The notes beneath the pieces are model-generated. The model did not search any database. It was not told the origin of the DNA and saw nothing but the letters and a program-made list of their open reading frames with translations. Positions 1 to 64,000 of a stretch of DNA of 64,000 nucleotides are shown here, piece after piece. A program made the translations under genes and the position numbers. This DNA is from Microbulbifer agarilyticus (GTDB taxonomy: Bacteria; Pseudomonadota; Gammaproteobacteria; Pseudomonadales; Cellvibrionaceae), in NCBI RefSeq assembly GCF_001999945.1, contig NZ_CP019650.1:2790001-2854000 (forward strand). Direction: 5' to 3'. The stretch's first letter is position 1. Every line of letters starts with the position of its first letter.

Positions 1-560
1 CGCATCGCCTCGTTCATGGCGTCTTTCAGGGTCTTGGAACCGGACTCGACAGGAATGACTTCTGCCCCAAGCAATTTCATCCGGTACACATTCGGCGACT
101 GACGCTTAACGTCTTCCGCGCCCATGTACACCGCACACTTGAGCCCCAGGCGCGCCGCAACCGTTGCAGTTGCCACACCGTGCTGACCGGCACCGGTTTC
201 GGCAATCACCCGGCCCTTGCCACTGTGCTTGGCGAGCAGCGCCTGACCAACGGTATTGTTCACCTTGTGCGCGCCGGTATGGTTGAGATCTTCACGCTTC
301 AGCCAGATACGGGCACCGCCGGCGGCTTCGGTAAGACGCTCCGCCAGATACAAGGGCGAAGGGCGGCCAACGTAGTGGGCCAGGTCGTAATCAAATGCGG
401 CTTGAAAATCCGGATCGTTTTTCAGGCGCTCATACATTTCCCGCAATTCATCGAGAGCGCTGATGAGAGTCTCGGAGACGAAACGTCCACCGAACTCACC
501 AAAGTGCCCGCGGGCATCCGGGTAGGCCCCAAAATCGATGGGTGAACTGGGTTTACTCAC
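1..560 (-). CDS. trpB: Tryptophan synthase beta subunit (partial, N-terminal part)
   Basis: TrpB condenses indole with serine to make tryptophan, using PLP, in the cytoplasmic TrpAB complex. The minus-strand reading frame starts at GTG 560-558 and runs off the left edge, giving about 186 residues. The translation has the family N-terminus ([19 protein letters not shown]) and the PLP-lysine region [20 protein letters not shown] followed by [16 protein letters not shown]. The start is GTG, only 3 nt after the trpF stop, so trpF and trpB are probably translated from one message. trpA is expected just beyond the left edge. Identification is firm; only the truncation limits it. Confidence 0.96.
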
Positions 561-563
561 GGC

Positions 564-1226
564 TCAAACTCCTTGAATCAATGCATTACTGGACGCGCCG
601 CTGGTAGCGGCAGCGCGAGCTGCGCGAACAAATTCGCGCACCTTATCTGGATCTTTACGGCCCGGTGCGGCTTCCACGCCACCGCTCACGTCGACCGCAT
701 CGGGAACTGCTGCGCTGATCGCCTGCGTCACGTTTGCCGGGTTCAACCCTCCGGCAAGGATCACCTGGCGGTCGTTGCGCTCGCGCCCCTGGGGCACACG
801 CTGCCAGTCAAAGGTGTCACCGGTACCGCCGGGAACGCCTTTGCGGTAGGCATCCAGCAGGTAACCGCGCGCATCCGGATAGGCCGACATGGCCTCACTG
901 GGGTTCAGCTCTGGTTTCATACGCAGGGCTTTGATATACGGACGATGAAACTGCCGACAATAGGCGGCGGTTTCATTGCCATGGAACTGCAGCAGATTCA
1001 GCGGGACTTGTGCGAGCACCTGCTCTACTTCCTGTGGATGGGCATCCACAAACAACCCGGTCAAGACGACAAAAGGCGTTACGGCACGGGCAATTTCCGC
1101 TGCCTGCTCGAGGGATACGTGGCGGGGGCTGGGCGGGTAAAACACCATACCGAGCGCATCGGCGCCGGCATCGACAGCCAGGCGAGCGTCTTCGACACTG
1201 GTAATACCGCAGATCTTTACGCGCAT
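564..1226 (-). CDS. trpF: Phosphoribosylanthranilate isomerase
   Basis: TrpF catalyses the Amadori rearrangement of phosphoribosylanthranilate in tryptophan synthesis. The protein is 220 aa from an ATG giving MRVKICGITSVEDA, the family N-terminus with the catalytic Cys in KICGIT. Later motifs are LLQFHGNE, GTGDTFDW and LAGGLNPANV, then a DVSGGVE phosphate-binding loop. The frame is open 20 codons further upstream, but those residues are not family-like, so the internal ATG was chosen. It sits 3 nt upstream of trpB and is separated from truA by about 190 nt. Confidence 0.95.
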   Translation of the reverse strand: MRVKICGITSVEDARLAVDAGADALGMVFYPPSPRHVSLEQAAEIARAVTPFVVLTGLFVDAHPQEVEQVLAQVPLNLLQFHGNETAAYCRQFHRPYIKALRMKPELNPSEAMSAYPDARGYLLDAYRKGVPGGTGDTFDWQRVPQGRERNDRQVILAGGLNPANVTQAISAAVPDAVDVSGGVEAAPGRKDPDKVREFVRAARAAATSGASSNALIQGV

Positions 1227-1416
1227 AATCCTTACATCGCTATACCTGCCAGACTGGCGCTCTGTCGGACGCCGCTGCGCCCACAACAGAAATCATCATA
1301 CGACGATCGCCATACATCCCGGGCGCTGGCAGTAGAAGAATTCGGAGAGCAGGCGATACTAGCAGATCACCGGGCGCGACGAAATGCGCACGCACCCGGC
1401 CGCCCCGCAAAAGCAG

Positions 1417-2301
1417 CTAATGGGTACCGATACTGCCAAATGGCAGGGGCACCAATAACGGCCCCGGCGCGACTTCCGGCAGGGTAAATTCCGGCGGATA
1501 CTGGACATCCACCAGATAGAGTCCATGGGGCGGCGCAGTGACGCTGGCGGCGGTACGATCGCGCGCATCCAGCACCTGCTGCACCCATTCCGGCGAACGA
1601 TCGCCACGCCCTACCGCCATCAAAACCCCGGCGATGTTGCGCACCATGTGGTGCAAAAACGCGGTGGCACTCACTTCCAGCACTATCAGCTGCCCTACCC
1701 GGCCAATATCCAGGCGGGTAAGCCGCCGTACTGGCGAGCGCGCCTGACACTGCGCGGCGCGGAAGCTGCTGAAGTCGTGCTCGCCAATCAGGTAGCGAGC
1801 CCCCTCGCGCATGGCCTCCAGGTCCAGCGTGCGCTCGGTCCAGGTCACTTCGCTGGCAGCCTGCGCCGAACGCGTAGGCGCGCTGTGGATCAAATAGCGA
1901 TAGCTGCGACTGCGGGCGGAAAAGCGGGCGTGGAATTGTGCGGGCACTTCCTGGGCCCAGTGCACGCGCACATCAAACGGCATCTGCGTATTGACCCCCT
2001 GCACCCAGGCCTTAAGCGGGCGCTGGGCGGTGGTATCAAAATGCACAACCTGACTGGACGCGTGCACCCCGGCATCGGTACGCCCAGCGCACACCAGTGT
2101 CACCGGTTCTGCCGCGACCTTAGACATGGCCTTCTCCAGGGTTTCCTGCACCGTCAACGGGTCGTGTTTTTGCTTTTGAAAGCCGCGCAGGCGAGTACCA
2201 CAGTACTCCACGCCCAAGGCAATACGACGCAAACCTTCCGGTAATGATTCCCCTGGAGGCACCTCACCATTCGGTTTGTATTGGTAAATCTTGTTCTTCA
2301 T
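1417..2301 (-). CDS. truA: tRNA pseudouridine(38-40) synthase
   Basis: TruA converts uridines 38-40 in the anticodon arm of many tRNAs to pseudouridine. The 294-aa protein has the catalytic Asp at residue 76 in AGRTDAGVHA and the downstream motifs FHARFSARSR, YRYLI and FLHHMVRNI. An N-terminal extension of about 20 residues precedes the core, and a C-terminal tail rich in Pro, Leu and Val follows it. Its start lies only about 35 nt beyond the fimV terminator, so it probably has a promoter of its own or depends on read-through. The fimV-truA-trpF-trpB order is common in Pseudomonas relatives. Confidence 0.96.
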   Translation of the reverse strand: MKNKIYQYKPNGEVPPGESLPEGLRRIALGVEYCGTRLRGFQKQKHDPLTVQETLEKAMSKVAAEPVTLVCAGRTDAGVHASSQVVHFDTTAQRPLKAWVQGVNTQMPFDVRVHWAQEVPAQFHARFSARSRSYRYLIHSAPTRSAQAASEVTWTERTLDLEAMREGARYLIGEHDFSSFRAAQCQARSPVRRLTRLDIGRVGQLIVLEVSATAFLHHMVRNIAGVLMAVGRGDRSPEWVQQVLDARDRTAASVTAPPHGLYLVDVQYPPEFTLPEVAPGPLLVPLPFGSIGTH

Positions 2302-2334
2302 AGGACGAATTTTACACGGCCCCAGAAAAAAGAA

Positions 2335-2354
2335 GACCCCGCAAAAGCGGGGTC
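2335..2354 (-). terminator. Rho-independent terminator after fimV
   Basis: A perfect hairpin (GACCCCGC, AAAA loop, GCGGGGTC) lies downstream of the fimV stop on the minus strand and is followed by a T-rich run at 2334-2324. Confidence 0.85.
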
Positions 2355-2404
2355 AAAGTGTTGTTGCTGTAGACAGCGTGAATTGGTTAGTGCGGAGCGC
2401 GCAA

Positions 2405-5400
2405 TCAGCCCATGCGCTCGAGCATTTCCTTGGCGCGCTGCTGGTGCTCACCGGCACTCTCGTCAACCACTTCACCAAGGATTTCGCGGGCACCTTCTTT
2501 GTCACCCATATCCAGATAGGCCTGTGCCAACTCGAGCTTGGTGCTCACTTCGTCACTACCTTCGAGCAGGTTCAGCTCGGAGTCCAGGTCGCCCTCCAGA
2601 TCGAAACTGAGATCTGACAGGTCCTCAGCGGTATCCGCTGCTGGCTGGGCACTTGCAGGCGCTTGCACCGCGGCAGGCTCCTCGGCCACTGCAGGCGCTT
2701 CCATCACCGCCAGGTCGAGATCCAAATCCGCCGCCGGTGAATCTACGGCCGGGGTTTCGGCCACTGCCGCAACGGGCTCGTCAGATGCGCCAGCCAGATC
2801 GGCATCTCCCAGGTCAATGTCACCCAGATCAATACTGTCCAGATCCAGGCTTCCCAAATCATCTTCAAGGTTAAGACCCAGGTCGTCAGCGGCAGCGTCA
2901 TTTGACGGCTGATCACTGCCCTCCATCGGGCTCAGGTCCAGATCGAAGTCGAGGCCGGCATCGTCTGAATTACTGGCAGCAACCGCGGCCGCTTCTTGAG
3001 CGACAGGCTCGCTGCTTTCTGGTGAAGCGTCCAGCCCAGCGTCCAGATCCAGGCTATCCAGATCCAGCTCACCGTCATTCATCAACTCATCCAGCGCGAA
3101 ATCTTCGGTCGCAGGAGCCGATTCAGCCGATTCAAGCGTCAGGTCCGCACCGGATCCGGCTTCCAGATCGTCGCCACCCAGGTCCAGGGAATCGAGGTCG
3201 AGATCAAATTCTTGCTCTGGAGATTGCGCTTCCGGCGCAGTGTCCAGCTCCAGGCCATCCAGATCCGCAACAGGCTGCTCAGTATCTGCTGCGGTAAAGT
3301 CGTCACCCAGATCCAGATCGAGAGAGAACTCGTCTTCTGCAGTGTTTGCTTCAGCACCAGCGTCGCCCAAATCCAGCGACAGGTCGTCGAGGGAACCGAT
3401 ATCGTCGCTCTCCACTTCAGCAGGGGCTGCAGTGCTCGCTGCAGAATCACTGCCGGAGAATTCGTCGAGATCATCAAAGCTTGCTTCGAAGCTATCCAGA
3501 TCAGAACCCAGATCATCCAGCTGCGCAGCCTCCAGGGACTCGCTGGAGAAATCTGTCTCCGGCGCTTCAAAAGGACCGATACCGGCAATGGTTTCGCGCA
3601 GGCGGGCCGCACGATCCGCTACCGGGCCATCGCTGTAGCCCAGCAGCTGACGGTAGTGATCGTCAAACTGGTTGCCGTCTTGCTGGTGCGCGTACACCTC
3701 CAGCAACATCAGGCGCGCATCGACATTCTCAGGCGCGCCTTTGAGGCCAGTCAAAAGCTTGGCTTCCGCTTCCTGATACTGACCGAGGGACAGGTGGATT
3801 TCTGCTTCTGCCACCGGATCGTCAGTCTCTACTTCGCCCAACTGATCCAGGTCGAAATTGTCGTTCGCTTCGAGCTCTTCAACCGCCACCAGAGTGTCAT
3901 CTTCGAAGGACTCACTCGGCGCTTCCGCCAGCGCGCGCTCAGCAGCCATCTCAGCCTCAACCTGACGGATGGCCTCTTCTTCTTCCTTGCGACGACGCCA
4001 GGTGAAGAAGCCAAACAGCGCGGCCAACAAGGCACCAGCGCCAATGCCGATCCACTGAATATTCTCCATCAGGGTATCGACCAGGCTCGGTTCAGGGCGG
4101 GTCTGCACCACCACGCGATTGCGACTAGCATCCGCCTCTGCGGCAGGTGCAACTTCCGGAGTGGCTTCGACTTCCGTCGCTTCCTCGCTGGTAGCCTCAA
4201 ACTCGCTGGCTTCTAACTCGGTACCTTCGACTTCGCTATCTGCAAACGCTGAGCTTTCTTCGCCAGCAATATCCAGTGCCTCACCGTCGATTTCAGCCGA
4301 TTCAAAGGTTTCCGCTTCAGCTTCCAGCGCGTCATTGGTCTGTGTGGCCGCAGCCTGCACCGCCTGCAACTCATCGTTGGAGACTTCAACCAGGCGCTCC
4401 ATGGTATCGATCTGTTCGTTCAGCTCACCGATACGCTCTTCCAGTTCGGCGCCTTCGAGGCGGGACTTATCGAGCTCTTCTTCGGTAACCGCGAGCTCGC
4501 CTTCCAGCGCATCGCTTTCATTGCTACCACTGCCGGAACCGGACAACACGGACTCGTTGTCACCCGGTGCGCCCAGAGACACTCGGCCTTCCAGGGCGTC
4601 ACTCTCGTAGGTTTCTTCGACGGTTGCACGGGCATCCAGCGGGGCACCGGTAACATCGGCATCGGCGACACGATCACGCCAGGCGTCATTCTGGGTAGCA
4701 ACCTGAGAAACCGCTTCGGAGCGCGTTACACCGCGCACTTCGTCTGCGGTGGGCAGACGCAGGACCGCGCCTTTCTTCAGCAGGTTGATGTTGTTGTTGA
4801 TAAACGCCTCAGGGTTCAGGCGCTGGATGGCCAACATGGTCTGCTGAACAGATAGGTCGCGAGACTCACGACTATCGCGGGCGATTTCCCACAGGGTCTT
4901 GTTGGCTTCCACAGGACCGTAGACGCGGCTACCGCTCTCGGTGGACGTCTGCGGCTCAATGTATTCTTCTGCCGGCTCTTCAAAAATCGGCTGCTGTACC
5001 TGCTCTTCCACGGTTTCTTCAACCGCCGATACCGGGGCGGTCTGCTCCGCCGGCACCACAGGCTCTGGAGTGCGCTCAACGGTCGGCTGGATCGGGCGCT
5101 GGACCGGAGCGTTATTCCGCTGCACCTGCTGGCGCTCGCGCTCTGCAGCGCGGACAGGCTGGGATGCGGTGTTGGTGGAGAACGCCGGCAGATCCATCAG
5201 CAGGGTGTACTCCCGCAGCAGACGGCCACTGGGCCAGCGGGTTTCTACCAGGAAGTTCAGGAAGGGTTCGCGAATCGGAGACCGGCTGGTGATACGCACC
5301 ATCGGCTGGCCGCTGGAATAATCGACATCAAAGCGGATGCCATCTAGGGAATAGCCTCGCTCAACGCCTGCGCGCTCAAAATCTTCCAGGCTCGCCAGGC

Positions 5401-5575
5401 GAACCTTGATTTCATTTTCACCCAGGCCGCGGGTTTGCAGCAGCTTGATTTCTGCATCGAGCGGCTGATTCAGAGTGGAGTTTACCTTGATCTCACCGAG
5501 ACCAAGTGCCAGAGCCCCATTGCCACCCAGTGCGCTGACCAGACCCACCGCAAGTGCCAGCTTTTGCACACGCAT
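2405..5575 (-). CDS. fimV: FimV-like polar hub / motility protein
   Basis: FimV proteins organise cell-pole functions and support type IV pilus assembly and twitching. This 1056-aa protein has a signal peptide (residues 1-23), a periplasmic FimV N-terminal region, and a LysM-like stretch near 223-275 for peptidoglycan contact. A coiled coil follows at about 362-412, then one transmembrane helix near 508-527 ending in WRRRK, and a TPR-like segment near 582-642. The cytoplasmic part then has repeated acidic Leu-Asp motifs such as LDLDSLDLG. It ends in the typical FimV C-terminal motif around KLELAQAYLDMGD. It is transcribed alone, with a 315-nt leader and its own terminator. Confidence 0.93.
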   Translation of the reverse strand: MRVQKLALAVGLVSALGGNGALALGLGEIKVNSTLNQPLDAEIKLLQTRGLGENEIKVRLASLEDFERAGVERGYSLDGIRFDVDYSSGQPMVRITSRSPIREPFLNFLVETRWPSGRLLREYTLLMDLPAFSTNTASQPVRAAERERQQVQRNNAPVQRPIQPTVERTPEPVVPAEQTAPVSAVEETVEEQVQQPIFEEPAEEYIEPQTSTESGSRVYGPVEANKTLWEIARDSRESRDLSVQQTMLAIQRLNPEAFINNNINLLKKGAVLRLPTADEVRGVTRSEAVSQVATQNDAWRDRVADADVTGAPLDARATVEETYESDALEGRVSLGAPGDNESVLSGSGSGSNESDALEGELAVTEEELDKSRLEGAELEERIGELNEQIDTMERLVEVSNDELQAVQAAATQTNDALEAEAETFESAEIDGEALDIAGEESSAFADSEVEGTELEASEFEATSEEATEVEATPEVAPAAEADASRNRVVVQTRPEPSLVDTLMENIQWIGIGAGALLAALFGFFTWRRRKEEEEAIRQVEAEMAAERALAEAPSESFEDDTLVAVEELEANDNFDLDQLGEVETDDPVAEAEIHLSLGQYQEAEAKLLTGLKGAPENVDARLMLLEVYAHQQDGNQFDDHYRQLLGYSDGPVADRAARLRETIAGIGPFEAPETDFSSESLEAAQLDDLGSDLDSFEASFDDLDEFSGSDSAASTAAPAEVESDDIGSLDDLSLDLGDAGAEANTAEDEFSLDLDLGDDFTAADTEQPVADLDGLELDTAPEAQSPEQEFDLDLDSLDLGGDDLEAGSGADLTLESAESAPATEDFALDELMNDGELDLDSLDLDAGLDASPESSEPVAQEAAAVAASNSDDAGLDFDLDLSPMEGSDQPSNDAAADDLGLNLEDDLGSLDLDSIDLGDIDLGDADLAGASDEPVAAVAETPAVDSPAADLDLDLAVMEAPAVAEEPAAVQAPASAQPAADTAEDLSDLSFDLEGDLDSELNLLEGSDEVSTKLELAQAYLDMGDKEGAREILGEVVDESAGEHQQRAKEMLERMG

Positions 5576-5890
5576 ATCCGATTCCCTTTATTTTTAGAAT
5601 CACACCAGCACCTGATCACTTTTTATCCACAAAGCCCGCTTCAAAAAAAGCGTTACTTCGCAGACATTTGTCAGGCCCGGCTTGTGCTAATTTTTTGCAC
5701 AAAATTTATTCAACAAGAGCCGGTGATCAAACACCAGACTCCACGCTTTGGCGACGATGCGCCCCCCGAAAAAGACTTAACCCTTCCGGATTTCCACTTA
5801 ACCTTCCCCACAACACCCCCAAGTGTTATGGATTCCTGAAAGGCACAAAGTTAAGAAGAAACCTTCAGAAAGGCCGCTAAGTATTAAATA
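5576..5890. other. Intergenic region upstream of fimV
   Basis: No gene was found here. The stretch is AT-rich and must hold the fimV promoter. It contains a consensus DnaA box (TTATCCACA, 5623-5631) and an inverted repeat TTGTGC-N9-GCACAA at 5682-5702 that could be a regulator site. No convincing -35/-10 pair was identified. Confidence 0.5.
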
Positions 5891-6895
5891 TCAATGGGTT
5901 TTTAGCAACAAGTGGACAATTTGTACACAGTTAATTGCGACGTCTTTACGCAAATTGTCGGATGCCGCACAAAATACAACCTGTCGCGGATTGATCAGGC
6001 CAGTGCGCAGGCGCCCCAACAAGGTGCTCTCGCTGCCAACCGCATCCTGTGCCGACGGGCGCTCTCGCATCTCCAGGCGAGCCCCGTTGGCGAGCAAACC
6101 GCGTACCGTGGCCAATTCCTGCTGTTCTTTCAGCTGCACGCTGATATTCGCCAGCTGCCCATGAAACACCGACGCGGTGTTAATCGACGCATCCAGGGCG
6201 ACGTCATCCCCCAGTAAGCGGCGCAATTCCAGCACCAGTGCCAACTCACTGAAACCGTGGCCGCTTTCCAATTGTGCCTCAGCGGAGCTCAGCAGGTTGA
6301 AGGCAAGGCGCTGACCGCTGACCTCATCCACTTCTGGCTCCTGCCCGTTGAACAAGCGTGCCGTCTGGGCGGCGGCGGCATCCACGCTGGCCTTGCCAAG
6401 GGCGGACACCGGCTGGTTCAGAACCACCTCTACCGATTGCAGCTGGGACTTCAGTGGAAACAGCGCTTCAGCCAGCATGGCCGCGCCCGCGCCCGGTAAC
6501 GCAATCACCCTGCGGTCCTGCTCTTCGCGCTGGTTAAGTTCTGCACTATTCAGCAATGGGTGAATAAGCGCGACACTTTCATCGCCACGGGTAAGGCCCG
6601 CAGCATCCACTACCCAAGCGCCCGCCTGCTCGGCCTGCGCCAGCGCCGCGGTTGCGGTGTCACCACCGGTCAGCAACAACAGCACCTGCTGTGCAGAGAA
6701 TGCGAAGTCTTTCAGCGGTGTCACCGGCACACTGCGATTGGCAAACACCTGCGGGTCCACTTCGGATTCATCGTCGATCACCAGTTTGAGCTGGTCCGGG
6801 GTGACGGTCTTGCGCTCCTCCAGGATCTCCAGCAGCGCATCAAACGGCGCGCTGCCAACACCTACGATCACCAGTTCCCGGGTGGACTCTGTCAT
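5891..6895 (-). CDS. Usg-type aspartate-semialdehyde dehydrogenase paralogue, probably non-catalytic
   Basis: The 334-aa protein aligns with Asd in general layout, with a Rossmann-like N-terminus (LVIVGVGSAPFDALLEIL) and a dimerisation domain. Where true Asd enzymes carry the catalytic Cys, this protein reads RVIALPGAGAAMLAEAL and has no Cys. It therefore matches the Usg family, known as a conserved Asd-like protein of unclear function that often sits beside asd, truA and fimV. It lies about 180 nt downstream of asd on the same strand, so co-transcription is plausible. Loss of enzymatic activity is inferred from the missing residue. Confidence 0.85.
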   Translation of the reverse strand: MTESTRELVIVGVGSAPFDALLEILEERKTVTPDQLKLVIDDESEVDPQVFANRSVPVTPLKDFAFSAQQVLLLLTGGDTATAALAQAEQAGAWVVDAAGLTRGDESVALIHPLLNSAELNQREEQDRRVIALPGAGAAMLAEALFPLKSQLQSVEVVLNQPVSALGKASVDAAAAQTARLFNGQEPEVDEVSGQRLAFNLLSSAEAQLESGHGFSELALVLELRRLLGDDVALDASINTASVFHGQLANISVQLKEQQELATVRGLLANGARLEMRERPSAQDAVGSESTLLGRLRTGLINPRQVVFCAASDNLRKDVAINCVQIVHLLLKTH

Positions 6896-7024
6896 ATCTG
6901 GACCTATTTCGAGTTTGCGAATTATGCATCTGTGAAAAGCAACGGTTGCTTTTCAGGCAGGTCGACCACTAAAGCAGCAGCCTGAAATTGCGGGGGATTA
7001 TACTCACGGAGAGTCAGGGGGGAA

Positions 7025-7046
7025 GCCGCCCCGGAGCTGGGGCGGC
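7025..7046 (-). other. GC-rich stem-loop between asd and usg
   Basis: GCCGCCCC pairs with GGGGCGGC around a 6-nt loop, downstream of the asd stop. No T-tract follows it on the minus strand, so it is more likely an mRNA-stability or attenuating structure than a standard terminator. Confidence 0.45.
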
Positions 7047-7075
7047 AATTAGAACAAAAAACAGCCTGGGGCGTG

Positions 7076-8191
7076 TTACAGCTTGCCCATCAGGATAAGC
7101 AGCACACGGCGCAGCGGCTCGGCAGCACCCCAAAGCAACTGATCGCCGACGGTGAACGCATTCAGGTATTCACCACCCATGCTCAGCTTGCGCAGACGGC
7201 CAACCGGGATATCCAGCTTGCCGGTTACCGCAGTCGGGGTCAGCTCCTGCACAGTGACTTCGCGATCATTGGGAACCACCTTAACCCAATCATTGGCGGT
7301 GCCGATCAGCTGTTCGATTTCTGCCAGCGGCAGATCTTTCTTCAGCTTCACGGTAAACGCCTGGCTGTGGCAGCGCATGGCGCCGATCCGTACACAGGTG
7401 CCATCCACCGGCACATCGGCGCTAGTACCGAGGATTTTGTTGGCCTCAACTTGTGCCTTCCACTCTTCGCGGCTCTGGCCGGATTCCATCGGGGTATCAA
7501 TCCACGGCAGCAGGCTGCCGGCGAGCGGTGCACCAAATTCGCTGGTGGGGAATTCCGCACTGCGCATGTTTTCCGCAACCTTGCGATCGATCTCGAGAAT
7601 TGCGCTTGACGGGTCAGCCAACTCGTTGGCAACACCATCGCGAATACTGCCCATCTGGGAAATCAGCTCACGCATATTCTTGGCGCCAGCGCCACTCGCG
7701 GCCTGGTAGGTCTGAGCGGTGATCCACTCCACCAAACCTTCGCGGAACAAACCGCCCAGTGCCATCAGCATCAGGCTCACGGTGCAGTTACCGCCAATAA
7801 AATTCTTCACGCCGGACTCAATACCCTGGTCAATCACATCGCGGTTAACCGGGTCCAGTACGATGATCGCATCATCGTCCATGCGCAGGCTGGAGGCGGC
7901 ATCGATCCAGTAGCCTTGCCAACCCTGCTCGCGTAATTTTCCAAACACTTCCTTGGTGTAGTCACCACCCTGACAGCTGACAATCGCGTCCAGCTCGGCC
8001 AGTGCATCCAGATCGTAGGCGTTTTTGAGGGGAGCGACTTCCTTGCCAATTTCCGGCGCTTTACCACCGGCATTGGATGTGGAGAAAAATACCGGCTCAG
8101 CAATATGTGCGAAGTCGTTTTCTTCCAGCATGCGCCCCATCAAAACCGAGCCGACCATACCGCGCCAGCCTACGAAACCTACCTTGTTCAT
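7076..8191 (-). CDS. asd: Aspartate-semialdehyde dehydrogenase
   Basis: Asd reduces aspartyl phosphate to aspartate semialdehyde with NADPH, the branch point to lysine, diaminopimelate, threonine and methionine. The protein is 371 aa, the usual length for the gram-negative form. It begins [18 protein letters not shown] (NADP-binding loop) and carries the catalytic Cys136 in GGNCTVSL. A second conserved region follows at [11 protein letters not shown]. It stands between leuB (upstream) and usg (downstream) on the minus strand, giving the common leuCDB-asd-usg order. Confidence 0.97.
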
Positions 8192-8225
8192 TGTTAAACC
8201 CTGAGAATCTATGTATTTCCTAATC

Positions 8226-8267
8226 CCGGTGCGCGCATACCAGGCTGACCTGGCATAAACGCACCGG
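8226..8267 (-). other. Nested stem-loop between leuB and asd
   Basis: CCGGTGCG pairs with CGCACCGG. Inside it, CCAGG pairs with CCTGG around a CTGA loop, with two 6-nt internal-loop strands. There is no T-tract. It fills much of the 100-nt leuB-asd gap and could tune asd expression relative to leuB. Confidence 0.5.
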
Positions 8268-8291
8268 AATCATGTCCGTTCAAGCGACGCG

Positions 8292-9365
8292 TTACAGCGC
8301 CGCCACTACTGCCGCACCCATTTCTGCGGTAGAGACTTTCTTCGTGCCTTCGGTGTGGATATCCCCTGTACGCAGCCCCTGATCCAGCACCTTGCTTACC
8401 GCTGCCTCAATGGCATCGGCGGCTTCGCCCATGTTCAGGGAGTAACGCAGCATCATGGCCGCAGACAGGATGGTCGCCAGCGGATTGGCAATACCCTGCC
8501 CAGCGATATCCGGTGCGCTGCCATGACAGGGTTCGTACAGACCAAACCCGGTTTCGTTCATGGACGCAGAAGGCAGCATGCCAATGGAGCCAGTCAGCAT
8601 GGCGGCGGCATCCGACAAAATATCGCCAAACATATTGCCGGTCACCATCACATCAAACTGCTTGGGTGCGCGCACCAGCTGCATCGCTGCGTTATCCACG
8701 TACATGTGGGACAGTTCAACCTCCGGGTACTCTGGCGCGAGGCGATCCAGTACTTCGCGCCATAGCACGGTAACTTCCAGTACGTTGGCCTTATCCACAG
8801 AACACAGTTTGCCGCCGCGTTTTTTCGCCGCTTCAAACGCTGTGCGTGCAATGCGCTCGATTTCAGACTCTTTGTAGACGTAGGTGTTAAAGCCCTGCTT
8901 TTCACCATTTTCCAGCGTCTGGATACCGCGCGGTTCACCGAAGTAAATACCGCCGGTGAGCTCGCGTACGATCAGAATATCGAGACCGGAAACCACTTCC
9001 GGCTTCAGCGAAGATGCCTCAGCCAATTGCGGGTAAAGAATGGCCGGACGCAAGTTCGCGTACAGGCCCAGTCCGCTGCGAATTTTTAGCAGCCCGCGCT
9101 CTGGGCGAATGGCGCGCTCCAGTGTGTCCCACTTGGGACCACCTACCGCACCCAGCAGCACCGCGTCGCACTCGCCCGCCTTGGCCAGCTCAGCGTCGGT
9201 CAGCGGTTCACCGTGGGCATCGATCGACGCCCCACCAATCAAACCCTCACTGAATTCCAGATCGAGTGAGAATTTTTCGTCCGCGGTTTTCAATACCGCA
9301 ACCGCCTGCTCGATAATTTCCGGGCCAATACCATCGCCCGGAAGAATCATGACTTTCTTGCTCAT
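8292..9365 (-). CDS. leuB: 3-isopropylmalate dehydrogenase
   Basis: LeuB oxidatively decarboxylates 3-isopropylmalate, the third dedicated step of leucine synthesis. The 357-aa protein shows the N-terminus [12 protein letters not shown], the substrate-binding [19 protein letters not shown] region (shown in part) and the [13 protein letters not shown] loop. It also has the metal and NAD regions [17 protein letters not shown] and [12 protein letters not shown]. It lies about 30 nt downstream of leuD, consistent with a leuC-leuD-leuB operon. Confidence 0.97.
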
Positions 9366-9394
9366 TTATCTTCCTAAAATTCCACTTAATCCGC

Positions 9395-10042
9395 TTACTT
9401 CACAGCGTCGAACAACCACGGCGCCTGTTCGCGGCGCTTGGCTTCGTATTCACGGATATCGTCCGCATCTTCGAGCGTCAAGCCGATGTCATCCAGACCA
9501 TTTAACAGGCAGTGTTTGCGGAAGGTATCCACTTCAAACGCGAGGGTTTCACCGCTGGGCTTGATCACGACCTGCGCCTCCAGGTCCACGACCAGCTCAT
9601 AGCCCTCTTCTTCGTACATTTCTGCAAACAGCTGATCGACAATTTCCTCTTCCAGCACGATCGGTAAAAGGCCGTTCTTGAAGCAGTTGTTGAAGAAAAT
9701 GTCGGCAAAACTCGGCGCGATGATCGCGCGAAAACCGTGGCCATCCAGTGCCCAGGGCGCGTGTTCACGGCTCGAACCACAACCGAAATTCTTGCGCGCG
9801 AGCAGCACTGACGCACCCTGGTAACGCGGGTGGTTCAGCGGAAAATCCGGATTAATCGGGCGCTTGCTGTGGTCCTGACCCGGCTGGCCTTCATCCAGAT
9901 AACGCAGCTCATCGAACAGGTTCGGGCCGAAACCGGAACGCTTGATCGACTTCAGAAACTGCTTCGGAATAATCAAATCCGTATCCACATTGGCGCGATC
10001 CATCGGAGCGGCTACACCTTTGTGCTTGGTAAATGCCCTCAT
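9395..10042 (-). CDS. leuD: 3-isopropylmalate dehydratase small subunit
   Basis: LeuD is the small (swivel) subunit of isopropylmalate isomerase and works with LeuC. The 215-aa protein has the family start [20 protein letters not shown] and the conserved [13 protein letters not shown] motif. Its ATG overlaps the leuC stop by one base (TAATG), so translation of the two subunits is coupled. Confidence 0.97.
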
Positions 10043-11487
10043 TACGCGGCCTCCTGCATGTCACGTACATCAACAAAGTGGCCGGCAATTGCCGCTGCCG
10101 CAGCCATGCTCGGACTGACCAGATGGGTACGACCACCGTAGCCCTGGCGCCCTTCGAAGTTGCGGTTAGAAGTGGACGCGCAGTGTTCGCCCGCACCGAG
10201 TTTGTCGGCATTCATGGCCAGGCACATGGAGCAGGAAGGCTCGCGCCACTCGAAGCCCGCTTCGATAAAGACCTTGTCCAGGCCCTCTTTTTCCGCCTGC
10301 GCTTTTACCGCCTGAGAACCGGGAACCACCAAGACCTGCTTGACGCTCTCGGCTTTTTTGCGGCCCTTTGCCACCACTGCAGCGGCGCGCAAATCTTCAA
10401 TACGGGAGTTGGTGCAGGAACCGATAAACACGCGATCCAACTGGATATCGGTAATTTTCTGACCGCCTTCCAGCCCCATATATTCCAGTGCGCGTTCGAT
10501 GCCCGCTTTTTTGGTCGCATCATTTTCATCGGCCGGACTCGGTACCAGTGCGCTGACCGGTACCACCATTTCCGGAGAGGTACCCCAGCTGACCTGCGGC
10601 TCGATCTCTTCAGCTTGCAGCTCGACAACCGCATCAAAGTGCGCACCGTCATCGGAGTGCAAACGGCTCCAGTTATCTACCGCTAACTTCCACATCTCAC
10701 CTTTTGGCGCGTAAGGTTTGTCTTTTACGTATTCCAGAGTGACGTCGTCCACCGCAACCATACCCGCGCGGGCACCGGCTTCGATCGCCATGTTGCACAC
10801 GGTCATACGACCTTCCATAGACAGGGAGCGAATCGCGGAACCGCCAAATTCAATCGCATAACCGGTGCCACCAGCGGTACCGATCTTGCCGATAATGGCC
10901 AGTACCACGTCTTTTGCGGTAACACCCGGACCGAGTTCCCCGTCCACACGCACCAGCATGTTTTTCATTTTCTTCTGGATCAGACACTGGGTGGCCATTA
11001 CGTGCTCCACCTCAGAGGTACCGATACCGTGCGCCAACGCACCAAGCGCGCCGTGGGTAGAGGTGTGGGAGTCACCACATACGACGGTCATACCCGGCAG
11101 AGTCGCGCCAGTCTCGGGACCGATCACATGCACAATGCCCTGACCGGGATCATTGATGCCGAATTCAACGATACCGAAGTCTTCGCAGTTCTCATTCAGT
11201 GTCTTCACCTGAATGCGGGAAACTTCGTCGACAATGCCTTCGATACCGCCAGCGCGCTCTTCCACGTGGGACGGCACATTGTGGTCCGGTGTTGCGACGA
11301 CGGAATCGGTGCGCCAGGGCTTGCGGCCGGCAAGGCGCAGGCCTTCAAACGCTTGTGGTGAGGTCACTTCGTGAATCAGGTGACGGTCGATATAAATCAG
11401 TGCGGTGCCGTCGTCGCGGCTCTTGACCAAATGGTCTTCCCAGAGCTTGTCGTACAACGTCTGTTTTTTATTCTGTGGGTGGCCCAT
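10042..11487 (-). CDS. leuC: 3-isopropylmalate dehydratase large subunit
   Basis: LeuC is the [4Fe-4S] subunit of isopropylmalate isomerase, converting 2- to 3-isopropylmalate in leucine synthesis. The 481-aa protein starts [19 protein letters not shown]. It carries the cluster cysteines in [15 protein letters not shown] and [10 protein letters not shown], and [21 protein letters not shown] longer open frame exists to 11736, but it runs through the divergent promoter and into the LysR gene, so the ATG at 11487 with its upstream GAGGAG was taken. It heads the leuCDB operon opposite the LysR gene. Confidence 0.97.
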
Positions 11488-11556
11488 AGCCCCATCTCCT
11501 CTATGGATAACATGCTCGAGTCTACGAGGGGCATTGAATAACATCAATTTATATTT

Positions 11557-11562
11557 ATTATA
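11557..11562 (-). promoter_or_regulatory. Probable leuC -10 element (TATAAT)
   Basis: A perfect TATAAT lies on the minus strand about 70 nt upstream of the leuC ATG. No good -35 is found at the expected spacing, which fits an activator-dependent promoter. Confidence 0.5.
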
Positions 11563-11568
11563 TGGCGC

Positions 11569-11583
11569 ATTCACTTTTGGAAT
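11569..11583. promoter_or_regulatory. Candidate LysR-type operator between leuC and the LysR gene
   Basis: ATTC-N7-GAAT forms an inverted repeat with the T-N11-A spacing typical of LysR-family sites. It covers the -35 position of the leuC promoter and lies just upstream of the LysR start, so it could serve both activation of leuCDB and autoregulation. Confidence 0.5.
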
Positions 11584-11610
11584 ACTCCGGCAGGTAACGA
11601 GAGAAGATTT

Positions 11611-12489
11611 ATGGAAATTCAGTGGCTTAGAGCCTTTCTCGCGATCTCGGAACAGGGATCCGTGTCGGAAGCGGCAGAGCATCTGCACCTGACCCAGCCC
11701 GCAGTGAGCAAACGACTGGCCTCGCTGGAGCAACAACTGGGCTCCCCCCTGTTTGATCGCATCGGCCGTAAATTGCAGCTCACCAATGCCGGCCGCGCGC
11801 TGCTACCGCGCGCGCGCCACATTTTGAATGAAGTGAGTGATGCCGAGCGCGAACTGCGCAGTCTTGGGGAGACCATCGGTGGCAGCCTGCGCATCGCCAC
11901 CAGCCACCACGTGGGCCTGCATCACCTGCCCCCGGTGCTGCGCGACTTCAGCAACCGCTACCCGGACGTGGCCCTGGATATTGATTTTGTCGATTCGGAG
12001 CAGGCCTACGAGGCCCTGATGGCGGGCGAGTATGAATTGGCGGTGGTGACCCTGGCACTCAAGGACTACCCAAGCCTCAACGCACAGATTATCTGGCCCG
12101 ACCCCTGCGTGGTGGTGGCCGCCCCCGACCACCCGCTGGCACAGATGCCCGAGCTGAATCTGGCGGCACTGGCCCAGTACCCGGCGATTCTTCCGGATAT
12201 GAACACCTATACCGGGCGCCTGATCAAGCGGGAGTTCGACGCCCATGGGCTCAAGCTCACCGCCAAACTGGCCACCAATTTCCTGGAAACCATCAAGATG
12301 ATGGCCGGTGTCGGCCTCGGCTGGAGCGTGCTGCCCAAAACCCTGGTGGACAGCAGCCTTGCGGAACTGCCTATGCCGCAGCTCACCATCCAGCGTAATT
12401 TGGGCATCATCTACCATCGCAATCGCACCCTGAGTAACGCCGCCAATGCGTTGCAGCAGTTGCTGGTAAAGGAGGCCCGCGGGCTCTGA
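11611..12489 (+). CDS. LysR-family transcriptional regulator, probable leuCDB regulator
   Basis: The 292-aa protein has an N-terminal winged helix-turn-helix ([20 protein letters not shown], then [18 protein letters not shown]) and a C-terminal LysR substrate-binding domain beginning near residue 90 ([20 protein letters not shown]). It is transcribed divergently from leuC with a 123-nt shared promoter region containing a candidate operator. This arrangement is conserved in Pseudomonas relatives and suggests control of leucine synthesis. The effector cannot be read from the sequence. Confidence 0.88.
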
Positions 12490-12657
12490 TCGGGGCCAGC
12501 AGGCAAATCCCGGCGAGCCACTCCGCATTAGCGCAAACTCGGAACGCCAAGTAGCCCGCAAAACCGCAGCAAACAGGACACTGGTGACTTCTGATTCAGG
12601 GAAATTTTATAAAAACCCTGTAGAATCCGCCGCATAATTCAACGGGAGCGACCAAAA

Positions 12658-13395
12658 ATGAAAAAAATCACCCTGGCCCTATGCGCGGCCCTGGCTTCTG
12701 CCAGCGCCAGTGCCGATACCATCCTCGGTTTTGACGCCACTGCCGGCGCTTGGAAACCCTCCTACACCGGCGCAGTTGGTGTGGACAGCTACAACGTGGA
12801 CGAGTTTTCCCTGGCGGAAGACAACGCCACCTTCCTGCAGGTTGCGCTGGAGCACCCGATTCCGGTAATTCCGAATATCCTGCTCGCGCACAGTAAGATC
12901 GAAACCAGCGGCATGGCCATGCTGAGTGAAGATGTCACCTTCGCCGATGAAACCTTTACCGTTGGCTCTGACGTCACCTCCGATATCAACCTGACCCATA
13001 CCGACGCCACCCTGTACTACGAGATTCTCGACAACTGGGTGAACCTGGACCTGGGTCTAACTGCTCGCCAATACAGCGGCGAGCTGACCGTAGCTGCCGA
13101 GACCCTGTCTGAGAACATCGAACTGTCTGGCGTGCTGCCAATGGTTTACGGTGTTGCCCGTTTCGACCTGCCCTTCACCGGTTGGTCCATCATTGCCCAG
13201 GGTAACGGCACCAGCTACAAAGGCGACAGCCATACCGATTTGACGGCCAAAGTGCGCTGGGACTTTGTTCCTGCCATCGACTTCGCCATCGAAGCTGGCT
13301 ACCGCGTAATGAGCCTGGATGTGCAGGAACTGGACGCTTTCCAGAGCGACCTGGAAATCAAAGGCCCTTACATCGGCCTAAACCTGCACCTGTAA
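12658..13395 (+). CDS. Outer-membrane beta-barrel protein of the TIGR04219 type
   Basis: The 245-aa protein has a signal peptide cleaved after ASASADT and begins its mature part with ILGFDATAGAWKPSYTG, typical of TIGR04219 outer-membrane proteins. Alternating polar and hydrophobic residues through the whole length and the terminal YIGLNLHL support a beta barrel with a hydrophobic last strand. The function is not known. It has its own promoter region, a ribosome site (GGGAGCG) just before the ATG, and a shared terminator, so it is monocistronic. Confidence 0.78.
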   Translation: MKKITLALCAALASASASADTILGFDATAGAWKPSYTGAVGVDSYNVDEFSLAEDNATFLQVALEHPIPVIPNILLAHSKIETSGMAMLSEDVTFADETFTVGSDVTSDINLTHTDATLYYEILDNWVNLDLGLTARQYSGELTVAAETLSENIELSGVLPMVYGVARFDLPFTGWSIIAQGNGTSYKGDSHTDLTAKVRWDFVPAIDFAIEAGYRVMSLDVQELDAFQSDLEIKGPYIGLNLHL

Positions 13396-13432
13396 TTCCT
13401 GCCAAACAGGCATTACAGGCAGACACAAAAAA

Positions 13433-13457
13433 GGCGGGGCGCTTTTGGCGCTCCGCC
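13433..13457. terminator. Bidirectional terminator between the barrel gene and aroC
   Basis: The hairpin GGCGGGGCGC / GCGCTCCGCC is flanked by AAAAAA on the left and TTTTTT on the right, so it can end transcription from both converging genes. Confidence 0.88.
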
Positions 13458-13484
13458 TTTTTTATTAATTGGATCTCGTGTTGA

Positions 13485-14585
13485 TCAGGCAGACTCACCT
13501 GCCGGGATCGTTAGATCAAACTTTACATCGCCATTCTGAGCGCGCTGACGCATTACATGATCCACCAGTACCAGCGCCATCATCGCTTCCGCAATGGGCG
13601 TTGCGCGAATACCAACACAGGGATCGTGGCGACCTTTGGTAACCACCTCGATGGAGTTGCCGTTGATGTCCAGGCTCTTACCCGGAATGCGCAGGCTGGA
13701 GGTGGGCTTCAACGCAATGTGCGCGATCAGCTCCTGACCGCTTGAGATTCCCCCCAATACACCGCCGGCATGATTGGACTGGAAACCGTCTTCGGTAATT
13801 TCGTCCCGGTGTTCGGTACCCTTCTGTTCCACCGACGCAAAACCGGCCCCGATCTCCACACCTTTAACGGCATTGATACTCATCAGTGCATGGGCCAGAT
13901 CTGCATCCAGGCGATCAAAAATCGGCTCGCCAAGGCCCGCCGGTACACCGCTGGCATGTACAGAAATGCGCGCACCAATGGAGTTACCCTCCTTGATCAG
14001 GGCCTGCATGTACTCTTCCATCTCCGGCACCTTGTCCGTATCCGGGCAGAAGAACGGGTTTTCGTTCACCTGCGACCAGTCGAGCTTATCCACTTTGATC
14101 GGCCCCAGTTGCGACAGGTAACCGCGCACCTCAATGCCGAACTGCTGCTTCAACCACTTTTTGGCAATAGCTCCCGCGGCCACGCGCATGGCGGTTTCGC
14201 GCGCGGAAGAGCGGCCACCACCGCGATAGTCGCGCAGACCAAACTTGGCCCAGTAGGTGTAATCAGCATGGGCCGGGCGAATCTGCTCGGAGATATTGGC
14301 GTAGTCTTTGGAGCGCTGGTCGGTATTTTCGATCAACAAACCAATCGGCGTACCGGTGGTCTTGCCCTCAAATACGCCCGAGAGGATTTTCACCTGATCC
14401 GCTTCGCGGCGCTGGGTGGTGTAACGGGAGGTGCCGGGCTTGCGGCGGTCCAGCTCCAACTGAATTTCTTCTGCACTGATCTCCAGTCCCGGAGGGCAGC
14501 CATCCACAATGCAGCCCAGCGCGGGGCCGTGGCTCTCGCCAAAAGTGGTGACACAGAACAGCTTGCCAAATGTATTGCCCGACAT
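13485..14585 (-). CDS. aroC: Chorismate synthase
   Basis: AroC removes phosphate from EPSP to give chorismate, the precursor of aromatic amino acids and folate; it needs reduced FMN. The 366-aa protein has the family signatures [49 protein letters not shown] and [15 protein letters not shown]. It lies about 100 nt downstream of prmB on the same strand, a frequent pairing. Confidence 0.97.
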
Positions 14586-14688
14586 ACCCGGAATTCCCTA
14601 CCCCAGTGATTTATTCGATGAAAGCCGCGCATTATAGAGGAATCTGTGACGCGGCGCTTTCCAGTACTGCAATTAGGCTGCTAGCGCC

Positions 14689-15621
14689 CTATTTTGCCGC
14701 GCCCTCTTCAAACATCTCCCGACAAGCCAGCAGGTCTTCACGCGTCAGCACGAATACCCCATGGCCACCATCTTCCAGCTCCGGCCAGAAAAATGGCACA
14801 CGCGGATACGCCGCTTCCAGTGCCTCCCAGCTGTTGCCTACCTCACACACCAGAATGCCCTCTGGCTGCAGGTAGTCCGGGGCCTCTAGCAGCAGGCGCC
14901 GGGTAAAATCCAGGCCGTCGTCGCCGGAACCCAGCGCCAGGCCGGGCTCGGCGTGATACTCCGCCGGCATTTCCGCCAAGTCCCGCGCATCCACATAAGG
15001 AGGGTTGCTTACAATCAGGTCATAACTGCAGCCCTTCAACCCGGCAAACAGATCCGACCGCACCGCGCGCACTTCATCATTCAGCTGATGGCGGTTGATA
15101 TTGATCTGCGCAACGTCGATGGCATCCTGCGAAATATCGCTCAGATCCACCCGCGCGCCGGGAAAGGTATCCGCGCAGGCGATCCCGATGCAGCCACTGC
15201 CGCAGCACAAGTCGAGTATCGCCAGCGGTTCCTGCTGCAGCCAGGGCTCGAAGCGGTGGCGGATCAACTCACCAATTGGCGAGCGGGGCACCAGAACCCG
15301 CTCGTCCACGTAAAACGGCAAATCGCAAAACCAAGCCTCATTGGTCAGATAGGGCGCGGGCACTCGGGCATTGGCGCGCTTCTCCAGCACCGCCATCACC
15401 TGCTGGCGCTCTTTCATGGTCAGGCGCGCAGAGAGGATTTCCGGCTTGCTATCCATCGGCAGGTGCAGGGCGTGCGTGACCAACAGGACAGCTTCATCCC
15501 AAGCATTGTCGGTACCGTGACCAAACCACAGCTCTGCTTCATTGAAGCGGCTAGCGCCCCAGCGGATAAAGTCCAGAACGGTCTGCAATTCATGCAAATC
15601 GGACTCCCGTTTCTCTATCAT
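14689..15621 (-). CDS. prmB: Ribosomal protein uL3 glutamine methyltransferase
   Basis: PrmB methylates the side-chain amide of a Gln in ribosomal protein L3, using SAM. The 310-aa protein has an N-terminal helical domain (HELQTVLDFIRWGASRF), the SAM site LDLCCGSGCIGIACA and the catalytic NPPY within LIVSNPPYVDARDL. The ATG at 15621 is preceded by AGAGGA about 9 nt upstream and gives MIEKRESDL; an ATG at 15645 has no such site. It is followed by aroC. Confidence 0.94.
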   Translation of the reverse strand: MIEKRESDLHELQTVLDFIRWGASRFNEAELWFGHGTDNAWDEAVLLVTHALHLPMDSKPEILSARLTMKERQQVMAVLEKRANARVPAPYLTNEAWFCDLPFYVDERVLVPRSPIGELIRHRFEPWLQQEPLAILDLCCGSGCIGIACADTFPGARVDLSDISQDAIDVAQININRHQLNDEVRAVRSDLFAGLKGCSYDLIVSNPPYVDARDLAEMPAEYHAEPGLALGSGDDGLDFTRRLLLEAPDYLQPEGILVCEVGNSWEALEAAYPRVPFFWPELEDGGHGVFVLTREDLLACREMFEEGAAK

Positions 15622-15809
15622 TAGCGATATTCCTCTATGTTTCACGCTTTACTACGGTGTGACAAAGGCTTAGGGTAGCGCCCCCAAGATCTCCGGAGTC
15701 AGTCTCCGGAATCAGCCTTCGGAGAGACTACCCCACCGGCAAACCGGTGATCGAACGCCCGACTTTTTGCGTATCAAGGCGGTTCGGGCGAGACGTTGGA
15801 AGCATATTG

Positions 15810-16349
15810 ATGAAAGAACATTACGCACACATCATTGAAGCCATTGGCGAAGATCTGCAGCGCCCGGGGCTGCTCGACACCCCCAAGCGCGCCGCCAAAG
15901 CCATGCAGTATCTTACCCGCGGCTACCAGCAAACCGTAGAAGAGGTCGTCAACGACGCGCTGTTCCCATCGGACTGCAGCGAAATGGTGCTGGTGAAAGA
16001 TATTGAACTCTACTCCATGTGTGAACACCACTTGCTGCCGTTTATCGGCAAGGCACACGTTGCTTATATTCCTGATGGCAAAGTGCTCGGTCTGTCCAAA
16101 GTGGCGCGCATTGTAGACATGTTTGCCCGTCGTTTGCAGATTCAGGAACAACTGACCGTACAAATTGCGGAAACCGTACGTCAGGTAACCGGGGCTGCAG
16201 GTGTTGGCGTTATCGTTGAAGCCAAGCACATGTGCATGATGATGCGCGGCGTGGAAAAGCAGAATTCGGTAATGAAAACTTCCGCCATGCTCGGCTCTTT
16301 CCGCAGTGAGCAGGCAACCCGCAACGAATTTTTGTCTTTGATTCGTTAA
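15810..16349 (+). CDS. folE: GTP cyclohydrolase I
   Basis: FolE opens and rearranges GTP to dihydroneopterin triphosphate, the first step to tetrahydrofolate. The 179-aa protein shows the zinc-site motif [17 protein letters not shown] and the later Cys of KHMCMMMRG. The frame is open 21 codons upstream, but the ATG at 15810, preceded by TTGGA, gives the normal family N-terminus [16 protein letters not shown]. It runs divergently from prmB. Confidence 0.95.
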
Positions 16350-16410
16350 TTTTCAGGGCCTGTAATTCGTAAGCGAGTTAGACGGTTCCTATAAAGAGGA
16401 GAGCCCGGTA

Positions 16411-16767
16411 ATGCCGCATCTAGTGATTGAATATTCGCAAAAACTGGAAGACAGCATTTCCATTCCCGCCCTGGTCAGCAACGGTCAGCAGGCCATGAAT
16501 GACACCGGACTCTTCAACGCCGGCGCGATCAAAACCCGCGCCGTTCCCTTCCGGGAATTCGTACTGGGAAAAAGCCATGAAGGCTCCAGCAATCTGTTTA
16601 TTCACGCGGAAGTGCGCATCCTTGAGGGGCGTACCAGCGAACAGAAAGAAGCCCTGAGCGCCGCCATCTTCAATTATCTATGCGAAGCGGCACCCGAGGT
16701 TCCGGAAATTTCCGTGGAAGTGCGGGACATGCAAAAGGCGAGCTACTCCAAGCGCGTGCCTTTCTAG
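16411..16767 (+). CDS. 5-carboxymethyl-2-hydroxymuconate isomerase family protein
   Basis: The 118-aa protein begins MPHLVIEYSQKLED, the CHMI family N-terminus in which Pro2 becomes the catalytic N-terminal proline. Further family features are GLFNAGAIKTRA and NLFIHAEVRILEGR. CHMI enzymes isomerise an intermediate of homoprotocatechuate breakdown, but no other gene of that pathway is nearby, so the physiological substrate is open. A clear GAGGAG site lies 9 nt before the ATG. It follows folE by about 60 nt. Confidence 0.85.
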   Translation: MPHLVIEYSQKLEDSISIPALVSNGQQAMNDTGLFNAGAIKTRAVPFREFVLGKSHEGSSNLFIHAEVRILEGRTSEQKEALSAAIFNYLCEAAPEVPEISVEVRDMQKASYSKRVPF

Positions 16768-16786
16768 ATCACTTGAGGCGAAGCGC

Positions 16787-17680
16787 CTACCCTTCCCCAC
16801 GTAGAAATGGCTCGAACCAGTGGGCAATCTCTTCCCCGCTGCCTTCCATATGCAGGTGATGACCACCGGCAAACTCACGCAGCTCAATACTCGGCACCTG
16901 TTCCGCAAGCGGTCGGATACGCTCAAGCATTCCCTGAATCCCCTCTTTTCCCAGCGCCAGCCGAATTGGCATGGTGGCGCGCGCGAGAAAGGCGCGTACT
17001 TGCGGCTCGTTGAGCTTGGCCACCGAAGCCGCCATTAATTGCGGGTCATTGCTCCAGGTAAAACCGCCCTCGCACGGACGGATACCGCGCTCCACCAGTG
17101 CGCGCGCCGCATCGTCGCTCAACTTGAACAGGCCGTTCTTTCGCGCATTCACCGCAACATCAATGGACTCAAATACGCGACTCTTGCGGTCGCGATAACG
17201 CGCGCGCTGCTCGATACCTTTGCGCAGGGTCTCCGGTGCTTCCTCATCCGTTGTCGGCGGTGGCACCAGGCCATCGATCAGAGCCAGGCGCCGCACCCGC
17301 TCGGGAAAAGTGGCCGCCGCAATGGTGCCAATTACCGCGCCGCGGGAATGCGCCAGCATGGAAAACTTCTCCCAACCCAACGCATCCGCAGTCGCCATCA
17401 CATCTTCGATTTCTGTCCAGATGGTGTAATTCGCATCTTTGTGGCGATGGTAACTCTGACCGTGCCCGGCGAGATCGATAGCCACAACATTGAGGCTGTG
17501 TAGAAAAGGCGCCATTGCGTCAAAGCTGGCGCAGTTGTCCAGCCAGCCGTGTAACGCCAATACCGGTACACCCGCCGGGTTCCCCCACTGCCGAGCGGCA
17601 ATGGCATTGCCCTGAACGTCCAGAACAACTTCCCTGGGTGGAGTAAAGTCGGGAGTAATTTGGGAGGATAAAGCGCTCAT
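16787..17680 (-). CDS. Alpha/beta hydrolase
   Basis: The 297-aa protein (start at MSALSSQ; the frame extends 25 codons further without family similarity) has the oxyanion motif LALHGWLDNCASF, a DLAGHGQS loop and the nucleophile Ser112 in AHSRGA. A C-terminal GGHHLHMEG supplies the probable catalytic His. This resembles the serine hydrolases often annotated beside sixA and gpsA in gammaproteobacteria. The substrate is unknown. No signal peptide is evident, so it should be cytoplasmic. Confidence 0.88.
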   Translation of the reverse strand: MSALSSQITPDFTPPREVVLDVQGNAIAARQWGNPAGVPVLALHGWLDNCASFDAMAPFLHSLNVVAIDLAGHGQSYHRHKDANYTIWTEIEDVMATADALGWEKFSMLAHSRGAVIGTIAAATFPERVRRLALIDGLVPPPTTDEEAPETLRKGIEQRARYRDRKSRVFESIDVAVNARKNGLFKLSDDAARALVERGIRPCEGGFTWSNDPQLMAASVAKLNEPQVRAFLARATMPIRLALGKEGIQGMLERIRPLAEQVPSIELREFAGGHHLHMEGSGEEIAHWFEPFLRGEG

Positions 17681-17817
17681 AAAAAACCAATGCCAGCGTT
17701 CGAATACGCCATGCTGACAGCCCCTAACCACCACCACAATGGCAGCAGGGTTCACGAGTTATGACCGATTGCTTGTATTAAGGGGCTGGACTAAGGGCTT
17801 TGACTAAGAAATTGGCA

Positions 17818-18276
17818 TCAGGGCTTGTGCTGCAACCACTCGAGTTCTGCGCAATCCCACGCCCAGACATCCGCAGACAGACAAGCGAGAGTCGAAGTCC
17901 CCATAGGGAGTTCTTCCGCACTGCCGCAGAGCCGATTAACTAGAGTGCCCACCAGTGGCTGGTGGCTGACCAGCAACACCGGGAAGTCTTTCTCATCCAC
18001 TTCCGCCAGTGCATCCAGAACCGCCTGAGCCGGGGTATCGCCGGTCAAGACCTCGTTGATCTCCACCGGCAAATCAAAGATGTCCGCAACAATCTTCGCT
18101 GTCTGGCGGGTACGCACGAACGGACTCGCCCAGATAGTCTTTACCTGTGCGAGCTCTGAGGCGCGCTCCTTGCATACCGCGGCGACCTGTTCGCGACCGT
18201 CCTCGGTAAGGGCGCGGGTCTCGTCACTTTTACTAATGGGTTCTGCCCGCCCGTGGCGCATAACAAACAACAGCAC
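17818..18276 (-). CDS. sixA: Phosphohistidine phosphatase SixA
   Basis: SixA removes phosphate from phosphohistidine, for example on NPr of the nitrogen phosphotransferase system. The 152-aa protein has the histidine-phosphatase signature FVMRHGRAEP with catalytic His8, the second active-site region SPFVRTRQTA, and LLVSHQPLVG with the second catalytic His. The length fits the short SixA class. It is the last gene of the gpsA-DUF4389-DUF4389-sixA cluster. Confidence 0.92.
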   Translation of the reverse strand: MLLFVMRHGRAEPISKSDETRALTEDGREQVAAVCKERASELAQVKTIWASPFVRTRQTAKIVADIFDLPVEINEVLTGDTPAQAVLDALAEVDEKDFPVLLVSHQPLVGTLVNRLCGSAEELPMGTSTLACLSADVWAWDCAELEWLQHKP

Positions 18277-18321
18277 TAACTTCTCCCAATCATTGCCGGT
18301 GAGTTCACCGTATACGGAGCC

Positions 18322-18915
18322 CTACTTTTCGTCGGCGCTGTTTTCCTTGCGATGCGCGTTGGCAGCGTCTTTGGCAGCGGTATCGGCCGCTGAATCGCTA
18401 TCTGCCCCCAGCTGGATCACCGGCTCATCAGCCTCTGCCGCTTGGCCTTCTGACGACGCAGTGCTGGCTTTCGTGCGTGTTTTCGGCTTTTTAGCCTCGG
18501 TCGCGGTGACGGTTTTCTCCTCAGCGTCAGCCGGGACCTCATCGCTCTCGGTACTTGCATCGGCCTCTGCATCTGCCACCGCAATTACCTCGCCATCGAT
18601 TTCCTCGGCGCTCTCATAGGTGGAAAGATCTTCTTCCTCGGACTCCGGCCACTCCGAGAAGGGAAACGGTTTCTCTTCCGTGTTGTAGATCAGGAATTGC
18701 AGGGTCTGGTAGATATAGGAAGAAATCTGGTCACCGAGGCGGCGCAGGTTGTCATTCGCTTTGCCGCTGACAATGGCAAACAGGAATTGGGCAATCACTA
18801 CCGCCAGCATGACAAAGCCGGCAATTTCCAGCAGTACCGCGAAAAGCACCATATAGATCAGGCGCAACCACTGATTGGTAGAGGTCAGGTTTTGTTTCAG
18901 TTCTTCATTGCTCAT
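18322..18915 (-). CDS. DUF4389 membrane protein with long charged C-terminal tail
   Basis: The first 90 residues form a DUF4389 domain: ELKQNLTSTNQWLRLIYMVL, a pair of hydrophobic segments at about 17-50, an amphipathic segment with NLRRLGDQISSYIYQTLQFL, and the ending EEKPFPFSEWP. About 105 further residues are rich in Ala, Glu, Asp, Ser, Thr and Lys and look disordered. The neighbouring paralogue (19063-19341) has the domain but no tail. It lies between that paralogue and sixA. Confidence 0.82.
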   Translation of the reverse strand: MSNEELKQNLTSTNQWLRLIYMVLFAVLLEIAGFVMLAVVIAQFLFAIVSGKANDNLRRLGDQISSYIYQTLQFLIYNTEEKPFPFSEWPESEEEDLSTYESAEEIDGEVIAVADAEADASTESDEVPADAEEKTVTATEAKKPKTRTKASTASSEGQAAEADEPVIQLGADSDSAADTAAKDAANAHRKENSADEK

Positions 18916-19062
18916 TTGGCGATCACCAGTCCTTTGTTGGGCACCAGAAATGGGAGAAGCCGGCCCCTGCCGGCATTGGATTCAGCGGTTTGCGTTCCGC
19001 TTTTCCGGGCTCAGCGGTTCAAGAACCCTCAATATAGCCCGGATTTCTATCTGAGCTGCAGA

Positions 19063-19341
19063 TCAGGACTGCGGCCACTCGGAAAACGGAAACGGCTTTT
19101 CTTCCGTGTTGTAAATCAGGAATTGCAGCGTCTGGTAGATATACGAAGCAATCTGCTCACCCATGCGACGCAGATTTTCGTTCGGGCCACCGGAAACAAT
19201 GGCAAACAGGAACTGCAATACGATGGTCGCCAGCATCACCACACCGGCAATTTCCAGCAGTATCACAAACAGCACCATAAACAGCAGACGCGTCCAGTGG
19301 TCCGCAGAGGTCAAATTCTGCTTCAGTTGTTCGTTATTCAT
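19063..19341 (-). CDS. DUF4389 membrane protein (short form)
   Basis: This 92-aa protein consists only of a DUF4389 domain, with two hydrophobic segments (about 17-50) and the conserved ending EEKPFPFSEWPQS. It is clearly paralogous to the next gene downstream, sharing QTLQFLIYNTEEKPFPFSEW exactly. It starts 30 nt downstream of the gpsA stop and is probably co-transcribed with gpsA and sixA. The function of the family is unknown. Confidence 0.85.
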   Translation of the reverse strand: MNNEQLKQNLTSADHWTRLLFMVLFVILLEIAGVVMLATIVLQFLFAIVSGGPNENLRRMGEQIASYIYQTLQFLIYNTEEKPFPFSEWPQS

Positions 19342-19370
19342 TCACCGCCCCCAATTCAAAAAAAGGTAAA

Positions 19371-20420
19371 TCAGGATTTGGCCGAATAGGCCACATCAAA
19401 GGTTTGCGCCCCGGACATCAGCTCACGGATCACCGTTGGTATCGGGGTACCTTCAAATAATATGGCGTGAATTGCAGAAACCAAGGGCATGTATACCCCT
19501 AATTCGTCGGCTTTGGCCTTAATGAGACGAACGGTGTTGACCCCTTCCGCCACCTGGCCGATTTCGGTAACCGCCTCATCCAGCTTCTTGCCCTTACCCA
19601 CCAAGTAACCCACGCGGTAGTTACGGCTCAAGTCCGAGGAGCAGGTAAGAATCAGATCGCCCACTCCGGCGAGCCCGATAAAGGTCATTGGATCGGCGCC
19701 AACTGCCTCGGCGAAGCGCATCATTTCCGCCAGCGCCCTCGTGATCAGCAAACTGGTGGTATTTTGTCCGCGCCCCAGGGCCACGGCCATACCGGTGACA
19801 ATCGCGTAAATGTTCTTCAGCGCTCCCGCCAGCTCCACGCCAAACACGTCGTTACTGGAGTAGACGCGGAAAGTTTCCGAGTGCAGAACCTTTTGAATGG
19901 TTGCGCACAATGTCTCGTCTTCGCTGGCAATCACGGTTGCGGTGTAGTGGCCGGCGACAATTTCCTTGGCGAAGTTGGGTCCACTCAGCACCCCCACACG
20001 CATGCCCTCGGCCTCCTCTTTCAGGATGTCGCTCATCAGGTGGAAGCTATCGTGCTCCACCCCTTTGGTCAGGGAGATCAACATGGTGCCCGGGTCGAGC
20101 ATGGGCGCCGCGCGGTTTACGACTTCGCGGAAGGATTGACTGGGGATGGCGACAAACACGATCTGGCAGCCGCGCACCGCCTGCTCCAGGTCGGCGGTGA
20201 TCTGCAGGTCCGAGTGCAGTGGCACGCCCGGCAGATACCTCTTGTTTTCGCGCTCGGCCATACAGGTGGCTGCCCGCTCCGGGTCACGCATCCACTGCCG
20301 GGTGTCGTGGCCGTTACCCGCCACAATATTAGCGACGGCCGTGCCAAAGCTACCCCCACCAAGAATGGCGATGGGTAAACGGGATTCCGGGGCGCTCGAG
20401 GATACGTCTGTTTGAGTCAT
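19371..20420 (-). CDS. gpsA: Glycerol-3-phosphate dehydrogenase [NAD(P)+]
   Basis: GpsA reduces dihydroxyacetone phosphate to sn-glycerol-3-phosphate, the backbone for phospholipids. The 349-aa protein has the nucleotide-binding loop [28 protein letters not shown], the catalytic-lysine region [16 protein letters not shown], and [19 protein letters not shown]. It heads the minus-strand cluster running into two DUF4389 genes and sixA. Confidence 0.96.
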
Positions 20421-20650
20421 AACGCTCTGTAGTTTTTGCTATTCAGCGGGGGATTATACGGAGCCGGGTGCCAGCACCCAATGGCCATTTGGAGTTTTCA
20501 GCAGTTTTGCCAAGTTCACCGACAAATGCTGTCCAATCGCTGCCAAATCGCGCAAAAAAACAACACGAAGAATATAGTCCAGGTCGGCCGTGTGCGATGG
20601 TACGAACGGCGGGATCGGCTTGTTACTCCCGGCAAAACACACATGCAAAA

Positions 20651-20680
20651 AAGGCCGGCGGGGAGCACCCCGCCGGCCTT
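20651..20680 (-). terminator. Rho-independent terminator after htpG
   Basis: A strong 13-bp stem (AAGGCCGGCGGGG / CCCCGCCGGCCTT, loop AGCA) is followed on the minus strand by a T run, 25 nt after the htpG stop. Confidence 0.9.
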
Positions 20681-20704
20681 CCTGCAAGAACGATCAGCCA
20701 CCTG

Positions 20705-22618
20705 TTAGCGGTTGAGCTCCAGCAGCAGAGTGTTCAGACGACGCACATAATCTGCCGGATCTACCAGCTGATTGCCCGCCGCCAGATTGGCCTGATCCAT
20801 CAGGATATTGGTGAGGTCCGCAAAGCGGTCCTCATCCTGCTCCTGATCCAGACGCTGCACCAGCGGGTGGCTCGGGTTCACCTCAAATACCGGCTTGGCA
20901 TCTGGCAGCGCCTGGCCGGCCTGCTCGAGGATACGGCGCATCTGCAGACCCATATCATTGTCACTGGCCACCAGACACGCCGGCGAATCCACCAAACGTG
21001 TAGTCGCGCGTACATCTTCCACGCGCTCTTTCAGCACGTCCTTGACGCGCTCAACCAGAGCGCCGGCATCTTTCTCGGCCTTCTCGCGCTCCGCCTTGTC
21101 GTCTTCATTCTCAGCTTCGCCCAGATCCAGCGCGCCTTTGGCCACATCCTGGAACGGCTTGCCGTCAAATTCCTGCATATGGCCAACAAACCACTCATCT
21201 ACCTGGTCGGTCAGCAGCAGTACTTCGATACCCTTCTTGCGGAAGACTTCCAGATAAGGGGAGGACTTGGCAGTGGCAAAATTGTCCGCACACACGTAGT
21301 AGATGTTCTTCTGACCATCCTGCATGCGACCCACATAGTCTTCCAGAGACTGATCCTGCTTGGTGTCATCGGTGTGGGTAGTGGAGAAGCGCAGCAGCTT
21401 GGCGATTTTCTCTTTGTTGGAGAAGTCTTCCGCCGGCCCTTCTTTCATTACAGAACCAAACAGATCCCAGAACTTCTGGTATTCGTCGGCATCTTTCTTC
21501 GACAGTTTGTCCAGCATGTCGAGCACACGCTTGGTCAGTGCGCTCTTGATCGCGTCGGTGTTCTGGTCCTTCTGCAGGATTTCACGGGAGACGTTCAGCG
21601 GCAGGTCGTTGGAATCCAGTACACCTTTTACAAAACGCAGGTACAGCGGCAGGAACTGCTCGGCGTCGTCCATGATGAAGGTGCGCTGTACGTACAGCTT
21701 CAGGCCGCGAGCGGCGTCACGCTGGTACAGGTCGAATGGCGCACGCGCAGGGATGTACAACAGGCTGGTGTAATCCAGCTTGCCTTCCACACGGTTGTGA
21801 CTCCAGGTGAGCGGGTCATCAAAGTCGTGGGAAATGTGCTTGTAGAACTCCTTGTACTCCTCGGACTTCACCTCGGAGCGCGGACGGGTCCACAGGGCCT
21901 GGGCAGCGTTCACCGCTTCAAATTCCGGCGCCTTTTCCTCCGGCTCTTCGCCCTCTGCGGCAGGCGCCTCTTCTTTCAGCATCTCTACCGGAATAGCGAT
22001 GTGATCGGAGTATTTCTTGATGATGGAGCGCAGGCGCCAGCCATCGGCAAATTCTATGGCATCGTCTTTCAGATGCAGCACAACACGGGTACCGCGATCC
22101 GGCCACTCGACATTCTCCACGGAGTACTCGGCCTCGCCGCTGCACTCCCAGTGCACGCCCTGGCTGGCATCGGCGCCGGCGCGACGGGTGAAGACATCCA
22201 CCTTGTCGGCAACGATAAACGCCGAGTAGAAGCCCACACCGAACTGGCCGATCAGGTGTGCATCCTTCTTCTGGTCGCCGGTCAGGTTCTGCATAAAGTT
22301 GGCAGTACCGGAGCGCGCGATGGTACCCAGGTTTTCGATCACCTCGTCGCGGCTCATGCCAATGCCGTTATCGGAGATGGTCAGCGTGCCGGCGTCTTTG
22401 TCGAACTCGATGCGAATACGCAGGTCCGGGTCTTCCGCCAGCAATGAAGGGCTGGAGAGGGCCTCAAAGCGCAGCTTGTCTGCGGCATCGGAGGCATTGG
22501 AAACCAGCTCGCGTAGGAAAATCTCCTTATTGGAGTACAGCGAGTGGATCATCAGGTGCAGTAACTGCTTGGCTTCTGTCTGGAAACCGTGGCTCTCTTT
22601 ATGCGCCGCAACAGTCAT
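20705..22618 (-). CDS. htpG: Hsp90-family chaperone HtpG
   Basis: HtpG is the bacterial Hsp90, an ATP-dependent cytosolic chaperone dimer. The 637-aa protein has the full family length. It shows the N-terminal ATPase motifs [15 protein letters not shown] (without the space), [14 protein letters not shown] and [15 protein letters not shown], then the middle domain (NVSREILQ with the ATP-sensing Arg). It ends with a dimerisation domain ([10 protein letters not shown]). It is a single-gene unit with its own terminator. Confidence 0.97.
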
Positions 22619-22751
22619 GGAACGGTTCTCCCCTTGTTCAATTCAACTACAGACAAATCGTCGTCAAGGGGAGGAATATTGGGACGGATGCGGGCAATTC
22701 AAGCGTGAACTGAACACCCGCAACGAGAAACGTTAGACAAGCACCAACTGA

Positions 22752-23996
22752 TTATTTTTTCGACGCTGCCGCGGTCGCCTGTACCAGCTTGCCGTGGCCG
22801 GTGATATCGGCAATGAAATTGGCGGTGAGATCCGAAATTACCCGGGATTCCGCGTTCATCAGGATGACGATACCGACCTTGCGTTTTTCCGAGTAGGCAA
22901 TGGCTGCACGGAAACCTGCGACCCAGCCACCGTGAAACACGATTCGATCATCGCCCACGGTATACAGACGCCAGCCCAACCCGTAACCCGCATGATCGAT
23001 GTAGTCCCTCCAGATGCGGTGGCGCAAGTGGCGGCGGGTTTCCACCCGCTCGGTGGTGAGGTCGGCAATGACCTCGGGTGGCAGTACATCCGGGTAAGCA
23101 CCCAATTGCGCCTTAAGCCACTGCCCCATATCGCTGATACTGGCGTTCACTCCGGCCGCGGGCGCCGCCAGGTAATACTCTTTCTCTACCTTCACTGGGC
23201 GCCACCCTTTACCGGTCTGGACATGGGGGGCCGCGCGATTACTGGCCGCCATAAAGCTTTCCCAGCCCAGGGAGGCGTCTTCCATCTTCAGGGGGACAAA
23301 GAAGCGTTGCTTCAATTGCCGGCCGTAGGGGACACCCGTTGCCTTGTGAATTACGTCTTCGATCAGGCTGAACAGCACGTTCTGGTAGCCATAACACTTG
23401 CCCGGGGCGCAGTGCGGATCGATGGTGGAAAACATCGGCAGAATTTTCGACAGAGGACGGTTGTCCTCCAGATAGTTGTCGTAGGCGTTTGGCGTCAGGC
23501 CGGAGGAGTGGCTCAGGAGGTGCTGCACCTGCAACTGCATGGAGAGCGCGGGGGTTTTAAAGCGCAGCTCCGGCACATAGCGCACCACCTTATCGCCCCA
23601 ATTGAACTTGTTCTCATGCTCGAGAAGCGCCGCCATACTGCCGGCAAACGTTTTGGATACCGAGGCAAGACGGAACACCGTGTGTGATGTGATCTTCTCC
23701 TGCTTCCCCTTGACCCGCACGCCGTAGGTATCCATGGCCACGACCTTATCGTGGTCTACGATCACATAGGCGCCGCCAGGGATCCCACTCTTCTTCATCA
23801 ACTGGCGGAAATAACGATCGAACTCCCGCGCGCTGGCCTCAACACTTTTCGATGAAGCGGCAGAGGCGGACTTGGCACCTCGTACGGGCTCGGCAAGCGC
23901 GTGCCCGGCAGGCGTCGCCAGTATCAATGCGGCAACCAGCGAAAGCCACAGGCCTCGCGCGCCGCTCAAGATTCTGTGAAAAATGCCTTGATACAC
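22752..23996 (-). CDS. Exported serine hydrolase of the beta-lactamase / AmpC-like family
   Basis: The 414-aa protein has an N-terminal signal sequence (about residues 14-35, ending AGHALA). It carries the three penicillin-recognising motifs: S112-V-S-K115, Y204-Q-N206 and H355-G-G357. These define the class C beta-lactamase/esterase fold, which includes AmpH-like peptidases and EstB-like esterases as well as true beta-lactamases. No ampR-like regulator is beside it, so a cell-wall or esterase role is more likely than antibiotic resistance; that is inference. Its downstream region meets htpG. Confidence 0.87.
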   Translation of the reverse strand: MYQGIFHRILSGARGLWLSLVAALILATPAGHALAEPVRGAKSASAASSKSVEASAREFDRYFRQLMKKSGIPGGAYVIVDHDKVVAMDTYGVRVKGKQEKITSHTVFRLASVSKTFAGSMAALLEHENKFNWGDKVVRYVPELRFKTPALSMQLQVQHLLSHSSGLTPNAYDNYLEDNRPLSKILPMFSTIDPHCAPGKCYGYQNVLFSLIEDVIHKATGVPYGRQLKQRFFVPLKMEDASLGWESFMAASNRAAPHVQTGKGWRPVKVEKEYYLAAPAAGVNASISDMGQWLKAQLGAYPDVLPPEVIADLTTERVETRRHLRHRIWRDYIDHAGYGLGWRLYTVGDDRIVFHGGWVAGFRAAIAYSEKRKVGIVILMNAESRVISDLTANFIADITGHGKLVQATAAASKK

Positions 23997-24288
23997 CTTG
24001 AATTACACCATGTGCCGTACTGCAATCCGCAGCGATTCCTCGCTACCCGGCCATATCGACCTAGCAAGTGATTGGCCCCAAAATTTGTGGGGGTACTCGT
24101 ACTAAGACTAGCAGCCCGCTAAAAAATTCTTTAACCAGAAACATTCAGTCAAAGATTCTTCACAGCCAAAATGACCCGGTAGGTCACTCATTTAGCAGAG
24201 GCCGGATACCGCGATCAAAGTGGAACAAGCGCACATGTTAGCGTTTTTTCCACCTTTATGTGATTCACGGGAACAACGGGCACAAAAA
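23997..24288. other. Intergenic stretch between the serine hydrolase and the peroxiredoxin terminator
   Basis: No gene or RNA feature was recognised. It should hold the minus-strand promoter of the serine hydrolase gene. Confidence 0.4.
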
Positions 24289-24306
24289 AACCGCCTGAAG
24301 GCGGTT
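24289..24306 (-). terminator. Terminator after the peroxiredoxin gene
   Basis: AACCGCC / GGCGGTT stem with a 4-nt loop, followed on the minus strand by seven T. A T run also exists on the plus side, so it may act in both directions. Confidence 0.88.
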
Positions 24307-24351
24307 TTTTTACCGGGAGGGATGCACGTCCCTCCCCGCGCGAACAATGAC

Positions 24352-24954
24352 TTACAGCTTGTCAGAGTTCTCGCTCAGGTAGGCTGCAACGCCAGATGGA
24401 GACGCGTCCATGCCCTTGTCGCCTTCCTGCCAGCCAGCCGGACATACTTCGCCGTGCTCCTGGTGGAACGCCAGAGCGTCAACCATACGCAGCATTTCGT
24501 CTACGTTACGGCCCAGCGGCAGGTCGTTTACCACCTGGTGACGAACAACACCTTCTTCGTCGATCAGGAAGGAACCACGGAAAGCAACGCCAGCATCCGC
24601 TTCAACGTCGTATGCCTGGCAGATTTCGTGCTTAACGTCAGCAACCAGCGCGTATTTAACCTGACCGATACCACCATCGTTGATATCGGTATTACGCCAT
24701 GCGTTGTGAGAGAACTGGGAATCGATGGAAACACCGATTACCTCAACGCCGCGCTTCTTGAACTCTTCAAAGCGGTGGTCAAAGGCGATCAGCTCGGAAG
24801 GACACACGAAGGTGAAGTCCAGCGGGTAAAAGAAGATAACCGCTTTCTTACCCTTGATGGTTTCTGCCAGGTTGAACTCGTCAACGATTTCGCCGTTGCC
24901 CAGTACTGCAGCCGCTGTGAAATCCGGAGCGGGCTTGCCTACTAATACAGCCAT
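24352..24954 (-). CDS. Typical 2-Cys peroxiredoxin (AhpC/Prx)
   Basis: The protein reduces hydrogen peroxide and organic peroxides. In its 200 residues the peroxidatic Cys51 lies in DFTFVCPSE and the resolving Cys171 in EVCPAGW, the two-cysteine arrangement of typical 2-Cys Prx. The GGIG motif (NDGGIGQ) near residue 95 is a feature of overoxidation-sensitive forms. A strong GAGGAG site precedes the ATG. It is divergent from bfd, which may link oxidative and iron stress. Whether the reductant is AhpF or thioredoxin cannot be told here; no ahpF is adjacent. Confidence 0.93.
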   Translation of the reverse strand: MAVLVGKPAPDFTAAAVLGNGEIVDEFNLAETIKGKKAVIFFYPLDFTFVCPSELIAFDHRFEEFKKRGVEVIGVSIDSQFSHNAWRNTDINDGGIGQVKYALVADVKHEICQAYDVEADAGVAFRGSFLIDEEGVVRHQVVNDLPLGRNVDEMLRMVDALAFHQEHGEVCPAGWQEGDKGMDASPSGVAAYLSENSDKL

Positions 24955-25229
24955 GAAAATCTCCTCAATGAGATAAATAATGGATTGTAGAAACGGTCAC
25001 TTTATAACCAATGACTATAGAGTGACAAAAGATCGATAGGGGGCCGCTATGATACACAGGGGCTTATGGCAGTCCCATTAATTTTTTATATGGCGGCAAT
25101 AGCAGACGCCACCTATCAGTCAGCAGCAAAAACACCCGCCCTCCATCCGTTGACCGAGAAGCCACCAACTGACCCTACAGTTCATATAAAGAGCAGCTAG
25201 AATAATGATTGATCGATAGCAAAATCTTA
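24955..25229. other. Divergent regulatory region between peroxiredoxin gene and bfd
   Basis: No gene is visible. The minus-strand side has TACAAT with a TTGGTT-like -35 as a possible peroxiredoxin promoter. The plus-strand side leads into the bfd promoter. An OxyR site was looked for but none with the right spacing was found. Confidence 0.4.
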
Positions 25230-25258
25230 TTGACACTTATTCTCATTAACAATAAGAT
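25230..25258 (+). promoter_or_regulatory. bfd promoter with embedded Fur-like sequence
   Basis: TTGACA (25230-25235), a 17-nt spacer and TAAGAT (25253-25258) form a near-consensus sigma-70 promoter. The spacer CTTATTCTCATTAACAA resembles a Fur box core, which fits iron repression known for bfd in other bacteria. Confidence 0.65.
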
Positions 25259-25303
25259 CTCTTTATCGATAAACAGTAGATCGAATTTGCACCAGGTTTC
25301 CCG

Positions 25304-25516
25304 ATGTACATCTGTATTTGTAAAGGCATCACCGACAGTCAGATTAAAGACGCGGTCCACGATGGCTCCACCTCCATTAAAGCCCTGCGCCGCCAACTGG
25401 GCGTCTCCTCCCAATGTGGACGCTGTGCGGAACTGACCAAGGAAATCATCGACGAGACCATGTCTGCTGGCATGCCCGCCGAAGCGAACGGCGCACTGTT
25501 CTACTCCGCCGGCTAA
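25304..25516 (+). CDS. bfd: Bacterioferritin-associated ferredoxin
   Basis: Bfd is a small [2Fe-2S] protein that passes electrons to bacterioferritin to release stored iron. The 70-aa protein has cluster ligands Cys4, Cys6, Cys38 and Cys41 (MYICICKG and SSQCGRC), the standard Bfd spacing. It has its own promoter with a Fur-like element. The bacterioferritin gene lies about 2.5 kb downstream on the same strand, not adjacent. Confidence 0.95.
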   Translation: MYICICKGITDSQIKDAVHDGSTSIKALRRQLGVSSQCGRCAELTKEIIDETMSAGMPAEANGALFYSAG

Positions 25517-25692
25517 TCAGCTGCACCGTCATATGCGTGCGCGCAAGTTACAAGTCAAAAGTAACGCGCGCACGTCGGCTTCTTTGTCCCTCTGCCCTGC
25601 ATTGCATCCCTACTCCACGCCACCCCACCCGCCTACCCTTACTCGCCTACCCTTAAAAGACGAGATTTCAAGCGTGGGGAAACCGCAACATC

Positions 25693-27009
25693 ATGAAACA
25701 GCGGCTGCTATATATCGCTAGCAGACTTCGAACCAGCTTTTGGCTCATCCCCACCTTGATGATGACGGCGGCCATTTTCCTCGCCCTGTTGTTTACCGCA
25801 ATCGACAATACCTATGAGGCAGGCCATTTGCCCGGGCTCAGCTGGCTGCGTCTGCATGACCCCAGCAGTGCCCGCGCATTGCTCACCGTTATCGCCACCT
25901 CTACCATTAGCGTCGCGGGTACCGTGTTCTCAATCACCATGGTCGCCCTGACCCTCGCCTCCAACCAATTTGGCCCGCGCCTGGTGCGCAATTTCATGCG
26001 CGACCGCGGCACACAGGTCTCTCTGGGTATCTTCCTCTCAACCTTCGTTTACGCACTGATGGTTATCCGGGTACTTGGCGCTGAGACCGAGCGAACCCAG
26101 CCCACCCTCTCGGTCAGTTTCGCACTGTTCCTTGCACTGGGGTGTATTGCCTATCTGATCTACTTCATTCACAACGTGGCGCAGTCGATCCAAATCGACA
26201 ACATTACCTTTCACATCAACCGGGAATTTCGCTCGGCACTGGACACCATCTACCCGGCGGAAGAGTGCCGTGCCCCGGCCGCCAGCCGCGAAGACCTGAG
26301 AGAGCTGCCGCAGAACAAAGACAGCACCTGCGTACGCACAAACAAGGAGGGCTATGTTCAGCTTATTGACCGGCAGGCATTGATCGACTGGGCACGCGAG
26401 AACAATTGCTGCGTTCAGTTGCAGAGCCACCCCGGCACCTTTCTCTATCACTGGGGCGTTATGGCGCAGGTTTCTGATCCGCCGCGGCATTTGGATAGTC
26501 AGGAGATCGCCAGGGCAATACAAGGGGCATTCACCCTCGGGGCACAGCCCACCGCGGGGCAAGACATAATTTTTTCTATTCGTCAGATGTCGCAGGTCGC
26601 AGTAAGGGCCTTATCCCCGGGTATCAATGATCCATTTACGGCATACACGTGCATCGACCGCTTAATGGATGGCATCGGCGTGATTCTCCAGCGGCCCCCA
26701 CTCCCCAACTGCTTTTACGATCAGGACGGTCATCTGCGGCTCATCGTCAGCGAGCTCGATTTATCTCACGTGCTTGCCGCCGCACTCGACGAAATACTGG
26801 AATACGGACGCACCAGCGGCGTGGTGATGCGACACCTGTGCGGTGGACTAATTGAACTTTCCGAGATTTGCTGCCGACGGGAGGATCGCCAGGCACTTTA
26901 CGGCCTAATGCTGCGTTTGAAAGAGGATTGTGCCATCAGTCTCGAGGACAGGTTCGATATTGACGCGATACAGAAGCATTTATCAAAAATGCGCAAATTG
27001 CTGGAGTAA
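25693..27009 (+). CDS. DUF2254 membrane protein
   Basis: The 438-aa protein has four hydrophobic segments in its first 170 residues (about 17-37, 63-90, 110-128 and 142-163) and then a large soluble domain. The conserved DUF2254 features are visible: the loop TISVAGTVFSITMVALTLAS, a GPRLVRNFMRDRGTQ segment, and ALSPGINDPFTAYTCIDRL in the soluble part. The family is of unknown function. It appears to be transcribed alone. Confidence 0.85.
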   Translation: MKQRLLYIASRLRTSFWLIPTLMMTAAIFLALLFTAIDNTYEAGHLPGLSWLRLHDPSSARALLTVIATSTISVAGTVFSITMVALTLASNQFGPRLVRNFMRDRGTQVSLGIFLSTFVYALMVIRVLGAETERTQPTLSVSFALFLALGCIAYLIYFIHNVAQSIQIDNITFHINREFRSALDTIYPAEECRAPAASREDLRELPQNKDSTCVRTNKEGYVQLIDRQALIDWARENNCCVQLQSHPGTFLYHWGVMAQVSDPPRHLDSQEIARAIQGAFTLGAQPTAGQDIIFSIRQMSQVAVRALSPGINDPFTAYTCIDRLMDGIGVILQRPPLPNCFYDQDGHLRLIVSELDLSHVLAAALDEILEYGRTSGVVMRHLCGGLIELSEICCRREDRQALYGLMLRLKEDCAISLEDRFDIDAIQKHLSKMRKLLE

Positions 27010-27082
27010 CACGCAACTGCGCCGAACATTTCTAGCGGTAACCGCTCCTAACTAGCTTTTTATCTTGCCTCTTCTTTTCACA

Positions 27083-27436
27083 TCAAAACTTGCCAACCTC
27101 TCCCTTCACCTGCTCGATTTCCCGATTCAAGAAGAAACCGACGATAGTGCGAATCGCAACCAGCACTCCAAGAAACACTAGATCGTCCAGCGTGTGACTT
27201 ACCACCGTGTGTAACAAGTCAGAAATAATCAGCAGCTCTAGCGCAAACACCAGCTTGATACCGAGATCACAGCGCGCCATCTGTAGCGCAAACATGCGTT
27301 CCGCGTGCGATCCGGTTCTGGATGCGCGCAAGACCTCATAAACCGCGACGACAAAGCCCCACACCATAATCAATGAAGCCGTAGCTTCTATGACAAAGAC
27401 AGCTCCCGCGAGAAAGGTATGGAAGTATTGCTCCAT
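27083..27436 (-). CDS. DUF1622 membrane protein
   Basis: The 117-aa protein has three hydrophobic segments (about 10-33, 58-75, 82-102). The family-like pattern is a charged first loop (RASRTGSHAERMFALQMAR), DLGIKLVFALELLIISDLL, and RTIVGFFLNREIEQV near the end. DUF1622 proteins are small inner-membrane proteins of unknown function. It converges with the DUF2254 gene. Confidence 0.85.
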   Translation of the reverse strand: MEQYFHTFLAGAVFVIEATASLIMVWGFVVAVYEVLRASRTGSHAERMFALQMARCDLGIKLVFALELLIISDLLHTVVSHTLDDLVFLGVLVAIRTIVGFFLNREIEQVKGEVGKF

Positions 27437-27983
27437 AACGTCGCTACCCTCAAAGCCCCTTTGTGCGATTAAACCAGACCAGCATCGGTTCCCAACTCTG
27501 CCATTACCGCCCCCGCGTATGCGAGCCAGCCAATGATGTTCGGGTTCATTTCGCGCTCATTGACTCTATTGCCCTTCGGCGGACATGTCTTTTTATGTGT
27601 ACTTAGACGTCAATATGCATAGCTGAAAGATGGTTCGTGGCGGGGGAAAATAAAATCACTGTAGTGTAGTCGATACCCTCGTACGGACTCGCAGTAGGCA
27701 GAAGCCGCTGATATTAAGTAGGAATCGTTTTCGTTTACCTTTACGGCTAAATTTGCTTTTAAGCCTTTATATATAGTCCCTGCGTAATTTCGCACTCAGC
27801 CTTGACTTGCCGCATTCTGCCCATCAAACTCGACCGCAATTCGCTCGGGGTTCAATGATTTTTATCAATCCAGCCCCTCGAGCGGAAATCGGGACAATAA
27901 AATTAAGTGAGGGCTCCCCTGCCCCAAGTAAACGAGTTATCGCTTGAGCAGGAAGCCGCAGGAAACAACATGGAGCTAACGCA
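27437..27983. other. 547-nt gap before bfr
   Basis: No convincing gene. A 61-codon minus-strand frame (27610-27795) has no ribosome site or recognisable features. The right end must hold the bfr promoter; no clear hexamers were identified. Confidence 0.4.
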
Positions 27984-28466
27984 ATGAAAGGCGATCCAAA
28001 AGTCATCGAACACCTGAACAAAGCTCTCGGCAACGAGCTGATTGCGATCAATCAGTATTTCCTGCATTCCCGCATGTTCAAGGACTGGGGTCTGAAAGAG
28101 CTGGCGGATAAGGAATATCACGAATCCATCGACGAGATGAAACACGCCGACTGGCTGATCGAGCGGATTCTCTTCCTTGAAGGCATTCCCAACCTGCAAC
28201 ACCTGGGCAAACTGCTCATTGGTGAAAACACTGAAGAAATGCTGAAGTGTGACCTGCAGCTGGAGAAAAAAGCGATCCCGGATTTGCGTGACGGCATCGC
28301 CTACTGCGAGTCTATCCGTGACTACGGCAGCCGCGAATTGCTGCAGCGCATCCTCGACTCCGAAGAAGAGCATGTGGACTGGCTGGAAACTCAGCTTAGC
28401 CTGATCGACAAGGTCGGCCTGCAAAACTATCTGCAGACTCAGATGGAAAAAGCTTCCGACGAGTAA
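27984..28466 (+). CDS. bfr: Bacterioferritin
   Basis: Bfr forms a 24-subunit haem-containing iron-storage shell with ferroxidase activity. In this 160-aa protein all expected ligands are present: Glu18, Glu51, His54, Glu94, Glu127 and His130 for the di-iron site, and Met52 for the intersubunit haem. It is therefore a full haem-binding, catalytically competent Bfr. It probably works with Bfd encoded upstream. Confidence 0.96.
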
Positions 28467-28559
28467 GCGTCGCTGCGCGGTTGCTGCCTACTAGTTACTA
28501 CCTACTAGGTAGGGCCTGCTAGAGAGCAGCGCGCATCCCGATGTTTGCAGACATAAAAA

Positions 28560-28581
28560 AACCGCGGTCAATGCCGCGGTT
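28560..28581. terminator. Bidirectional terminator between bfr and grxD
   Basis: AACCGCGG / CCGCGGTT stem flanked by an A run on the left and a T run on the right, between two converging genes. Confidence 0.88.
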
Positions 28582-28613
28582 TTTTTATGGGCCGTACGAA
28601 CGGAAAAGTGCAA

Positions 28614-28946
28614 TCACTCGCCCTGTTCGGCGCTGCCTGCGGCCTCTTCAATCAACGTCTTGAGTTCGCCGTTTTCATGCATTTCCATGATGATGTCGCA
28701 GCCGCCCACCAGCTCCTGCTTAACCCACAGCTGCGGGAAAGTCGGCCAATTGGCGTACTTCGGCAGTTCCTGGCGAATATCCGGGTTCGCCAAAATATCC
28801 ACATAGGCAAAACGCTGGCCACACGCCATGATCGCCTGGGAAGCGCGCATAGAGAAGCCGCACTGTGGCGCATTGGGGCTGCCCTTCATATAAAGCAGGA
28901 TGTCGTTATCGGCGATCTGCTTTTTGATATTTTCCAGAGTATCCAT
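28614..28946 (-). CDS. grxD: Monothiol glutaredoxin Grx4 type
   Basis: Monothiol glutaredoxins with a CGFS site bind and transfer [2Fe-2S] clusters with glutathione. The 110-aa protein begins MDTLENIKKQIADNDILLYM and has PQCGFSMRA with Cys29, WPTFPQLWV and GGCDIIMEM. The frame is open 25 codons further upstream, but the chosen ATG gives the normal family length. It faces bfr across a shared terminator, and its product fits the iron context. Confidence 0.95.
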   Translation of the reverse strand: MDTLENIKKQIADNDILLYMKGSPNAPQCGFSMRASQAIMACGQRFAYVDILANPDIRQELPKYANWPTFPQLWVKQELVGGCDIIMEMHENGELKTLIEEAAGSAEQGE

Positions 28947-29242
28947 AGTGGAAGCTAACCTCGGCTGAAAAGTCGGTTGGAAATACGAGTGACCCCGGCT
29001 TCTGCGGTGTCGATCCGTCAACGAAAGCGCGCATTGTACCCGATTCCGATTCGATTCCCATCCGCGGCCTGCGTGAAGCTATGGGCCTCTGTTACCGGGC
29101 TCCGGCTGTGCTAGTATTGCCGGTTTCCCGGGAAAATTGCGGTCAGAAAACGCAAAAGACGCATTTTCTGCGGTTTTCCCATTGTTCGGGGCCGGCGGAT
29201 ACCGGCCCACGCTTTGAGACCCACCCACAGAGGAGATATACG

Positions 29243-30430
29243 GTGGCCACTCCCGCACTGATGCAAAACTACGGTAACAGAACCCTGACCCTGGTCAGAG
29301 GCGAAGGCAACTACGTGTGGGATGACAATGGCCGACGATATCTCGACGCCCTCTCCGGAATTGCCGTATGCGGTCTCGGCCACTGCCATCCGGCGGTCAC
29401 CCAGGCCATTCAGGAGCAGGCCAACACCCTGTTGCACGTTTCCAACCTGTACAACATTCCCCCGCAAGAACAGCTGGCGGAAAAACTGGTGACCCAGTCG
29501 GGCATGGACAACGTATTCTTTTCCAATTCCGGTGCCGAGGCCAACGAGGCAGCCATCAAATTGGCGCGCAAGCTGGGCAACCAGCGCGGCCTCGCCTGCC
29601 CGAAAATTGTGGTTACCGAGGGGGCTTTCCACGGCCGTACCCTGGCAACGCTGACCGCCACTGGCAATCCAAAGGTACAAGAGGGCTTTGCTCCCCTGCC
29701 CGAGGGTTTTTTACGTGTTCCTTATAATGACGTCGCCGCCATCGAGAAGCTGGCCGCGGAGCACGAAGATATCGTAGCGATTCTGGTAGAACCGGTGCAG
29801 GGCGAGGGCGGTATCCGCATCCCGGATGCGGACTATCTGGCGCGCCTGCGCGCACTCTGCGACAACCAGAACTGGCTGCTGATGCTGGATGAAATCCAGA
29901 CCGCTAATGGCCGCAGCGGCAAGCTGTTCGCCTACCAGTATATCGACGGCCTGCTGCCAGACGTGGTCACCACCGCCAAGGGGCTCGGTAACGGTGTACC
30001 CATCGGTGCCTGCCTCGCCCGCGGCGAAGCCGCAGCACTCTTTAGCGCGGGCACCCACGGCTCCACCTTCGGTGGCAATCCGCTGGCCTGCCGCGCCGGC
30101 CTCGCCGTTCTGGAAACACTGGAAAGCGAGTGGCTGATAGAAAGAGCAGCCAGCCTCGGCACCCAGCTAGTGGATCAACTGAAAGCGGAGCTTGCCGGCT
30201 GCGCCCATGTTGTGGATATTCGCGGCCTGGGCCTGTTAATCGGCATTGAGCTGGATCGCCCCTGCGCCGAGCTGGTCGATCTGGCCCGTGAACAGGGGTT
30301 GCTGATCAACGTTACCGCTGGCAATGTACTGCGCCTGCTCCCACCACTCACCCTGAGTGATGAAGAGTGCGGCCAGATCGCCACCACCGTCGCCGCACTG
30401 GTGCGGGAATTCGCCCAACAGGCCGCCTGA
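29243..30430 (+). CDS. argD: Acetylornithine aminotransferase
   Basis: ArgD is a PLP enzyme that converts N-acetylglutamate semialdehyde to N-acetylornithine in arginine synthesis; it may also act on succinyl-diaminopimelate precursors. The 395-aa protein starts at GTG 29243, 7 nt after AGGAG, giving [15 protein letters not shown]. Motifs are [62 protein letters not shown] and the PLP-lysine segment [13 protein letters not shown]. argF follows 17 nt after the stop. Confidence 0.96.
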
Positions 30431-30447
30431 ATTCGGAGGAAACCAAC

Positions 30448-31365
30448 ATGGCAGTCAGACATTTTCTCACCCTCCTCGACCTGAGCCGGGATGAACTGCG
30501 CGCAGTTATCGAGCGCGCCATCGAAGTAAAAGCCCTGCGCAACCAGGGTGTCAGCAGCGAACCGTTTCGCGACAAAGTACTGGGGATGATTTTTGAAAAG
30601 TCCTCAACCCGTACCCGCGTATCGTTTGAAGCGGGCATGGCGCAGATGGGCGGCAGTGCACTGTTCCTGTCACCGCGCGACACCCAGCTGGGCCGCGGCG
30701 AACCGATTGAAGACAGCGCGCGCGTGATTTCGCGCATGGTGGATATGGTGATGATCCGCACCTTCGGTCACAACGTGCTGGAGCGCTTCGCGGAATACAG
30801 CAAGGTACCGGTGATCAACGCCCTGTCCGACAGCTACCACCCCTGCCAGCTGCTCGCGGACCTGCAAACCTATGTGGAGCACCGCGGTAGCCCGGAAGGC
30901 AAGGCCGTGGCCTGGGTTGGTGACGGCAACAACATGTGCCACTCCTACATTAATGCCGCATTGATGTACGACTTTGAGCTGCGCATCGCCTGCCCCGAGG
31001 GTTACGACCCGGACGAATCCATTGTCGCCCGCGCCAAAGACCGGGTAAAAATTGTACGCACACCGCAAGAAGCAGTGAGCGGCGCCGATTGGGTAGCCAC
31101 CGACGTATGGGCCTCCATGGGCCAGGAGACCGAGCAGCAAATTCGCCTAAACGCTTTCGAAGGTTACCTCGTCGATCACGAACTGATGAGCCACGCCAAT
31201 AGCGATGCAGTCTTCATGCACTGCTTGCCCGCACACCGCGGTGAAGAAGTGAGCGGAGAGCTACTGGAAGACGAGAAGATCTCAGTGGTATGGGACGAAG
31301 CGGAAAACCGTTTGCACGCACAAAAGGCGCTGATGGAATTCCTGCAGGAGAACAGCAACGGCTGA
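30448..31365 (+). CDS. argF: Ornithine carbamoyltransferase
   Basis: ArgF makes citrulline from ornithine and carbamoyl phosphate. The 305-aa protein has the carbamoyl-phosphate site [14 protein letters not shown], the [13 protein letters not shown] segment and the ornithine-site motif [19 protein letters not shown] lies 7 nt before the ATG. It forms an operon with argD and ends at a strong terminator. The length matches the ArgF class rather than catabolic enzymes. Confidence 0.96.
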
Positions 31366-31400
31366 TCGCTTTTCGATCACCTTTTAATCCTGCATACCGA

Positions 31401-31426
31401 AGGGCGCCAGAATATTCTGGCGCCCT
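31401..31426 (+). terminator. Terminator after argF
   Basis: Perfect 26-nt palindrome centred on AATATT (AGGGCGCCAG...CTGGCGCCCT) followed by TTTTTT. Confidence 0.92.
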
Positions 31427-31511
31427 TTTTTGTAGCAGCTTATAGCGCCTTGCGGGTGCTCATTTTTCGTACGCACCGCTGTGCAAAGAGCTCCCCTCTC
31501 ATGCACAATTT

Positions 31512-31520
31512 TTATCCACA
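31512..31520 (+). promoter_or_regulatory. DnaA box
   Basis: Consensus TTATCCACA, about 800 nt upstream of nrdA. Confidence 0.6.
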
Positions 31521-31780
31521 AATTGCATCCCAGACAGCTGATAACTCGAAAGGGCCAAAGGTCAACAATGGCGCTAAAATCGACCTAACAGTGTCGGTTT
31601 GATCACACAATGTGCAACCTCGGGCGGTTATTGCCGGGCTTAATTTAAGACCCGATTACTATTAAAAAATATTCTTAAAACACCCGCCCCGCGCAATCCG
31701 CTGATCACTTTTTATACCCGGCCAGTAATGGCGGGCGCTAGCGGCAGGAAAAATCCACCGCCGCACCAGCTACCCACAAA

Positions 31781-31789
31781 TTATCCACA
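31781..31789 (+). promoter_or_regulatory. DnaA box
   Basis: Second consensus TTATCCACA, with a near-match 13 nt downstream. DnaA control of nrdAB is known in E. coli. Confidence 0.6.
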
Positions 31790-31861
31790 AGTAACTCCAG
31801 AGTTATCCGCCTTGAATTACCCCCCCAACCGCATTATCTTGTTGCTCATTCGAGGTCGAAC

Positions 31862-31875
31862 CCCAACATATTGGG
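31862..31875. promoter_or_regulatory. Palindrome in nrdA upstream region
   Basis: CCCAACATATTGGG is a near-perfect palindrome with the general form of an NrdR box but three mismatches to the consensus I recall. Confidence 0.35.
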
Positions 31876-31937
31876 TTTAGGTACCAGGCCAACCCCAAAT
31901 TACCCTTGGGAAAACGTCGCCAGGCACTTTCAGCAAC

Positions 31938-31951
31938 CACAATATCTTGTG
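31938..31951. promoter_or_regulatory. Candidate NrdR box
   Basis: CACAATATCTTGTG matches the general NrdR consensus CACWATATATWGTG with one mismatch. NrdR represses ribonucleotide reductase genes when dATP is high. A further palindrome, CCAACTAGTTGG, lies 29 nt on (31968-31979). Confidence 0.55.
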
Positions 31952-32320
31952 TTCGACCTCTTTCGCACCAACTAGTTGGCACAGCAGGTTGTCCGTTTTA
32001 GGCGCCCTCTTCTGGGCAAAACGCGACACCTGGGCAATGCGCTCAGGCCAATCGCAGTTTCAAAGATGTACCCCGCAAGAGTTATCCGAGCGAAGCCTGT
32101 TCTTCGCCACAACTACTTGTGCCTGCGGAATCATTTTGGTTCCTCAAGAGACTGCGCTGGCTAATAAATAAGCGCCTGTTAAGCGCGATGTAAAAGCACT
32201 TAACAGAGAAGCACTAGCGGTTGCGTAAAGAGTTAAGGCCACAAGCCGAACTTGTATAAATCAAAGCAAAAACCAAAAGCAGTCGACCACGACACGCACG
32301 CACAATTTACGGAGAATTTC

Positions 32321-35284
32321 ATGCACACAGAGACAGGGCGCCCCCAGTCTGAGCCAAACGGCACCACCAAGGAATCGGTAACAGACCAGGCCAGCAGCAA
32401 TACTTCACTGGCTGCCACTGCCCCCGGTCAGATCCGTGTTATCAAGCGCAACGGTACCGTGGTGCCGTACGCCGACAGCAAAATCTCTGTAGCCGTCACC
32501 AAGGCGTTCCTCGCCGTAGAAGGTGGCACTGCCGCCGCCTCCAGCCGTATCCACGAGCGCGTGGCCGATCTGGTTTCCCACATCAGCGCAACCTTCAAGC
32601 GTCGCATGCCTTCCGGCGGCACCATCCATATTGAAGAGATTCAGGACCAGGTTGAGCTGGAACTGATGCGCGCCGGCGAACACAAAATCGCGCGCGACTA
32701 CGTTCTGTACCGTGAAGAGCACGCGCGTCTGCGTGCCGAGAAAGAAAAAGAGAAAGCAGCGGCACCGGAAGCGGCTGCCGACATGCACCCGAGCATTCGC
32801 GTAAAAGTTGAAGACGGCAGTAAAGAAGGCAAGCTGGTACCGCTGGACATGGAGCGCCTGCGCACCATCGTACGCGAAGCCTGCGAAGGCCTGACCGACG
32901 TCGACGGCGACCTGATCCTCGGCGAAGCACTGAAGAACCTGTACGACGGTGTTTCCGAAACCGACATCAATACCGCGCTGGTAATCACCGCGCGTACCCT
33001 GGTTGAGCAAGAGCCCAACTACACCTACGCCACCGCCTTCCTGCTGCTAGACAAACTGCGCTCCGAAGCCCTGCGCTTCCTGGGCGTTGCCGAGTCCGCT
33101 ACCCAGCAAGAAATGGAAAGCCTGTACAAGCCGGCACTGGCTGCGTACGTGGAAAAAGGAATTGAACTGGAACTGCTGGATCCGGCACTGGCCAGCTTCG
33201 ACCTGGAAAAACTGGGTGAAGCGATCAAGCCCGAGTGCGATCACCAGTTCACCTACCTCGGCCTGCAGACCCTGTACGACCGCTACTTCATCCACAGCGA
33301 TGAAATCCGCTTCGAACTGCCGCAGATTTTCTTCATGCGTGTTGCCATGGGCCTCGCCATTAATGAAGAAGACCCGAACGCCCGCGCGATCGAGTTCTAC
33401 AACCTGCTGAGCTCCTTCGACTACATGAGCTCCACGCCGACCCTGTTTAACGCCGGTACCCTGCGCCCGCAGCTGTCCTCCTGCTACCTGACTACCGTGC
33501 CAGACGACCTGCACGGCATCTACGGTGCGATCCAGGACAACGCCATGCTGTCCAAATGGGCCGGCGGCCTGGGTAACGACTGGACCCCAGTGCGCTCCCT
33601 CGGTTCCTACATTAAAGGTACCAACGGTAAGTCTCAGGGCGTTGTACCGTTCCTGAAGGTAGCGAACGACACCGCGGTTGCGGTAAACCAGGGTGGCAAG
33701 CGTAAGGGCGCAGTTTGTGCGTACCTGGAAACCTGGCACCTGGACATCGAAGAATTCCTCGAGCTACGCAAGAACACCGGTGACGACCGTCGCCGCACCC
33801 ACGACATGAACACCGCCAACTGGGTGCCAGACCTGTTCATGAAGCGTGTGTTTGAAGACAAAGAGTGGACCCTGTTCTCTCCGGCAGACACCCCGGACCT
33901 GCACGACCTGTTCGGTGACAAGTTTGAAGAGCGTTACAACCATTACGAGCAACTGGCTGCGGAAGGCAAGCTGAAGCTGCACAAGAAAGTGCGCGCACTC
34001 GACCTGTGGCGCAAGATGCTGGGCATGCTGTTTGAAACTGGCCACCCGTGGATCACTTTCAAGGACGCCTGTAACCTGCGTAGCCCGCAGCAGCACGCCG
34101 GTGTGGTACACAGCTCCAACCTGTGCACCGAGATCACCCTGAACACCAAAGCGAACGACGAGATCGCCGTATGTAATCTGGGCTCGGTAAACCTGTCCCA
34201 GCACATCAATGATGCCGGCGAGCTCGACATCAGCAAGCTGGAAGGCACCGTCAAGACTGCCGTGCGCATGCTCGATAACGTGATCGACATTAACTACTAC
34301 TCCGTGGAAACCGCGCGTCAGTCCAACATGCGCCACCGCCCTGTGGGCCTGGGCCTGATGGGCTTCCAGGACGCGCTGTACAAAGCCGGCATCTCCTACT
34401 CCAGCGATGAAGCCGTCAAGTTCGCCGACACCACCATGGAAGCGATCAGCTACTACGCCATCTCCACCTCCAGTGATCTGGCGGCAGAACGCGGCAGCTA
34501 CACCAGCTACGAAGGTTCTCTGTGGAGCCAGGGCATTCTGCCAATCGACTCCATCGAAATTCTGGCCAAGAACCGCGGCGAGCAGTTCATCGACCAGGAC
34601 ACCAGCACCACCCTCGAGTGGGACGTAGTACGCGAGAAGGTTGCCAGCCAGGGCATGCGTAACTCCAACGTCATGGCTATCGCACCGACTGCGACCATCG
34701 CCAACATCACCGGTGTTTCTCAGTCCATCGAGCCGACGTACCAGAACCTGTACGTGAAATCGAACCTGTCCGGCGAATTCACCGTGGTGAACCCGTACTT
34801 GGTACACGACCTGAAATCCCGCGGCCTGTGGGACAAGGTGATGGTCAACGACCTCAAGTACTACGAAGGTTCCGTGCAGAAGATCGACCGTATCCCGGCG
34901 GACCTGAAAGCCAAATACGCCACCGCGTTTGAAGTAGAACCGCGCTGGATCGTAGACGCCGCCAGCCGTCGTCAGAAGTGGATCGATCAGGCGCAGTCCC
35001 TGAACCTCTACATCGCCGGCGCCAACGGCAAGAAGCTGGACCTGACCTACCGCATGGCCTGGTACCGCGGTCTGAAGACCACCTACTACTTGCGTGCACT
35101 GGCTGCCACCACCACGGAGAAATCCACCGTGAACACTGGCTCCCTCAACGCAGTAAGTGCCGGCGGCGCACCCGCGGCCAGCGCCGCTCCGGCAGCGCAG
35201 TCCAGCACTCAGGAAATGGGCGCACCGGCCGCCGTGCCGCAGGCCTGTTCTCTGGACGATCCGGACTGTGAAGCCTGCCAGTAA
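32321..35284 (+). CDS. nrdA: Class Ia ribonucleotide reductase, alpha subunit
   Basis: NrdA reduces ribonucleoside diphosphates to deoxy forms. The 987-aa protein carries two N-terminal ATP-cone regulatory domains (about 38-125 and 157-245), as in Pseudomonas NrdA, then the ten-stranded barrel. The active site includes Cys602 and Glu604 in NLCTE, plus the SSCYLTTVPDD and AVCNLGSVNLS cysteines. The C-terminal redox pair is Cys983/Cys986 in PDCEACQ. The ATG at 32321 has GGAGA 5 nt upstream; a TTG 69 nt earlier keeps the frame open but has no good site. nrdB follows after 200 nt. Confidence 0.96.
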   Translation: MHTETGRPQSEPNGTTKESVTDQASSNTSLAATAPGQIRVIKRNGTVVPYADSKISVAVTKAFLAVEGGTAAASSRIHERVADLVSHISATFKRRMPSGGTIHIEEIQDQVELELMRAGEHKIARDYVLYREEHARLRAEKEKEKAAAPEAAADMHPSIRVKVEDGSKEGKLVPLDMERLRTIVREACEGLTDVDGDLILGEALKNLYDGVSETDINTALVITARTLVEQEPNYTYATAFLLLDKLRSEALRFLGVAESATQQEMESLYKPALAAYVEKGIELELLDPALASFDLEKLGEAIKPECDHQFTYLGLQTLYDRYFIHSDEIRFELPQIFFMRVAMGLAINEEDPNARAIEFYNLLSSFDYMSSTPTLFNAGTLRPQLSSCYLTTVPDDLHGIYGAIQDNAMLSKWAGGLGNDWTPVRSLGSYIKGTNGKSQGVVPFLKVANDTAVAVNQGGKRKGAVCAYLETWHLDIEEFLELRKNTGDDRRRTHDMNTANWVPDLFMKRVFEDKEWTLFSPADTPDLHDLFGDKFEERYNHYEQLAAEGKLKLHKKVRALDLWRKMLGMLFETGHPWITFKDACNLRSPQQHAGVVHSSNLCTEITLNTKANDEIAVCNLGSVNLSQHINDAGELDISKLEGTVKTAVRMLDNVIDINYYSVETARQSNMRHRPVGLGLMGFQDALYKAGISYSSDEAVKFADTTMEAISYYAISTSSDLAAERGSYTSYEGSLWSQGILPIDSIEILAKNRGEQFIDQDTSTTLEWDVVREKVASQGMRNSNVMAIAPTATIANITGVSQSIEPTYQNLYVKSNLSGEFTVVNPYLVHDLKSRGLWDKVMVNDLKYYEGSVQKIDRIPADLKAKYATAFEVEPRWIVDAASRRQKWIDQAQSLNLYIAGANGKKLDLTYRMAWYRGLKTTYYLRALAATTTEKSTVNTGSLNAVSAGGAPAASAAPAAQSSTQEMGAPAAVPQACSLDDPDCEACQ

Positions 35285-35485
35285 TTGGCCGGCCCTAGAT
35301 TAAAAGACTCTCGGGGGAGAGCGACCGCAGACACTCGTTTTCAAACGAAGCGCCTGCAACCAAGACCATAAGCGCCGCCCCGGTACCGGATCCAACAAGA
35401 GGTCCGGGCCGGGCGCCGACCGCACACCACACACTTGCGCGAGCTGTTATTCAACAGCTCGCCACCCACAGAAGGGGAAGAAGTC

Positions 35486-36775
35486 ATGCTGAGCTGGGAC
35501 GATATCGATTCCAAACCCGAACAGAAAGCGAAAGAACCGCAACCGGTGCCGGGCGCACTGCAATCCGAGCAGCAGGCAGTCACCGAACCCAGCGCTAACT
35601 ACCAGGTAGAGAGCGCGAGCAGTGCCCCGGCATCGACCGCGGCCCAGGAAGAAGGCGCAACCGCGAGCAGCGCATCAGCCTCCTCCGCCGTGGAAGCCGC
35701 CCGTGCCGCCGTAAACGATCTGGACCCGGCTCCCGGCCTCGAAGAACTGGAAATGGGCGCAGCCCGTATCGAGGTGGACGAGAAGCGCATCATCAACTGC
35801 CGCGCCGACCTCAACCAGCTGGTGCCGTTCAAATACGACTGGGCTTGGCAGAAATACCTCGACGGCTGTGCCAACCACTGGATGCCGCAAGAAGTAAACA
35901 TGAACAAAGACGTGTCCATGTGGAAAGACCCCGACGGTCTGACCGAGGACGAGCGTCGCATCGTGGAATACTCCCTGGGTTACTTCTCCACCGCAGACTC
36001 CCTGGTAGCCAACAACCTGGTGCTGGCCATCTACCGCCACATCACCAACCCGGAGTGCCGCCAGTACATCCTGCGTCAGTCCTTTGAAGAAGCCATCCAC
36101 ACCCACGCCTACCAGTACTGTGTAGAGTCTCTGGGCATGGACGAAGGCGAAGTCTTCAACATGTACCGCGAAGTACCGAGCGTGGCCAAGAAAGCGGCGT
36201 GGAGCCTGTCCCACACCCAGTCCATCGGCGACCCCAACTTCAAAACCGGCACCCCGGAAGCGGACCAGGAACTGCTGCGCAATCTGATCGCCTTCTATGC
36301 GGTAACCGAGGGTATCTTCTTCTACTGCGGCTTCACCCAGATCCTGTCCATGGGCCGCCGCAACAAGATGACCGGTGTTGCCGAACAGTTCCAGTACATC
36401 CTGCGCGATGAGTCCATGCACCTGAACTTCGGCATCGACGTCATCAACCAGATCAAACTGGAAAACCCGCACCTGTGGACCGATGCGTTCCAGCAGGAAG
36501 TAACCCAGATGATCCTGGAAGGTATGGAACTGGAAGTGGCCTACGCCCGCGACACCATGCCCCGCGGCGTACTCGGCATGAATGCCGCCATGATGGAAGA
36601 GTACCTGCACTTCATCGCCAACCGCCGCCTGAGCCAGCTTGGTCTGAAAGAACAGTTCCCGGGCGCGCAGAACCCGTTCCCATGGATGTCTGAAATCATG
36701 GACCTGCGCAAAGAGAAGAACTTCTTCGAAACGCGCGTAATTGAATATCAAACCGGTGGTGCACTGCAGTGGTAA
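35486..36775 (+). CDS. nrdB: Class Ia ribonucleotide reductase, beta subunit
   Basis: NrdB houses the di-iron centre and tyrosyl radical that starts catalysis in NrdA. In this 429-aa protein the likely ligands and radical residue are Asp171, Glu202, His205 and Tyr209 (EEAIHTHAY), with the second pair in [10 protein letters not shown]. About 85 N-terminal residues are a low-complexity Ala/Ser/Glu-rich extension before the conserved core. The ATG at 35486 follows AAGGGGAAG; an upstream start at 35435 is less likely. A terminator follows. Confidence 0.95.
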
Positions 36776-36846
36776 CTGCGTAGCACACCGACAGTAATAA
36801 ACGGAATTATTACAAGAAGTAGTCGCTCACAGGAAGAGAGGTAATT

Positions 36847-36867
36847 AAGCGGGCATAATGCCCGCTT
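36847..36867 (+). terminator. Terminator after nrdB
   Basis: AAGCGGGCAT / ATGCCCGCTT stem followed by a T run. Confidence 0.9.
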
Positions 36868-36936
36868 TTTTTATTTAAGAAATTCCATTTAGCGTCAGAA
36901 TTTCTGATAGACCAAAGAAAATAACGAGTGGTGCGA

Positions 36937-37422
36937 ATGCAACCTTTTAAAACTCAATTCACCTTGTCACGGGATTACCTTGCAGAGTGTTATGACCAGT
37001 CTTCACTCTACGGAAAAAGCATCAAGCCAAATTATCTGTTTCCCCTCTTGATGCTAGTCGCAGGTACCGGGACATTGTTTTTTACCGAACAACCCAAAGT
37101 TTTGGGCTACATACTGGTTGCTTTCGCACTTCTGGAACTACTCCATATTCGGTTTCGACGTGCCTGGTGGCTAGCTCGGCAGATGTTGGGCAGAAGCGCC
37201 AATAGTGAGGTGACTCTGACTATCGACGAAGAGCGAGTAACCACACAAAGTGATCATGCACACACAACACTGCCCTGGTCGGATATCGAACAAGTCGTTG
37301 ATACCGAGTTAGGTTTGATTCTTATCACCAAGTCCAGTGGCCAGCACTATTTGTCAAAATCGTTATTTCCGGATGGTCTAGTCGAACAGATCAAAGACCG
37401 AGCAGCAAGTGCTCGCGCTTAG
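36937..37422 (+). CDS. YcxB-like membrane protein
   Basis: The 161-aa protein starts with a polar segment (QPFKTQFTLSRDYLAECY), has two hydrophobic helices at about 31-46 and 53-67, and then a soluble YcxB-like C-terminal domain. In that domain, LTIDEERVTTQSDHAHTTLP leads into WSDIEQVVDTELGLILIT. Such proteins are small membrane-anchored proteins of unknown role. A GTG 9 nt upstream is an alternative start. It is flanked by a terminator on the left and 140 nt of non-coding sequence on the right. Confidence 0.7.
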   Translation: MQPFKTQFTLSRDYLAECYDQSSLYGKSIKPNYLFPLLMLVAGTGTLFFTEQPKVLGYILVAFALLELLHIRFRRAWWLARQMLGRSANSEVTLTIDEERVTTQSDHAHTTLPWSDIEQVVDTELGLILITKSSGQHYLSKSLFPDGLVEQIKDRAASARA

Positions 37423-37566
37423 GTGAAAATGCGCGAGCGCAAAATACCGGCAGATCATGTGGTTCAGCCCACATTCAGTTAAAGCCGGTACGATGGTGTC
37501 ACCCTAAAACCAAACTCGGCCGTCGCTCTACGGGCGCTGTTTGCTGCGTTGGCACTGATGTAACCG

Positions 37567-38115
37567 ATGAAAAGAAGACTGCTGCTACCCTGCTCCCTCG
37601 CGATCCTGACAACGGCCGGTTGCAGCATGGCCCCGTATCAGCATTCACCGGAAGACACCGCCAATCTCTCCAACAGCCCCGCAAAAAAATATCCCAAGGC
37701 AGCACAGCCATCCCTCTCACCCAACGAGCTGGTTAAGGCCAGCCTGTATAAGCAGCATCAAGAGTGGAAAGGCATCCCGTATCGACTGGGGGGCATGAGC
37801 AAACGCGGTATCGACTGCTCGGCGCTGGTCTACCTGATCTACCGCGATCACATGGGGATCGAGCTACCCCGCACCACTCAGTATCAGGTGCTGGCCGGAG
37901 AGTCCATCAAGCGAGCACAACTTCGCCCGGGAGATCTGGTCTTCTTTAAGACCGGCCGCCGGGGCCGGCACGTGGGAATCTACCTTGAAGAAGGTAAGTT
38001 CCTACACGCGTCTGTGTCCAAAGGCGTCACCATCTCCCATATGGCGGATCACTACTGGAAAAGCCGTTATTGGCGGGCACGCAGACTGGAACTAGAGCCT
38101 ATTAAAGGGTCCTGA
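37567..38115 (+). CDS. NlpC/P60-family lipoprotein peptidase
   Basis: NlpC/P60 enzymes cut peptide stems in peptidoglycan. The 182-aa precursor has a lipobox (LTTAGC, Cys19) and an NlpC/P60 domain from about residue 60. The catalytic Cys84 lies in GIDCSALVYLIY, His135 in GRHVGIYL and the third polar residue His147 in FLHAS. It resembles the Spr/MepS and NlpC lipoproteins of gammaproteobacteria. It should sit in the outer membrane facing the periplasm. Confidence 0.92.
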   Translation: MKRRLLLPCSLAILTTAGCSMAPYQHSPEDTANLSNSPAKKYPKAAQPSLSPNELVKASLYKQHQEWKGIPYRLGGMSKRGIDCSALVYLIYRDHMGIELPRTTQYQVLAGESIKRAQLRPGDLVFFKTGRRGRHVGIYLEEGKFLHASVSKGVTISHMADHYWKSRYWRARRLELEPIKGS

Positions 38116-38224
38116 TTCCACCGGTTCCAACAGCACTAATATCCCTTTATGCTGGAATAATCGCCGGGGCACGCGTAGAGTTTTGGCGTCTGCCACAACT
38201 AGTAATTGAGCACGATAACCAAAG

Positions 38225-38905
38225 ATGCCTTACGTACTGATTACCCTGGCCATAGTCGCCCTTATCGTCGGCCCACAACTGTGGGTGCGCTACGTGCTGT
38301 GGCGCCACTCCACCGAGATCGGCGATATGCCGGGGTCCGGAGCGGAACTGGCCGAGCACCTGGTTGAGCGCTACGAGCTCGACGGGGTAAAGGTTATCAA
38401 GGCGGGAAAGGACCAGAACTACTACTCGCCTTCGGAAAAGATCGTGGCACTGAGCCCGGATGTTTACCACGGCAAGTCGGTCACCGCGGTGGCGGTAGCG
38501 GCCCATGAAGTAGGCCACGCGATCCAGTTCTGCCGCGAAGAGCCCGTCTCCAGGCTGCGTGACAAGTATCTGGGTAAAGCCGGCCAGATCCAAAAAATCG
38601 GCGGCTACATTCTGGTCGCCGCACCAATTCTCACTTTGCTGATCAAGTCACCAGTGATCTTCCTGTGGATCGGGATTGTGGCGGTAATCACCATGCTCGC
38701 ATCCGCGCTCATGTACGTAGCAATACTGCCGGAAGAGTACGATGCGAGCTTCAACAAGGCCCTGCCCATACTCAGGGAGGGATACCTTCCGGAACACCTG
38801 TTAGGCTCGGCACACAGCGTTCTGAAGGCCTGTGCGCTCACCTACGTGGCGGGAGCTCTGCTGGATGTGCTGCGCCTGTGGCGCTGGATACGGTTTATCC
38901 GCTAG
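38225..38905 (+). CDS. YugP-like zinc metallopeptidase (membrane)
   Basis: The 226-aa protein has an N-terminal helix, the HExxH zinc site His94-Glu95-Val-Gly-His98 (AAHEVGHAIQ) and two more hydrophobic helices at about 127-142 and 144-166. The EYDAS motif after them probably provides the third ligand. This is the Zn_peptidase_2/YugP family, membrane proteases of unknown substrate. The gene is 110 nt downstream of the NlpC/P60 gene on the same strand. Confidence 0.87.
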   Translation: MPYVLITLAIVALIVGPQLWVRYVLWRHSTEIGDMPGSGAELAEHLVERYELDGVKVIKAGKDQNYYSPSEKIVALSPDVYHGKSVTAVAVAAHEVGHAIQFCREEPVSRLRDKYLGKAGQIQKIGGYILVAAPILTLLIKSPVIFLWIGIVAVITMLASALMYVAILPEEYDASFNKALPILREGYLPEHLLGSAHSVLKACALTYVAGALLDVLRLWRWIRFIR

Positions 38906-39380
38906 TCATTGATGAAGCCGTTTTCGTGCCGACATAGAATCGTCAGAGCAGAATCAAGACCGGGGCAGCGGACGCAACCCTCACAACATGGAATGGTCTC
39001 GCCAACCCTAACCAACCCCCGCACAGATTGGCACTCAGATCAGACTAAAATAGCCAACACCGAGTTTCTATTTTCGGGCCGGTGCAATCGCCACCTACGA
39101 AGGCTAGCGATCTGAGCATGGGTGCCCGCGAGATGGAGAGAACTTCCTATTCATCACCAACCACTAAGTAAGTCAACTTGGCTTGAAAGAACATTTCCAG
39201 GAAGTGAGAAACTTACGCCACTGGATACCTAAGCTCATGAGCCGCCGTAAAAAGGCGAACATCTTCAAAATGTACATAGACGAGCGTCTAACCAGCGGAT
39301 ATTCACAGAGATAAGACACCAAGTAAGCAGAACATTAAAAATGCACTTCGACGTACACCATCAAGCACAGGAAAATAAGA
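38906..39380. other. Non-coding stretch after the YugP-like gene
   Basis: No gene, RNA or repeat was recognised. It marks the change from GC-rich backbone to an AT-rich accessory cluster. Confidence 0.4.
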
Positions 39381-39409
39381 AATTAAGCGGGAACAATACC
39401 CGCTTAATT
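39381..39409 (+). terminator. Hairpin terminator, orphan
   Basis: AATTAAGCGGG / CCCGCTTAATT stem, 7-nt loop, followed by ATTTTTT. The stem resembles the one after nrdB (AAGCGGG). No plus-strand gene ends directly before it. Confidence 0.65.
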
Positions 39410-39547
39410 ATTTTTTGAAAACCACAGAAATAAAAAATAACGCCGCTATCGCACCCAAAACTGTTTGAAATCAGCGCCCAGATTCCTCCGAGAAAAATAT
39501 AAACGTCGGCTTAATAAACCATTTCAACACTAACAAACCAGACGATC

Positions 39548-40015
39548 CTATTCACCCGACACCAATATAGGTGTTCCATTTTCAATGTAAACTAAATGCG
39601 GCCCACCAGAAGCTGCTTGCTTCAGTTCGGCAACCAATGAGTTAACACCGTCAGCATTCAGTATATTCGCAGGAAGTCTAACCTTTCTGCTTGGGCCGCA
39701 CTCAGCCTGAAAATTATTGAGAAGTCCAACTAACGCATCCTGACTATAGGCCTCTCCAACCTGGATCCTAATTATGGAACTCCAGGGAATCCCCTTAATA
39801 ACATCATCCTTTGGAGAGACTATCTCATAAGAGACATAGATGCCCGCACGCTCCAATGTTTTTTTAAGGTTAACTAATTCATGTTCACAACTTTGATCAT
39901 ACGAATAAATATACTCATTTGTAATTTCTTGACTACACGCAACCATTTGCGTAAGCAAAAAAATTACCAAAGCAAATCTACAAAATCTACCTAGATTCAA
40001 AATACATACCTCCAT
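39548..40015 (-). CDS. Putative lipoprotein, unknown function
   Basis: Not recognised. From the ATG at 40015 the protein is 155 aa. A hydrophobic stretch FALVIFLLTQMVAC ends in a lipobox-like MVAC. A TTG start at 40000 is also attractive, because GGAGG lies 8 nt upstream of it and it leaves a cleaner signal sequence. The rest is soluble, with two Cys (QSCEHELVNLKKTLERAGIY and QAECGPS) that may form a disulfide. Base composition is AT-richer than the backbone. It is downstream of the Sel1-like gene with a gap of about 190 nt. Confidence 0.6.
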   Translation of the reverse strand: MEVCILNLGRFCRFALVIFLLTQMVACSQEITNEYIYSYDQSCEHELVNLKKTLERAGIYVSYEIVSPKDDVIKGIPWSSIIRIQVGEAYSQDALVGLLNNFQAECGPSRKVRLPANILNADGVNSLVAELKQAASGGPHLVYIENGTPILVSGE

Positions 40016-40202
40016 CCCCAAAGTATCGAATGGATCGATCCTGAAAACCAAGTAGATTTTTAAAAGACAAGGCCTTAACGCTTTCAGCTCGAACTACAAC
40101 CTTATTCAAAATTCAAAATTTCCCATCGCGGGCCCGACGGGAAGCCTCGAACAACCTCGCTCGACATGTCACCTCCAGACCTGAGAAAAGTTAATTTTAT
40201 TC

Positions 40203-40835
40203 TTACTTGTTTCCAATAACTGCAGAGTTGTCAACCCACTCTTCCATTAAATTCTTCAGCAAGAGCTCATTTACAACACCATGCTTCTTCAGTTTTTCCA
40301 TAAGTACAACAGTTCTTTTGTGCCCAAACCTTAGCAGTACAGAAAAAACTTTATTTGCGTAATCAACATCCTGGCTTACTCCAATTCCCGAGTAAGCCAT
40401 CAAAGCCATAAAGTAGGAAGAATCCAAATGGCCTAATTGTGCACCTGTATGAAACTCGCTATATGCCAACACTAGATCTTCAGGGATACAAATTCCCTTA
40501 TAGTAGGCAATTCCTCTATAGAAATGCGCATGCGAATACCCATCTAGCTCATCTGAAAATATAACGTCAATGAGATCGCAATCATATTCCCTTCGTTCGA
40601 AATTAAATAGCGCATTCTCGAGAATTGATCTCCTAAAATCATTCTTTACCACCTCAGAATCCAGAGTTTTCTTTTCAGTATATTCAGCCCTTGATGCAGC
40701 CTCATTCTTACTCACCTTAAACATGGATGATGCTTCCGACGCACGCGCAAGAGCGACACAAAATACAAACAATATGATGAGAAAAAAGTTTATATTCAAG
40801 CGATTGCCAGAGTTAACCAATGAAGTCAAATACAT
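40203..40835 (-). CDS. Sel1-like repeat protein, exported or membrane-anchored
   Basis: The 210-aa protein begins MYLTSLVNSGNRLNINFFLI with a hydrophobic helix at about 15-32 that ends VALARASEA, a plausible signal peptide. The C-terminal half has Sel1/TPR-like helices such as GIAYYKGICIPEDLVLAYSE and HLDSSYFMALMAYSGIGVSQ. Its ATG is 1 nt after the stop of the upstream RHS-tail fragment, so the two are translationally coupled. Sel1-repeat proteins occur as immunity partners of polymorphic toxins, which would fit here, but that role is inference. Confidence 0.62.
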   Translation of the reverse strand: MYLTSLVNSGNRLNINFFLIILFVFCVALARASEASSMFKVSKNEAASRAEYTEKKTLDSEVVKNDFRRSILENALFNFERREYDCDLIDVIFSDELDGYSHAHFYRGIAYYKGICIPEDLVLAYSEFHTGAQLGHLDSSYFMALMAYSGIGVSQDVDYANKVFSVLLRFGHKRTVVLMEKLKKHGVVNELLLKNLMEEWVDNSAVIGNK

Positions 40836-40836
40836 C

Positions 40837-41487
40837 TTATTCAGACATCCCCTGCAAATTCTGTTTAGCATTCATTATTCCGCATATAAATACGCCTTCC
40901 ATGTCCACACATAAGGTTTTACGGCGTTCACTGTCCCTTGCGCGGTAACGGCTGCATTTCCAACCCCCTGTCAATTGCGCACCTACCCCTCCGTCCGTCG
41001 TCATAATGGCTGCACCGTCTAATTGTGCAACACCGATATCAATTTCTTTTCCAAGGGCAATCGTTCCCTGCCCATTAGAATCTACTGCCACACTCAACGG
41101 AGACAAGTTTTGAGCAGCAAGCTTTGTAATATCCACGCCAATGTCAAGATCGTCGTTGATTACTAGCGGTCCTTTGTTGAGCTCCAGATTAACTTCACTA
41201 TCTACCAAGTCTTTCAGCTGTAGATCTCTTGGCCTTTCCAGCAACCCACCTTCTCCATGGACCTCATGGTTAAAAGCGCGGGAGAAAGAGCCCGAAATCG
41301 CACCATTTGAAAATTTTCCGCCGGAAACCGTCGAGGCTGTCCCGCCCACTACAGCAGCGGCCATCACCCGCGACACACTGAAACCTGTGTTACCCGCATC
41401 AATATGCTTGATTCCCCCAGAAGATGCTTGGGTCACACCAGCACTGGAGAAACCCTTTTTTGCCTCTACGGAATCGCCTGAGCACAA
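40837..41487 (-). pseudogene. Remnant of an RHS / polymorphic toxin C-terminal region
   Basis: A 216-codon frame with no proper start (first possible codon TTG, no ribosome site). It contains GGTASTVSGGKFSNGAISGS followed by FSRAFNHE, a motif typical of the segment just before the variable tip of RHS and related giant secreted proteins. About 130 residues follow it and end in a Cys-containing tail. The large N-terminal part of such a protein is absent; an unrelated amidohydrolase gene lies next to it. It is coupled to the Sel1-like gene, so the pair looks like the end of a former toxin-immunity locus. Confidence 0.6.
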
Positions 41488-41575
41488 TCAAAACCGAAGC
41501 TGCCTCACATACTTAAATACCAAACCCGCGTGACGATACACTACACGTCGACCAAAGCATGGCCACGCTAATAGC

Positions 41576-43336
41576 CTAAGGAGAGCCCTTAGCACTCTCA
41601 TCATGGGTAAACTTGCCGTTCATCATAGTTGCCACGACCTTGGTATCACCAATCTTGTACGGGTCGATATCGCGGATATCCGACTGCAGGAGAACAAGGT
41701 CAGCCAGCTTGCCTACCTCGATGGAGCCTACCTTGTCATCCATACGCAGCAGGTAAGCACCGGCCAGGGTATGGGCCCGAATCGCCTGTTCAAGGGACAG
41801 CTTTGCACCCTCACCACCCAGCGCAGGCTGCTTGCGCGTAGTCTCACCAAACCCCTGGCGGGTTACCGCCCCCTGCAGGGTTTTCAACGGTTCATAGGTC
41901 GGCGCATAGGCTGCCACAGGCCAATCGGAACTTAAGGTCAGCCGTGCACCGGCATCTAACACCGGTTTCGCAGGCTGGAGACGGGTCATCCGCTCGTCGC
42001 CGATACGCGACCTTGCTATGTTGTTCGTCAGCGGATCGAGGCCCGCCCACGACAACTGCATATCCGCAGAAATATCGAACTGTTTTAATCGTTCCAGATC
42101 GTCCGGGTGGATAAGCCAGGCGTGGGACACCGCATTCCTGCGGTCGCGCTCGGGGTTGGCGGCAATCACCTTCTCCACCGAATCAATCATGCGGCGTACC
42201 GCCAGGTCCCCCAGGCAGTGGCAGAACACATCGAAGCCTTTTTCATCCGCGCGCTTGGCAGTATCGGTTACTACTTCGTAATCAATGATGGGCTTTGGGC
42301 TCGCTGCCGGATCATCCGCATAGGGTTCGACCAACAGAGCTGTACGCGTAACCTCATCGCCGTCCATATTGATTTTGAGTTTTTGTATTTGCAGCAATTC
42401 GGAATTGTATTTATCCCGATACTCCTCCAAAAGCGGGATCGGGTCGATCTCACCATTGTTCCAGTAATAGGTAGCAACGATGCGAAAAGGAAGCTTTCCT
42501 TCATCCTCATACTCGCGAATAAGCGAAAATGCATCGTCGTGCTCGATGCCCTGGATACCTGCATCCAATACCGTGGTCACACCAGCGGCGGAGAACTTGG
42601 GCATCCACTCATCCATACCGGAGCGGGTGTAATCCACGCCCAGATCGAGCAGCTTTTCCAGCGTGGAGATTTGCGCGGGCACCTCGATAATGTATCCCGT
42701 GGGAGTGCCATCTTCATCGCGTTTGAAGTAGCTGAACCCCGGAGCTGGGTCTTCGGTGTTTTTGTCGATACCGGCTACTTCCAGGGCTTTGGAATTCACC
42801 CACGCTTTGTGCCCATCTACCGCCCATAAAAAAATCGGTCTCGTGGAATCGATCGCATCCAGATCCGCGGCTGTGGGATCGCGATCATCCCAGACATTAA
42901 AGCGCCAACCGTATCCGGTGATTACCTCAAGCTCCGGGTTTTGCTCGGCGTACTCCCGGATTCGACGAAACAGTTCTTTCCTGTCATCCGTCAGCAGATC
43001 GACCCCGCGGGCAATCAAAGTGCCCGCAGCCAAATGAATATGCGAGTCAACAAAACCGGGGAGCAACATACCACCCTGCATATCCACCACCCGGGTATCT
43101 TTGCCGACCCATGCTTTGACGCCCTCCGCGGAACCTACATAGCTGATCTTGTTACCCGAGACCGCCACCGCCTGCGCTTCCGGTTGTTCCGGATTGACGG
43201 TAAATACAGTGCCATTGGTAAACACGACATCAGCAGACTGGCTATCCCGCTCGCAACCGGCGACAAAACAGAGACATACCAAGGTGACAACTAAGAAAGT
43301 CGCCAAGCGAGTGAACGGAGTTGAGAAAAAGCGCAT
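41576..43336 (-). CDS. YtcJ-like metal-dependent amidohydrolase, lipoprotein
   Basis: The 586-aa precursor starts MRFFSTPFTRLATFLVV and has a lipobox VAGC (Cys28). Amidohydrolase features are NGTVFTVNPEQPEAQAVAV, LLPGFVDSHIHLAAGTLIAR with the metal-binding HxH, AWLIHPDD, LTLSSDWPV and the C-terminal GSIEVGKLADLVLL. The YtcJ-like group covers putative exoenzymes and N-substituted amide or formamide hydrolases of uncertain substrate. The frame is open 38 codons upstream, overlapping the GNAT gene, but the chosen start gives a proper lipoprotein signal. Confidence 0.88.
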   Translation of the reverse strand: MRFFSTPFTRLATFLVVTLVCLCFVAGCERDSQSADVVFTNGTVFTVNPEQPEAQAVAVSGNKISYVGSAEGVKAWVGKDTRVVDMQGGMLLPGFVDSHIHLAAGTLIARGVDLLTDDRKELFRRIREYAEQNPELEVITGYGWRFNVWDDRDPTAADLDAIDSTRPIFLWAVDGHKAWVNSKALEVAGIDKNTEDPAPGFSYFKRDEDGTPTGYIIEVPAQISTLEKLLDLGVDYTRSGMDEWMPKFSAAGVTTVLDAGIQGIEHDDAFSLIREYEDEGKLPFRIVATYYWNNGEIDPIPLLEEYRDKYNSELLQIQKLKINMDGDEVTRTALLVEPYADDPAASPKPIIDYEVVTDTAKRADEKGFDVFCHCLGDLAVRRMIDSVEKVIAANPERDRRNAVSHAWLIHPDDLERLKQFDISADMQLSWAGLDPLTNNIARSRIGDERMTRLQPAKPVLDAGARLTLSSDWPVAAYAPTYEPLKTLQGAVTRQGFGETTRKQPALGGEGAKLSLEQAIRAHTLAGAYLLRMDDKVGSIEVGKLADLVLLQSDIRDIDPYKIGDTKVVATMMNGKFTHDESAKGSP

Positions 43337-43415
43337 CGGATACAACCTTCCATGGTGTACTGCGAATCGGACAGGAAAAGCATAGTGCCGAATCAATGGG
43401 GAAACAGAGGGCCTG

Positions 43416-43952
43416 TCACCAATGGTCTGGATTGGCGAACGCCTCGACACACTCGGTTACCCCGCGCATTGCCGGAATCGGGCTTCCATCCAGCGACTGC
43501 CCCAACCACCCAATGGGTTGGCTCAGGGGATAAGGTGCCGCAACAATACTTTCGTCAATTTGCGCAAAGCCGGTCTTCGAATAAAAGGCTGGGTCGCCAT
43601 AGGTAAATACCAGATCAGTGCCCTGTGATCGCAACTGGTCGAGCCCGAAGGTAATCAGCGCCTGCCCTATCCCGGTCCCATGTACCTCGGTGGCAACGGC
43701 AACCGGGGAAAGAAGAAATGCCCGCTGACCGCTGGGAACCTTCAGGCGACTGAAAAATATGGCGCCGACAATACGCGTCCCGTCTTTGGCAACACAGCCA
43801 ATGAGAGAATCCGCTGGCGTTGTTGTGATCAGGCTGGAAACCAAAAATCCGATACTTTGCCCTTCGGCCGCACCTTCTGACGCCGAAAAAACGCGAGTAA
43901 AGAGTTCGACGACTTCGTCGGTCGCCGTGGATTCGAATAATGAAAATTCCAT
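43416..43952 (-). CDS. GNAT-family N-acetyltransferase
   Basis: The 178-aa protein has a GNAT fold signature: LLSPVAVATEVHGTGIGQAL is the acetyl-CoA-binding strand and loop (VHGTGIGQAL in place of Q/R-x-x-G-x-G/A), followed by TDLVFTYGDPAFYSKTGF. The GDPAFYSKTGF stretch resembles YhbS-like acetyltransferases. The substrate is unknown. It is 79 nt upstream of the amidohydrolase on the same strand. Confidence 0.87.
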   Translation of the reverse strand: MEFSLFESTATDEVVELFTRVFSASEGAAEGQSIGFLVSSLITTTPADSLIGCVAKDGTRIVGAIFFSRLKVPSGQRAFLLSPVAVATEVHGTGIGQALITFGLDQLRSQGTDLVFTYGDPAFYSKTGFAQIDESIVAAPYPLSQPIGWLGQSLDGSPIPAMRGVTECVEAFANPDHW

Positions 43953-44063
43953 AGATCTGACTTCTTACAATCCATTTTGCTGGTAGCTATCACTATGGCA
44001 GCTACAACCTGAAGTTACTGACTAAACTCCTATTTTCCGTAATGGCGCCCGGAGTGAAGCCAG

Positions 44064-45551
44064 GTGAATTCCGCCGACAACCCCACAAAGTCCGCAACGA
44101 AGAAAACCCTGACAGCCACCACACTCGGCCTGCTAACTGCTGCCACCGTGGTTACCAGCCTGCGTGGCCTGCCGATGATGGCGCAGGAAGAGCTGACGAT
44201 GTTTATCTACATCGGTTTCGCCACCCTGCTGTTCCTTATTCCCGCCGGACTCGTTGCCGCTGAACTGGGTGGCGCTTTCGGGGACCGGTCTGGCGGCGTC
44301 TACACCTGGGTCGGCGAGGCGTTTAGCCCGCGCCTGGGGTTTACCGCCATCTGGCTGCAGTGGATCCAGAATGTCGTCTGGTACCCAACCGGGCTCAGCT
44401 TTGCTGCGGCCGGCATCGCCTATGGTATTGGCCTGCCTCACCTCGCCGACAACAACATCTTCGTCGGCCTGTTCTGCATCCTCTCCTACTGGGCGGCAAC
44501 CGCAGTGGCGCTCACCGGTACAGACCTGCTCGCCAAGGTCACCAAATTCGGATTCTTGCTCGGCACCGTATTACCCGGCCTGATTCTGATGGTACTGGCC
44601 ATCGCCTGGGCTACCGCCGGCCATGATATTGGCTGGGAAACCGCGACCAACCCCGCTGTGACCACCGAAGAGGATGGCCACCACCACCCGCGCTGGTTCC
44701 CACATGTGGCCGGACTCGGCTCCCTGGCCTTTCTGGGTGGCATTCTATTGAACTTCGCCGGCGTAGAGGCACAAGCCACCCACGCCACCGAAATGCGCAA
44801 CGCCAAGCGGGACTACCCGATCGCCATCTTTATCGCTGCCGCGGTTTCTTTTGCCATCTTCACCGTGGGCGCACTGGCTGTGGCCGCAATCCTGCCCTAC
44901 GACAACATCAGCCTGCAGACAGGAGTATTCACTACCTTCGAGCAAGCCTTCGACAAACTGCTGGGAATGAAATGGCCGGTACAGGTACTCGCACTACTGG
45001 TGTGCTATGGGGCCCTCGGTGGCGCACTGGCCTGGCTCGCCGGCCCCAGCCGCGGCCTGCTGGCCACCGCGCGTGACGGCACCCTGCCCCCCTGGCTGCA
45101 GAAGACCAACAAGCAGGGCATGCAGAAGAGTATCCTGCTGGTTCAGGGCATTATCGCCACGCTCATCTCCAGCATCTACTTTCTGTTCAAGGACGTGGCC
45201 ACGGCATTCTTCCTGATATCAGCAATGACCATCACCCTCTACATCATCATGTACATGATGATGTACGCCGCCGCCATTCGCTTGCGCCACACCCGTCCCG
45301 ACCTGCCCCGCAGTTTCGAAATTCCAGGCGGAATGACCGGCATGCTACTGGTCGCGGGCATCGGGTTCCTCGCGGTGGCGTTTGCCTTCGTGGTCTCGTT
45401 CTTTCCTCCCGACCAGTTACCCGTCGGCAGCCCCAGTACCTATGTGATTCTAGTGGCTGCTGGCGCCGTGGTGTTTACCGCAATTCCTCTGCTGATTTAC
45501 CAATTCCGTAAGCCAGGCTGGAAGCAGCAACAGCCCACTACCGAGCAGTAA
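44064..45551 (+). CDS. APC-family amino acid antiporter, GadC-like
   Basis: The 495-aa protein has about twelve hydrophobic segments and the APC family N-terminal pattern (LTATTLGLLTAATVVTSLRG, IPAGLVAAELGGAFGDRSGG and VYTWVGEAF). It starts at GTG 44064, 9 nt after GGAG. The gene directly downstream encodes glutamate decarboxylase, 18 nt away, so this is most likely the glutamate/GABA exchanger that completes a proton-consuming acid-resistance cycle. The pairing supports the substrate; the sequence alone indicates only an amino acid exchanger. Confidence 0.87.
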   Translation: MNSADNPTKSATKKTLTATTLGLLTAATVVTSLRGLPMMAQEELTMFIYIGFATLLFLIPAGLVAAELGGAFGDRSGGVYTWVGEAFSPRLGFTAIWLQWIQNVVWYPTGLSFAAAGIAYGIGLPHLADNNIFVGLFCILSYWAATAVALTGTDLLAKVTKFGFLLGTVLPGLILMVLAIAWATAGHDIGWETATNPAVTTEEDGHHHPRWFPHVAGLGSLAFLGGILLNFAGVEAQATHATEMRNAKRDYPIAIFIAAAVSFAIFTVGALAVAAILPYDNISLQTGVFTTFEQAFDKLLGMKWPVQVLALLVCYGALGGALAWLAGPSRGLLATARDGTLPPWLQKTNKQGMQKSILLVQGIIATLISSIYFLFKDVATAFFLISAMTITLYIIMYMMMYAAAIRLRHTRPDLPRSFEIPGGMTGMLLVAGIGFLAVAFAFVVSFFPPDQLPVGSPSTYVILVAAGAVVFTAIPLLIYQFRKPGWKQQQPTTEQ

Positions 45552-45569
45552 TAGATCAAGGTAACGACG

Positions 45570-46943
45570 ATGAAGACACAATCCCCATTCGACGAATTCT
45601 TTGATCAACTGAATGAAGACATCCCCGATCACACCTTCCCGCGCACCACCATGTCGGCCTTTGCCGCAGAGGCCACGGTAAACAGTGAAGCCTGGGCAGA
45701 TGCGAAACCGGTGATGAACCTGTCATCCTTTGTCACTACCTTTACCGAGCCTGAAGCCTTCGAGGTACTGAAAAAACACTACCTGAAGAACTACATCGAC
45801 CACGACATGTACCCCCAGCTATTCGAGATGGAGGGACGCATGGTGCGCTGGCTACATGACTTGTGGAATGGCCCGAAAGACGCGGAGCCGTTCGGTACCG
45901 CCACCATCGGCTCCTCGGAAGCCTGTATGCTGGCGGGACTGGCGCATAAATGGAATTGGCGAAAAGCACGGCAAGCTGCCGGGCTGGATGCGAGTCGCCC
46001 CAACATCGTCACCGGTGGCAACGTCCAAATCGTGTGGAAAAAATTTATGCGTTACTTCGATGTTGAGCCACGCATCGCAGAACTCGCCCCGAACCAGTAC
46101 CGGCTCACCACAGAGCACCTCGAGCAACTCGTCGATGAGAACACCACCGCAGTTGTGGCCATTGCCGGGCAGACATTTACCGGTGAAGACGATGACTTCC
46201 GGGCGATTCACGATTGGCTGGACGATTACGAGAAGCGCACCGGACACAATATCCCGATGCATATCGATGGCGCCTCCGGCGGATTCGTCAATCCGTTCCT
46301 CTATCCGGACTACCAGTGGGACTTCCGCTTACCGCGGGTACAATCGATCAATGCCTCCGGGCATAAATTCGGGCTGGTACCGCCGGGACTAGGGTGGCTT
46401 GTATTTAAAGACCGCAAAGTATTCGACGAGGACCTTATGTTCTACGTCAACTACCTAGGTGGCGAGATGCCCACCGCCACATTGAACTTCAGTCGTAATG
46501 CAGCGCCCGTCGCCTACCAGTACTACGTATTCCTGCGGCTAGGCTTCGAGGGGTTCCGCAAAATCATGCAGTGCACCCTCGATAACTCCCACTATCTGCG
46601 ACAGCGATTGCTCGATAGCGGCTACTTTGACGTCCTCAACGCCACCCAAAGAATACCGGTGGTGGCACTCACCTTGAAAGAAGAGTTCACCAACTTCAAC
46701 GAGTTCGACGTATCGTTCAAAGTACGGGAAAAAGGATGGGTGCTTTCGGCCTACTCGATGCCGCCGAAAGCGCAAAGCGTAAACTCTTTGAGAATCGTGG
46801 TACGGCCTCACCTAAACCACAACGTGATCAAGTTTCTTGCTGAAGACATTATCCACGCCTGTAACTGGCTCAAGGAACACGGCGGCAATGCAACCCCGCC
46901 CAAGCTACATAATGCGCACCAGAGTTCGGTGAGTAAATGCTAA
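45570..46943 (+). CDS. gad: Glutamate decarboxylase
   Basis: Gad converts glutamate to GABA and CO2, consuming a proton, with PLP. The 457-aa protein has GSSEACMLAGLAHKWNWRK, the PLP-binding HIDGASGGFVNPF, and the Schiff-base Lys266 in NASGHKFGLVPPGLGW. The C-terminus lacks obvious regulatory extension. It follows the GadC-like antiporter with an 18-nt gap, giving the usual gadC-gad acid-resistance pair. Confidence 0.94.
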   Translation: MKTQSPFDEFFDQLNEDIPDHTFPRTTMSAFAAEATVNSEAWADAKPVMNLSSFVTTFTEPEAFEVLKKHYLKNYIDHDMYPQLFEMEGRMVRWLHDLWNGPKDAEPFGTATIGSSEACMLAGLAHKWNWRKARQAAGLDASRPNIVTGGNVQIVWKKFMRYFDVEPRIAELAPNQYRLTTEHLEQLVDENTTAVVAIAGQTFTGEDDDFRAIHDWLDDYEKRTGHNIPMHIDGASGGFVNPFLYPDYQWDFRLPRVQSINASGHKFGLVPPGLGWLVFKDRKVFDEDLMFYVNYLGGEMPTATLNFSRNAAPVAYQYYVFLRLGFEGFRKIMQCTLDNSHYLRQRLLDSGYFDVLNATQRIPVVALTLKEEFTNFNEFDVSFKVREKGWVLSAYSMPPKAQSVNSLRIVVRPHLNHNVIKFLAEDIIHACNWLKEHGGNATPPKLHNAHQSSVSKC

Positions 46944-46992
46944 CGCGGCAGCAGCCACTCAACGATCTTGCAGGGCCTTCATCACACAGTGA

Positions 46993-47421
46993 TTAGAAGA
47001 ACGCCGCTCGGGCTGCCAAAAATACCAACAACAATAGTGGGACATTAGATGCGACGAAGACCGCAAAACGCACCTCAATCTTATTTCCCAGTACCTGCAC
47101 AAGACTGTGGATAATACGCAAAGCCACATAGGTCCAGGCCGCATACAAGGCAAGCCCACTAGACACGCCCATAACGGCGAGCGCAAGGACAACCGCATAG
47201 AACAGCGTAGGCTGCTCCATCAGATGGTTATAATTATCCGCCTTCCAGCGCACGCTCGCAGGGAGCTTCGCCATCTGCTCACCTCTTGGCGCCATCGGGT
47301 CCATCTCCAACTTCATGGAGATAATCGCCGGCAACCGGGTAGCGTACATCCACAGCCACATCACCATTGACCATACAATCAGCGCGACGACTGGCTGAAT
47401 TAGCTGATTCGTTGAATCCAT
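46993..47421 (-). CDS. MAPEG-family membrane protein
   Basis: The 142-aa protein has four predicted membrane helices (about 8-28, 70-85, 88-105 and 118-140). The MAPEG-like central region is KADNYNHLMEQPTLFYAVV followed by AAWTYVALRIIHSLVQVLGN. Bacterial MAPEG members relate to microsomal glutathione transferases, but the specific activity is unknown. The next gene upstream (DUF4870) is 34 nt away. Confidence 0.88.
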   Translation of the reverse strand: MDSTNQLIQPVVALIVWSMVMWLWMYATRLPAIISMKLEMDPMAPRGEQMAKLPASVRWKADNYNHLMEQPTLFYAVVLALAVMGVSSGLALYAAWTYVALRIIHSLVQVLGNKIEVRFAVFVASNVPLLLLVFLAARAAFF

Positions 47422-47455
47422 ATCACTTCTCGTTCCTGGCTATATCGATTAATGG

Positions 47456-47824
47456 TTATGCTTCTTCCACTTTGAAGAACTGAATACTGAGTGGGTATTT
47501 CCAGAGTTTCCCCTCGCTCGCGTTTATTGCTCCGACCACAACAAAAATGATATCCAGGAGCAGTAATATCAGGAATCCAAAAACCCCGATAACAATAATC
47601 ATCAAGAAAATTAAAATGACCGAATAAATAAGAGCGCTAATCATCCAGTTAAGGATAACTTTCCCATGTCGATCGATCTCAGGTGAATTATCCTTATTCA
47701 CAGCCCACATAATAATGGGCAATATCAAGCCAGCACCCGGAACACAAAAACCCACTAACTGGCTCAGGTGCATGAGCATTAAATACGTGTTTTTTTCAAG
47801 CCCCCAGGGCTTAAACTCATCCAT
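47456..47824 (-). CDS. DUF4870 membrane protein
   Basis: The 122-aa protein shows the DUF4870 pattern: LMLMHLSQLVGFCVPGAGLI, then LPIIMWAVNKDNSPEIDRHG, then VILNWMISALIYSVILIFLM, with three to four hydrophobic helices. It is of unknown function (related to Tic20-like small membrane proteins). It is probably transcribed with the downstream MAPEG gene. Confidence 0.88.
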   Translation of the reverse strand: MDEFKPWGLEKNTYLMLMHLSQLVGFCVPGAGLILPIIMWAVNKDNSPEIDRHGKVILNWMISALIYSVILIFLMIIVIGVFGFLILLLLDIIFVVVGAINASEGKLWKYPLSIQFFKVEEA

Positions 47825-48135
47825 GATGTTCTCCTAGATTGCTGGCGTGCGAAGCCATGGCCCGGCGAGGGGATTCTTTTCTGCATTTACTGGATCTGTA
47901 AAACCAAAGTCGCCAGCCAGACAACAACTCATTATCCAGCTGGCTATGATTTTGGCAATTCCCTGAGCAAACCCCAAATAAAACTCAATAATTACAACAA
48001 CTTATGGAACCAAAACCATTCAGCTAGCAAATTAAATCGGAACTTATAAATGAGTCTCTGCTGCAAAGCTGGCAATACCGGGCTTGCGCTAATAGTGCAA
48101 CAATCTCTACACACGCGCTGTCAGTTCGACATTCC
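47825..48135. other. Intergenic stretch between DUF4870 and the peroxidase gene
   Basis: About 310 nt, AT-rich, with no recognised gene. It should hold the promoter for the DUF4870-MAPEG pair. Confidence 0.4.
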
Positions 48136-50562
48136 TCATTCTATCAATCCACTTTCCACCGGCAGGCCACTGGGTACACTTTCCGGAATCAACGATCTTA
48201 AGTTCTCGGGCTCCGCAGCAGGATCCGTCTGCGCCCTTAGAAAAGCTACCAGTATCTCGATTTCAGAGGTGAGATTGCCAGCCCCAAAAACCTTACCCTC
48301 CTCCTGCGACAACGTGTCATGGTCATCCAAAAGGCCAATGATGATTTGCCGATACTCATCGGTTCTGATTAAACCTTCAGGGTTGAACTGTGTAAACAAA
48401 GCCTGCTCTGAAGCGCTGACTTGACTCACATAGTCAGGAGTTTGATCAAATGCCGCTGTAGCCGTGTTGTAACCCATGTAGTTAGCAATCCAGAATTGGC
48501 GAGGGGTAGCATAAATTTGTACGTGACTGCTCAGATCGGAAAACTGCCCCAAATGCCCATAGGGAGCCGTTAACTCCACATTAAATAAAGGCTGGGTTCT
48601 AAATTGGTAGCGGTGGGCCAACTGTCCGGTGACTCGCTCACGCCCAAAGTCCAGCCTACCGTCTGTTCCGAGACCGAACTCGCCGTTCGCACCATCCCCT
48701 TTACCAGGGCCAAACTGAGCCAGCGGGAGATTGTGAAAATCAAAATCTGACATAACAGAGCCGGCATGACATACATCACAGCCAGTATCGTAAAAGAAGT
48801 GCGCGCCCCGGATTTGCGCTTCGGTCAGAACATCAGGGTCATTCAATACACCATCTGCAGAGATATCACGGATAAATCTCTGCCAAGGGTTGTCACGCTT
48901 ATCAAACCCCCGAATTTCAAAAGCAGCAATGGCATTGGCAGCATGCGCAAACGTCATCTCATCAAACCCGACATCGGGGTAAGCGGCTTCGAATAGAGTG
49001 ACATACTCCGGAATCGCCCCAAGCCGACCCATCAGCGCGTTCCAGATACCCGCAAAATCACCGTCCTCGAACGCTGCAAGCTCATTATCCGCAGTGACTT
49101 CTCCCCGCATCTCCGCCCGGTTGGCGACTGGGAACATTGCTTGCGCCGCCACGAGCCCATACCCCTGGAAACCATCGACCTCCGGCCTGGCAAAGAATAC
49201 ATCAAGCATTCTCTGATCAATGTCACCACTCTGGTCCGCTGGAGTACGCAGCGCTCCGTTCTCGTCCATCTGTATACGTCCATCCCAGAACATATTCTCA
49301 AACAGATCTAGATTAAATAGTGGCATCGCATGTCTGGCCACCACCTTGCCACCCACACGGTCCCGACCAAGATTGGAACCGCCAGTACCCAAAGGGAGCG
49401 AGCGAGCATCTCCGCTTCCGAGAAGCGGGTGATGGCAGCTCAGGCAAGAAATGTCTCTATTGCCACTGAGAATTTTGTCAAAAGCAAGAGCTTGGCCAAG
49501 CATGTACATCGTATCGCTGACATTTGGGGCCGGCGCGACCGGCTGTAAATTTTTACTAATTACAAAATCAACAAGTTCAGCGTTTGTCTGGGAGAACGGC
49601 TGATCGATTGAATCCGTCGTATCGACGTTCGTCTCCGGCACAATGAGCTCTGCCCGCTGTACTAGGTTCAGTAGCAAATCCTCGATAATGTCCCGCTGCG
49701 TAAAGCTCAGCCACGCGCTCAGATCTGTATAGGTTAGTGTCGCCGCCCCCAGCTCCTCACGGATAGACGCGGAAAACAAAGTATTGCCGTCTTCCAATTC
49801 GGCCGCCAGGCCCGCTGCCAGCAGCTCTAGCAGCTCGTCGAGCCCTATCTCTCGATCATTCTCATTACTCGCCGATATAACAGCCAATACAAAGGCATAC
49901 TCAGCACTGTCATCGATCTCTGAAGGCTCCAGTAATAAGTCTCTTGGCACCAGCGTCGTTACATCGACATCAGCTTGAAGCCCAAACGCGGCAGCAACCT
50001 TCGCATTGAATCCGGACTCTCCGACTGCAGTATCCAGACTACCCGTTGCTTGTGCCAGTTGCGTCGCAATCTCAGTGAGTGGTGTCACGACAAAATGGAA
50101 GCTGCTGCCACTCTCGGGCTCTATGCTGACGACCGAGCGCATCGGCGGTGTTGGATCGGTAGATTCCCTGTCCGTTGCCTCGTCAAAATAGACACCACCA
50201 GAGCATTCGATCAATGCGATACCATCGTAATCAATTGCCTCACCGAAATGCGCAACTCCGAGATCTCCTGTTAAGGAGCTCGTTACCGGATCGGCCTTTT
50301 CGCCGTCATTCACACTAAATAACACACAGTCTGCCCCTTTGACGGGGCCCTTGAAGAAAGTGGTCGATATATTTAGTGCATAGATCGGCGGATTGCTATC
50401 CCCGCCACTAGGACTACCGTTGTCCAGGTCGCTATCTGGCACCGCAGAGACAGCGTCAGAACTGCTGCTTCCCCCTCCACACGCTGTTAAAAAATAGAGA
50501 ACAATGAATAACGCCGTTTTCACTGACCGACCGTACGCCGCAAAATCAAATCTACCACTCAA
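48136..50562 (-). CDS. Lipoprotein di-haem cytochrome c peroxidase / MauG family with extra N-terminal region
   Basis: The 808-aa precursor has a lipobox (FLTAC, Cys28) followed by a Gly/Ser spacer. Residues about 60-330 are an unrecognised domain that contains FKGPVKGADCVLFSVNDGE. From about 345 on it is a cytochrome c peroxidase/MauG-type region with two haem sites, Cys373-x-x-Cys376-His377 (CLSCHHP) and Cys595-x-x-Cys598-His599 (CDVCHAG). Family members use peroxide or modify proteins. Typical members are 330-450 aa, so the N-terminal extension is unusual. No maturation genes are adjacent. Confidence 0.86.
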   Translation of the reverse strand: MSGRFDFAAYGRSVKTALFIVLYFLTACGGGSSSSDAVSAVPDSDLDNGSPSGGDSNPPIYALNISTTFFKGPVKGADCVLFSVNDGEKADPVTSSLTGDLGVAHFGEAIDYDGIALIECSGGVYFDEATDRESTDPTPPMRSVVSIEPESGSSFHFVVTPLTEIATQLAQATGSLDTAVGESGFNAKVAAAFGLQADVDVTTLVPRDLLLEPSEIDDSAEYAFVLAVISASNENDREIGLDELLELLAAGLAAELEDGNTLFSASIREELGAATLTYTDLSAWLSFTQRDIIEDLLLNLVQRAELIVPETNVDTTDSIDQPFSQTNAELVDFVISKNLQPVAPAPNVSDTMYMLGQALAFDKILSGNRDISCLSCHHPLLGSGDARSLPLGTGGSNLGRDRVGGKVVARHAMPLFNLDLFENMFWDGRIQMDENGALRTPADQSGDIDQRMLDVFFARPEVDGFQGYGLVAAQAMFPVANRAEMRGEVTADNELAAFEDGDFAGIWNALMGRLGAIPEYVTLFEAAYPDVGFDEMTFAHAANAIAAFEIRGFDKRDNPWQRFIRDISADGVLNDPDVLTEAQIRGAHFFYDTGCDVCHAGSVMSDFDFHNLPLAQFGPGKGDGANGEFGLGTDGRLDFGRERVTGQLAHRYQFRTQPLFNVELTAPYGHLGQFSDLSSHVQIYATPRQFWIANYMGYNTATAAFDQTPDYVSQVSASEQALFTQFNPEGLIRTDEYRQIIIGLLDDHDTLSQEEGKVFGAGNLTSEIEILVAFLRAQTDPAAEPENLRSLIPESVPSGLPVESGLIE

Positions 50563-51009
50563 AAATCTATATTGTTCCGCATGTTTTAAATGTCAGTACT
50601 ATTCGGATGGACTTCAGAACAGCGCCGCATGGAACACATATGTTCTTTGTACAGAAATCACACAAATCCAGAAAGTGACACGCGATCCCATGCAGTCAAA
50701 ATTTCGGCATTCAAACTTCTAGCCCTTCCCGCCCCACTCACAAACAGCACAATTGGTCTGCTCAACACGAGCAAATCCTGATATCTAGCGTTTGAGCTTT
50801 AGATTGGTTGACATGCAATCAGAAAAAATTAAGAAAATTCACAGGAAAGAATTCACATACATGGCCAACTCGATCTGGACGATCAGTAATCGATCAATAC
50901 CTGAGTACTGTACGTTGCAGAAAAACGTGCTGGAAAATGGAGAAGATAGGTAAAGTAATCGGTCGGATTAGTGAAACAACGCCAGAAGTCGTCAACCAGT
51001 GAAAATAGC
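50563..51009. other. Boundary stretch between chromosome backbone and integron array
   Basis: No supported gene. A 64-codon plus-strand frame (50808-51002) lacks a convincing start and family features. The array starts at its right edge with a degenerate attC. Confidence 0.45.
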
Positions 51010-51153
51010 AGATAATGCCGCCGGCTAGGGCAGCTTACCTTGTGCGAATTTTACGCAAAAATGGGACTAAAACGACCTGCGGAAAAGGTACACAAGGTAA
51101 GCTGTCCCGCAGAGGAGCCCAGGCCGGGAGCTACGTTCCCCGCCTTGTTATAC
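51010..51153 (-). repeat. attC 1 (terminal site, mutated core)
   Basis: 144 bp, main family. The outer core triplet reads ATT instead of GTT on the minus strand, so cleavage there is probably lost. Confidence 0.85.
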
Positions 51154-51204
51154 GATTGATGTTGCTTCAATTCTAATGATTTCCATGGAATATCTAAGTA
51201 GAGA

Positions 51205-51450
51205 CTATTTGTAATCGCCCCATGGAGATTTCTTCTCGAATGTCGAGACATAAAGTTTCTCGACCTTGTCTCGTGCCCATTGATTTTTTCGTAGAAATTT
51301 TAGCGATGACTTAATTGATGCATCACTCTTAAAACAATTTATGCTAATTCTATCTGCCAAACCGTCCCAGCCATAATGCTCCTGTAATCGCGTTACTACT
51401 CTTTCGAGCGTAACACCATGTAGTGGATTGTTCGGTTGCTCTTTACTCAT
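51205..51450 (-). CDS. Cassette 1: VF530 / DUF2132 family protein
   Basis: The 81-aa protein matches the VF530 (DUF2132) family: [20 protein letters not shown], then [14 protein letters not shown], then [20 protein letters not shown]. These are small helical proteins, structurally linked to DNA binding, of unknown cellular role. It is the last cassette of the array and may be locked in place by the mutated attC 1. It lacks a signal peptide, unlike most neighbours. Confidence 0.85.
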
Positions 51451-51480
51451 TTTTCAATCGATACTCTAGATCTGAAACCG

Positions 51481-51623
51481 CATAACGCCGCCGGCAGGGG
51501 CAGCTTACCTTGTGCGCATTTTGCGCGAAAATGGGAGCACAGCGACCTGCGCAAAAGGTGCACAAGGTAAGCTGTCCCGCGGAGGGCCCCAGGCCCGGAG
51601 CAAATTGCCCGGCCTTGTTATGC
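51481..51623 (-). repeat. attC 2
   Basis: 143 bp, main family (arms GGCAGCTTACCTTGTGC / GCACAAGGTAAGCTGTCC). Confidence 0.9.
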
Positions 51624-51934
51624 TAAATATCCGCCTTTGCATATTCAGGCTCACTATAACCGAGCCTCACCATGTAATCACCTAAAGCAACATGCTCAGG
51701 CCTGTTGACACCTGTACTCTGGACTATGAGTATTTTTTTGAATTTTTTTGGATCTCTTTCTATCAAATACGTAGAAATCTGATCTCTTGTTTTTATTTCA
51801 ATCCCATTCACGACAAAGTGTTTATCGTATACCTTAATTAGTAAATCATATTTTTGACCCCAAAATGAGTAGTCATCTGCAATCACATATTGGGTGGTTA
51901 GTAGAAAACAAAGCGCTACTAGAATATTTCTCAT
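51623..51934 (-). CDS. Cassette 2: exported protein, unknown
   Basis: Not recognised. From the ATG at 51934 it is 103 aa with a signal peptide (RNILVALCFLLTTQYVIA, cleaved before DDYSFWG). The mature part is about 80 residues, mixed charge, and includes NGIEIKTRDQISTYLI. The frame is open 9 codons upstream, overlapping the attC, without a ribosome site. The stop TAG touches the attC 2 core. Confidence 0.7.
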   Translation of the reverse strand: MRNILVALCFLLTTQYVIADDYSFWGQKYDLLIKVYDKHFVVNGIEIKTRDQISTYLIERDPKKFKKILIVQSTGVNRPEHVALGDYMVRLGYSEPEYAKADI

Positions 51935-51946
51935 TACTGATCTCGA

Positions 51947-52090
51947 GCATAACGCCCGCAACAGGGGCGACCAATGCTAGGCACGTGTTGTGCGAAACTG
52001 GGAGCGCAGCGACCCGCACAACACGTGCCTAGCGTTGGGCGTCCCGCGGAGGCCCGAAGGGCCGGAGCATTTTGCTTGCGCTTGTTATGC
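51947..52090 (-). repeat. attC 3
   Basis: 144 bp, subfamily with GCCCGCAACAGGGGCGACC and inner end TTGCGCTTG or similar (GCTTGCGCTTGTTA). Confidence 0.9.
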
Positions 52091-52462
52091 ATATTTCTTG
52101 CGACTAGCCATAAAAGCAGCAAGGGCGCCACAACCAACAAGAACAACGAAATGTGGAACATAAATAGTGTATTGACTGGTATATGTGACAAATAACAATG
52201 CTTCACAAGAAATCAGTGCCGCTATTGCAGTAACCCATGGATTGAGCCGCAAAATTTTTATCGAGAAATATACAAGTAGAAACGCTATGACTCCATAACC
52301 CAGGAATTGGGTTACTGCAATTTCCCAGATTAGAAAACTTTTACCAGATAGCACTTCAGCCACTTCTTGTGGAACCGCAATTGCTGCAGAGAATCCCGTG
52401 AAATACACGCCCAAATACGCTATCGCAATGCCGATCGCTAATCCAATTACTACGTTTTTCAA
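52085..52462 (-). CDS. Cassette 3: membrane protein, unknown
   Basis: Not recognised. 125 aa with four hydrophobic segments (about 3-25, 45-68, 72-90 and 97-118) and a short basic C-terminus ASRKKYA. Very little soluble sequence, so an inner-membrane protein. The TAA stop is part of the attC 3 inner core. Confidence 0.75.
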   Translation of the reverse strand: MKNVVIGLAIGIAIAYLGVYFTGFSAAIAVPQEVAEVLSGKSFLIWEIAVTQFLGYGVIAFLLVYFSIKILRLNPWVTAIAALISCEALLFVTYTSQYTIYVPHFVVLVGCGALAAFMASRKKYA

Positions 52463-52478
52463 CTATCTCTCCTTGAAT

Positions 52479-52622
52479 GCATAACGCCCGCAACAGGGGC
52501 GACCAATACTATGCACATTTTGTGCGAAATTAGGCGCGCAGCGACTCGCACAAAATGTGCATAGTGTTGGGCGTCCCACGGAGGCCCGCAGGGCCGGAGT
52601 CAACTGCTTGCGCTTGTTATGA
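52479..52622 (-). repeat. attC 4
   Basis: 144 bp, same subfamily as attC 3 (CCCGCAACAGGGGCGACC). Confidence 0.9.
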
Positions 52623-52920
52623 GTACCTCCAGGAGTAGCAGCGCAACGAAGAGAAAAAAGAATATGAATGATGTTTCATACCTTCTTTTTACTCGTCTTT
52701 TAGACGCTAACACTTCCTTTGGTAGATCCTCTCGCTCAAGTTCCGCATTGCCAAATATCAGCCCCCAATAATAGTAGGAACGGTTGAAAAGCGAAAAATA
52801 CTTTTTGTGAAGATCCGGACGTTCGTTCTTTACAGCCTTTAAGAGGCTCCTGCCTGAAACCGTGGCAAACAGAAACAACCCAAACCCCAAAGCAAAACAA
52901 ATTATTCCAATAACTAGCAT
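52600..52920 (-). CDS. Cassette 4: membrane protein reading into its attC
   Basis: Not recognised. 106 aa with one hydrophobic helix at each end (about 2-22 and 84-101) around a basic, charged middle (KNERPDLHKKYFSLFNRSYY). The frame does not stop in the attC core but continues, so the last residues ITSASS are encoded by attC 4 itself. It is probably an inner-membrane protein with a cytoplasmic loop. Confidence 0.72.
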   Translation of the reverse strand: MLVIGIICFALGFGLFLFATVSGRSLLKAVKNERPDLHKKYFSLFNRSYYYWGLIFGNAELEREDLPKEVLASKRRVKRRYETSFIFFFLFVALLLLEVLITSASS

Positions 52921-52935
52921 GCCGTCAGTACGTAC

Positions 52936-53079
52936 TCATAACGCCCACGGCAGGGGCGGATTACCTTATGCGCGTTTTGCGCGAAAATGGGAGCAAAGCG
53001 ACAGCGCAAAACGTGCATAAGGTAAGCCGTCCCGCGGAGGCCCGAAGGGCCGGAGCTTCATTGCCCGTGCTTGTTAAGT
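52936..53079 (-). repeat. attC 5
   Basis: 144 bp, subfamily with CCCACGGCAGGGGCGG; identical over its body to attC 19, which belongs to the duplicate of the same cassette. Confidence 0.9.
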
Positions 53080-53084
53080 GGGGA

Positions 53085-53333
53085 CTAGCATCCGCCATCG
53101 CCCCCACCCCCGCCGTCACCTCCACCACCATAACCGCCATCGCCCCCGAAATACCCGCCGCTACTGGTACGTTGATTGACACCAAATTTCACAATAAACC
53201 AGAGAATGCTAGATATGAGAAAGCCAGTAAAGATGATTGGTGCAAAGACTGAATTGAATGAATAGCTAGAGGACAGTTCTATAAAGTGCCAAGAACCTAA
53301 AAGGCCCACCAGATTGAACAAAAATGACTTCAT
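53085..53333 (-). CDS. Cassette 5: Gly/Asp-rich-tailed membrane protein (copy 1)
   Basis: The ATG at 53333, preceded by AAAGGAA, gives 82 aa. Two hydrophobic segments (about 5-18 and 28-50) are followed by a soluble tail made almost only of Gly and Asp and ending in Cys82 (DGGGGGDGGC). It differs from the copy at 60496-60744 at three residues. The function is unknown; the tail may be extended and flexible. A GTG 18 nt upstream lies in the attC and is less likely. Confidence 0.75.
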   Translation of the reverse strand: MKSFLFNLVGLLGSWHFIELSSSYSFNSVFAPIIFTGFLISSILWFIVKFGVNQRTSSGGYFGGDGGYGGGGDGGGGGDGGC

Positions 53334-53349
53334 TGGTATTCCTTTATTC

Positions 53350-53461
53350 ACTTAACGCCGCTAGCAGGGGCAGCCGGAGCGCTTGGCGGGCGAAGCGCGC
53401 CGCGTAGGCTGTCCAGCCGAGCCCCGGAGGGGCTGGGCGGTCCTGCCTAGCCTCGTTATTG
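53350..53461 (-). repeat. attC 6 (short type)
   Basis: 112 bp; belongs to non-coding cassette 6. Shares CTAGCAGGGGCAGCCGGAGC and CCTGCCTAGCCTCGTTATT with attC 22 but has extra bases in the loop. Confidence 0.85.
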
Positions 53462-53743
53462 CGGCCGCACTCTGAACTACCTACTAGCACTTTGCCAGCC
53501 ACGGCTTGGCTGGCGACTGCCTAAATTTACGAGGAAAGAATACCGCACTTCCCCCACCTATTTATTATCTTACTGGCACTCCAAGAAAACACTCAGGATT
53601 GCCCTCTTCTGCCGAACCTGAGCGAACGCTCTAGGAACGAACATACTGGAATAGCAACCAGCCAGACTAGATCAATATTGGATGCTATTTTGTGGCACTG
53701 AAACTTCAGCAGCCTCGAATAGACGAAAAAAACCTACCGGCAC
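53462..53743 (-). other. Cassette 6: non-coding cassette (copy 1)
   Basis: About 280 nt between attC 6 and attC 7 with no credible frame on the minus strand. It holds a NotI-type GCGGCCGC at the attC junction and a hairpin GCCAGCCA / TGGCTGGC (53494-53514). The same sequence recurs at 61806-62086 with many small changes, so it is a real, repeated cassette. It could encode a small RNA or carry a promoter. Confidence 0.75.
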
Positions 53744-53888
53744 CAATAACGCCGCCAGCAGGGGCAGCTTACCTTGTGCGCGATTTGCGCGAAAATAGGA
53801 GCGCAGCGACCCGCGCAAAACGTGCACAAGGTAAGCTGTCCCGCGGAGGGCCGAAGGCCCGAAGCTTCATTGCCTGGCTTTGTTATGT
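53744..53888 (-). repeat. attC 7
   Basis: 145 bp, main family. Confidence 0.9.
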
Positions 53889-53890
53889 GT

Positions 53891-54313
53891 TTACCTAACT
53901 AGGGCCACATGTTCTCCACTCTCAATTTCATGTATTGAAATTTTTATGGGCACGTCAACTGATTTATCAAAGCCAAAAATTTGAACTGTTAGGTAACGCG
54001 GTTTAACGGAGCCAAGGCAATTTTGGCATTCGTAAACTTTATCTACTGTAAATATCCCACCTTTTGGAAAAATCTTTCTAGATATAATCTCAGGCGACTC
54101 ATGCTGGACTGAATACAGCCTACCTAGCCTATAAATATCTACATCAGCTCCGTACCCGGGAGGCAAGTTGATCCCAGTAATTTCCATATCATGTGTCGTT
54201 ACATATTTCTTCCCAACGTAAAAAGAAACAGCAGGATCATCGCTAATTTCTACATAGTTGGCTTTGCAGGCCGCCAGAAAAGCGATAGAGACTATTACGA
54301 AAATTCGATTCAT
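53891..54313 (-). CDS. Cassette 7: putative lipoprotein
   Basis: Not recognised. 140 aa with a lipoprotein signal (MNRIFVIVSIAFLAAC, lipobox LAAC at Cys16). The mature part looks beta-rich, with a CQNC pair (YECQNCLGSVK) that may bind metal or form a disulfide. Probably anchored in the outer or inner membrane facing the periplasm. Confidence 0.75.
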   Translation of the reverse strand: MNRIFVIVSIAFLAACKANYVEISDDPAVSFYVGKKYVTTHDMEITGINLPPGYGADVDIYRLGRLYSVQHESPEIISRKIFPKGGIFTVDKVYECQNCLGSVKPRYLTVQIFGFDKSVDVPIKISIHEIESGEHVALVR

Positions 54314-54323
54314 CTTTCTCTAC

Positions 54324-54467
54324 ACATAACGCCCGCAACAGGGGCGACCAGTCCTATGCACCTTTTGTGCAAAAATGGGAGTGAAACGACCAGCACAAAA
54401 GATGCATAGGGTTGGACGTCCCGCGGAGGCCCAAAGGGCCGTAGCAAACTGCTTGCGCTTGTTATAT
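54324..54467 (-). repeat. attC 8
   Basis: 144 bp, subfamily of attC 3 and 4. Confidence 0.9.
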
Positions 54468-54683
54468 TTACCTTGAGGGAGGTACCGAATCTGGCCACCG
54501 CCTCATACGTTCATTTTCCTTTTCCTGCTCACGCTTATCATCCTCACGCTTTTTGTAAATCTGACACGCAAGCTCACTGAACCAGTCGCGATTATTCTCT
54601 TTGCCGTGGATATCAACAGAAGAAGAACTGCAACAACCAGTAAGAACAAATACTAACATTGACACTAAAGCTTTTTCGTACAT
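54468..54683 (-). CDS. Cassette 8: small charged lipoprotein
   Basis: Not recognised. 71 aa: lipoprotein signal with lipobox LTGC (Cys17), a Ser-rich spacer, then a strongly charged helix (IYKKREDDKREQEKENERMR). The small size and charged helix suggest a surface or periplasmic anchor; no function is claimed. Confidence 0.7.
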   Translation of the reverse strand: MYEKALVSMLVFVLTGCCSSSSVDIHGKENNRDWFSELACQIYKKREDDKREQEKENERMRRWPDSVPPSR

Positions 54684-54696
54684 TCATTGCTCGGAA

Positions 54697-54839
54697 ATAT
54701 AACGCCCGCAACAGGGGCGACCAATGTTGTGCGCTTTTTGCGCAATACTGGGAGCGAAGCGACCGCGCAAAAAGTGCACAGCATTGGGCGTCTTGCGAAG
54801 GCCCGACGGGCCGTAGCGTATTGCTTGCGCTTGTTATGT
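54697..54839 (-). repeat. attC 9
   Basis: 143 bp, subfamily of attC 3, 4 and 8. Confidence 0.9.
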
Positions 54840-54840
54840 T

Positions 54841-55101
54841 TTAACCCATGAACGAGATTGCTAAGAATATTGCCGCAATAACGGCTGCAAAAGCGAACAT
54901 TGAACCCAACTGTCGACGCCCCTGAAAATTTCTCTCCCTTTCATGAAATAGAGATTTCAACCCTGAGTCATCTAGATGAGAGCAATGGGAGCACTCACCT
55001 TTCCTAGTATCGTATTGGTAAAAGCAGCGCTGGCACTTTCGAAAGTACTTACGATGTTCAAGTAATTCTTTGAACTTATATAGTGCTGTGCCAAATGCCA
55101 T
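54841..55101 (-). CDS. Cassette 9: zinc-ribbon membrane protein
   Basis: Not recognised as a family. The ATG at 55101 with GAGG just upstream gives 86 aa. A four-Cys ribbon (KCQRCFYQYD and ECSHCSHLD) precedes one C-terminal helix (about 67-84). Upstream in-frame codons to 55155 come from the attC and are discounted. It is likely a tail-anchored membrane protein with a cytoplasmic zinc knuckle. Confidence 0.68.
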   Translation of the reverse strand: MAFGTALYKFKELLEHRKYFRKCQRCFYQYDTRKGECSHCSHLDDSGLKSLFHERERNFQGRRQLGSMFAFAAVIAAIFLAISFMG

Positions 55102-55115
55102 ACGATCCTCGAGAA

Positions 55116-55235
55116 ACATAACGCCCAGCGCAGGCGCAGCCAGCGCTGGGCGCATTTTGTGTTAATGTTTGAGCGGCAGCGAGCAACACAAAAGGTGCGT
55201 AGCGTTGGCTGTCGCTCTGCCGCTGCTTGTTAGGG
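55116..55235 (-). repeat. attC 10 (divergent)
   Basis: 120 bp; shorter arms (GCGCAGCCAGCGCTGGGCGC) and a Ser-free loop unlike the main family; core GTTAGGG. Confidence 0.82.
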
Positions 55236-55772
55236 CTACTTTGGTTTCCTTGCCACGACAAAGCCTTTTGTAGGTGCACAACTTTCCCAGCATGAAGTAC
55301 CAACCACAATATCCGGATACTCATAAAAATAGAGTGCCAACTCCTTATTTTCATTTGTAGTAGCTGAAAGCTCCCAAATTTTAGGCTTAGCCTTTGGGAC
55401 ATCCTGCCCAATAGATCCGAATATATTTTTCTGGTGCAAGCCGTGCAGGAATTCATTTGCACTTCCACTAAGCTCATCAACTGATATAGAGGTGAAATAG
55501 TATTCATCTGGCCCCAAACTCGGCTTCTCGTTAGAGACTAATTGGGCTGGATAAATTATTGGCCTGCGTTCCGGGATGAGGACGAACCCATAGTTTTCCG
55601 TAAAAGTAATAATGTGACCATATTTTGAACATTCAACTTTTGCCCATTGCTCTATAGGGGCTCCCGTGATTTCGGTAACGGAAGACTTCGGTGCATTATC
55701 ACACGTTCCCGCGAACGCTTGCGCAGCCGATAACAGCAAGCCAGTTAAACTCAGTTTTATAATTTTTTTCAT
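55236..55772 (-). CDS. Cassette 10: exported protein, unknown
   Basis: Not recognised. 178 aa with a signal peptide (KKIIKLSLTGLLLSAAQAFA, cleaved before GTCDN). The mature part has five Cys, including SCWESC near the end, and several aromatic residues. The stop TAG directly follows attC 10. It is the longest single-gene cassette product apart from cassette 14. Confidence 0.73.
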   Translation of the reverse strand: MKKIIKLSLTGLLLSAAQAFAGTCDNAPKSSVTEITGAPIEQWAKVECSKYGHIITFTENYGFVLIPERRPIIYPAQLVSNEKPSLGPDEYYFTSISVDELSGSANEFLHGLHQKNIFGSIGQDVPKAKPKIWELSATTNENKELALYFYEYPDIVVGTSCWESCAPTKGFVVARKPK

Positions 55773-55807
55773 ACTCTAAATCCAATTATCCCTCGATCAG
55801 AGCGTAG

Positions 55808-55924
55808 CCCTAACGCCGCGCTCAGGGACGGCTTACTTTGTGTGCATTTTGCGCAAAAATAGGAGCGCAGCGACTGTGCAAAAGGTGCACAAAGTAAGAC
55901 GTCCCCTGCAGCGCCTTGTTATGC
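55808..55924 (-). repeat. attC 11 (divergent)
   Basis: 117 bp; lacks the GGAGGGCC segment of the main family but keeps the GCTTACTTTGTG arms. Confidence 0.82.
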
Positions 55925-56197
55925 ATCTTTTTCTTGAGGTTTTGCTTCGACTACAAGCATTACAAAACCAAGGAATAGAATGAAGTTTAAGGCCAGGTCG
56001 AACAAACTGTTGGCATTAGCTGCGGTATTCGCAAAAATATTTAGTACCAAGAACGGGAAAAAATATATTGCAACTAGCTTCCAATTGAACCCTATCGAGA
56101 ACTTTGCACCACATTTAGGGCATGACTTACTTTTTGCCATTGAGTTCGCTTCTTTGGAAAGCAAACCGATTTTGTAGGAGCAACTTGGACACTTCAT
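55919..56197 (-). CDS. Cassette 11: zinc-ribbon membrane protein
   Basis: The ATG at 56197, 7 nt after AGGAG, gives 92 aa. An N-terminal four-Cys ribbon (MKCPSCSYK and SCPKCGAKF) precedes two hydrophobic helices (about 40-56 and 63-83). Zinc-ribbon plus membrane proteins of this sort are widespread and uncharacterised. The TAA stop lies in the attC 11 core. Confidence 0.72.
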   Translation of the reverse strand: MKCPSCSYKIGLLSKEANSMAKSKSCPKCGAKFSIGFNWKLVAIYFFPFLVLNIFANTAANANSLFDLALNFILFLGFVMLVVEAKPQEKDA

Positions 56198-56211
56198 TAT
56201 TATCTCCTGAT

Positions 56212-56355
56212 GCATAACGCCCACGGCAGGGGCGGCTTACTTTATGCGCGTTTTGCGCAAAAATGGGAGCGTAGCGACCGCGCAAAACGTGCATAAGGTA
56301 AGCCGTCCCGCGAAGGCCCGAAGGGCCGTAGCTTCACTGCCCGTGATTGTTATGT
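56212..56355 (-). repeat. attC 12
   Basis: 144 bp, subfamily with CCCACGGCAGGGGCGG (as attC 5, 19 and 21). Confidence 0.9.
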
Positions 56356-56664
56356 TTCTCGGACTAGCTTCTTTAGCACAAATGTAATACCCAATGCAGC
56401 AAGGACAAACACCACCATAACCTCGTGATTTCCAGTGTTATCTGCCCACCTTTGAGCCCTCTTCTTACTCCCCAAAATGCTAACAAGTACGAGCGGCAAC
56501 CAGATTACGCCCAAAATTAAGCCAACTGCCAGCGCTGCCTGGCTGTCTGCTCCCTCTCTATAGAAGACGGCAATCGAGACAGCCAAGAGAGATATACCAA
56601 TAATGAACAGTAGAACTCTTGAAGATAATTCATCAAATTCTTCTCTTTTCCTTCTACTACTCAC
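56350..56664 (-). CDS. Cassette 12: membrane protein, unknown
   Basis: Not recognised. 104 aa: a basic N-terminus (SSRRKREEFDEL), then hydrophobic helices at about 17-35, 43-64 and 80-98. The TAA stop is in the attC 12 core. Probably an inner-membrane protein with three helices. Confidence 0.72.
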   Translation of the reverse strand: MSSRRKREEFDELSSRVLLFIIGISLLAVSIAVFYREGADSQAALAVGLILGVIWLPLVLVSILGSKKRAQRWADNTGNHEVMVVFVLAALGITFVLKKLVRET

Positions 56665-56677
56665 GATTACTCCTGAA

Positions 56678-56820
56678 ACATAACGCCGCCGGCAGGGGCA
56701 GCTTACCTTGTGCGCGTTTTGCGCAAAAATGGGAGCAAAGCGACCTGCGCAAAAGGTGCGTAAGGTAAGCTGTCCCGCGGAGGGCCCAGGCCCGGAGCAA
56801 GTTGCCCGGCCTTGTTAGTG
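56678..56820 (-). repeat. attC 13
   Basis: 143 bp, main family; inner core GTTAGTG. Confidence 0.9.
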
Positions 56821-57168
56821 CATTGGTATTACTACCCTCTTGGCCTCGGGAAAAACAACTCCAGCCTCTTGCGCAATTTCTTTTGAGTTAATGCCGCTGA
56901 AGTACAAGTCTATAACACCTTTGTTTTTCAAAAAAAGGCTAATTACAGCAGCTTCCTGGATCAACTCAACACTCTCTCTCCTAATCCGAATGGTTTTAGG
57001 ACCAAACGGCCAAGTACCTAGCGAAGTAGTAATTTCAATTCGATCTCCAAGATCACGAAAAATCCTTTTTTCAATATCGTGAAATTTTCTATTCGTATAT
57101 TCTTGAGTTATGTATGGAGCCAAAAAGGCGATAAGAAATGAACTTATTCCAGTTATCAAATATTCCAA
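56815..57168 (-). CDS. Cassette 13: membrane-anchored protein, unknown
   Basis: Not recognised. 117 aa with an N-terminal hydrophobic helix (MEYLITGISSFLIAFLAPYI) and a soluble domain of about 95 residues with alternating beta and helical character. The stop TAA is in the attC 13 core. The single anchor suggests a cytoplasmic or periplasmic sensor-like domain, which is inference only. Confidence 0.7.
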   Translation of the reverse strand: MEYLITGISSFLIAFLAPYITQEYTNRKFHDIEKRIFRDLGDRIEITTSLGTWPFGPKTIRIRRESVELIQEAAVISLFLKNKGVIDLYFSGINSKEIAQEAGVVFPEAKRVVIPMH

Positions 57169-57184
57169 GATACAACCTTAGTAA

Positions 57185-57256
57185 CACTAACGCTTTGCTC
57201 ACCGGAAAATTGGGAGCGCAGCGAGTAATTTTTCCGCGTGCAGCAACTTGTTATAC
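57185..57256 (-). repeat. attC 14 (shortest)
   Basis: 72 bp, close to the classical 59-base element length; belongs to the two-gene cassette, so that cassette probably came from another integron. Confidence 0.85.
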
Positions 57257-57260
57257 GCTT

Positions 57261-58127
57261 TTACTTTAACCATATGGAGTAGTCCAACTTTCCTAAGGTT
57301 GTGGAAAGGTTGGCGATAGCTATAGCTTGCCCAACACTTGTTAGAGTAACTTGACCACCTTTAGCGTCTTTGTCAAAGGTATCCAAAAGGATTTTTGATG
57401 ATGGAGAGAATGCTGCGAGATCTGTTTTAAATTTTTCTAGATCGGTGTATCCAAAATATTTATAGAGTTGCGTCATCCAGCCATTATAAATATCGACGCT
57501 CATCATCGAAGCAATTGAACAAGTACCCGCATATTGAATATGTCTTTTTTGAGAATCTGACAAATTAAACCCCATTGATACAGCTGCCAACGCTCTCTGC
57601 GAATATGGTTCCAAATGCGATAAATGTGGAAGACCTTGGACGCCAACGTGAGTCATATAGTGGATAAATGACAAGTAGGCAATTTGTGCCTTGGTTATTT
57701 TCGGAACCACTGTAACAGCTTCAGATATGACTATATCTTTAAAGTCATTAGCGGAGGCGGAGGCTCGCTCTGCTATTAAATCGACCAATACCGACGGATT
57801 GGCCTTTTCACCTTTGCGAGCACTAGCTTGTACAGCATCATTTATAGCTGCCTGTACATCAGGATCGGTGAATTTCTCAAGAACAATTTCCCCTGATTTT
57901 TCTACTATTTTTTGCTCTAACGAAGCAGCGAATTGTTGTACATTCCCTTCTGCTGCTCGAATAGCCTCATCTCTCAAGGATGGAAAATTATCGCGTAAAA
58001 ACAGCAGGCATAATTCCTTCACTTCTGCAACGGATAGCCCCATATTTTGGGTAACCGTAACATTACCTCCCGCCTGAATGGCAGTGCCTTCAGCTTCTAC
58101 CTTTTGATTTTGTTTGTCACCTATCAC
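57261..58127 (-). CDS. Cassette 14, gene b: LPO_1073/Vpar_1526 family protein
   Basis: The 288-aa protein begins MIGDKQNQKVEAEGTAIQAG and continues GNVTVTQNMGLSVAEV, which fits the LPO_1073/Vpar_1526 family: a short QAGGNV beta motif followed by a helical domain (AEVKELCLLFLRDNFPSLRD) and a central helical region. The family is of unknown function. Its start overlaps the stop of the upstream gene by 4 nt, so the two are translated together. Both proteins carry the IQAGG(N/D)V motif. No signal peptide or membrane helix is present. Confidence 0.78.
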   Translation of the reverse strand: MIGDKQNQKVEAEGTAIQAGGNVTVTQNMGLSVAEVKELCLLFLRDNFPSLRDEAIRAAEGNVQQFAASLEQKIVEKSGEIVLEKFTDPDVQAAINDAVQASARKGEKANPSVLVDLIAERASASANDFKDIVISEAVTVVPKITKAQIAYLSFIHYMTHVGVQGLPHLSHLEPYSQRALAAVSMGFNLSDSQKRHIQYAGTCSIASMMSVDIYNGWMTQLYKYFGYTDLEKFKTDLAAFSPSSKILLDTFDKDAKGGQVTLTSVGQAIAIANLSTTLGKLDYSIWLK

Positions 58128-58390
58128 GAATTATCCTTTTTATCCGTTGATCCGATATTTATGCTCACGTCACCACCGGCTTGTATACCTGTAGCATGTT
58201 TACCTATGCGCTGAGACTGACCTGAAGCTTCTTCTGACTTTTTATCGAAGAAAAAAGTCGATATCAATGCAGATAGTGATACAACTGTAGTCAGGGCTGG
58301 TTCAAAGCTACGTTCAAAGTAAAGCCAGGCACATGAGATACATAGTGCAACAAAAGCCAATATTCTAATTATGATTCTCATGATTCTCAT
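58124..58390 (-). CDS. Cassette 14, gene a: small membrane protein with IQAGGDV motif
   Basis: The 88-aa protein has two hydrophobic helices (about 4-22 and 31-47) and a cytoplasmic tail with GIQAGGDVSINIG, the same motif found near the N-terminus of the following protein. The ATG at 58390 has GAGGAA 4 nt upstream. It overlaps the next start by 4 nt. The shared motif suggests that the two products assemble, the small one at the membrane; that is inference. Confidence 0.72.
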   Translation of the reverse strand: MRIMRIIIRILAFVALCISCAWLYFERSFEPALTTVVSLSALISTFFFDKKSEEASGQSQRIGKHATGIQAGGDVSINIGSTDKKDNS

Positions 58391-58404
58391 GATTCCTCGC
58401 TAGC

Positions 58405-58548
58405 GTATAACGCCGCCAGCAGGGGCAGCTTACCTTGTGCGCGTTTTGCGCAAAAATGGGAGCGTAGCGACCTGCGCGAAACGTGCACAAGGTAAGCTGT
58501 CCCGCGGAGGGACGAAGGCCCGGAGCATTTTGCCTGGCCTTGTTATGT
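58405..58548 (-). repeat. attC 15
   Basis: 144 bp, main family. Confidence 0.9.
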
Positions 58549-58550
58549 TT

Positions 58551-58868
58551 TTACTCAAAACTTGTGTTTCTCTCAATATCTTGAATCAAATGGTAGATAT
58601 TGCTGCATAGCGTACAAAGCCTTGAGTTTATCTGATCCAGTTCCTGCTCTGAGACTTGATGCCCGTTCGCGGGATGAATTACAAGGTCATTGAGAGTACC
58701 AATAGTGCCGAACCATGTTTTTGCTTCTTCGATACCTCGATAATTTGAGACAGACAGAAATGAGCGAGCTTTCTTAACTGCACTGCTCCAGCCGTCTTCG
58801 CCAACATGCTCGAGAAGGCTGGATAGCTGATCCATTTCCCTGATCATTTTTTCAGTTAATGGCCCCAT
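58551..58868 (-). CDS. Cassette 15: DUF6966-like protein
   Basis: From the ATG at 58868 (AGGAG 7 nt upstream) the protein is 105 aa. It resembles DUF6966: LSSLLEHVGEDGWSSAVKKA, then GIEEAKTWFGTIGTLNDLVI. It is soluble, helical and has no signal peptide. In-frame codons run back through attC 16 to 58964 and are discounted. The function of the family is unknown. Confidence 0.65.
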   Translation of the reverse strand: MGPLTEKMIREMDQLSSLLEHVGEDGWSSAVKKARSFLSVSNYRGIEEAKTWFGTIGTLNDLVIHPANGHQVSEQELDQINSRLCTLCSNIYHLIQDIERNTSFE

Positions 58869-58880
58869 AACTCTCCTGAA

Positions 58881-59024
58881 ACATAACGCCGCCGGCAGGG
58901 GCAGCTTACCTTGTGCGCGTTTTGCGCAAAAATGGGAGCGCAGCGACCTGCGCAAAGCGTGCACAAGGTAAGCTGTCCCGCGGAGGGCCGCAGGCCCGGA
59001 GAAAATTGCCCGGCCTTGTTAGAG
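58881..59024 (-). repeat. attC 16
   Basis: 144 bp, main family; inner core GTTAGAG. Confidence 0.9.
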
Positions 59025-59396
59025 CGATTGACCACATCGCTCCACCAATTTTGAATTATATGCCTCGGCTTGTAATACATACCTAGTTGAACTTTTCATG
59101 CCCTCAACCTTCCCTCGATCGCTAAGCCCATAAGAGTCCAAGTCAATAGCGCCAGAAGAGATAGATTTTTGCCTACGATATTCATCGCAGACATATCCCT
59201 CTAACTGGCTAGCGATGGTTGACTCATGATCTCGCGCCGACTCCGAAAGAAGATCCGCGATTGCCACCATTGCTTTTCCTCGATCGGTGAGCGAAGCAAC
59301 ATCATGGTGCACCGCCCACTGTTTAGATACAAAGAAATACGAGACTGCGAGCCCCATTATCATTCCAGCTATGAAAATCGATATTTTTACTTTCAT
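59019..59396 (-). CDS. Cassette 16: membrane-anchored periplasmic protein, unknown
   Basis: Not recognised. 125 aa with an N-terminal helix (KISIFIAGMIMGLAVSYFFV) and a helical domain of about 95 residues (LTDRGKAMVAIADLLSESAR). Two Cys (YVCDEYRRQ and ERCGQSL) may pair. The stop TAA is in the attC 16 core. Likely a signal anchor with a periplasmic domain. Confidence 0.7.
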   Translation of the reverse strand: MKVKISIFIAGMIMGLAVSYFFVSKQWAVHHDVASLTDRGKAMVAIADLLSESARDHESTIASQLEGYVCDEYRRQKSISSGAIDLDSYGLSDRGKVEGMKSSTRYVLQAEAYNSKLVERCGQSL

Positions 59397-59398
59397 CG

Positions 59399-59542
59399 CT
59401 CTAACGCCGCCAGCAGGGGCAGCTTACCTTGTGCGCGTTTTGCGCAAAAATGGGAGCATAGCGACCAGCGCAAAACGTGCACAAGGTAAGCTGTCCCGCG
59501 GAAGGCCGCAGGCCTGGAGCTATTTGCCTGGCCTTGTTATAC
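59399..59542 (-). repeat. attC 17
   Basis: 144 bp, main family. Confidence 0.9.
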
Positions 59543-59549
59543 GTTTCAC

Positions 59550-59849
59550 TCAAGACCAAGCACCATACTTGGCTATTGATGGAAATGACAACGTGACTAT
59601 GACAAAAACAACAAACACTAGAAGCTTTATCGCTAATACTACCAAAGAGCTGTGCCACACACTTTTGTCACCCTCTGGGTTACTCCATTCACCCGGCATG
59701 TCATCATCAAGTGTAATCAAGTGGCCGACGGCGATCAAAGCCGCGAGCCCACATAAGGTATAGGCATAAGCAACGCCTGCGAAAAACGACAAGCCAATTG
59801 TTACGGCCACAATAAATAGCGTGGAATATATAGCATTATTAAGGGTCAA
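59550..59849 (-). CDS. Cassette 17: membrane protein, unknown
   Basis: Not recognised. 99 aa with three hydrophobic segments (about 6-25, 28-45 and 67-88). A loop with LDDDMPGEWSNPEGDKSVWH lies between the second and third. Probably inner membrane. Confidence 0.7.
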   Translation of the reverse strand: MTLNNAIYSTLFIVAVTIGLSFFAGVAYAYTLCGLAALIAVGHLITLDDDMPGEWSNPEGDKSVWHSSLVVLAIKLLVFVVFVIVTLSFPSIAKYGAWS

Positions 59850-59862
59850 AATTCTGACCTAC

Positions 59863-60006
59863 GTATAACGCCGCCGGCAGGGGCAGCTTACCTTGTGCAC
59901 GTTTTGTGCGAAAATGGGAGCGAAGCGACCCGCACAAGTTGTGCACAAGGTAAGCTGTCCCGCGGAGGGCCGTAGGCCCGTAGCTAATTGCCCGGCTTTG
60001 TTAAGT
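59863..60006 (-). repeat. attC 18
   Basis: 144 bp, main family; most similar to attC 20, as expected for the duplicated cassette. Confidence 0.9.
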
Positions 60007-60342
60007 GTTTTTCCATGCCTTGGACCATGGGTTCCAACTGTCTTCATTGCGCAAATATACCAAAAGAGGCAAATGTTCCATTTTCTGGGGGAATGGAACT
60101 GCCATCATTTGCTCTTTGAAACTCCGATGACTCTCTGAGTAGTTGGCCAATAAATTAGTTAACGCAACACTAGCAACTTCTCTAGCCTCTTCGCTTGCTT
60201 CTCCATCAAATATAAAGCGAGCAACTAAATTTCTACCGTCCGGAGACAACTTAAAAGATATCGCCCTAAAAGATGGGGCAATTTCGCCCAGAAGTGCTCC
60301 TTGAGCATATTGCATCAATTTTATTTCTTGCTCGGTTCTCAT
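60001..60342 (-). CDS. Cassette 18: small soluble protein, possibly CdiI-like (copy 1)
   Basis: The ATG at 60342 gives 113 aa; a GTG 6 nt earlier is an alternative start. The pattern ALLGEIAPSFRAISFKLSPD, then FIFDGEASEEAREVAS, then PLLVYLRNE recalls small CDI-immunity-like proteins, but I cannot confirm a family. It is soluble. A near-identical copy, differing at five residues, lies at 60899-61240, with one cassette between them. Confidence 0.7.
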   Translation of the reverse strand: MRTEQEIKLMQYAQGALLGEIAPSFRAISFKLSPDGRNLVARFIFDGEASEEAREVASVALTNLLANYSESHRSFKEQMMAVPFPQKMEHLPLLVYLRNEDSWNPWSKAWKNT

Positions 60343-60346
60343 AGAC

Positions 60347-60490
60347 ACTTAACGCCCACGGCAGGGGCGGATTACCTTATGCGCGTTTTGCGCGAAAATG
60401 GGAGCAAAGCGACAGCGCAAAACGTGCATAAGGTAAGCCGTCCCGCGGAGGCCCGAAGGGCCGGAGCTTCATTGCCCGTGCTTGTTAAGT
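60347..60490 (-). repeat. attC 19
   Basis: 144 bp; identical over its body to attC 5. Confidence 0.9.
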
Positions 60491-60495
60491 GGGGA

Positions 60496-60744
60496 CTAGC
60501 ATCCGCCATCGCCCCCACCCCCGCCGTCACCTCCACCACCATAACCGCCATCGCCCCCGAAAAACCCGCCGCTACTGGTACGTTGATTGACACCAAATTT
60601 CACAATAAACCAGAGAATGCTAGATATGAGAAAGCCAGTAAAGATGATTGGTGCAAAGACTGAATTGAGTGAATAGCTAGAGGACAGATCTATAAAGTGC
60701 CAAGAACCTAAAAGGCCCACCAGATTGAACAAAAATGACTTCAT
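60496..60744 (-). CDS. Cassette 19: Gly/Asp-rich-tailed membrane protein (copy 2)
   Basis: 82 aa, a duplicate of cassette 5 with three changes (Glu19 to Asp, Phe26 to Leu, Tyr61 to Phe). It has the same two hydrophobic segments and the same Gly/Asp tail ending in Cys. The changes are conservative and the frame is intact, so both copies appear to be maintained. Confidence 0.75.
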   Translation of the reverse strand: MKSFLFNLVGLLGSWHFIDLSSSYSLNSVFAPIIFTGFLISSILWFIVKFGVNQRTSSGGFFGGDGGYGGGGDGGGGGDGGC

Positions 60745-60760
60745 TGGTATTCCTTTACTC

Positions 60761-60904
60761 ACTTAACGCCGCCGGCAGGGGCAGCTTACCTTGTGCACGC
60801 CTTGTGCGAAAATGGGAGCGAAGCGACCCGCACAAGTTGTGTACAAGGTAAGCTGTCCCGCGAAGGGCCTCAGGCCCGTAGCAAATTGCCCGGCTTTGTT
60901 AAGT
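60761..60904 (-). repeat. attC 20
   Basis: 144 bp, main family, a few differences from attC 18. Confidence 0.9.
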
Positions 60905-61240
60905 GTTTTTCCATGCCTTGGACCATGGGTTCCAACTGTCTTCATTGCGCAGATATACCAAAAGAGGTAAATGTTCCATTTTCTGGGGGAATGGAACTGC
61001 CATCATTTGCTCTTTGAAACTCCGATGATTCTCTGAGTAGTTGGCCAATAAATTAGTCAACGCAACACTAGCAACTTCTCTAGCCTCTTCGCTTGGTTCT
61101 CCATCAAATATAAAGCGAGCAACTAAATCTTCACCGTCCGGAGACAACTTAAAAGATATCGCCCTAAAAGATGGGGCAATTTCCCCCAGAAGTGCTCCTT
61201 GAGCATATTGCATCAATTTTATTTCGTGCTCGGTTCTCAT
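60899..61240 (-). CDS. Cassette 20: small soluble protein, possibly CdiI-like (copy 2)
   Basis: 113 aa from the ATG at 61240, a duplicate of the product at 60001-60342 with five differences, clustered in two surface-like stretches (DGED for DGRN, GEPSE for GEASE). The stop TAA lies in the attC core, as in copy 1. Variation limited to loops would fit a partner-binding protein; this is speculative. Confidence 0.7.
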   Translation of the reverse strand: MRTEHEIKLMQYAQGALLGEIAPSFRAISFKLSPDGEDLVARFIFDGEPSEEAREVASVALTNLLANYSENHRSFKEQMMAVPFPQKMEHLPLLVYLRNEDSWNPWSKAWKNT

Positions 61241-61244
61241 AGAC

Positions 61245-61389
61245 ACTTAACGCCCACGGCAGGGGCGGCTTACATTATGCACGATTTGCGCGAAAATGAG
61301 AGCGAAGCGAACCGCGCAAAACGTGCATAAGGTAAGCCGTCCCGCGGAGGCCCGAAGGGCCGGAGCTTCACTGCCCGTGATTGTTAAGT
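61245..61389 (-). repeat. attC 21
   Basis: 145 bp, subfamily with CCCACGGCAGGGGCGG. Confidence 0.9.
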
Positions 61390-61701
61390 GTGGCATTTCT
61401 CAATGCTCAGCTCATACACACCATCTTTAGGCTGAAACATTTCTACGTGTTGAATCCTACGTTTTTCATGCCAACCACAGAAATTGAAGTCTTTTTCTGT
61501 TTGGTGGCAGATGGATAGTGCTGCCTGGATATTTTTTGCTTTCACATTGGTGCAATTCAATTTTGTGCAAGAACCGCTACTTTCAATTTTTACTTCAACT
61601 GAACGGTGCGCAGAAGCTTCAGATATACAATTACCTTGAGCGAGCGTAGTGGCTGAAAAAACAAGCAGAGCTACGTTTATTATTGTTCCAAGTGATTTCA
61701 T
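61384..61701 (-). CDS. Cassette 21: exported Cys-rich protein
   Basis: Not recognised. 105 aa with a signal peptide (GTIINVALLVFSATTLAQ, cleaved before GNCIS). The mature part of about 83 residues has six Cys (NC, SCTKLNC, IC, FC, KC), which suggests disulfide bonding in the periplasm or outside the cell. The stop TAA is in the attC core. Confidence 0.73.
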   Translation of the reverse strand: MKSLGTIINVALLVFSATTLAQGNCISEASAHRSVEVKIESSGSCTKLNCTNVKAKNIQAALSICHQTEKDFNFCGWHEKRRIQHVEMFQPKDGVYELSIEKCHT

Positions 61702-61710
61702 GGTACTGAC

Positions 61711-61805
61711 ACTTAACGCCGCTAGCAGGGGCAGCCGGAGCGCAGCGTAGGTTGTCCCAGCCGAGCCCCGAAGGGGCTGGGCGATCCTGCCTAGCCTCGT
61801 TATTG
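61711..61805 (-). repeat. attC 22 (short type)
   Basis: 95 bp; belongs to non-coding cassette 22 and pairs with attC 6. Confidence 0.85.
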
Positions 61806-62086
61806 CGGCCGCACTCTGAACTACCTACTAGCACTTTGCCAGCCACGGCTTGGCTGGCCACTGCCTAAATTTACGAGGAAAGAATACCGCACTTCCCCCA
61901 ACTATTTTTTATCTTACTGGCATTCCAGGGGAATACTCTGGATAGCCCTCCTCTACCGAGCCTGAGCGAACACTCTAGGAACGAACATGCTTGCATAGCA
62001 ACCAGCCAAACTAGCTCAATGGTGGATGCTATTTTGAAGCACTGAAACTTCAGCAACCTCGGATAAACAAAAAAACCTACCGGCAC
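61806..62086 (-). other. Cassette 22: non-coding cassette (copy 2)
   Basis: Second copy of the non-coding cassette of 53462-53743, with the same GCGGCCGC at the junction and the same hairpin (61838-61858). Scattered substitutions but nearly the same length. No credible frame. The region just before the next attC keeps an A-run and CCTACCGGCACCAATAAC in both copies. Confidence 0.75.
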
Positions 62087-62230
62087 CAATAACGCCGCCG
62101 GCAGGGGCAGCTTACCTTGTGCGCATTTTGCGCGAAAATAGGAGCGTAGCGACCTGCGCAAAAGGTGCACAAGGTAAGCTGTCCCGCGGAGGGCCGTAGG
62201 CCCAGAGCAAATTGCCCGGCCTTGTTATGT
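62087..62230 (-). repeat. attC 23
   Basis: 144 bp, main family. Confidence 0.9.
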
Positions 62231-62542
62231 ACACTTGGCACCAGGCTCGGGCGGATGCTCCTTTAACCACTGCTTATCATTTGCTTTAGTTGTGTAGTTC
62301 CACTGCGTTTCAAGAGTAACACTACTGTCCACGAGTAAATTAAGTGCCGATTCTCTTTTACATTTTATTCGATAGACGCTGAGCACATGAACTACATTGT
62401 CCAGGTGCCCTTTATCTAGCAACTCCGGGGCAGGTTTGATTCCAACATTTGGCTCGTATACCAGCGGCATATATTGACGCATTGCTTGAGCATGAGCTGT
62501 TGCTGAAAATACTAGAACTAGAGAAAGTGCCAAAAATTTCAT
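62225..62542 (-). CDS. Cassette 23: exported protein, unknown
   Basis: Not recognised. The ATG at 62542 gives 105 aa with a signal peptide (MKFLALSLVLVFSATAHAQ). The mature part has a QYMPLVYEPNVGIKPAPELL stretch and two Cys. Upstream in-frame codons to 62632 come from attC 24 and are discounted. The stop TAA is in the attC 23 core. Confidence 0.72.
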   Translation of the reverse strand: MKFLALSLVLVFSATAHAQAMRQYMPLVYEPNVGIKPAPELLDKGHLDNVVHVLSVYRIKCKRESALNLLVDSSVTLETQWNYTTKANDKQWLKEHPPEPGAKCT

Positions 62543-62548
62543 TTCAGT

Positions 62549-62692
62549 ACATAACGCCGCCGGCAGGGGCAGCTTACCTTGTGCGCGTTTTGCGCGAAAA
62601 TGGGAGCGCAGCGACCCGCGCAAAAGGTGCACAAGGTGAGCTGTCCCGCGGAGGGCCCTAGGCCCGTAGCAAATTGCCCGGCCTTGTTATGA
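62549..62692 (-). repeat. attC 24
   Basis: 144 bp, main family. Confidence 0.9.
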
Positions 62693-62998
62693 ATTACGAT
62701 CTACTCCCAACCCTAAAAACGTCCAGTATAAGATACAGAATACTCCCGGGGCTGGCGCAAAGACGAATAACATTATTCCACTCACTTCACCCCCTCCCTG
62801 CTGTGTCATCCAATAGTAGAACGAGAGAAGTAAAAAAATGGCAATTAGTAAGAATATGTAAGCTGAGGCTCTGTATCCCTTTTTAGTAAAATTTTTCCAG
62901 TTGCAAAAATCGTAGACACCCTTAATCACCCCAAATGGGATAGTTATCAACACAACGAGAAAAAATGTTACCGCAAAAAAACGAAGCATTTCTTCCAT
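62687..62998 (-). CDS. Cassette 24: membrane protein, unknown
   Basis: Not recognised. 103 aa with three hydrophobic segments (about 5-27, 45-63 and 75-95), a basic loop (CNWKNFTKKGYRASA) and a QQGGGEVSG loop. AAGG lies 9 nt before the ATG. The stop TAA is in the attC 24 core. Confidence 0.72.
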   Translation of the reverse strand: MEEMLRFFAVTFFLVVLITIPFGVIKGVYDFCNWKNFTKKGYRASAYIFLLIAIFLLLSFYYWMTQQGGGEVSGIMLFVFAPAPGVFCILYWTFLGLGVDRNS

Positions 62999-63033
62999 GA
63001 TATAACCTTCTCAGACGAAAAATCCCTTACGAT

Positions 63034-63177
63034 TCATAACGCCGCCGGCAGGGGCAGCTTACCTTGTGCGCATTATGCGCGAGAATGGGAGCACAGCGAC
63101 CTGCGCAAAAGGTGCACAAGGTAAGCTGTCCCGCGGAGGGCCGCAGGCCCGGAGCAAATTGCCCGGCCTTGTTATGC
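63034..63177 (-). repeat. attC 25
   Basis: 144 bp, main family. Confidence 0.9.
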
Positions 63178-63513
63178 ACGAGCTTGCTCTGCTGCTGCGC
63201 GTACCCCGAGAATAAATAGCGTTACGGCGACAATACTCGTTATTGAGTAAACTAGGTCTTCAGCTTCACCGACCCACTCTACACCTACACTCGCACCCAC
63301 AAGATGAGCCACCGGGCCGATTGTATAGTTGAACAAGTTTGTCAAAAAATACACTAAGAATGCTCCGGAAAAATATGCCAAATGTTTGAGTCCAGATGAC
63401 TCTTTCGATTTCTTTAGTGATAGAAAACAATATAGATAGGCTGCGGTACACACCAATCCAACTATCACTGATATAACAAAAACAACTGACACTGAGCTAC
63501 CCTCTTCCATCAT
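63172..63513 (-). CDS. Cassette 25: membrane protein, unknown
   Basis: Not recognised. From the ATG at 63513 (AGGA just upstream) it is 113 aa. An ATG at 63540, lying inside the attC core, would add 9 residues. Four hydrophobic segments (about 8-31, 42-60, 62-75 and 87-103) leave little soluble sequence. The stop TAA is in the attC 25 core. Confidence 0.7.
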   Translation of the reverse strand: MMEEGSSVSVVFVISVIVGLVCTAAYLYCFLSLKKSKESSGLKHLAYFSGAFLVYFLTNLFNYTIGPVAHLVGASVGVEWVGEAEDLVYSITSIVAVTLFILGVRAAAEQARA

Positions 63514-63536
63514 TCCTAAATTTTTTATTAATAGTT

Positions 63537-63623
63537 GCATAACGCCCTAATAACCGGCAGCCGAAGCGCAGCGTAGGCTGTCCGGCGCGCAACGTGCGCG
63601 CGAAGTTCATTAGTTTGTTAAAC
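63537..63623 (-). repeat. attC 26 (short)
   Basis: 87 bp; arms GGCAGCCGAAGCGCAGCG / CGTAGGCTGTCC-like and an ACGTGCGCG loop; inner core GTTAAAC. Confidence 0.85.
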
Positions 63624-64000
63624 CTTTCTTCCACTGATGTATCGGATAAGCTCCTCCCCAAACATTGTAAGCCTCATGTTAATAAAGTTTGGTCCACCAG
63701 AACTAGCGCTGGCACCTTCTGGTAAGGCCACTACTCTTTCGTTCATAAGATCATTCATGAGACGATAAACAAGCTCTCTTGATTTTAAGTCATTATCATA
63801 GCCTGCCAAATTCTTAAAGAATTCTAACTGTCTTTCCTGGGTTAGTTGAATACTTTTGTCTACCTCAGACAGAGATGCCAAATATTCAAGAAGCTTTAGG
63901 TGCAGCGAGGTCAGCCTAGCAATGGAGTTGAGATAAATACAAACCAGTGATTCTTCGAGGGTTTGATCTAATGCAACTGAAATAAGGCCATTGGATAAGG
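63618..64000 (-). CDS. Cassette 26: unknown protein, truncated by the window edge
   Basis: Not recognised. The frame is open from the right edge to a TAA in the attC 26 core. A TTG at 63881 begins a possible 87-aa product, but the frame continues 39 codons further to the edge with normal residues (EESLVCIYLNSIARLTSLHL), so the gene very likely starts outside. It is helical in the first two thirds, with LPEGASASSGGPNF before the last segment. No signal or membrane helix is visible. Confidence 0.65.
   Translation of the reverse strand, partial: LSNGLISVALDQTLEESLVCIYLNSIARLTSLHLKLLEYLASLSEVDKSIQLTQERQLEFFKNLAGYDNDLKSRELVYRLMNDLMNERVVALPEGASASSGGPNFINMRLTMFGEELIRYISGRKV

Follow-up and report, generated by a model that had tools for sequence, protein, structure and literature searches.

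A 26-cassette sedentary chromosomal integron of Microbulbifer agarilyticus and the attI motifs scattered over its genome

The array and its integrase

The analysed window, a 64,000-nucleotide stretch of the Microbulbifer agarilyticus chromosome, contains an array of 26 cassettes, of which only the first few hundred bases fall outside. Together with its flank, this array very probably (about 0.93) makes up a complete sedentary chromosomal integron. The system is a known kind of integron in a new arrangement. As the original prediction had described, 26 attC-like elements in a single orientation, all on the minus strand, span 51016-63620. The length first given for most of them, 143-145 bp, is reached only with flanking bases: measured from TAAC to GTTA, 20 of the 26 sites are 137-139 bp long, and the remaining six measure 66, 81, 89, 106, 111 and 114 bp. 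R' is intact (GCGTTA on the minus strand) in 25 sites and mutated to GGCATTA in the leftmost, c26 (51016-51153). Single small genes had been reported between the sites, which is true except for cassette 13, with two ORFs, and the units 53459-53746 and 61803-62089, in which no ORF is shared between copies. From the integrase side leftwards, the features are:

from 63618, continuing past the window end, minus: cassette gene 1, ORF of 249 aa
63540..63620, minus: attC c1, 81 bp, 20-nt side hairpin
63172..63540, minus: cassette gene 2, ORF of 122 aa; Pfam search without match
63037..63174, minus: attC c2, 138 bp, side hairpin
62687..62998, minus: cassette gene 3, ORF of 103 aa
62552..62689, minus: attC c3, 138 bp, side hairpin
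62225..62632, minus: cassette gene 4, ORF of at most 135 aa; listed start inside attC c3, true start probably internal
62090..62227, minus: attC c4, 138 bp, side hairpin
61803..62089, minus: cassette 5, no ORF common to its copies
61714..61802, minus: attC c5, 89 bp, 28-nt side hairpin
61384..61701, minus: cassette gene 6, ORF of 105 aa
61248..61386, minus: attC c6, 139 bp, side hairpin
60899..61246, minus: cassette gene 7, ORF of 115 aa; near-copy of gene 9
60764..60901, minus: attC c7, 138 bp, side hairpin
60496..60762, minus: cassette gene 8, ORF of 88 aa; near-copy of gene 22
60350..60487, minus: attC c8, 138 bp, side hairpin
60001..60348, minus: cassette gene 9, ORF of 115 aa
59866..60003, minus: attC c9, 138 bp, side hairpin
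59550..59849, minus: cassette gene 10, ORF of 99 aa
59402..59539, minus: attC c10, 138 bp, side hairpin
59019..59396, minus: cassette gene 11, ORF of 125 aa
58884..59021, minus: attC c11, 138 bp, side hairpin
58551..58964, minus: cassette gene 12, DUF6966 by Pfam search (55.7 bits; cut-off 27)
58408..58545, minus: attC c12, 138 bp, side hairpin
58124..58390, minus: cassette 13, first ORF, 88 aa
57261..58127, minus: cassette 13, second ORF, 288 aa
57188..57253, minus: attC c13, 66 bp, without side hairpin
56815..57168, minus: cassette gene 14, ORF of 117 aa
56681..56817, minus: attC c14, 137 bp, side hairpin
56350..56664, minus: cassette gene 15, ORF of 104 aa
56215..56352, minus: attC c15, 138 bp, side hairpin
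55919..56224, minus: cassette gene 16, ORF of 101 aa
55811..55921, minus: attC c16, 111 bp, without side hairpin
55236..55772, minus: cassette gene 17, 178 aa, copy present in the 278-kb array
55119..55232, minus: attC c17, 114 bp, without side hairpin, three single extrahelical bases
54841..55155, minus: cassette gene 18, ORF of 104 aa
54700..54836, minus: attC c18, 137 bp, side hairpin
54468..54683, minus: cassette gene 19, ORF of 71 aa
54327..54464, minus: attC c19, 138 bp, side hairpin
53891..54313, minus: cassette gene 20, ORF of 140 aa
53747..53885, minus: attC c20, 139 bp, side hairpin
53459..53746, minus: cassette 21, no ORF common to its copies
53353..53458, minus: attC c21, 106 bp, side hairpin
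53085..53351, minus: cassette gene 22, ORF of 88 aa
52939..53076, minus: attC c22, 138 bp, side hairpin
52600..52920, minus: cassette gene 23, ORF of 106 aa
52482..52619, minus: attC c23, 138 bp, side hairpin
52085..52462, minus: cassette gene 24, ORF of 125 aa
51950..52087, minus: attC c24, 138 bp, side hairpin
51623..51961, minus: cassette gene 25, ORF of 112 aa
51483..51620, minus: attC c25, 138 bp, side hairpin
51205..51450, minus: cassette gene 26, ORF of 81 aa; member of the VF530 DNA-binding family (116 bits against a cut-off of 27)
51016..51153, minus: attC c26, last site, at which the array ends on the left; decayed, with mutated R'

The attC orientation had been taken to place the integrase to the right, and intI was found there, starting 665 bp past the window end; the attI motif lies nearer, at 352 bp. 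The window array is thus nearly whole, and the earlier view of it as the distal end of a larger array had to be given up. Chromosomal integrons with 100 or more cassettes do exist (PMC5371416), but a much longer integron of which the window held only the far end is next to impossible here, given these distances, the lack of any attC between c1 and intI in the core-site scan, and the contiguous 4.26-Mb assembly, which refutes it. The integrase gene, intI-A (contig C1, 2854710-2855648), scored 416 bits against TIGR02249 (cut-off 265), a model above cut-off in none of 14 control genomes. It reads away from the array and stands tail to tail with groEL, directly behind. The best solved relative of its product is V. 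cholerae IntI (2a3v, E 2e-83). Eight IntI residues that contact extrahelical bases are named in the available text of PMC3053210; in an alignment to 2a3v inspected by eye, all eight positions of IntI-A match either the V. cholerae residue (six) or the IntI1 residue (two: K for Q145 and R for W157). A LexA-type box lies 13 nt before the start codon. At the head of the array stands a region resembling attI, about 250 bp long, whose end is TGAATAAAACTGTTA and whose motif lies at C1:2854352-2854366; this putative attI is defined by sequence conservation beside intI, which the motif accompanies at 14 sites. The idea that the left edge of the region is an inverted IntI core (AACAG) was rejected, as the frequency of that core there (4/14 intI-linked and 5/55 intI-less sites) resembled that in windows further upstream.

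The marine gammaproteobacterial origin proposed at the outset was borne out, the host being a Microbulbifer and IntI-A 75-82% identical to its counterparts at seven Microbulbifer loci. The sedentary character also held, with homogeneous attCs (mean column identity of 88% for 18 of the 26 window sites plus one attC of the second integron) and intI next to groEL in 12 or more of the 25 genus genomes (our own and 24 others). That the array is a mobile integron borne by a transposon or plasmid is highly improbable. We found no point in its favour, and besides the position of intI it is opposed by strong attC-model matches (E<1e-10) in 24/25 genus genomes against 0/13 others of the order, by the absence of a transposase among the 23 cassette proteins scanned, and by one 138-bp attC having no similar DNA in 72,556 plasmids (E 0.01). 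One cassette protein compared with viral contigs also gave no match. A search of the 24 other genomes gave a single partial match (E 1e-60) to the gene left of the array (48136-50562), which was ruled out as a conserved neighbour.

Structure of the attC sites and cassettes

The elements do fold as attC hairpins that have R and L boxes as well as extrahelical bases, the point on which the original prediction had been made to depend. The bottom strand folds more stably than the top in 26/26 window attCs, with z-scores reaching -7.8 against dinucleotide shuffles; the short sites c5 (z -0.5) and c13 (z -1.0) fold no better than shuffles. The window attC folds are not due to chance. In an alignment of 19 sites (18 of the 26 window attCs and one from the second integron), double-sided pair changes numbered 17 versus 10.4 in shuffles, with 0/500 shuffles as high, and further pair types, one of five covariation measures, were not above shuffles (21 versus 24.4). 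A larger set of 97 distinct sites gave 26 double-sided pairs versus 13.8, although this set leans to the model, by which its sites were chosen at E 1e-20 and aligned. Detection relied on a core-site scan and a covariance model (R1), which replaced home-made scanners that were too loose or insensitive; of the 26 window attCs, the strict arm-pairing scanner picks up no more than 15, of which 13 have an insert of 20-31 nt and two a single base. Lone core-site matches at 2051229, 2840320 and 2964374 of the genome were dropped, having no attC-like arms.

In 23 of the 26 window attCs, as read from the alignment and folds and with the decayed c26 counted in, a side hairpin of 20-31 nt replaces the middle extrahelical base. 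By the precedent of the blaIMP-1 attC, such a hairpin need not block excision: according to the available text of PMC3053210, that site bears extra structure between its extrahelical bases, was strongly excised by four of five integrases with an attC partner, and suffered no interference from the structure in the authors' opinion. The precedent concerns side structure as published, the sequences of the blaIMP-1 and window attCs lying outside the comparison, and blaIMP-1 is a single mobile cassette, whereas in the window array the side-hairpin attC is the main type. The hairpin might instead hinder IntI and lock the cassettes in, turning hairpin attCs into a store of cassettes unable to leave. 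The same source reports that the spacing and identity of extrahelical bases strongly alter excision and, in its Table 1, that none of five integrases excised the blaIMP-1 cassette when attI3 lay upstream, that with attI1 in this position excision was weak and confined to IntI1, and that VchIntIA never excised it. We nevertheless regard such locking as unlikely, in view of the strong excision with an attC partner and of the cassette-end complementarity described below, which is equally present in hairpin attCs and others. The hairpin attCs form natural pairs (111-114 versus 138 bp) that resemble each other in terminal structure and lend themselves to tests of what the middle extrahelical base does.

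The cassettes appear to behave as recombination units cut at G^TT, judging by the complementarity of their own ends. The 5' end of a cassette shares at least three extra complementary bases with the flank of its own attC in 25/26 cassettes (mean 4.7), compared with means of 0.86 for other pairings and 1.28 for actual neighbours (5/25 with at least three; permutation p<1e-4); c26 had 0 bases in this test. The two units without a shared ORF, cassettes 5 and 21, are related to each other, and the family of cassette 21 gave 35 matches in 8 of 38 genomes, own included. One copy has a frame that is open for 72 codons, and a 99-aa ORF begins inside attC c4 and extends into unit 5. A structured RNA was considered and rejected: only one of 26 predicted pairs showed a double-sided change, so that covariation lends this reading no support, and no Rfam match at or near gathering score occurred in the window, this cassette included. 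A promoter cassette and a decayed gene are equally conceivable. Gene cassettes likewise without a long ORF are known from several species in the available text of PMC6557892. The sRNA-Xcc1 cassette, as described in the part of PMC12444791 available, carries a small RNA, in contrast to the lack of Rfam matches at gathering score here.

attI motifs and integrase-less arrays in the genome and genus

The genome has seven attC places, the window array included, with 62 or more attC-like sites; this is a lower bound because the model search scored 150 of 1464 candidates. A second intI lies at one other place, and its adjoining attI motif differs by one base. Four other attC arrays and one lone site have an attI motif without intI, and of the five intI-less attC places four have the motif at their head. 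The first cassette behind attI has both a LexA-type box and a conserved ORF of 58 codons in three satellites of this genome, as it does in two further species. Across the genus, the motif was found at 69 sites in 16 genomes, the exact motif being absent from 9 of the 24 other genomes. There is no intI upstream of 55 of the 69 sites, and 44 of these 55 have an attC downstream (39 by the attC model and five by the strict scanner; one more by loose scan only), the combination that we propose as a satellite attI platform. The groEL site is held by integrases of two clades (p-AU 1e-64, tree of 43 rows), and the arrays of both share one attC type.

Integrase-less arrays have hitherto been taken for degraded integrons. 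We tentatively propose, at somewhat less than even odds, a dispersed integron in which one or two SOS-controlled integrases serve in trans up to six intI-less attI platforms across the chromosome, most of them heading an array of their own. The satellites would then be worked by an integrase encoded elsewhere, and the attI-like region of about 250 bp, which ends exactly at the crossover, would be the unit copied to new sites. The side-hairpin attC type, found in arrays of both clades, would accordingly be tied to the genus-wide cassette pool instead of to one integrase, and the LexA-type box in the first satellite cassette means that satellite arrays could be SOS-switched themselves. Plain relics, inactive and derived from complete integrons that lost intI, are an explanation to which we give a little under half the weight of belief. 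In one genome (G005), the groEL-side intI is down to a 93-aa match, and at two more attI sites there a LexA-type box survives, at -302 or in degenerate form, which is what intI loss predicts. Against relics, the five intI-less clusters of our genome contain no intI remnant at E<=1, and in two others (G000 and G020) the shared region ends 249-251 nt ahead of the crossover without reaching the LexA box or intI. Furthermore, the cassettes common to the window array and the intI-less 278-kb array are 97-99.9% identical, which points to recent traffic or duplication.

If many intI-less arrays keep attI, they would offer further landing sites for cassettes, and a tool blind to attI outside class 1 would miss attI there. 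Microbulbifer also separates two things usually tied together, integrase clade and attC type; since the same attC type occurs beside two integrase clades, the old question of what keeps attCs alike within a lineage becomes directly testable.

Presumed cassette traffic, replication and known integrons

By analogy with the family mechanism, DNA damage would lift LexA repression of intI, the attC bottom strand of a cassette would fold into a hairpin, and IntI would cut it at G^TTA, so that the cassette is excised as a circle and re-inserted at attI. New cassettes would therefore enter at the right and old ones drift left, towards the end where the last attC has decayed. As in the sedentary chromosomal integrons of Vibrio and Xanthomonas, intI lies beside an array with many near-identical attCs and mostly unknown small genes. 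A fixed chromosomal neighbour is likewise shared, ilvD in Xanthomonas (available text of PMC12444791) and groEL here. Unlike in those integrons, in Microbulbifer most attCs have a side hairpin, the same site is held by two integrase clades, and attI motifs are scattered over the genome. The intI-less arrays share their attC type with the complete integron and may be likened to CALINs; they differ from CALINs taken as degraded integrons in the attI motif that heads most of them. The integron of Saccharophagus degradans 2-40 similarly combines a core array with satellite repeat sites: the 140-bp repeat of its 40-gene array recurs at five satellites, and the available part of its description (PMC2386152) makes no mention of attI at the satellites, whereas those of Microbulbifer have the motif.

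Every one of the 26 cassettes has an attC of its own and is read in the direction of the replication fork. With dnaA at the contig start and the terminus placed by the sign change of GC skew at 2.085-2.10 Mb (a dif pattern was not found), all seven attC places of the genome run with replication, and the attC bottom strand is on the leading-strand template in 7/7. The sedentary chromosomal integrons of PMC5371416 are alike in this respect (25/30), as a trend and not a strict rule. For the satellites of the genus, running with replication is also only a trend: in five single-contig genomes, 22/28 motif sites do so by a hand count with the terminus assumed opposite dnaA (own 6/6, G014 3/3, G017 5/7, G018 4/6 and G020 4/6).

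Content and architecture of the cassette array

Judged by its parts and its presumed way of working, the integron seen in the window is a complete sedentary one of an ordinary kind. Its setting is what is unusual: the main attC type bears a hairpin, the integrase at a fixed site has been exchanged and, most notably, attI sites without an integrase gene (intI) occur throughout the genus. The M. agarilyticus genome is a single contig of 4,255,625 bases, of which the window covers C1:2790001-2854000. A total of 26 attC-like elements (c1 to c26, numbered from the intI side leftwards) were found at window positions 51016-63620, all with the cassette strand minus. Measured from TAAC to GTTA, 20 of them were 137-139 bp long, and the remaining six were 66, 81, 89, 106, 111 and 114 bp. 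The array ends on the left in a decayed element, c26, whose R' box was mutated. Neighbouring attC sites enclosed one small ORF as a rule, except in unit 13, which held two, and 25 ORFs were counted in 24 cassettes. Units 5 and 21 were related, with no ORF common to their copies. The Pfam scan covered 23 of the 25 cassette ORFs, all but genes 9 and 22, which are near-copies of genes 7 and 8, respectively. Two ORFs alone scored above the curated cut-off, gene 12 (DUF6966) and gene 26 (VF530). Ten proteins submitted to PADLOC gave two weak matches (E 0.003 and 0.0008). An ORF-less cassette family (window 53459-53746 and 61803-62089) was present in four copies in this genome and gave 35 hits in eight of the 38 genomes compared (this one included), all eight Microbulbifer. 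Whole-cassette alignment of 23 copies showed that the last ~190 nt were best conserved; there was little covariation. The 808-aa gene directly left of the array (window 48136-50562) was not conserved as a neighbour, and one partial match at E 1e-60 was obtained in the 24 other genomes searched.

Two integron integrases exceeded the TIGR02249 cut-off in the genome, and a third hit fell far under it:

C1:214241-215179, minus strand, intI-B, 402 bits
C1:2854710-2855648, plus strand, intI-A, 416 bits

The start of intI-A, at C1:2854665, lies 665 bp beyond the right end of the window; groEL and groES come next, tail to tail with it. The array in the window is therefore nearly whole, lacking only attI and the beginning of cassette 1. 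IntI-A and IntI-B shared 69% identity. IntI-A aligned to V. cholerae IntI (PDB 2a3v) with an E of 2e-83; of the eight contact residues described in PMC3053210, read by eye off this alignment, six were those of V. cholerae and two those of IntI1 (K for Q145, R for W157). The second integron (C1:214241-216843; L101, L002) contained two attC sites only. At least two integrase matches at E 1e-60, some broken or partial, were obtained in 17 of the 25 genus genomes. A perfect CTGT-N8-ACAG box preceded both intI-A and intI-B. Among 22 readable Microbulbifer intI loci (three genomes counted twice; six more genus loci, all of a second integrase clade, were unreadable), the box was perfect at 19, had one mismatch at one and was unseen at two. 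It lay 297-302 nt ahead of the crossover at 13 of 14 intI-linked attI sites.

The bottom-strand fold was more stable than the top-strand fold for all 26 window attC sites. In an alignment of 19 sites (18 from the window and one from the second integron), 95.1% of cells were paired versus 87.1% in shuffles, and a slid structure scored far lower. Pairs changed on both sides numbered 17 versus 10.4 in shuffles, none of the 500 shuffles reaching as high, and further pair types showed no excess (21 versus 24.4). In the most discriminating test, based on the circular form, the first bases of each cassette were compared with those preceding its own attC, with which they should pair in the circle. Pairing extended at least three bases beyond the core in 25 of 26 cassettes, with c26 alone failing, and averaged 4.73 bases. 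The mean was 0.86 among all remaining pairings and 1.28 between neighbours in array order, and the highest mean among 10,000 permutations was 2.27. Such a pattern is what cassettes cut at G^TT should leave in an array.

A side hairpin as the main attC type

The 5' arm of c17 exceeds the 3' arm by three single extra bases. Of these three, the outer two are kept in the 138-bp type and in c1, c5 and c21, but the middle one gives way to an insert of 20-31 nt that folds into a hairpin. By our reading of the alignment and folds, the side hairpin is present in 23 of the 26 window sites; a strict arm-pairing scanner recognised 15 of the 26, 13 with a hairpin-size insert. In 97 distinct sites picked by the model from this and other Microbulbifer genomes (alignment fitted to the model, the insert stretch nearly gap-free), the two helices of the insert were 99.5% and 99.0% paired, with double-sided changes, and one insert pair was G-C in 50 sites and C-G in 46. 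Of 31 distinct sites of this genome, 25 had a hairpin-size insert according to the scanner, as did 34 of 65 sites of other Microbulbifer, a few of them folding weakly. Outside the genus such inserts were found in five of 38 sites (73 loci); four of these folded weakly or not at all, and the fifth folded, its site being found on both strands. In G027, from another family of the order, five 81-bp attC sites (L090) had an insert of 18 nt in the corresponding position, with no fold of its own.

The cassette strand had G as its first extrahelical base, and the bottom strand therefore C, at 30 of 31 sites of this genome and 56 of 65 sites of other Microbulbifer; most attC sites have G there (PMC3053210). 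The same paper (Table 1) reports for the blaIMP-1 attC, which has extra structure between its extrahelical bases, a strong excision by four of five integrases with an attC partner and a weak or nil excision with attI1 or attI3; VchIntIA never excised it. Hairpin-bearing attC sites were thus already known to be possible, and here they have become the predominant kind in an array. In the literature available to us in part, branched or hairpin-bearing attC sites were represented only by the blaIMP-1 case and by branched terminal structures (PMC2727003, PMC5371416).

attI sites without an integrase gene

At least 62 attC-like sites were identified at seven places of the genome by covariance model and core-site scan:

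215.9-216.8 kb, 2 sites, beside intI-B
278.4-284.0 kb, 9 sites
1187.5-1192.8 kb, 7 sites
2053.6-2059.6 kb, 12 sites
2750.2 kb, 1 site
window array, 26 sites
2966.9-2969.0 kb, 5 sites

With dnaA at the contig start and the GC skew changing sign between 2.085 and 2.10 Mb, the cassettes at all seven places are read in the direction of replication and have their attC bottom strand on the leading-strand template, as is the case in 25 of 30 sedentary integrons (PMC5371416). Cassettes recur in more than one cluster; for example, the window array shared with the 278-kb array 698 bp at 99.9% (cassette 17) and a further stretch of 1339 bp at 97.8%. Inside the 1187-kb array (L097:4781-5949), ORFs resembling an IS3-type transposase were recognised by eye.

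The head of the 2053-kb array contains a 654-bp stretch matching the region from intI-A to cassette 1 (73% over 250 bp), and at both places the matching region ends in TGAATAAA(A)CTGTTA. The exact motif was found in 20 of 38 genomes, 16 of them Microbulbifer, at up to seven sites per genome, and was absent from nine of the 25 genus genomes; the reversed pattern occurred once in all 38. Its positions in M. agarilyticus were:

277872, only the motif and likeness to satellites (motif sites lacking intI) of other species
1186794, region 63% identical to the intI-B region
1268432, two short matching pieces
2052672, region 66-69% identical to the intI-A region over 240 nt
2854352, beside intI-A
2969817, region 66-69% identical to the intI-A region over 240 nt

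We compared 69 motif sites, 63 from 15 other genus genomes and six from this one. The intI gene was directly upstream of 14, one of which (in G005) had just a 93-aa piece, whereas 55 lacked intI within ~1.2 kb upstream. An attC followed on the same strand, within the 4 kb or less of downstream sequence covered, at 44 of these 55, detected at 39 by the covariance model and at five by the strict scanner, which gave no match in 200 control pieces of 3 kb. A loose core-site scan alone, matching 12 of 200 controls, added L303; of the remaining ten sites, four had less than 900 bp of sequence left. At C1:1268432-1268446 (L359), the motif stood alone: neither intI nor, over 4.2 kb, any attC accompanied it, and it is possibly an empty platform. 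At 24 of the 55 sites the absence of intI is not an effect of contig breaks, since these sit in single-contig genomes (G000, G014, G017, G018 and G020). No intI remnants were detected at E<=1 in the intI-less clusters of M. agarilyticus. The M. agarilyticus sites at 2052672 and 2969817 match the intI-A site from about -250 to 0. Two sites of G020, one with and one without intI, were 96% identical over the stretch from -250 to 0 and had no match further upstream. The shared region is thus discrete. By translated matches above 60 bits, the upstream flanks of 40 of the 55 sites fell into 15 groups, some spanning species and some within one genome, and L354 grouped with intI-linked sites by its flank, although it showed no piece of intI; some satellites are therefore old. 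In G005, the pattern is instead that of intI loss. We propose the term satellite attI platform for these sites, whose structure is established and which may be used in trans. Detection of attI by IntegronFinder 2.0 is limited to class 1 (PMC9024848). We do not claim that such sites are unpublished, as the literature search was hampered by the unspecific term.

Integrase clades and a LexA-box element

In a tree of 122 integrases, Microbulbifer sequences formed two separate clades, the first among Porticoccaceae, Spongiibacteraceae and Cellvibrionaceae, and the second next to Psychromonas. The groEL-side integrases belonged to both (13 rows and two rows), and a single clade for all 15 was rejected (p-AU 1.4e-64, 43 rows). 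Matches to R1, the attC covariance model, above 110 bits were found beside second-clade integrases (8 in L225, 7 in L226, 16 in L227, 9 in L231 and 2 in L229; none in L234, L235 and L236, the last ending 1.7 kb past intI) and beside first-clade ones (8 in L228, 5 in L230, 2 in L232 and 1 in L233). Both G001 and G014 have two integrases over threshold, all of the second clade, and many R1 matches. The 138-bp hairpin attC is thus common to arrays of both clades, and attC type does not track integrase clade.

A 403-bp cassette-like element was 99-100% identical across four intI-less arrays:

C1:279125-279527
C1:1186804-1187206
C1:2052683-2053085 (L098:2683-3085)
C1:2969416-2969820

It comprises an ORF of 58 codons and a perfect box of the LexA type and directly follows attI in three of the four arrays. 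The same holds for G023 and G018, whose DNA is 79-81% identical, with box and reading frame conserved. The second half of the element was seen in G011, G018 and G021 too, there without the LexA-type box. The element ended in CTTTA in the four M. agarilyticus copies versus CGTTA in the five relatives.
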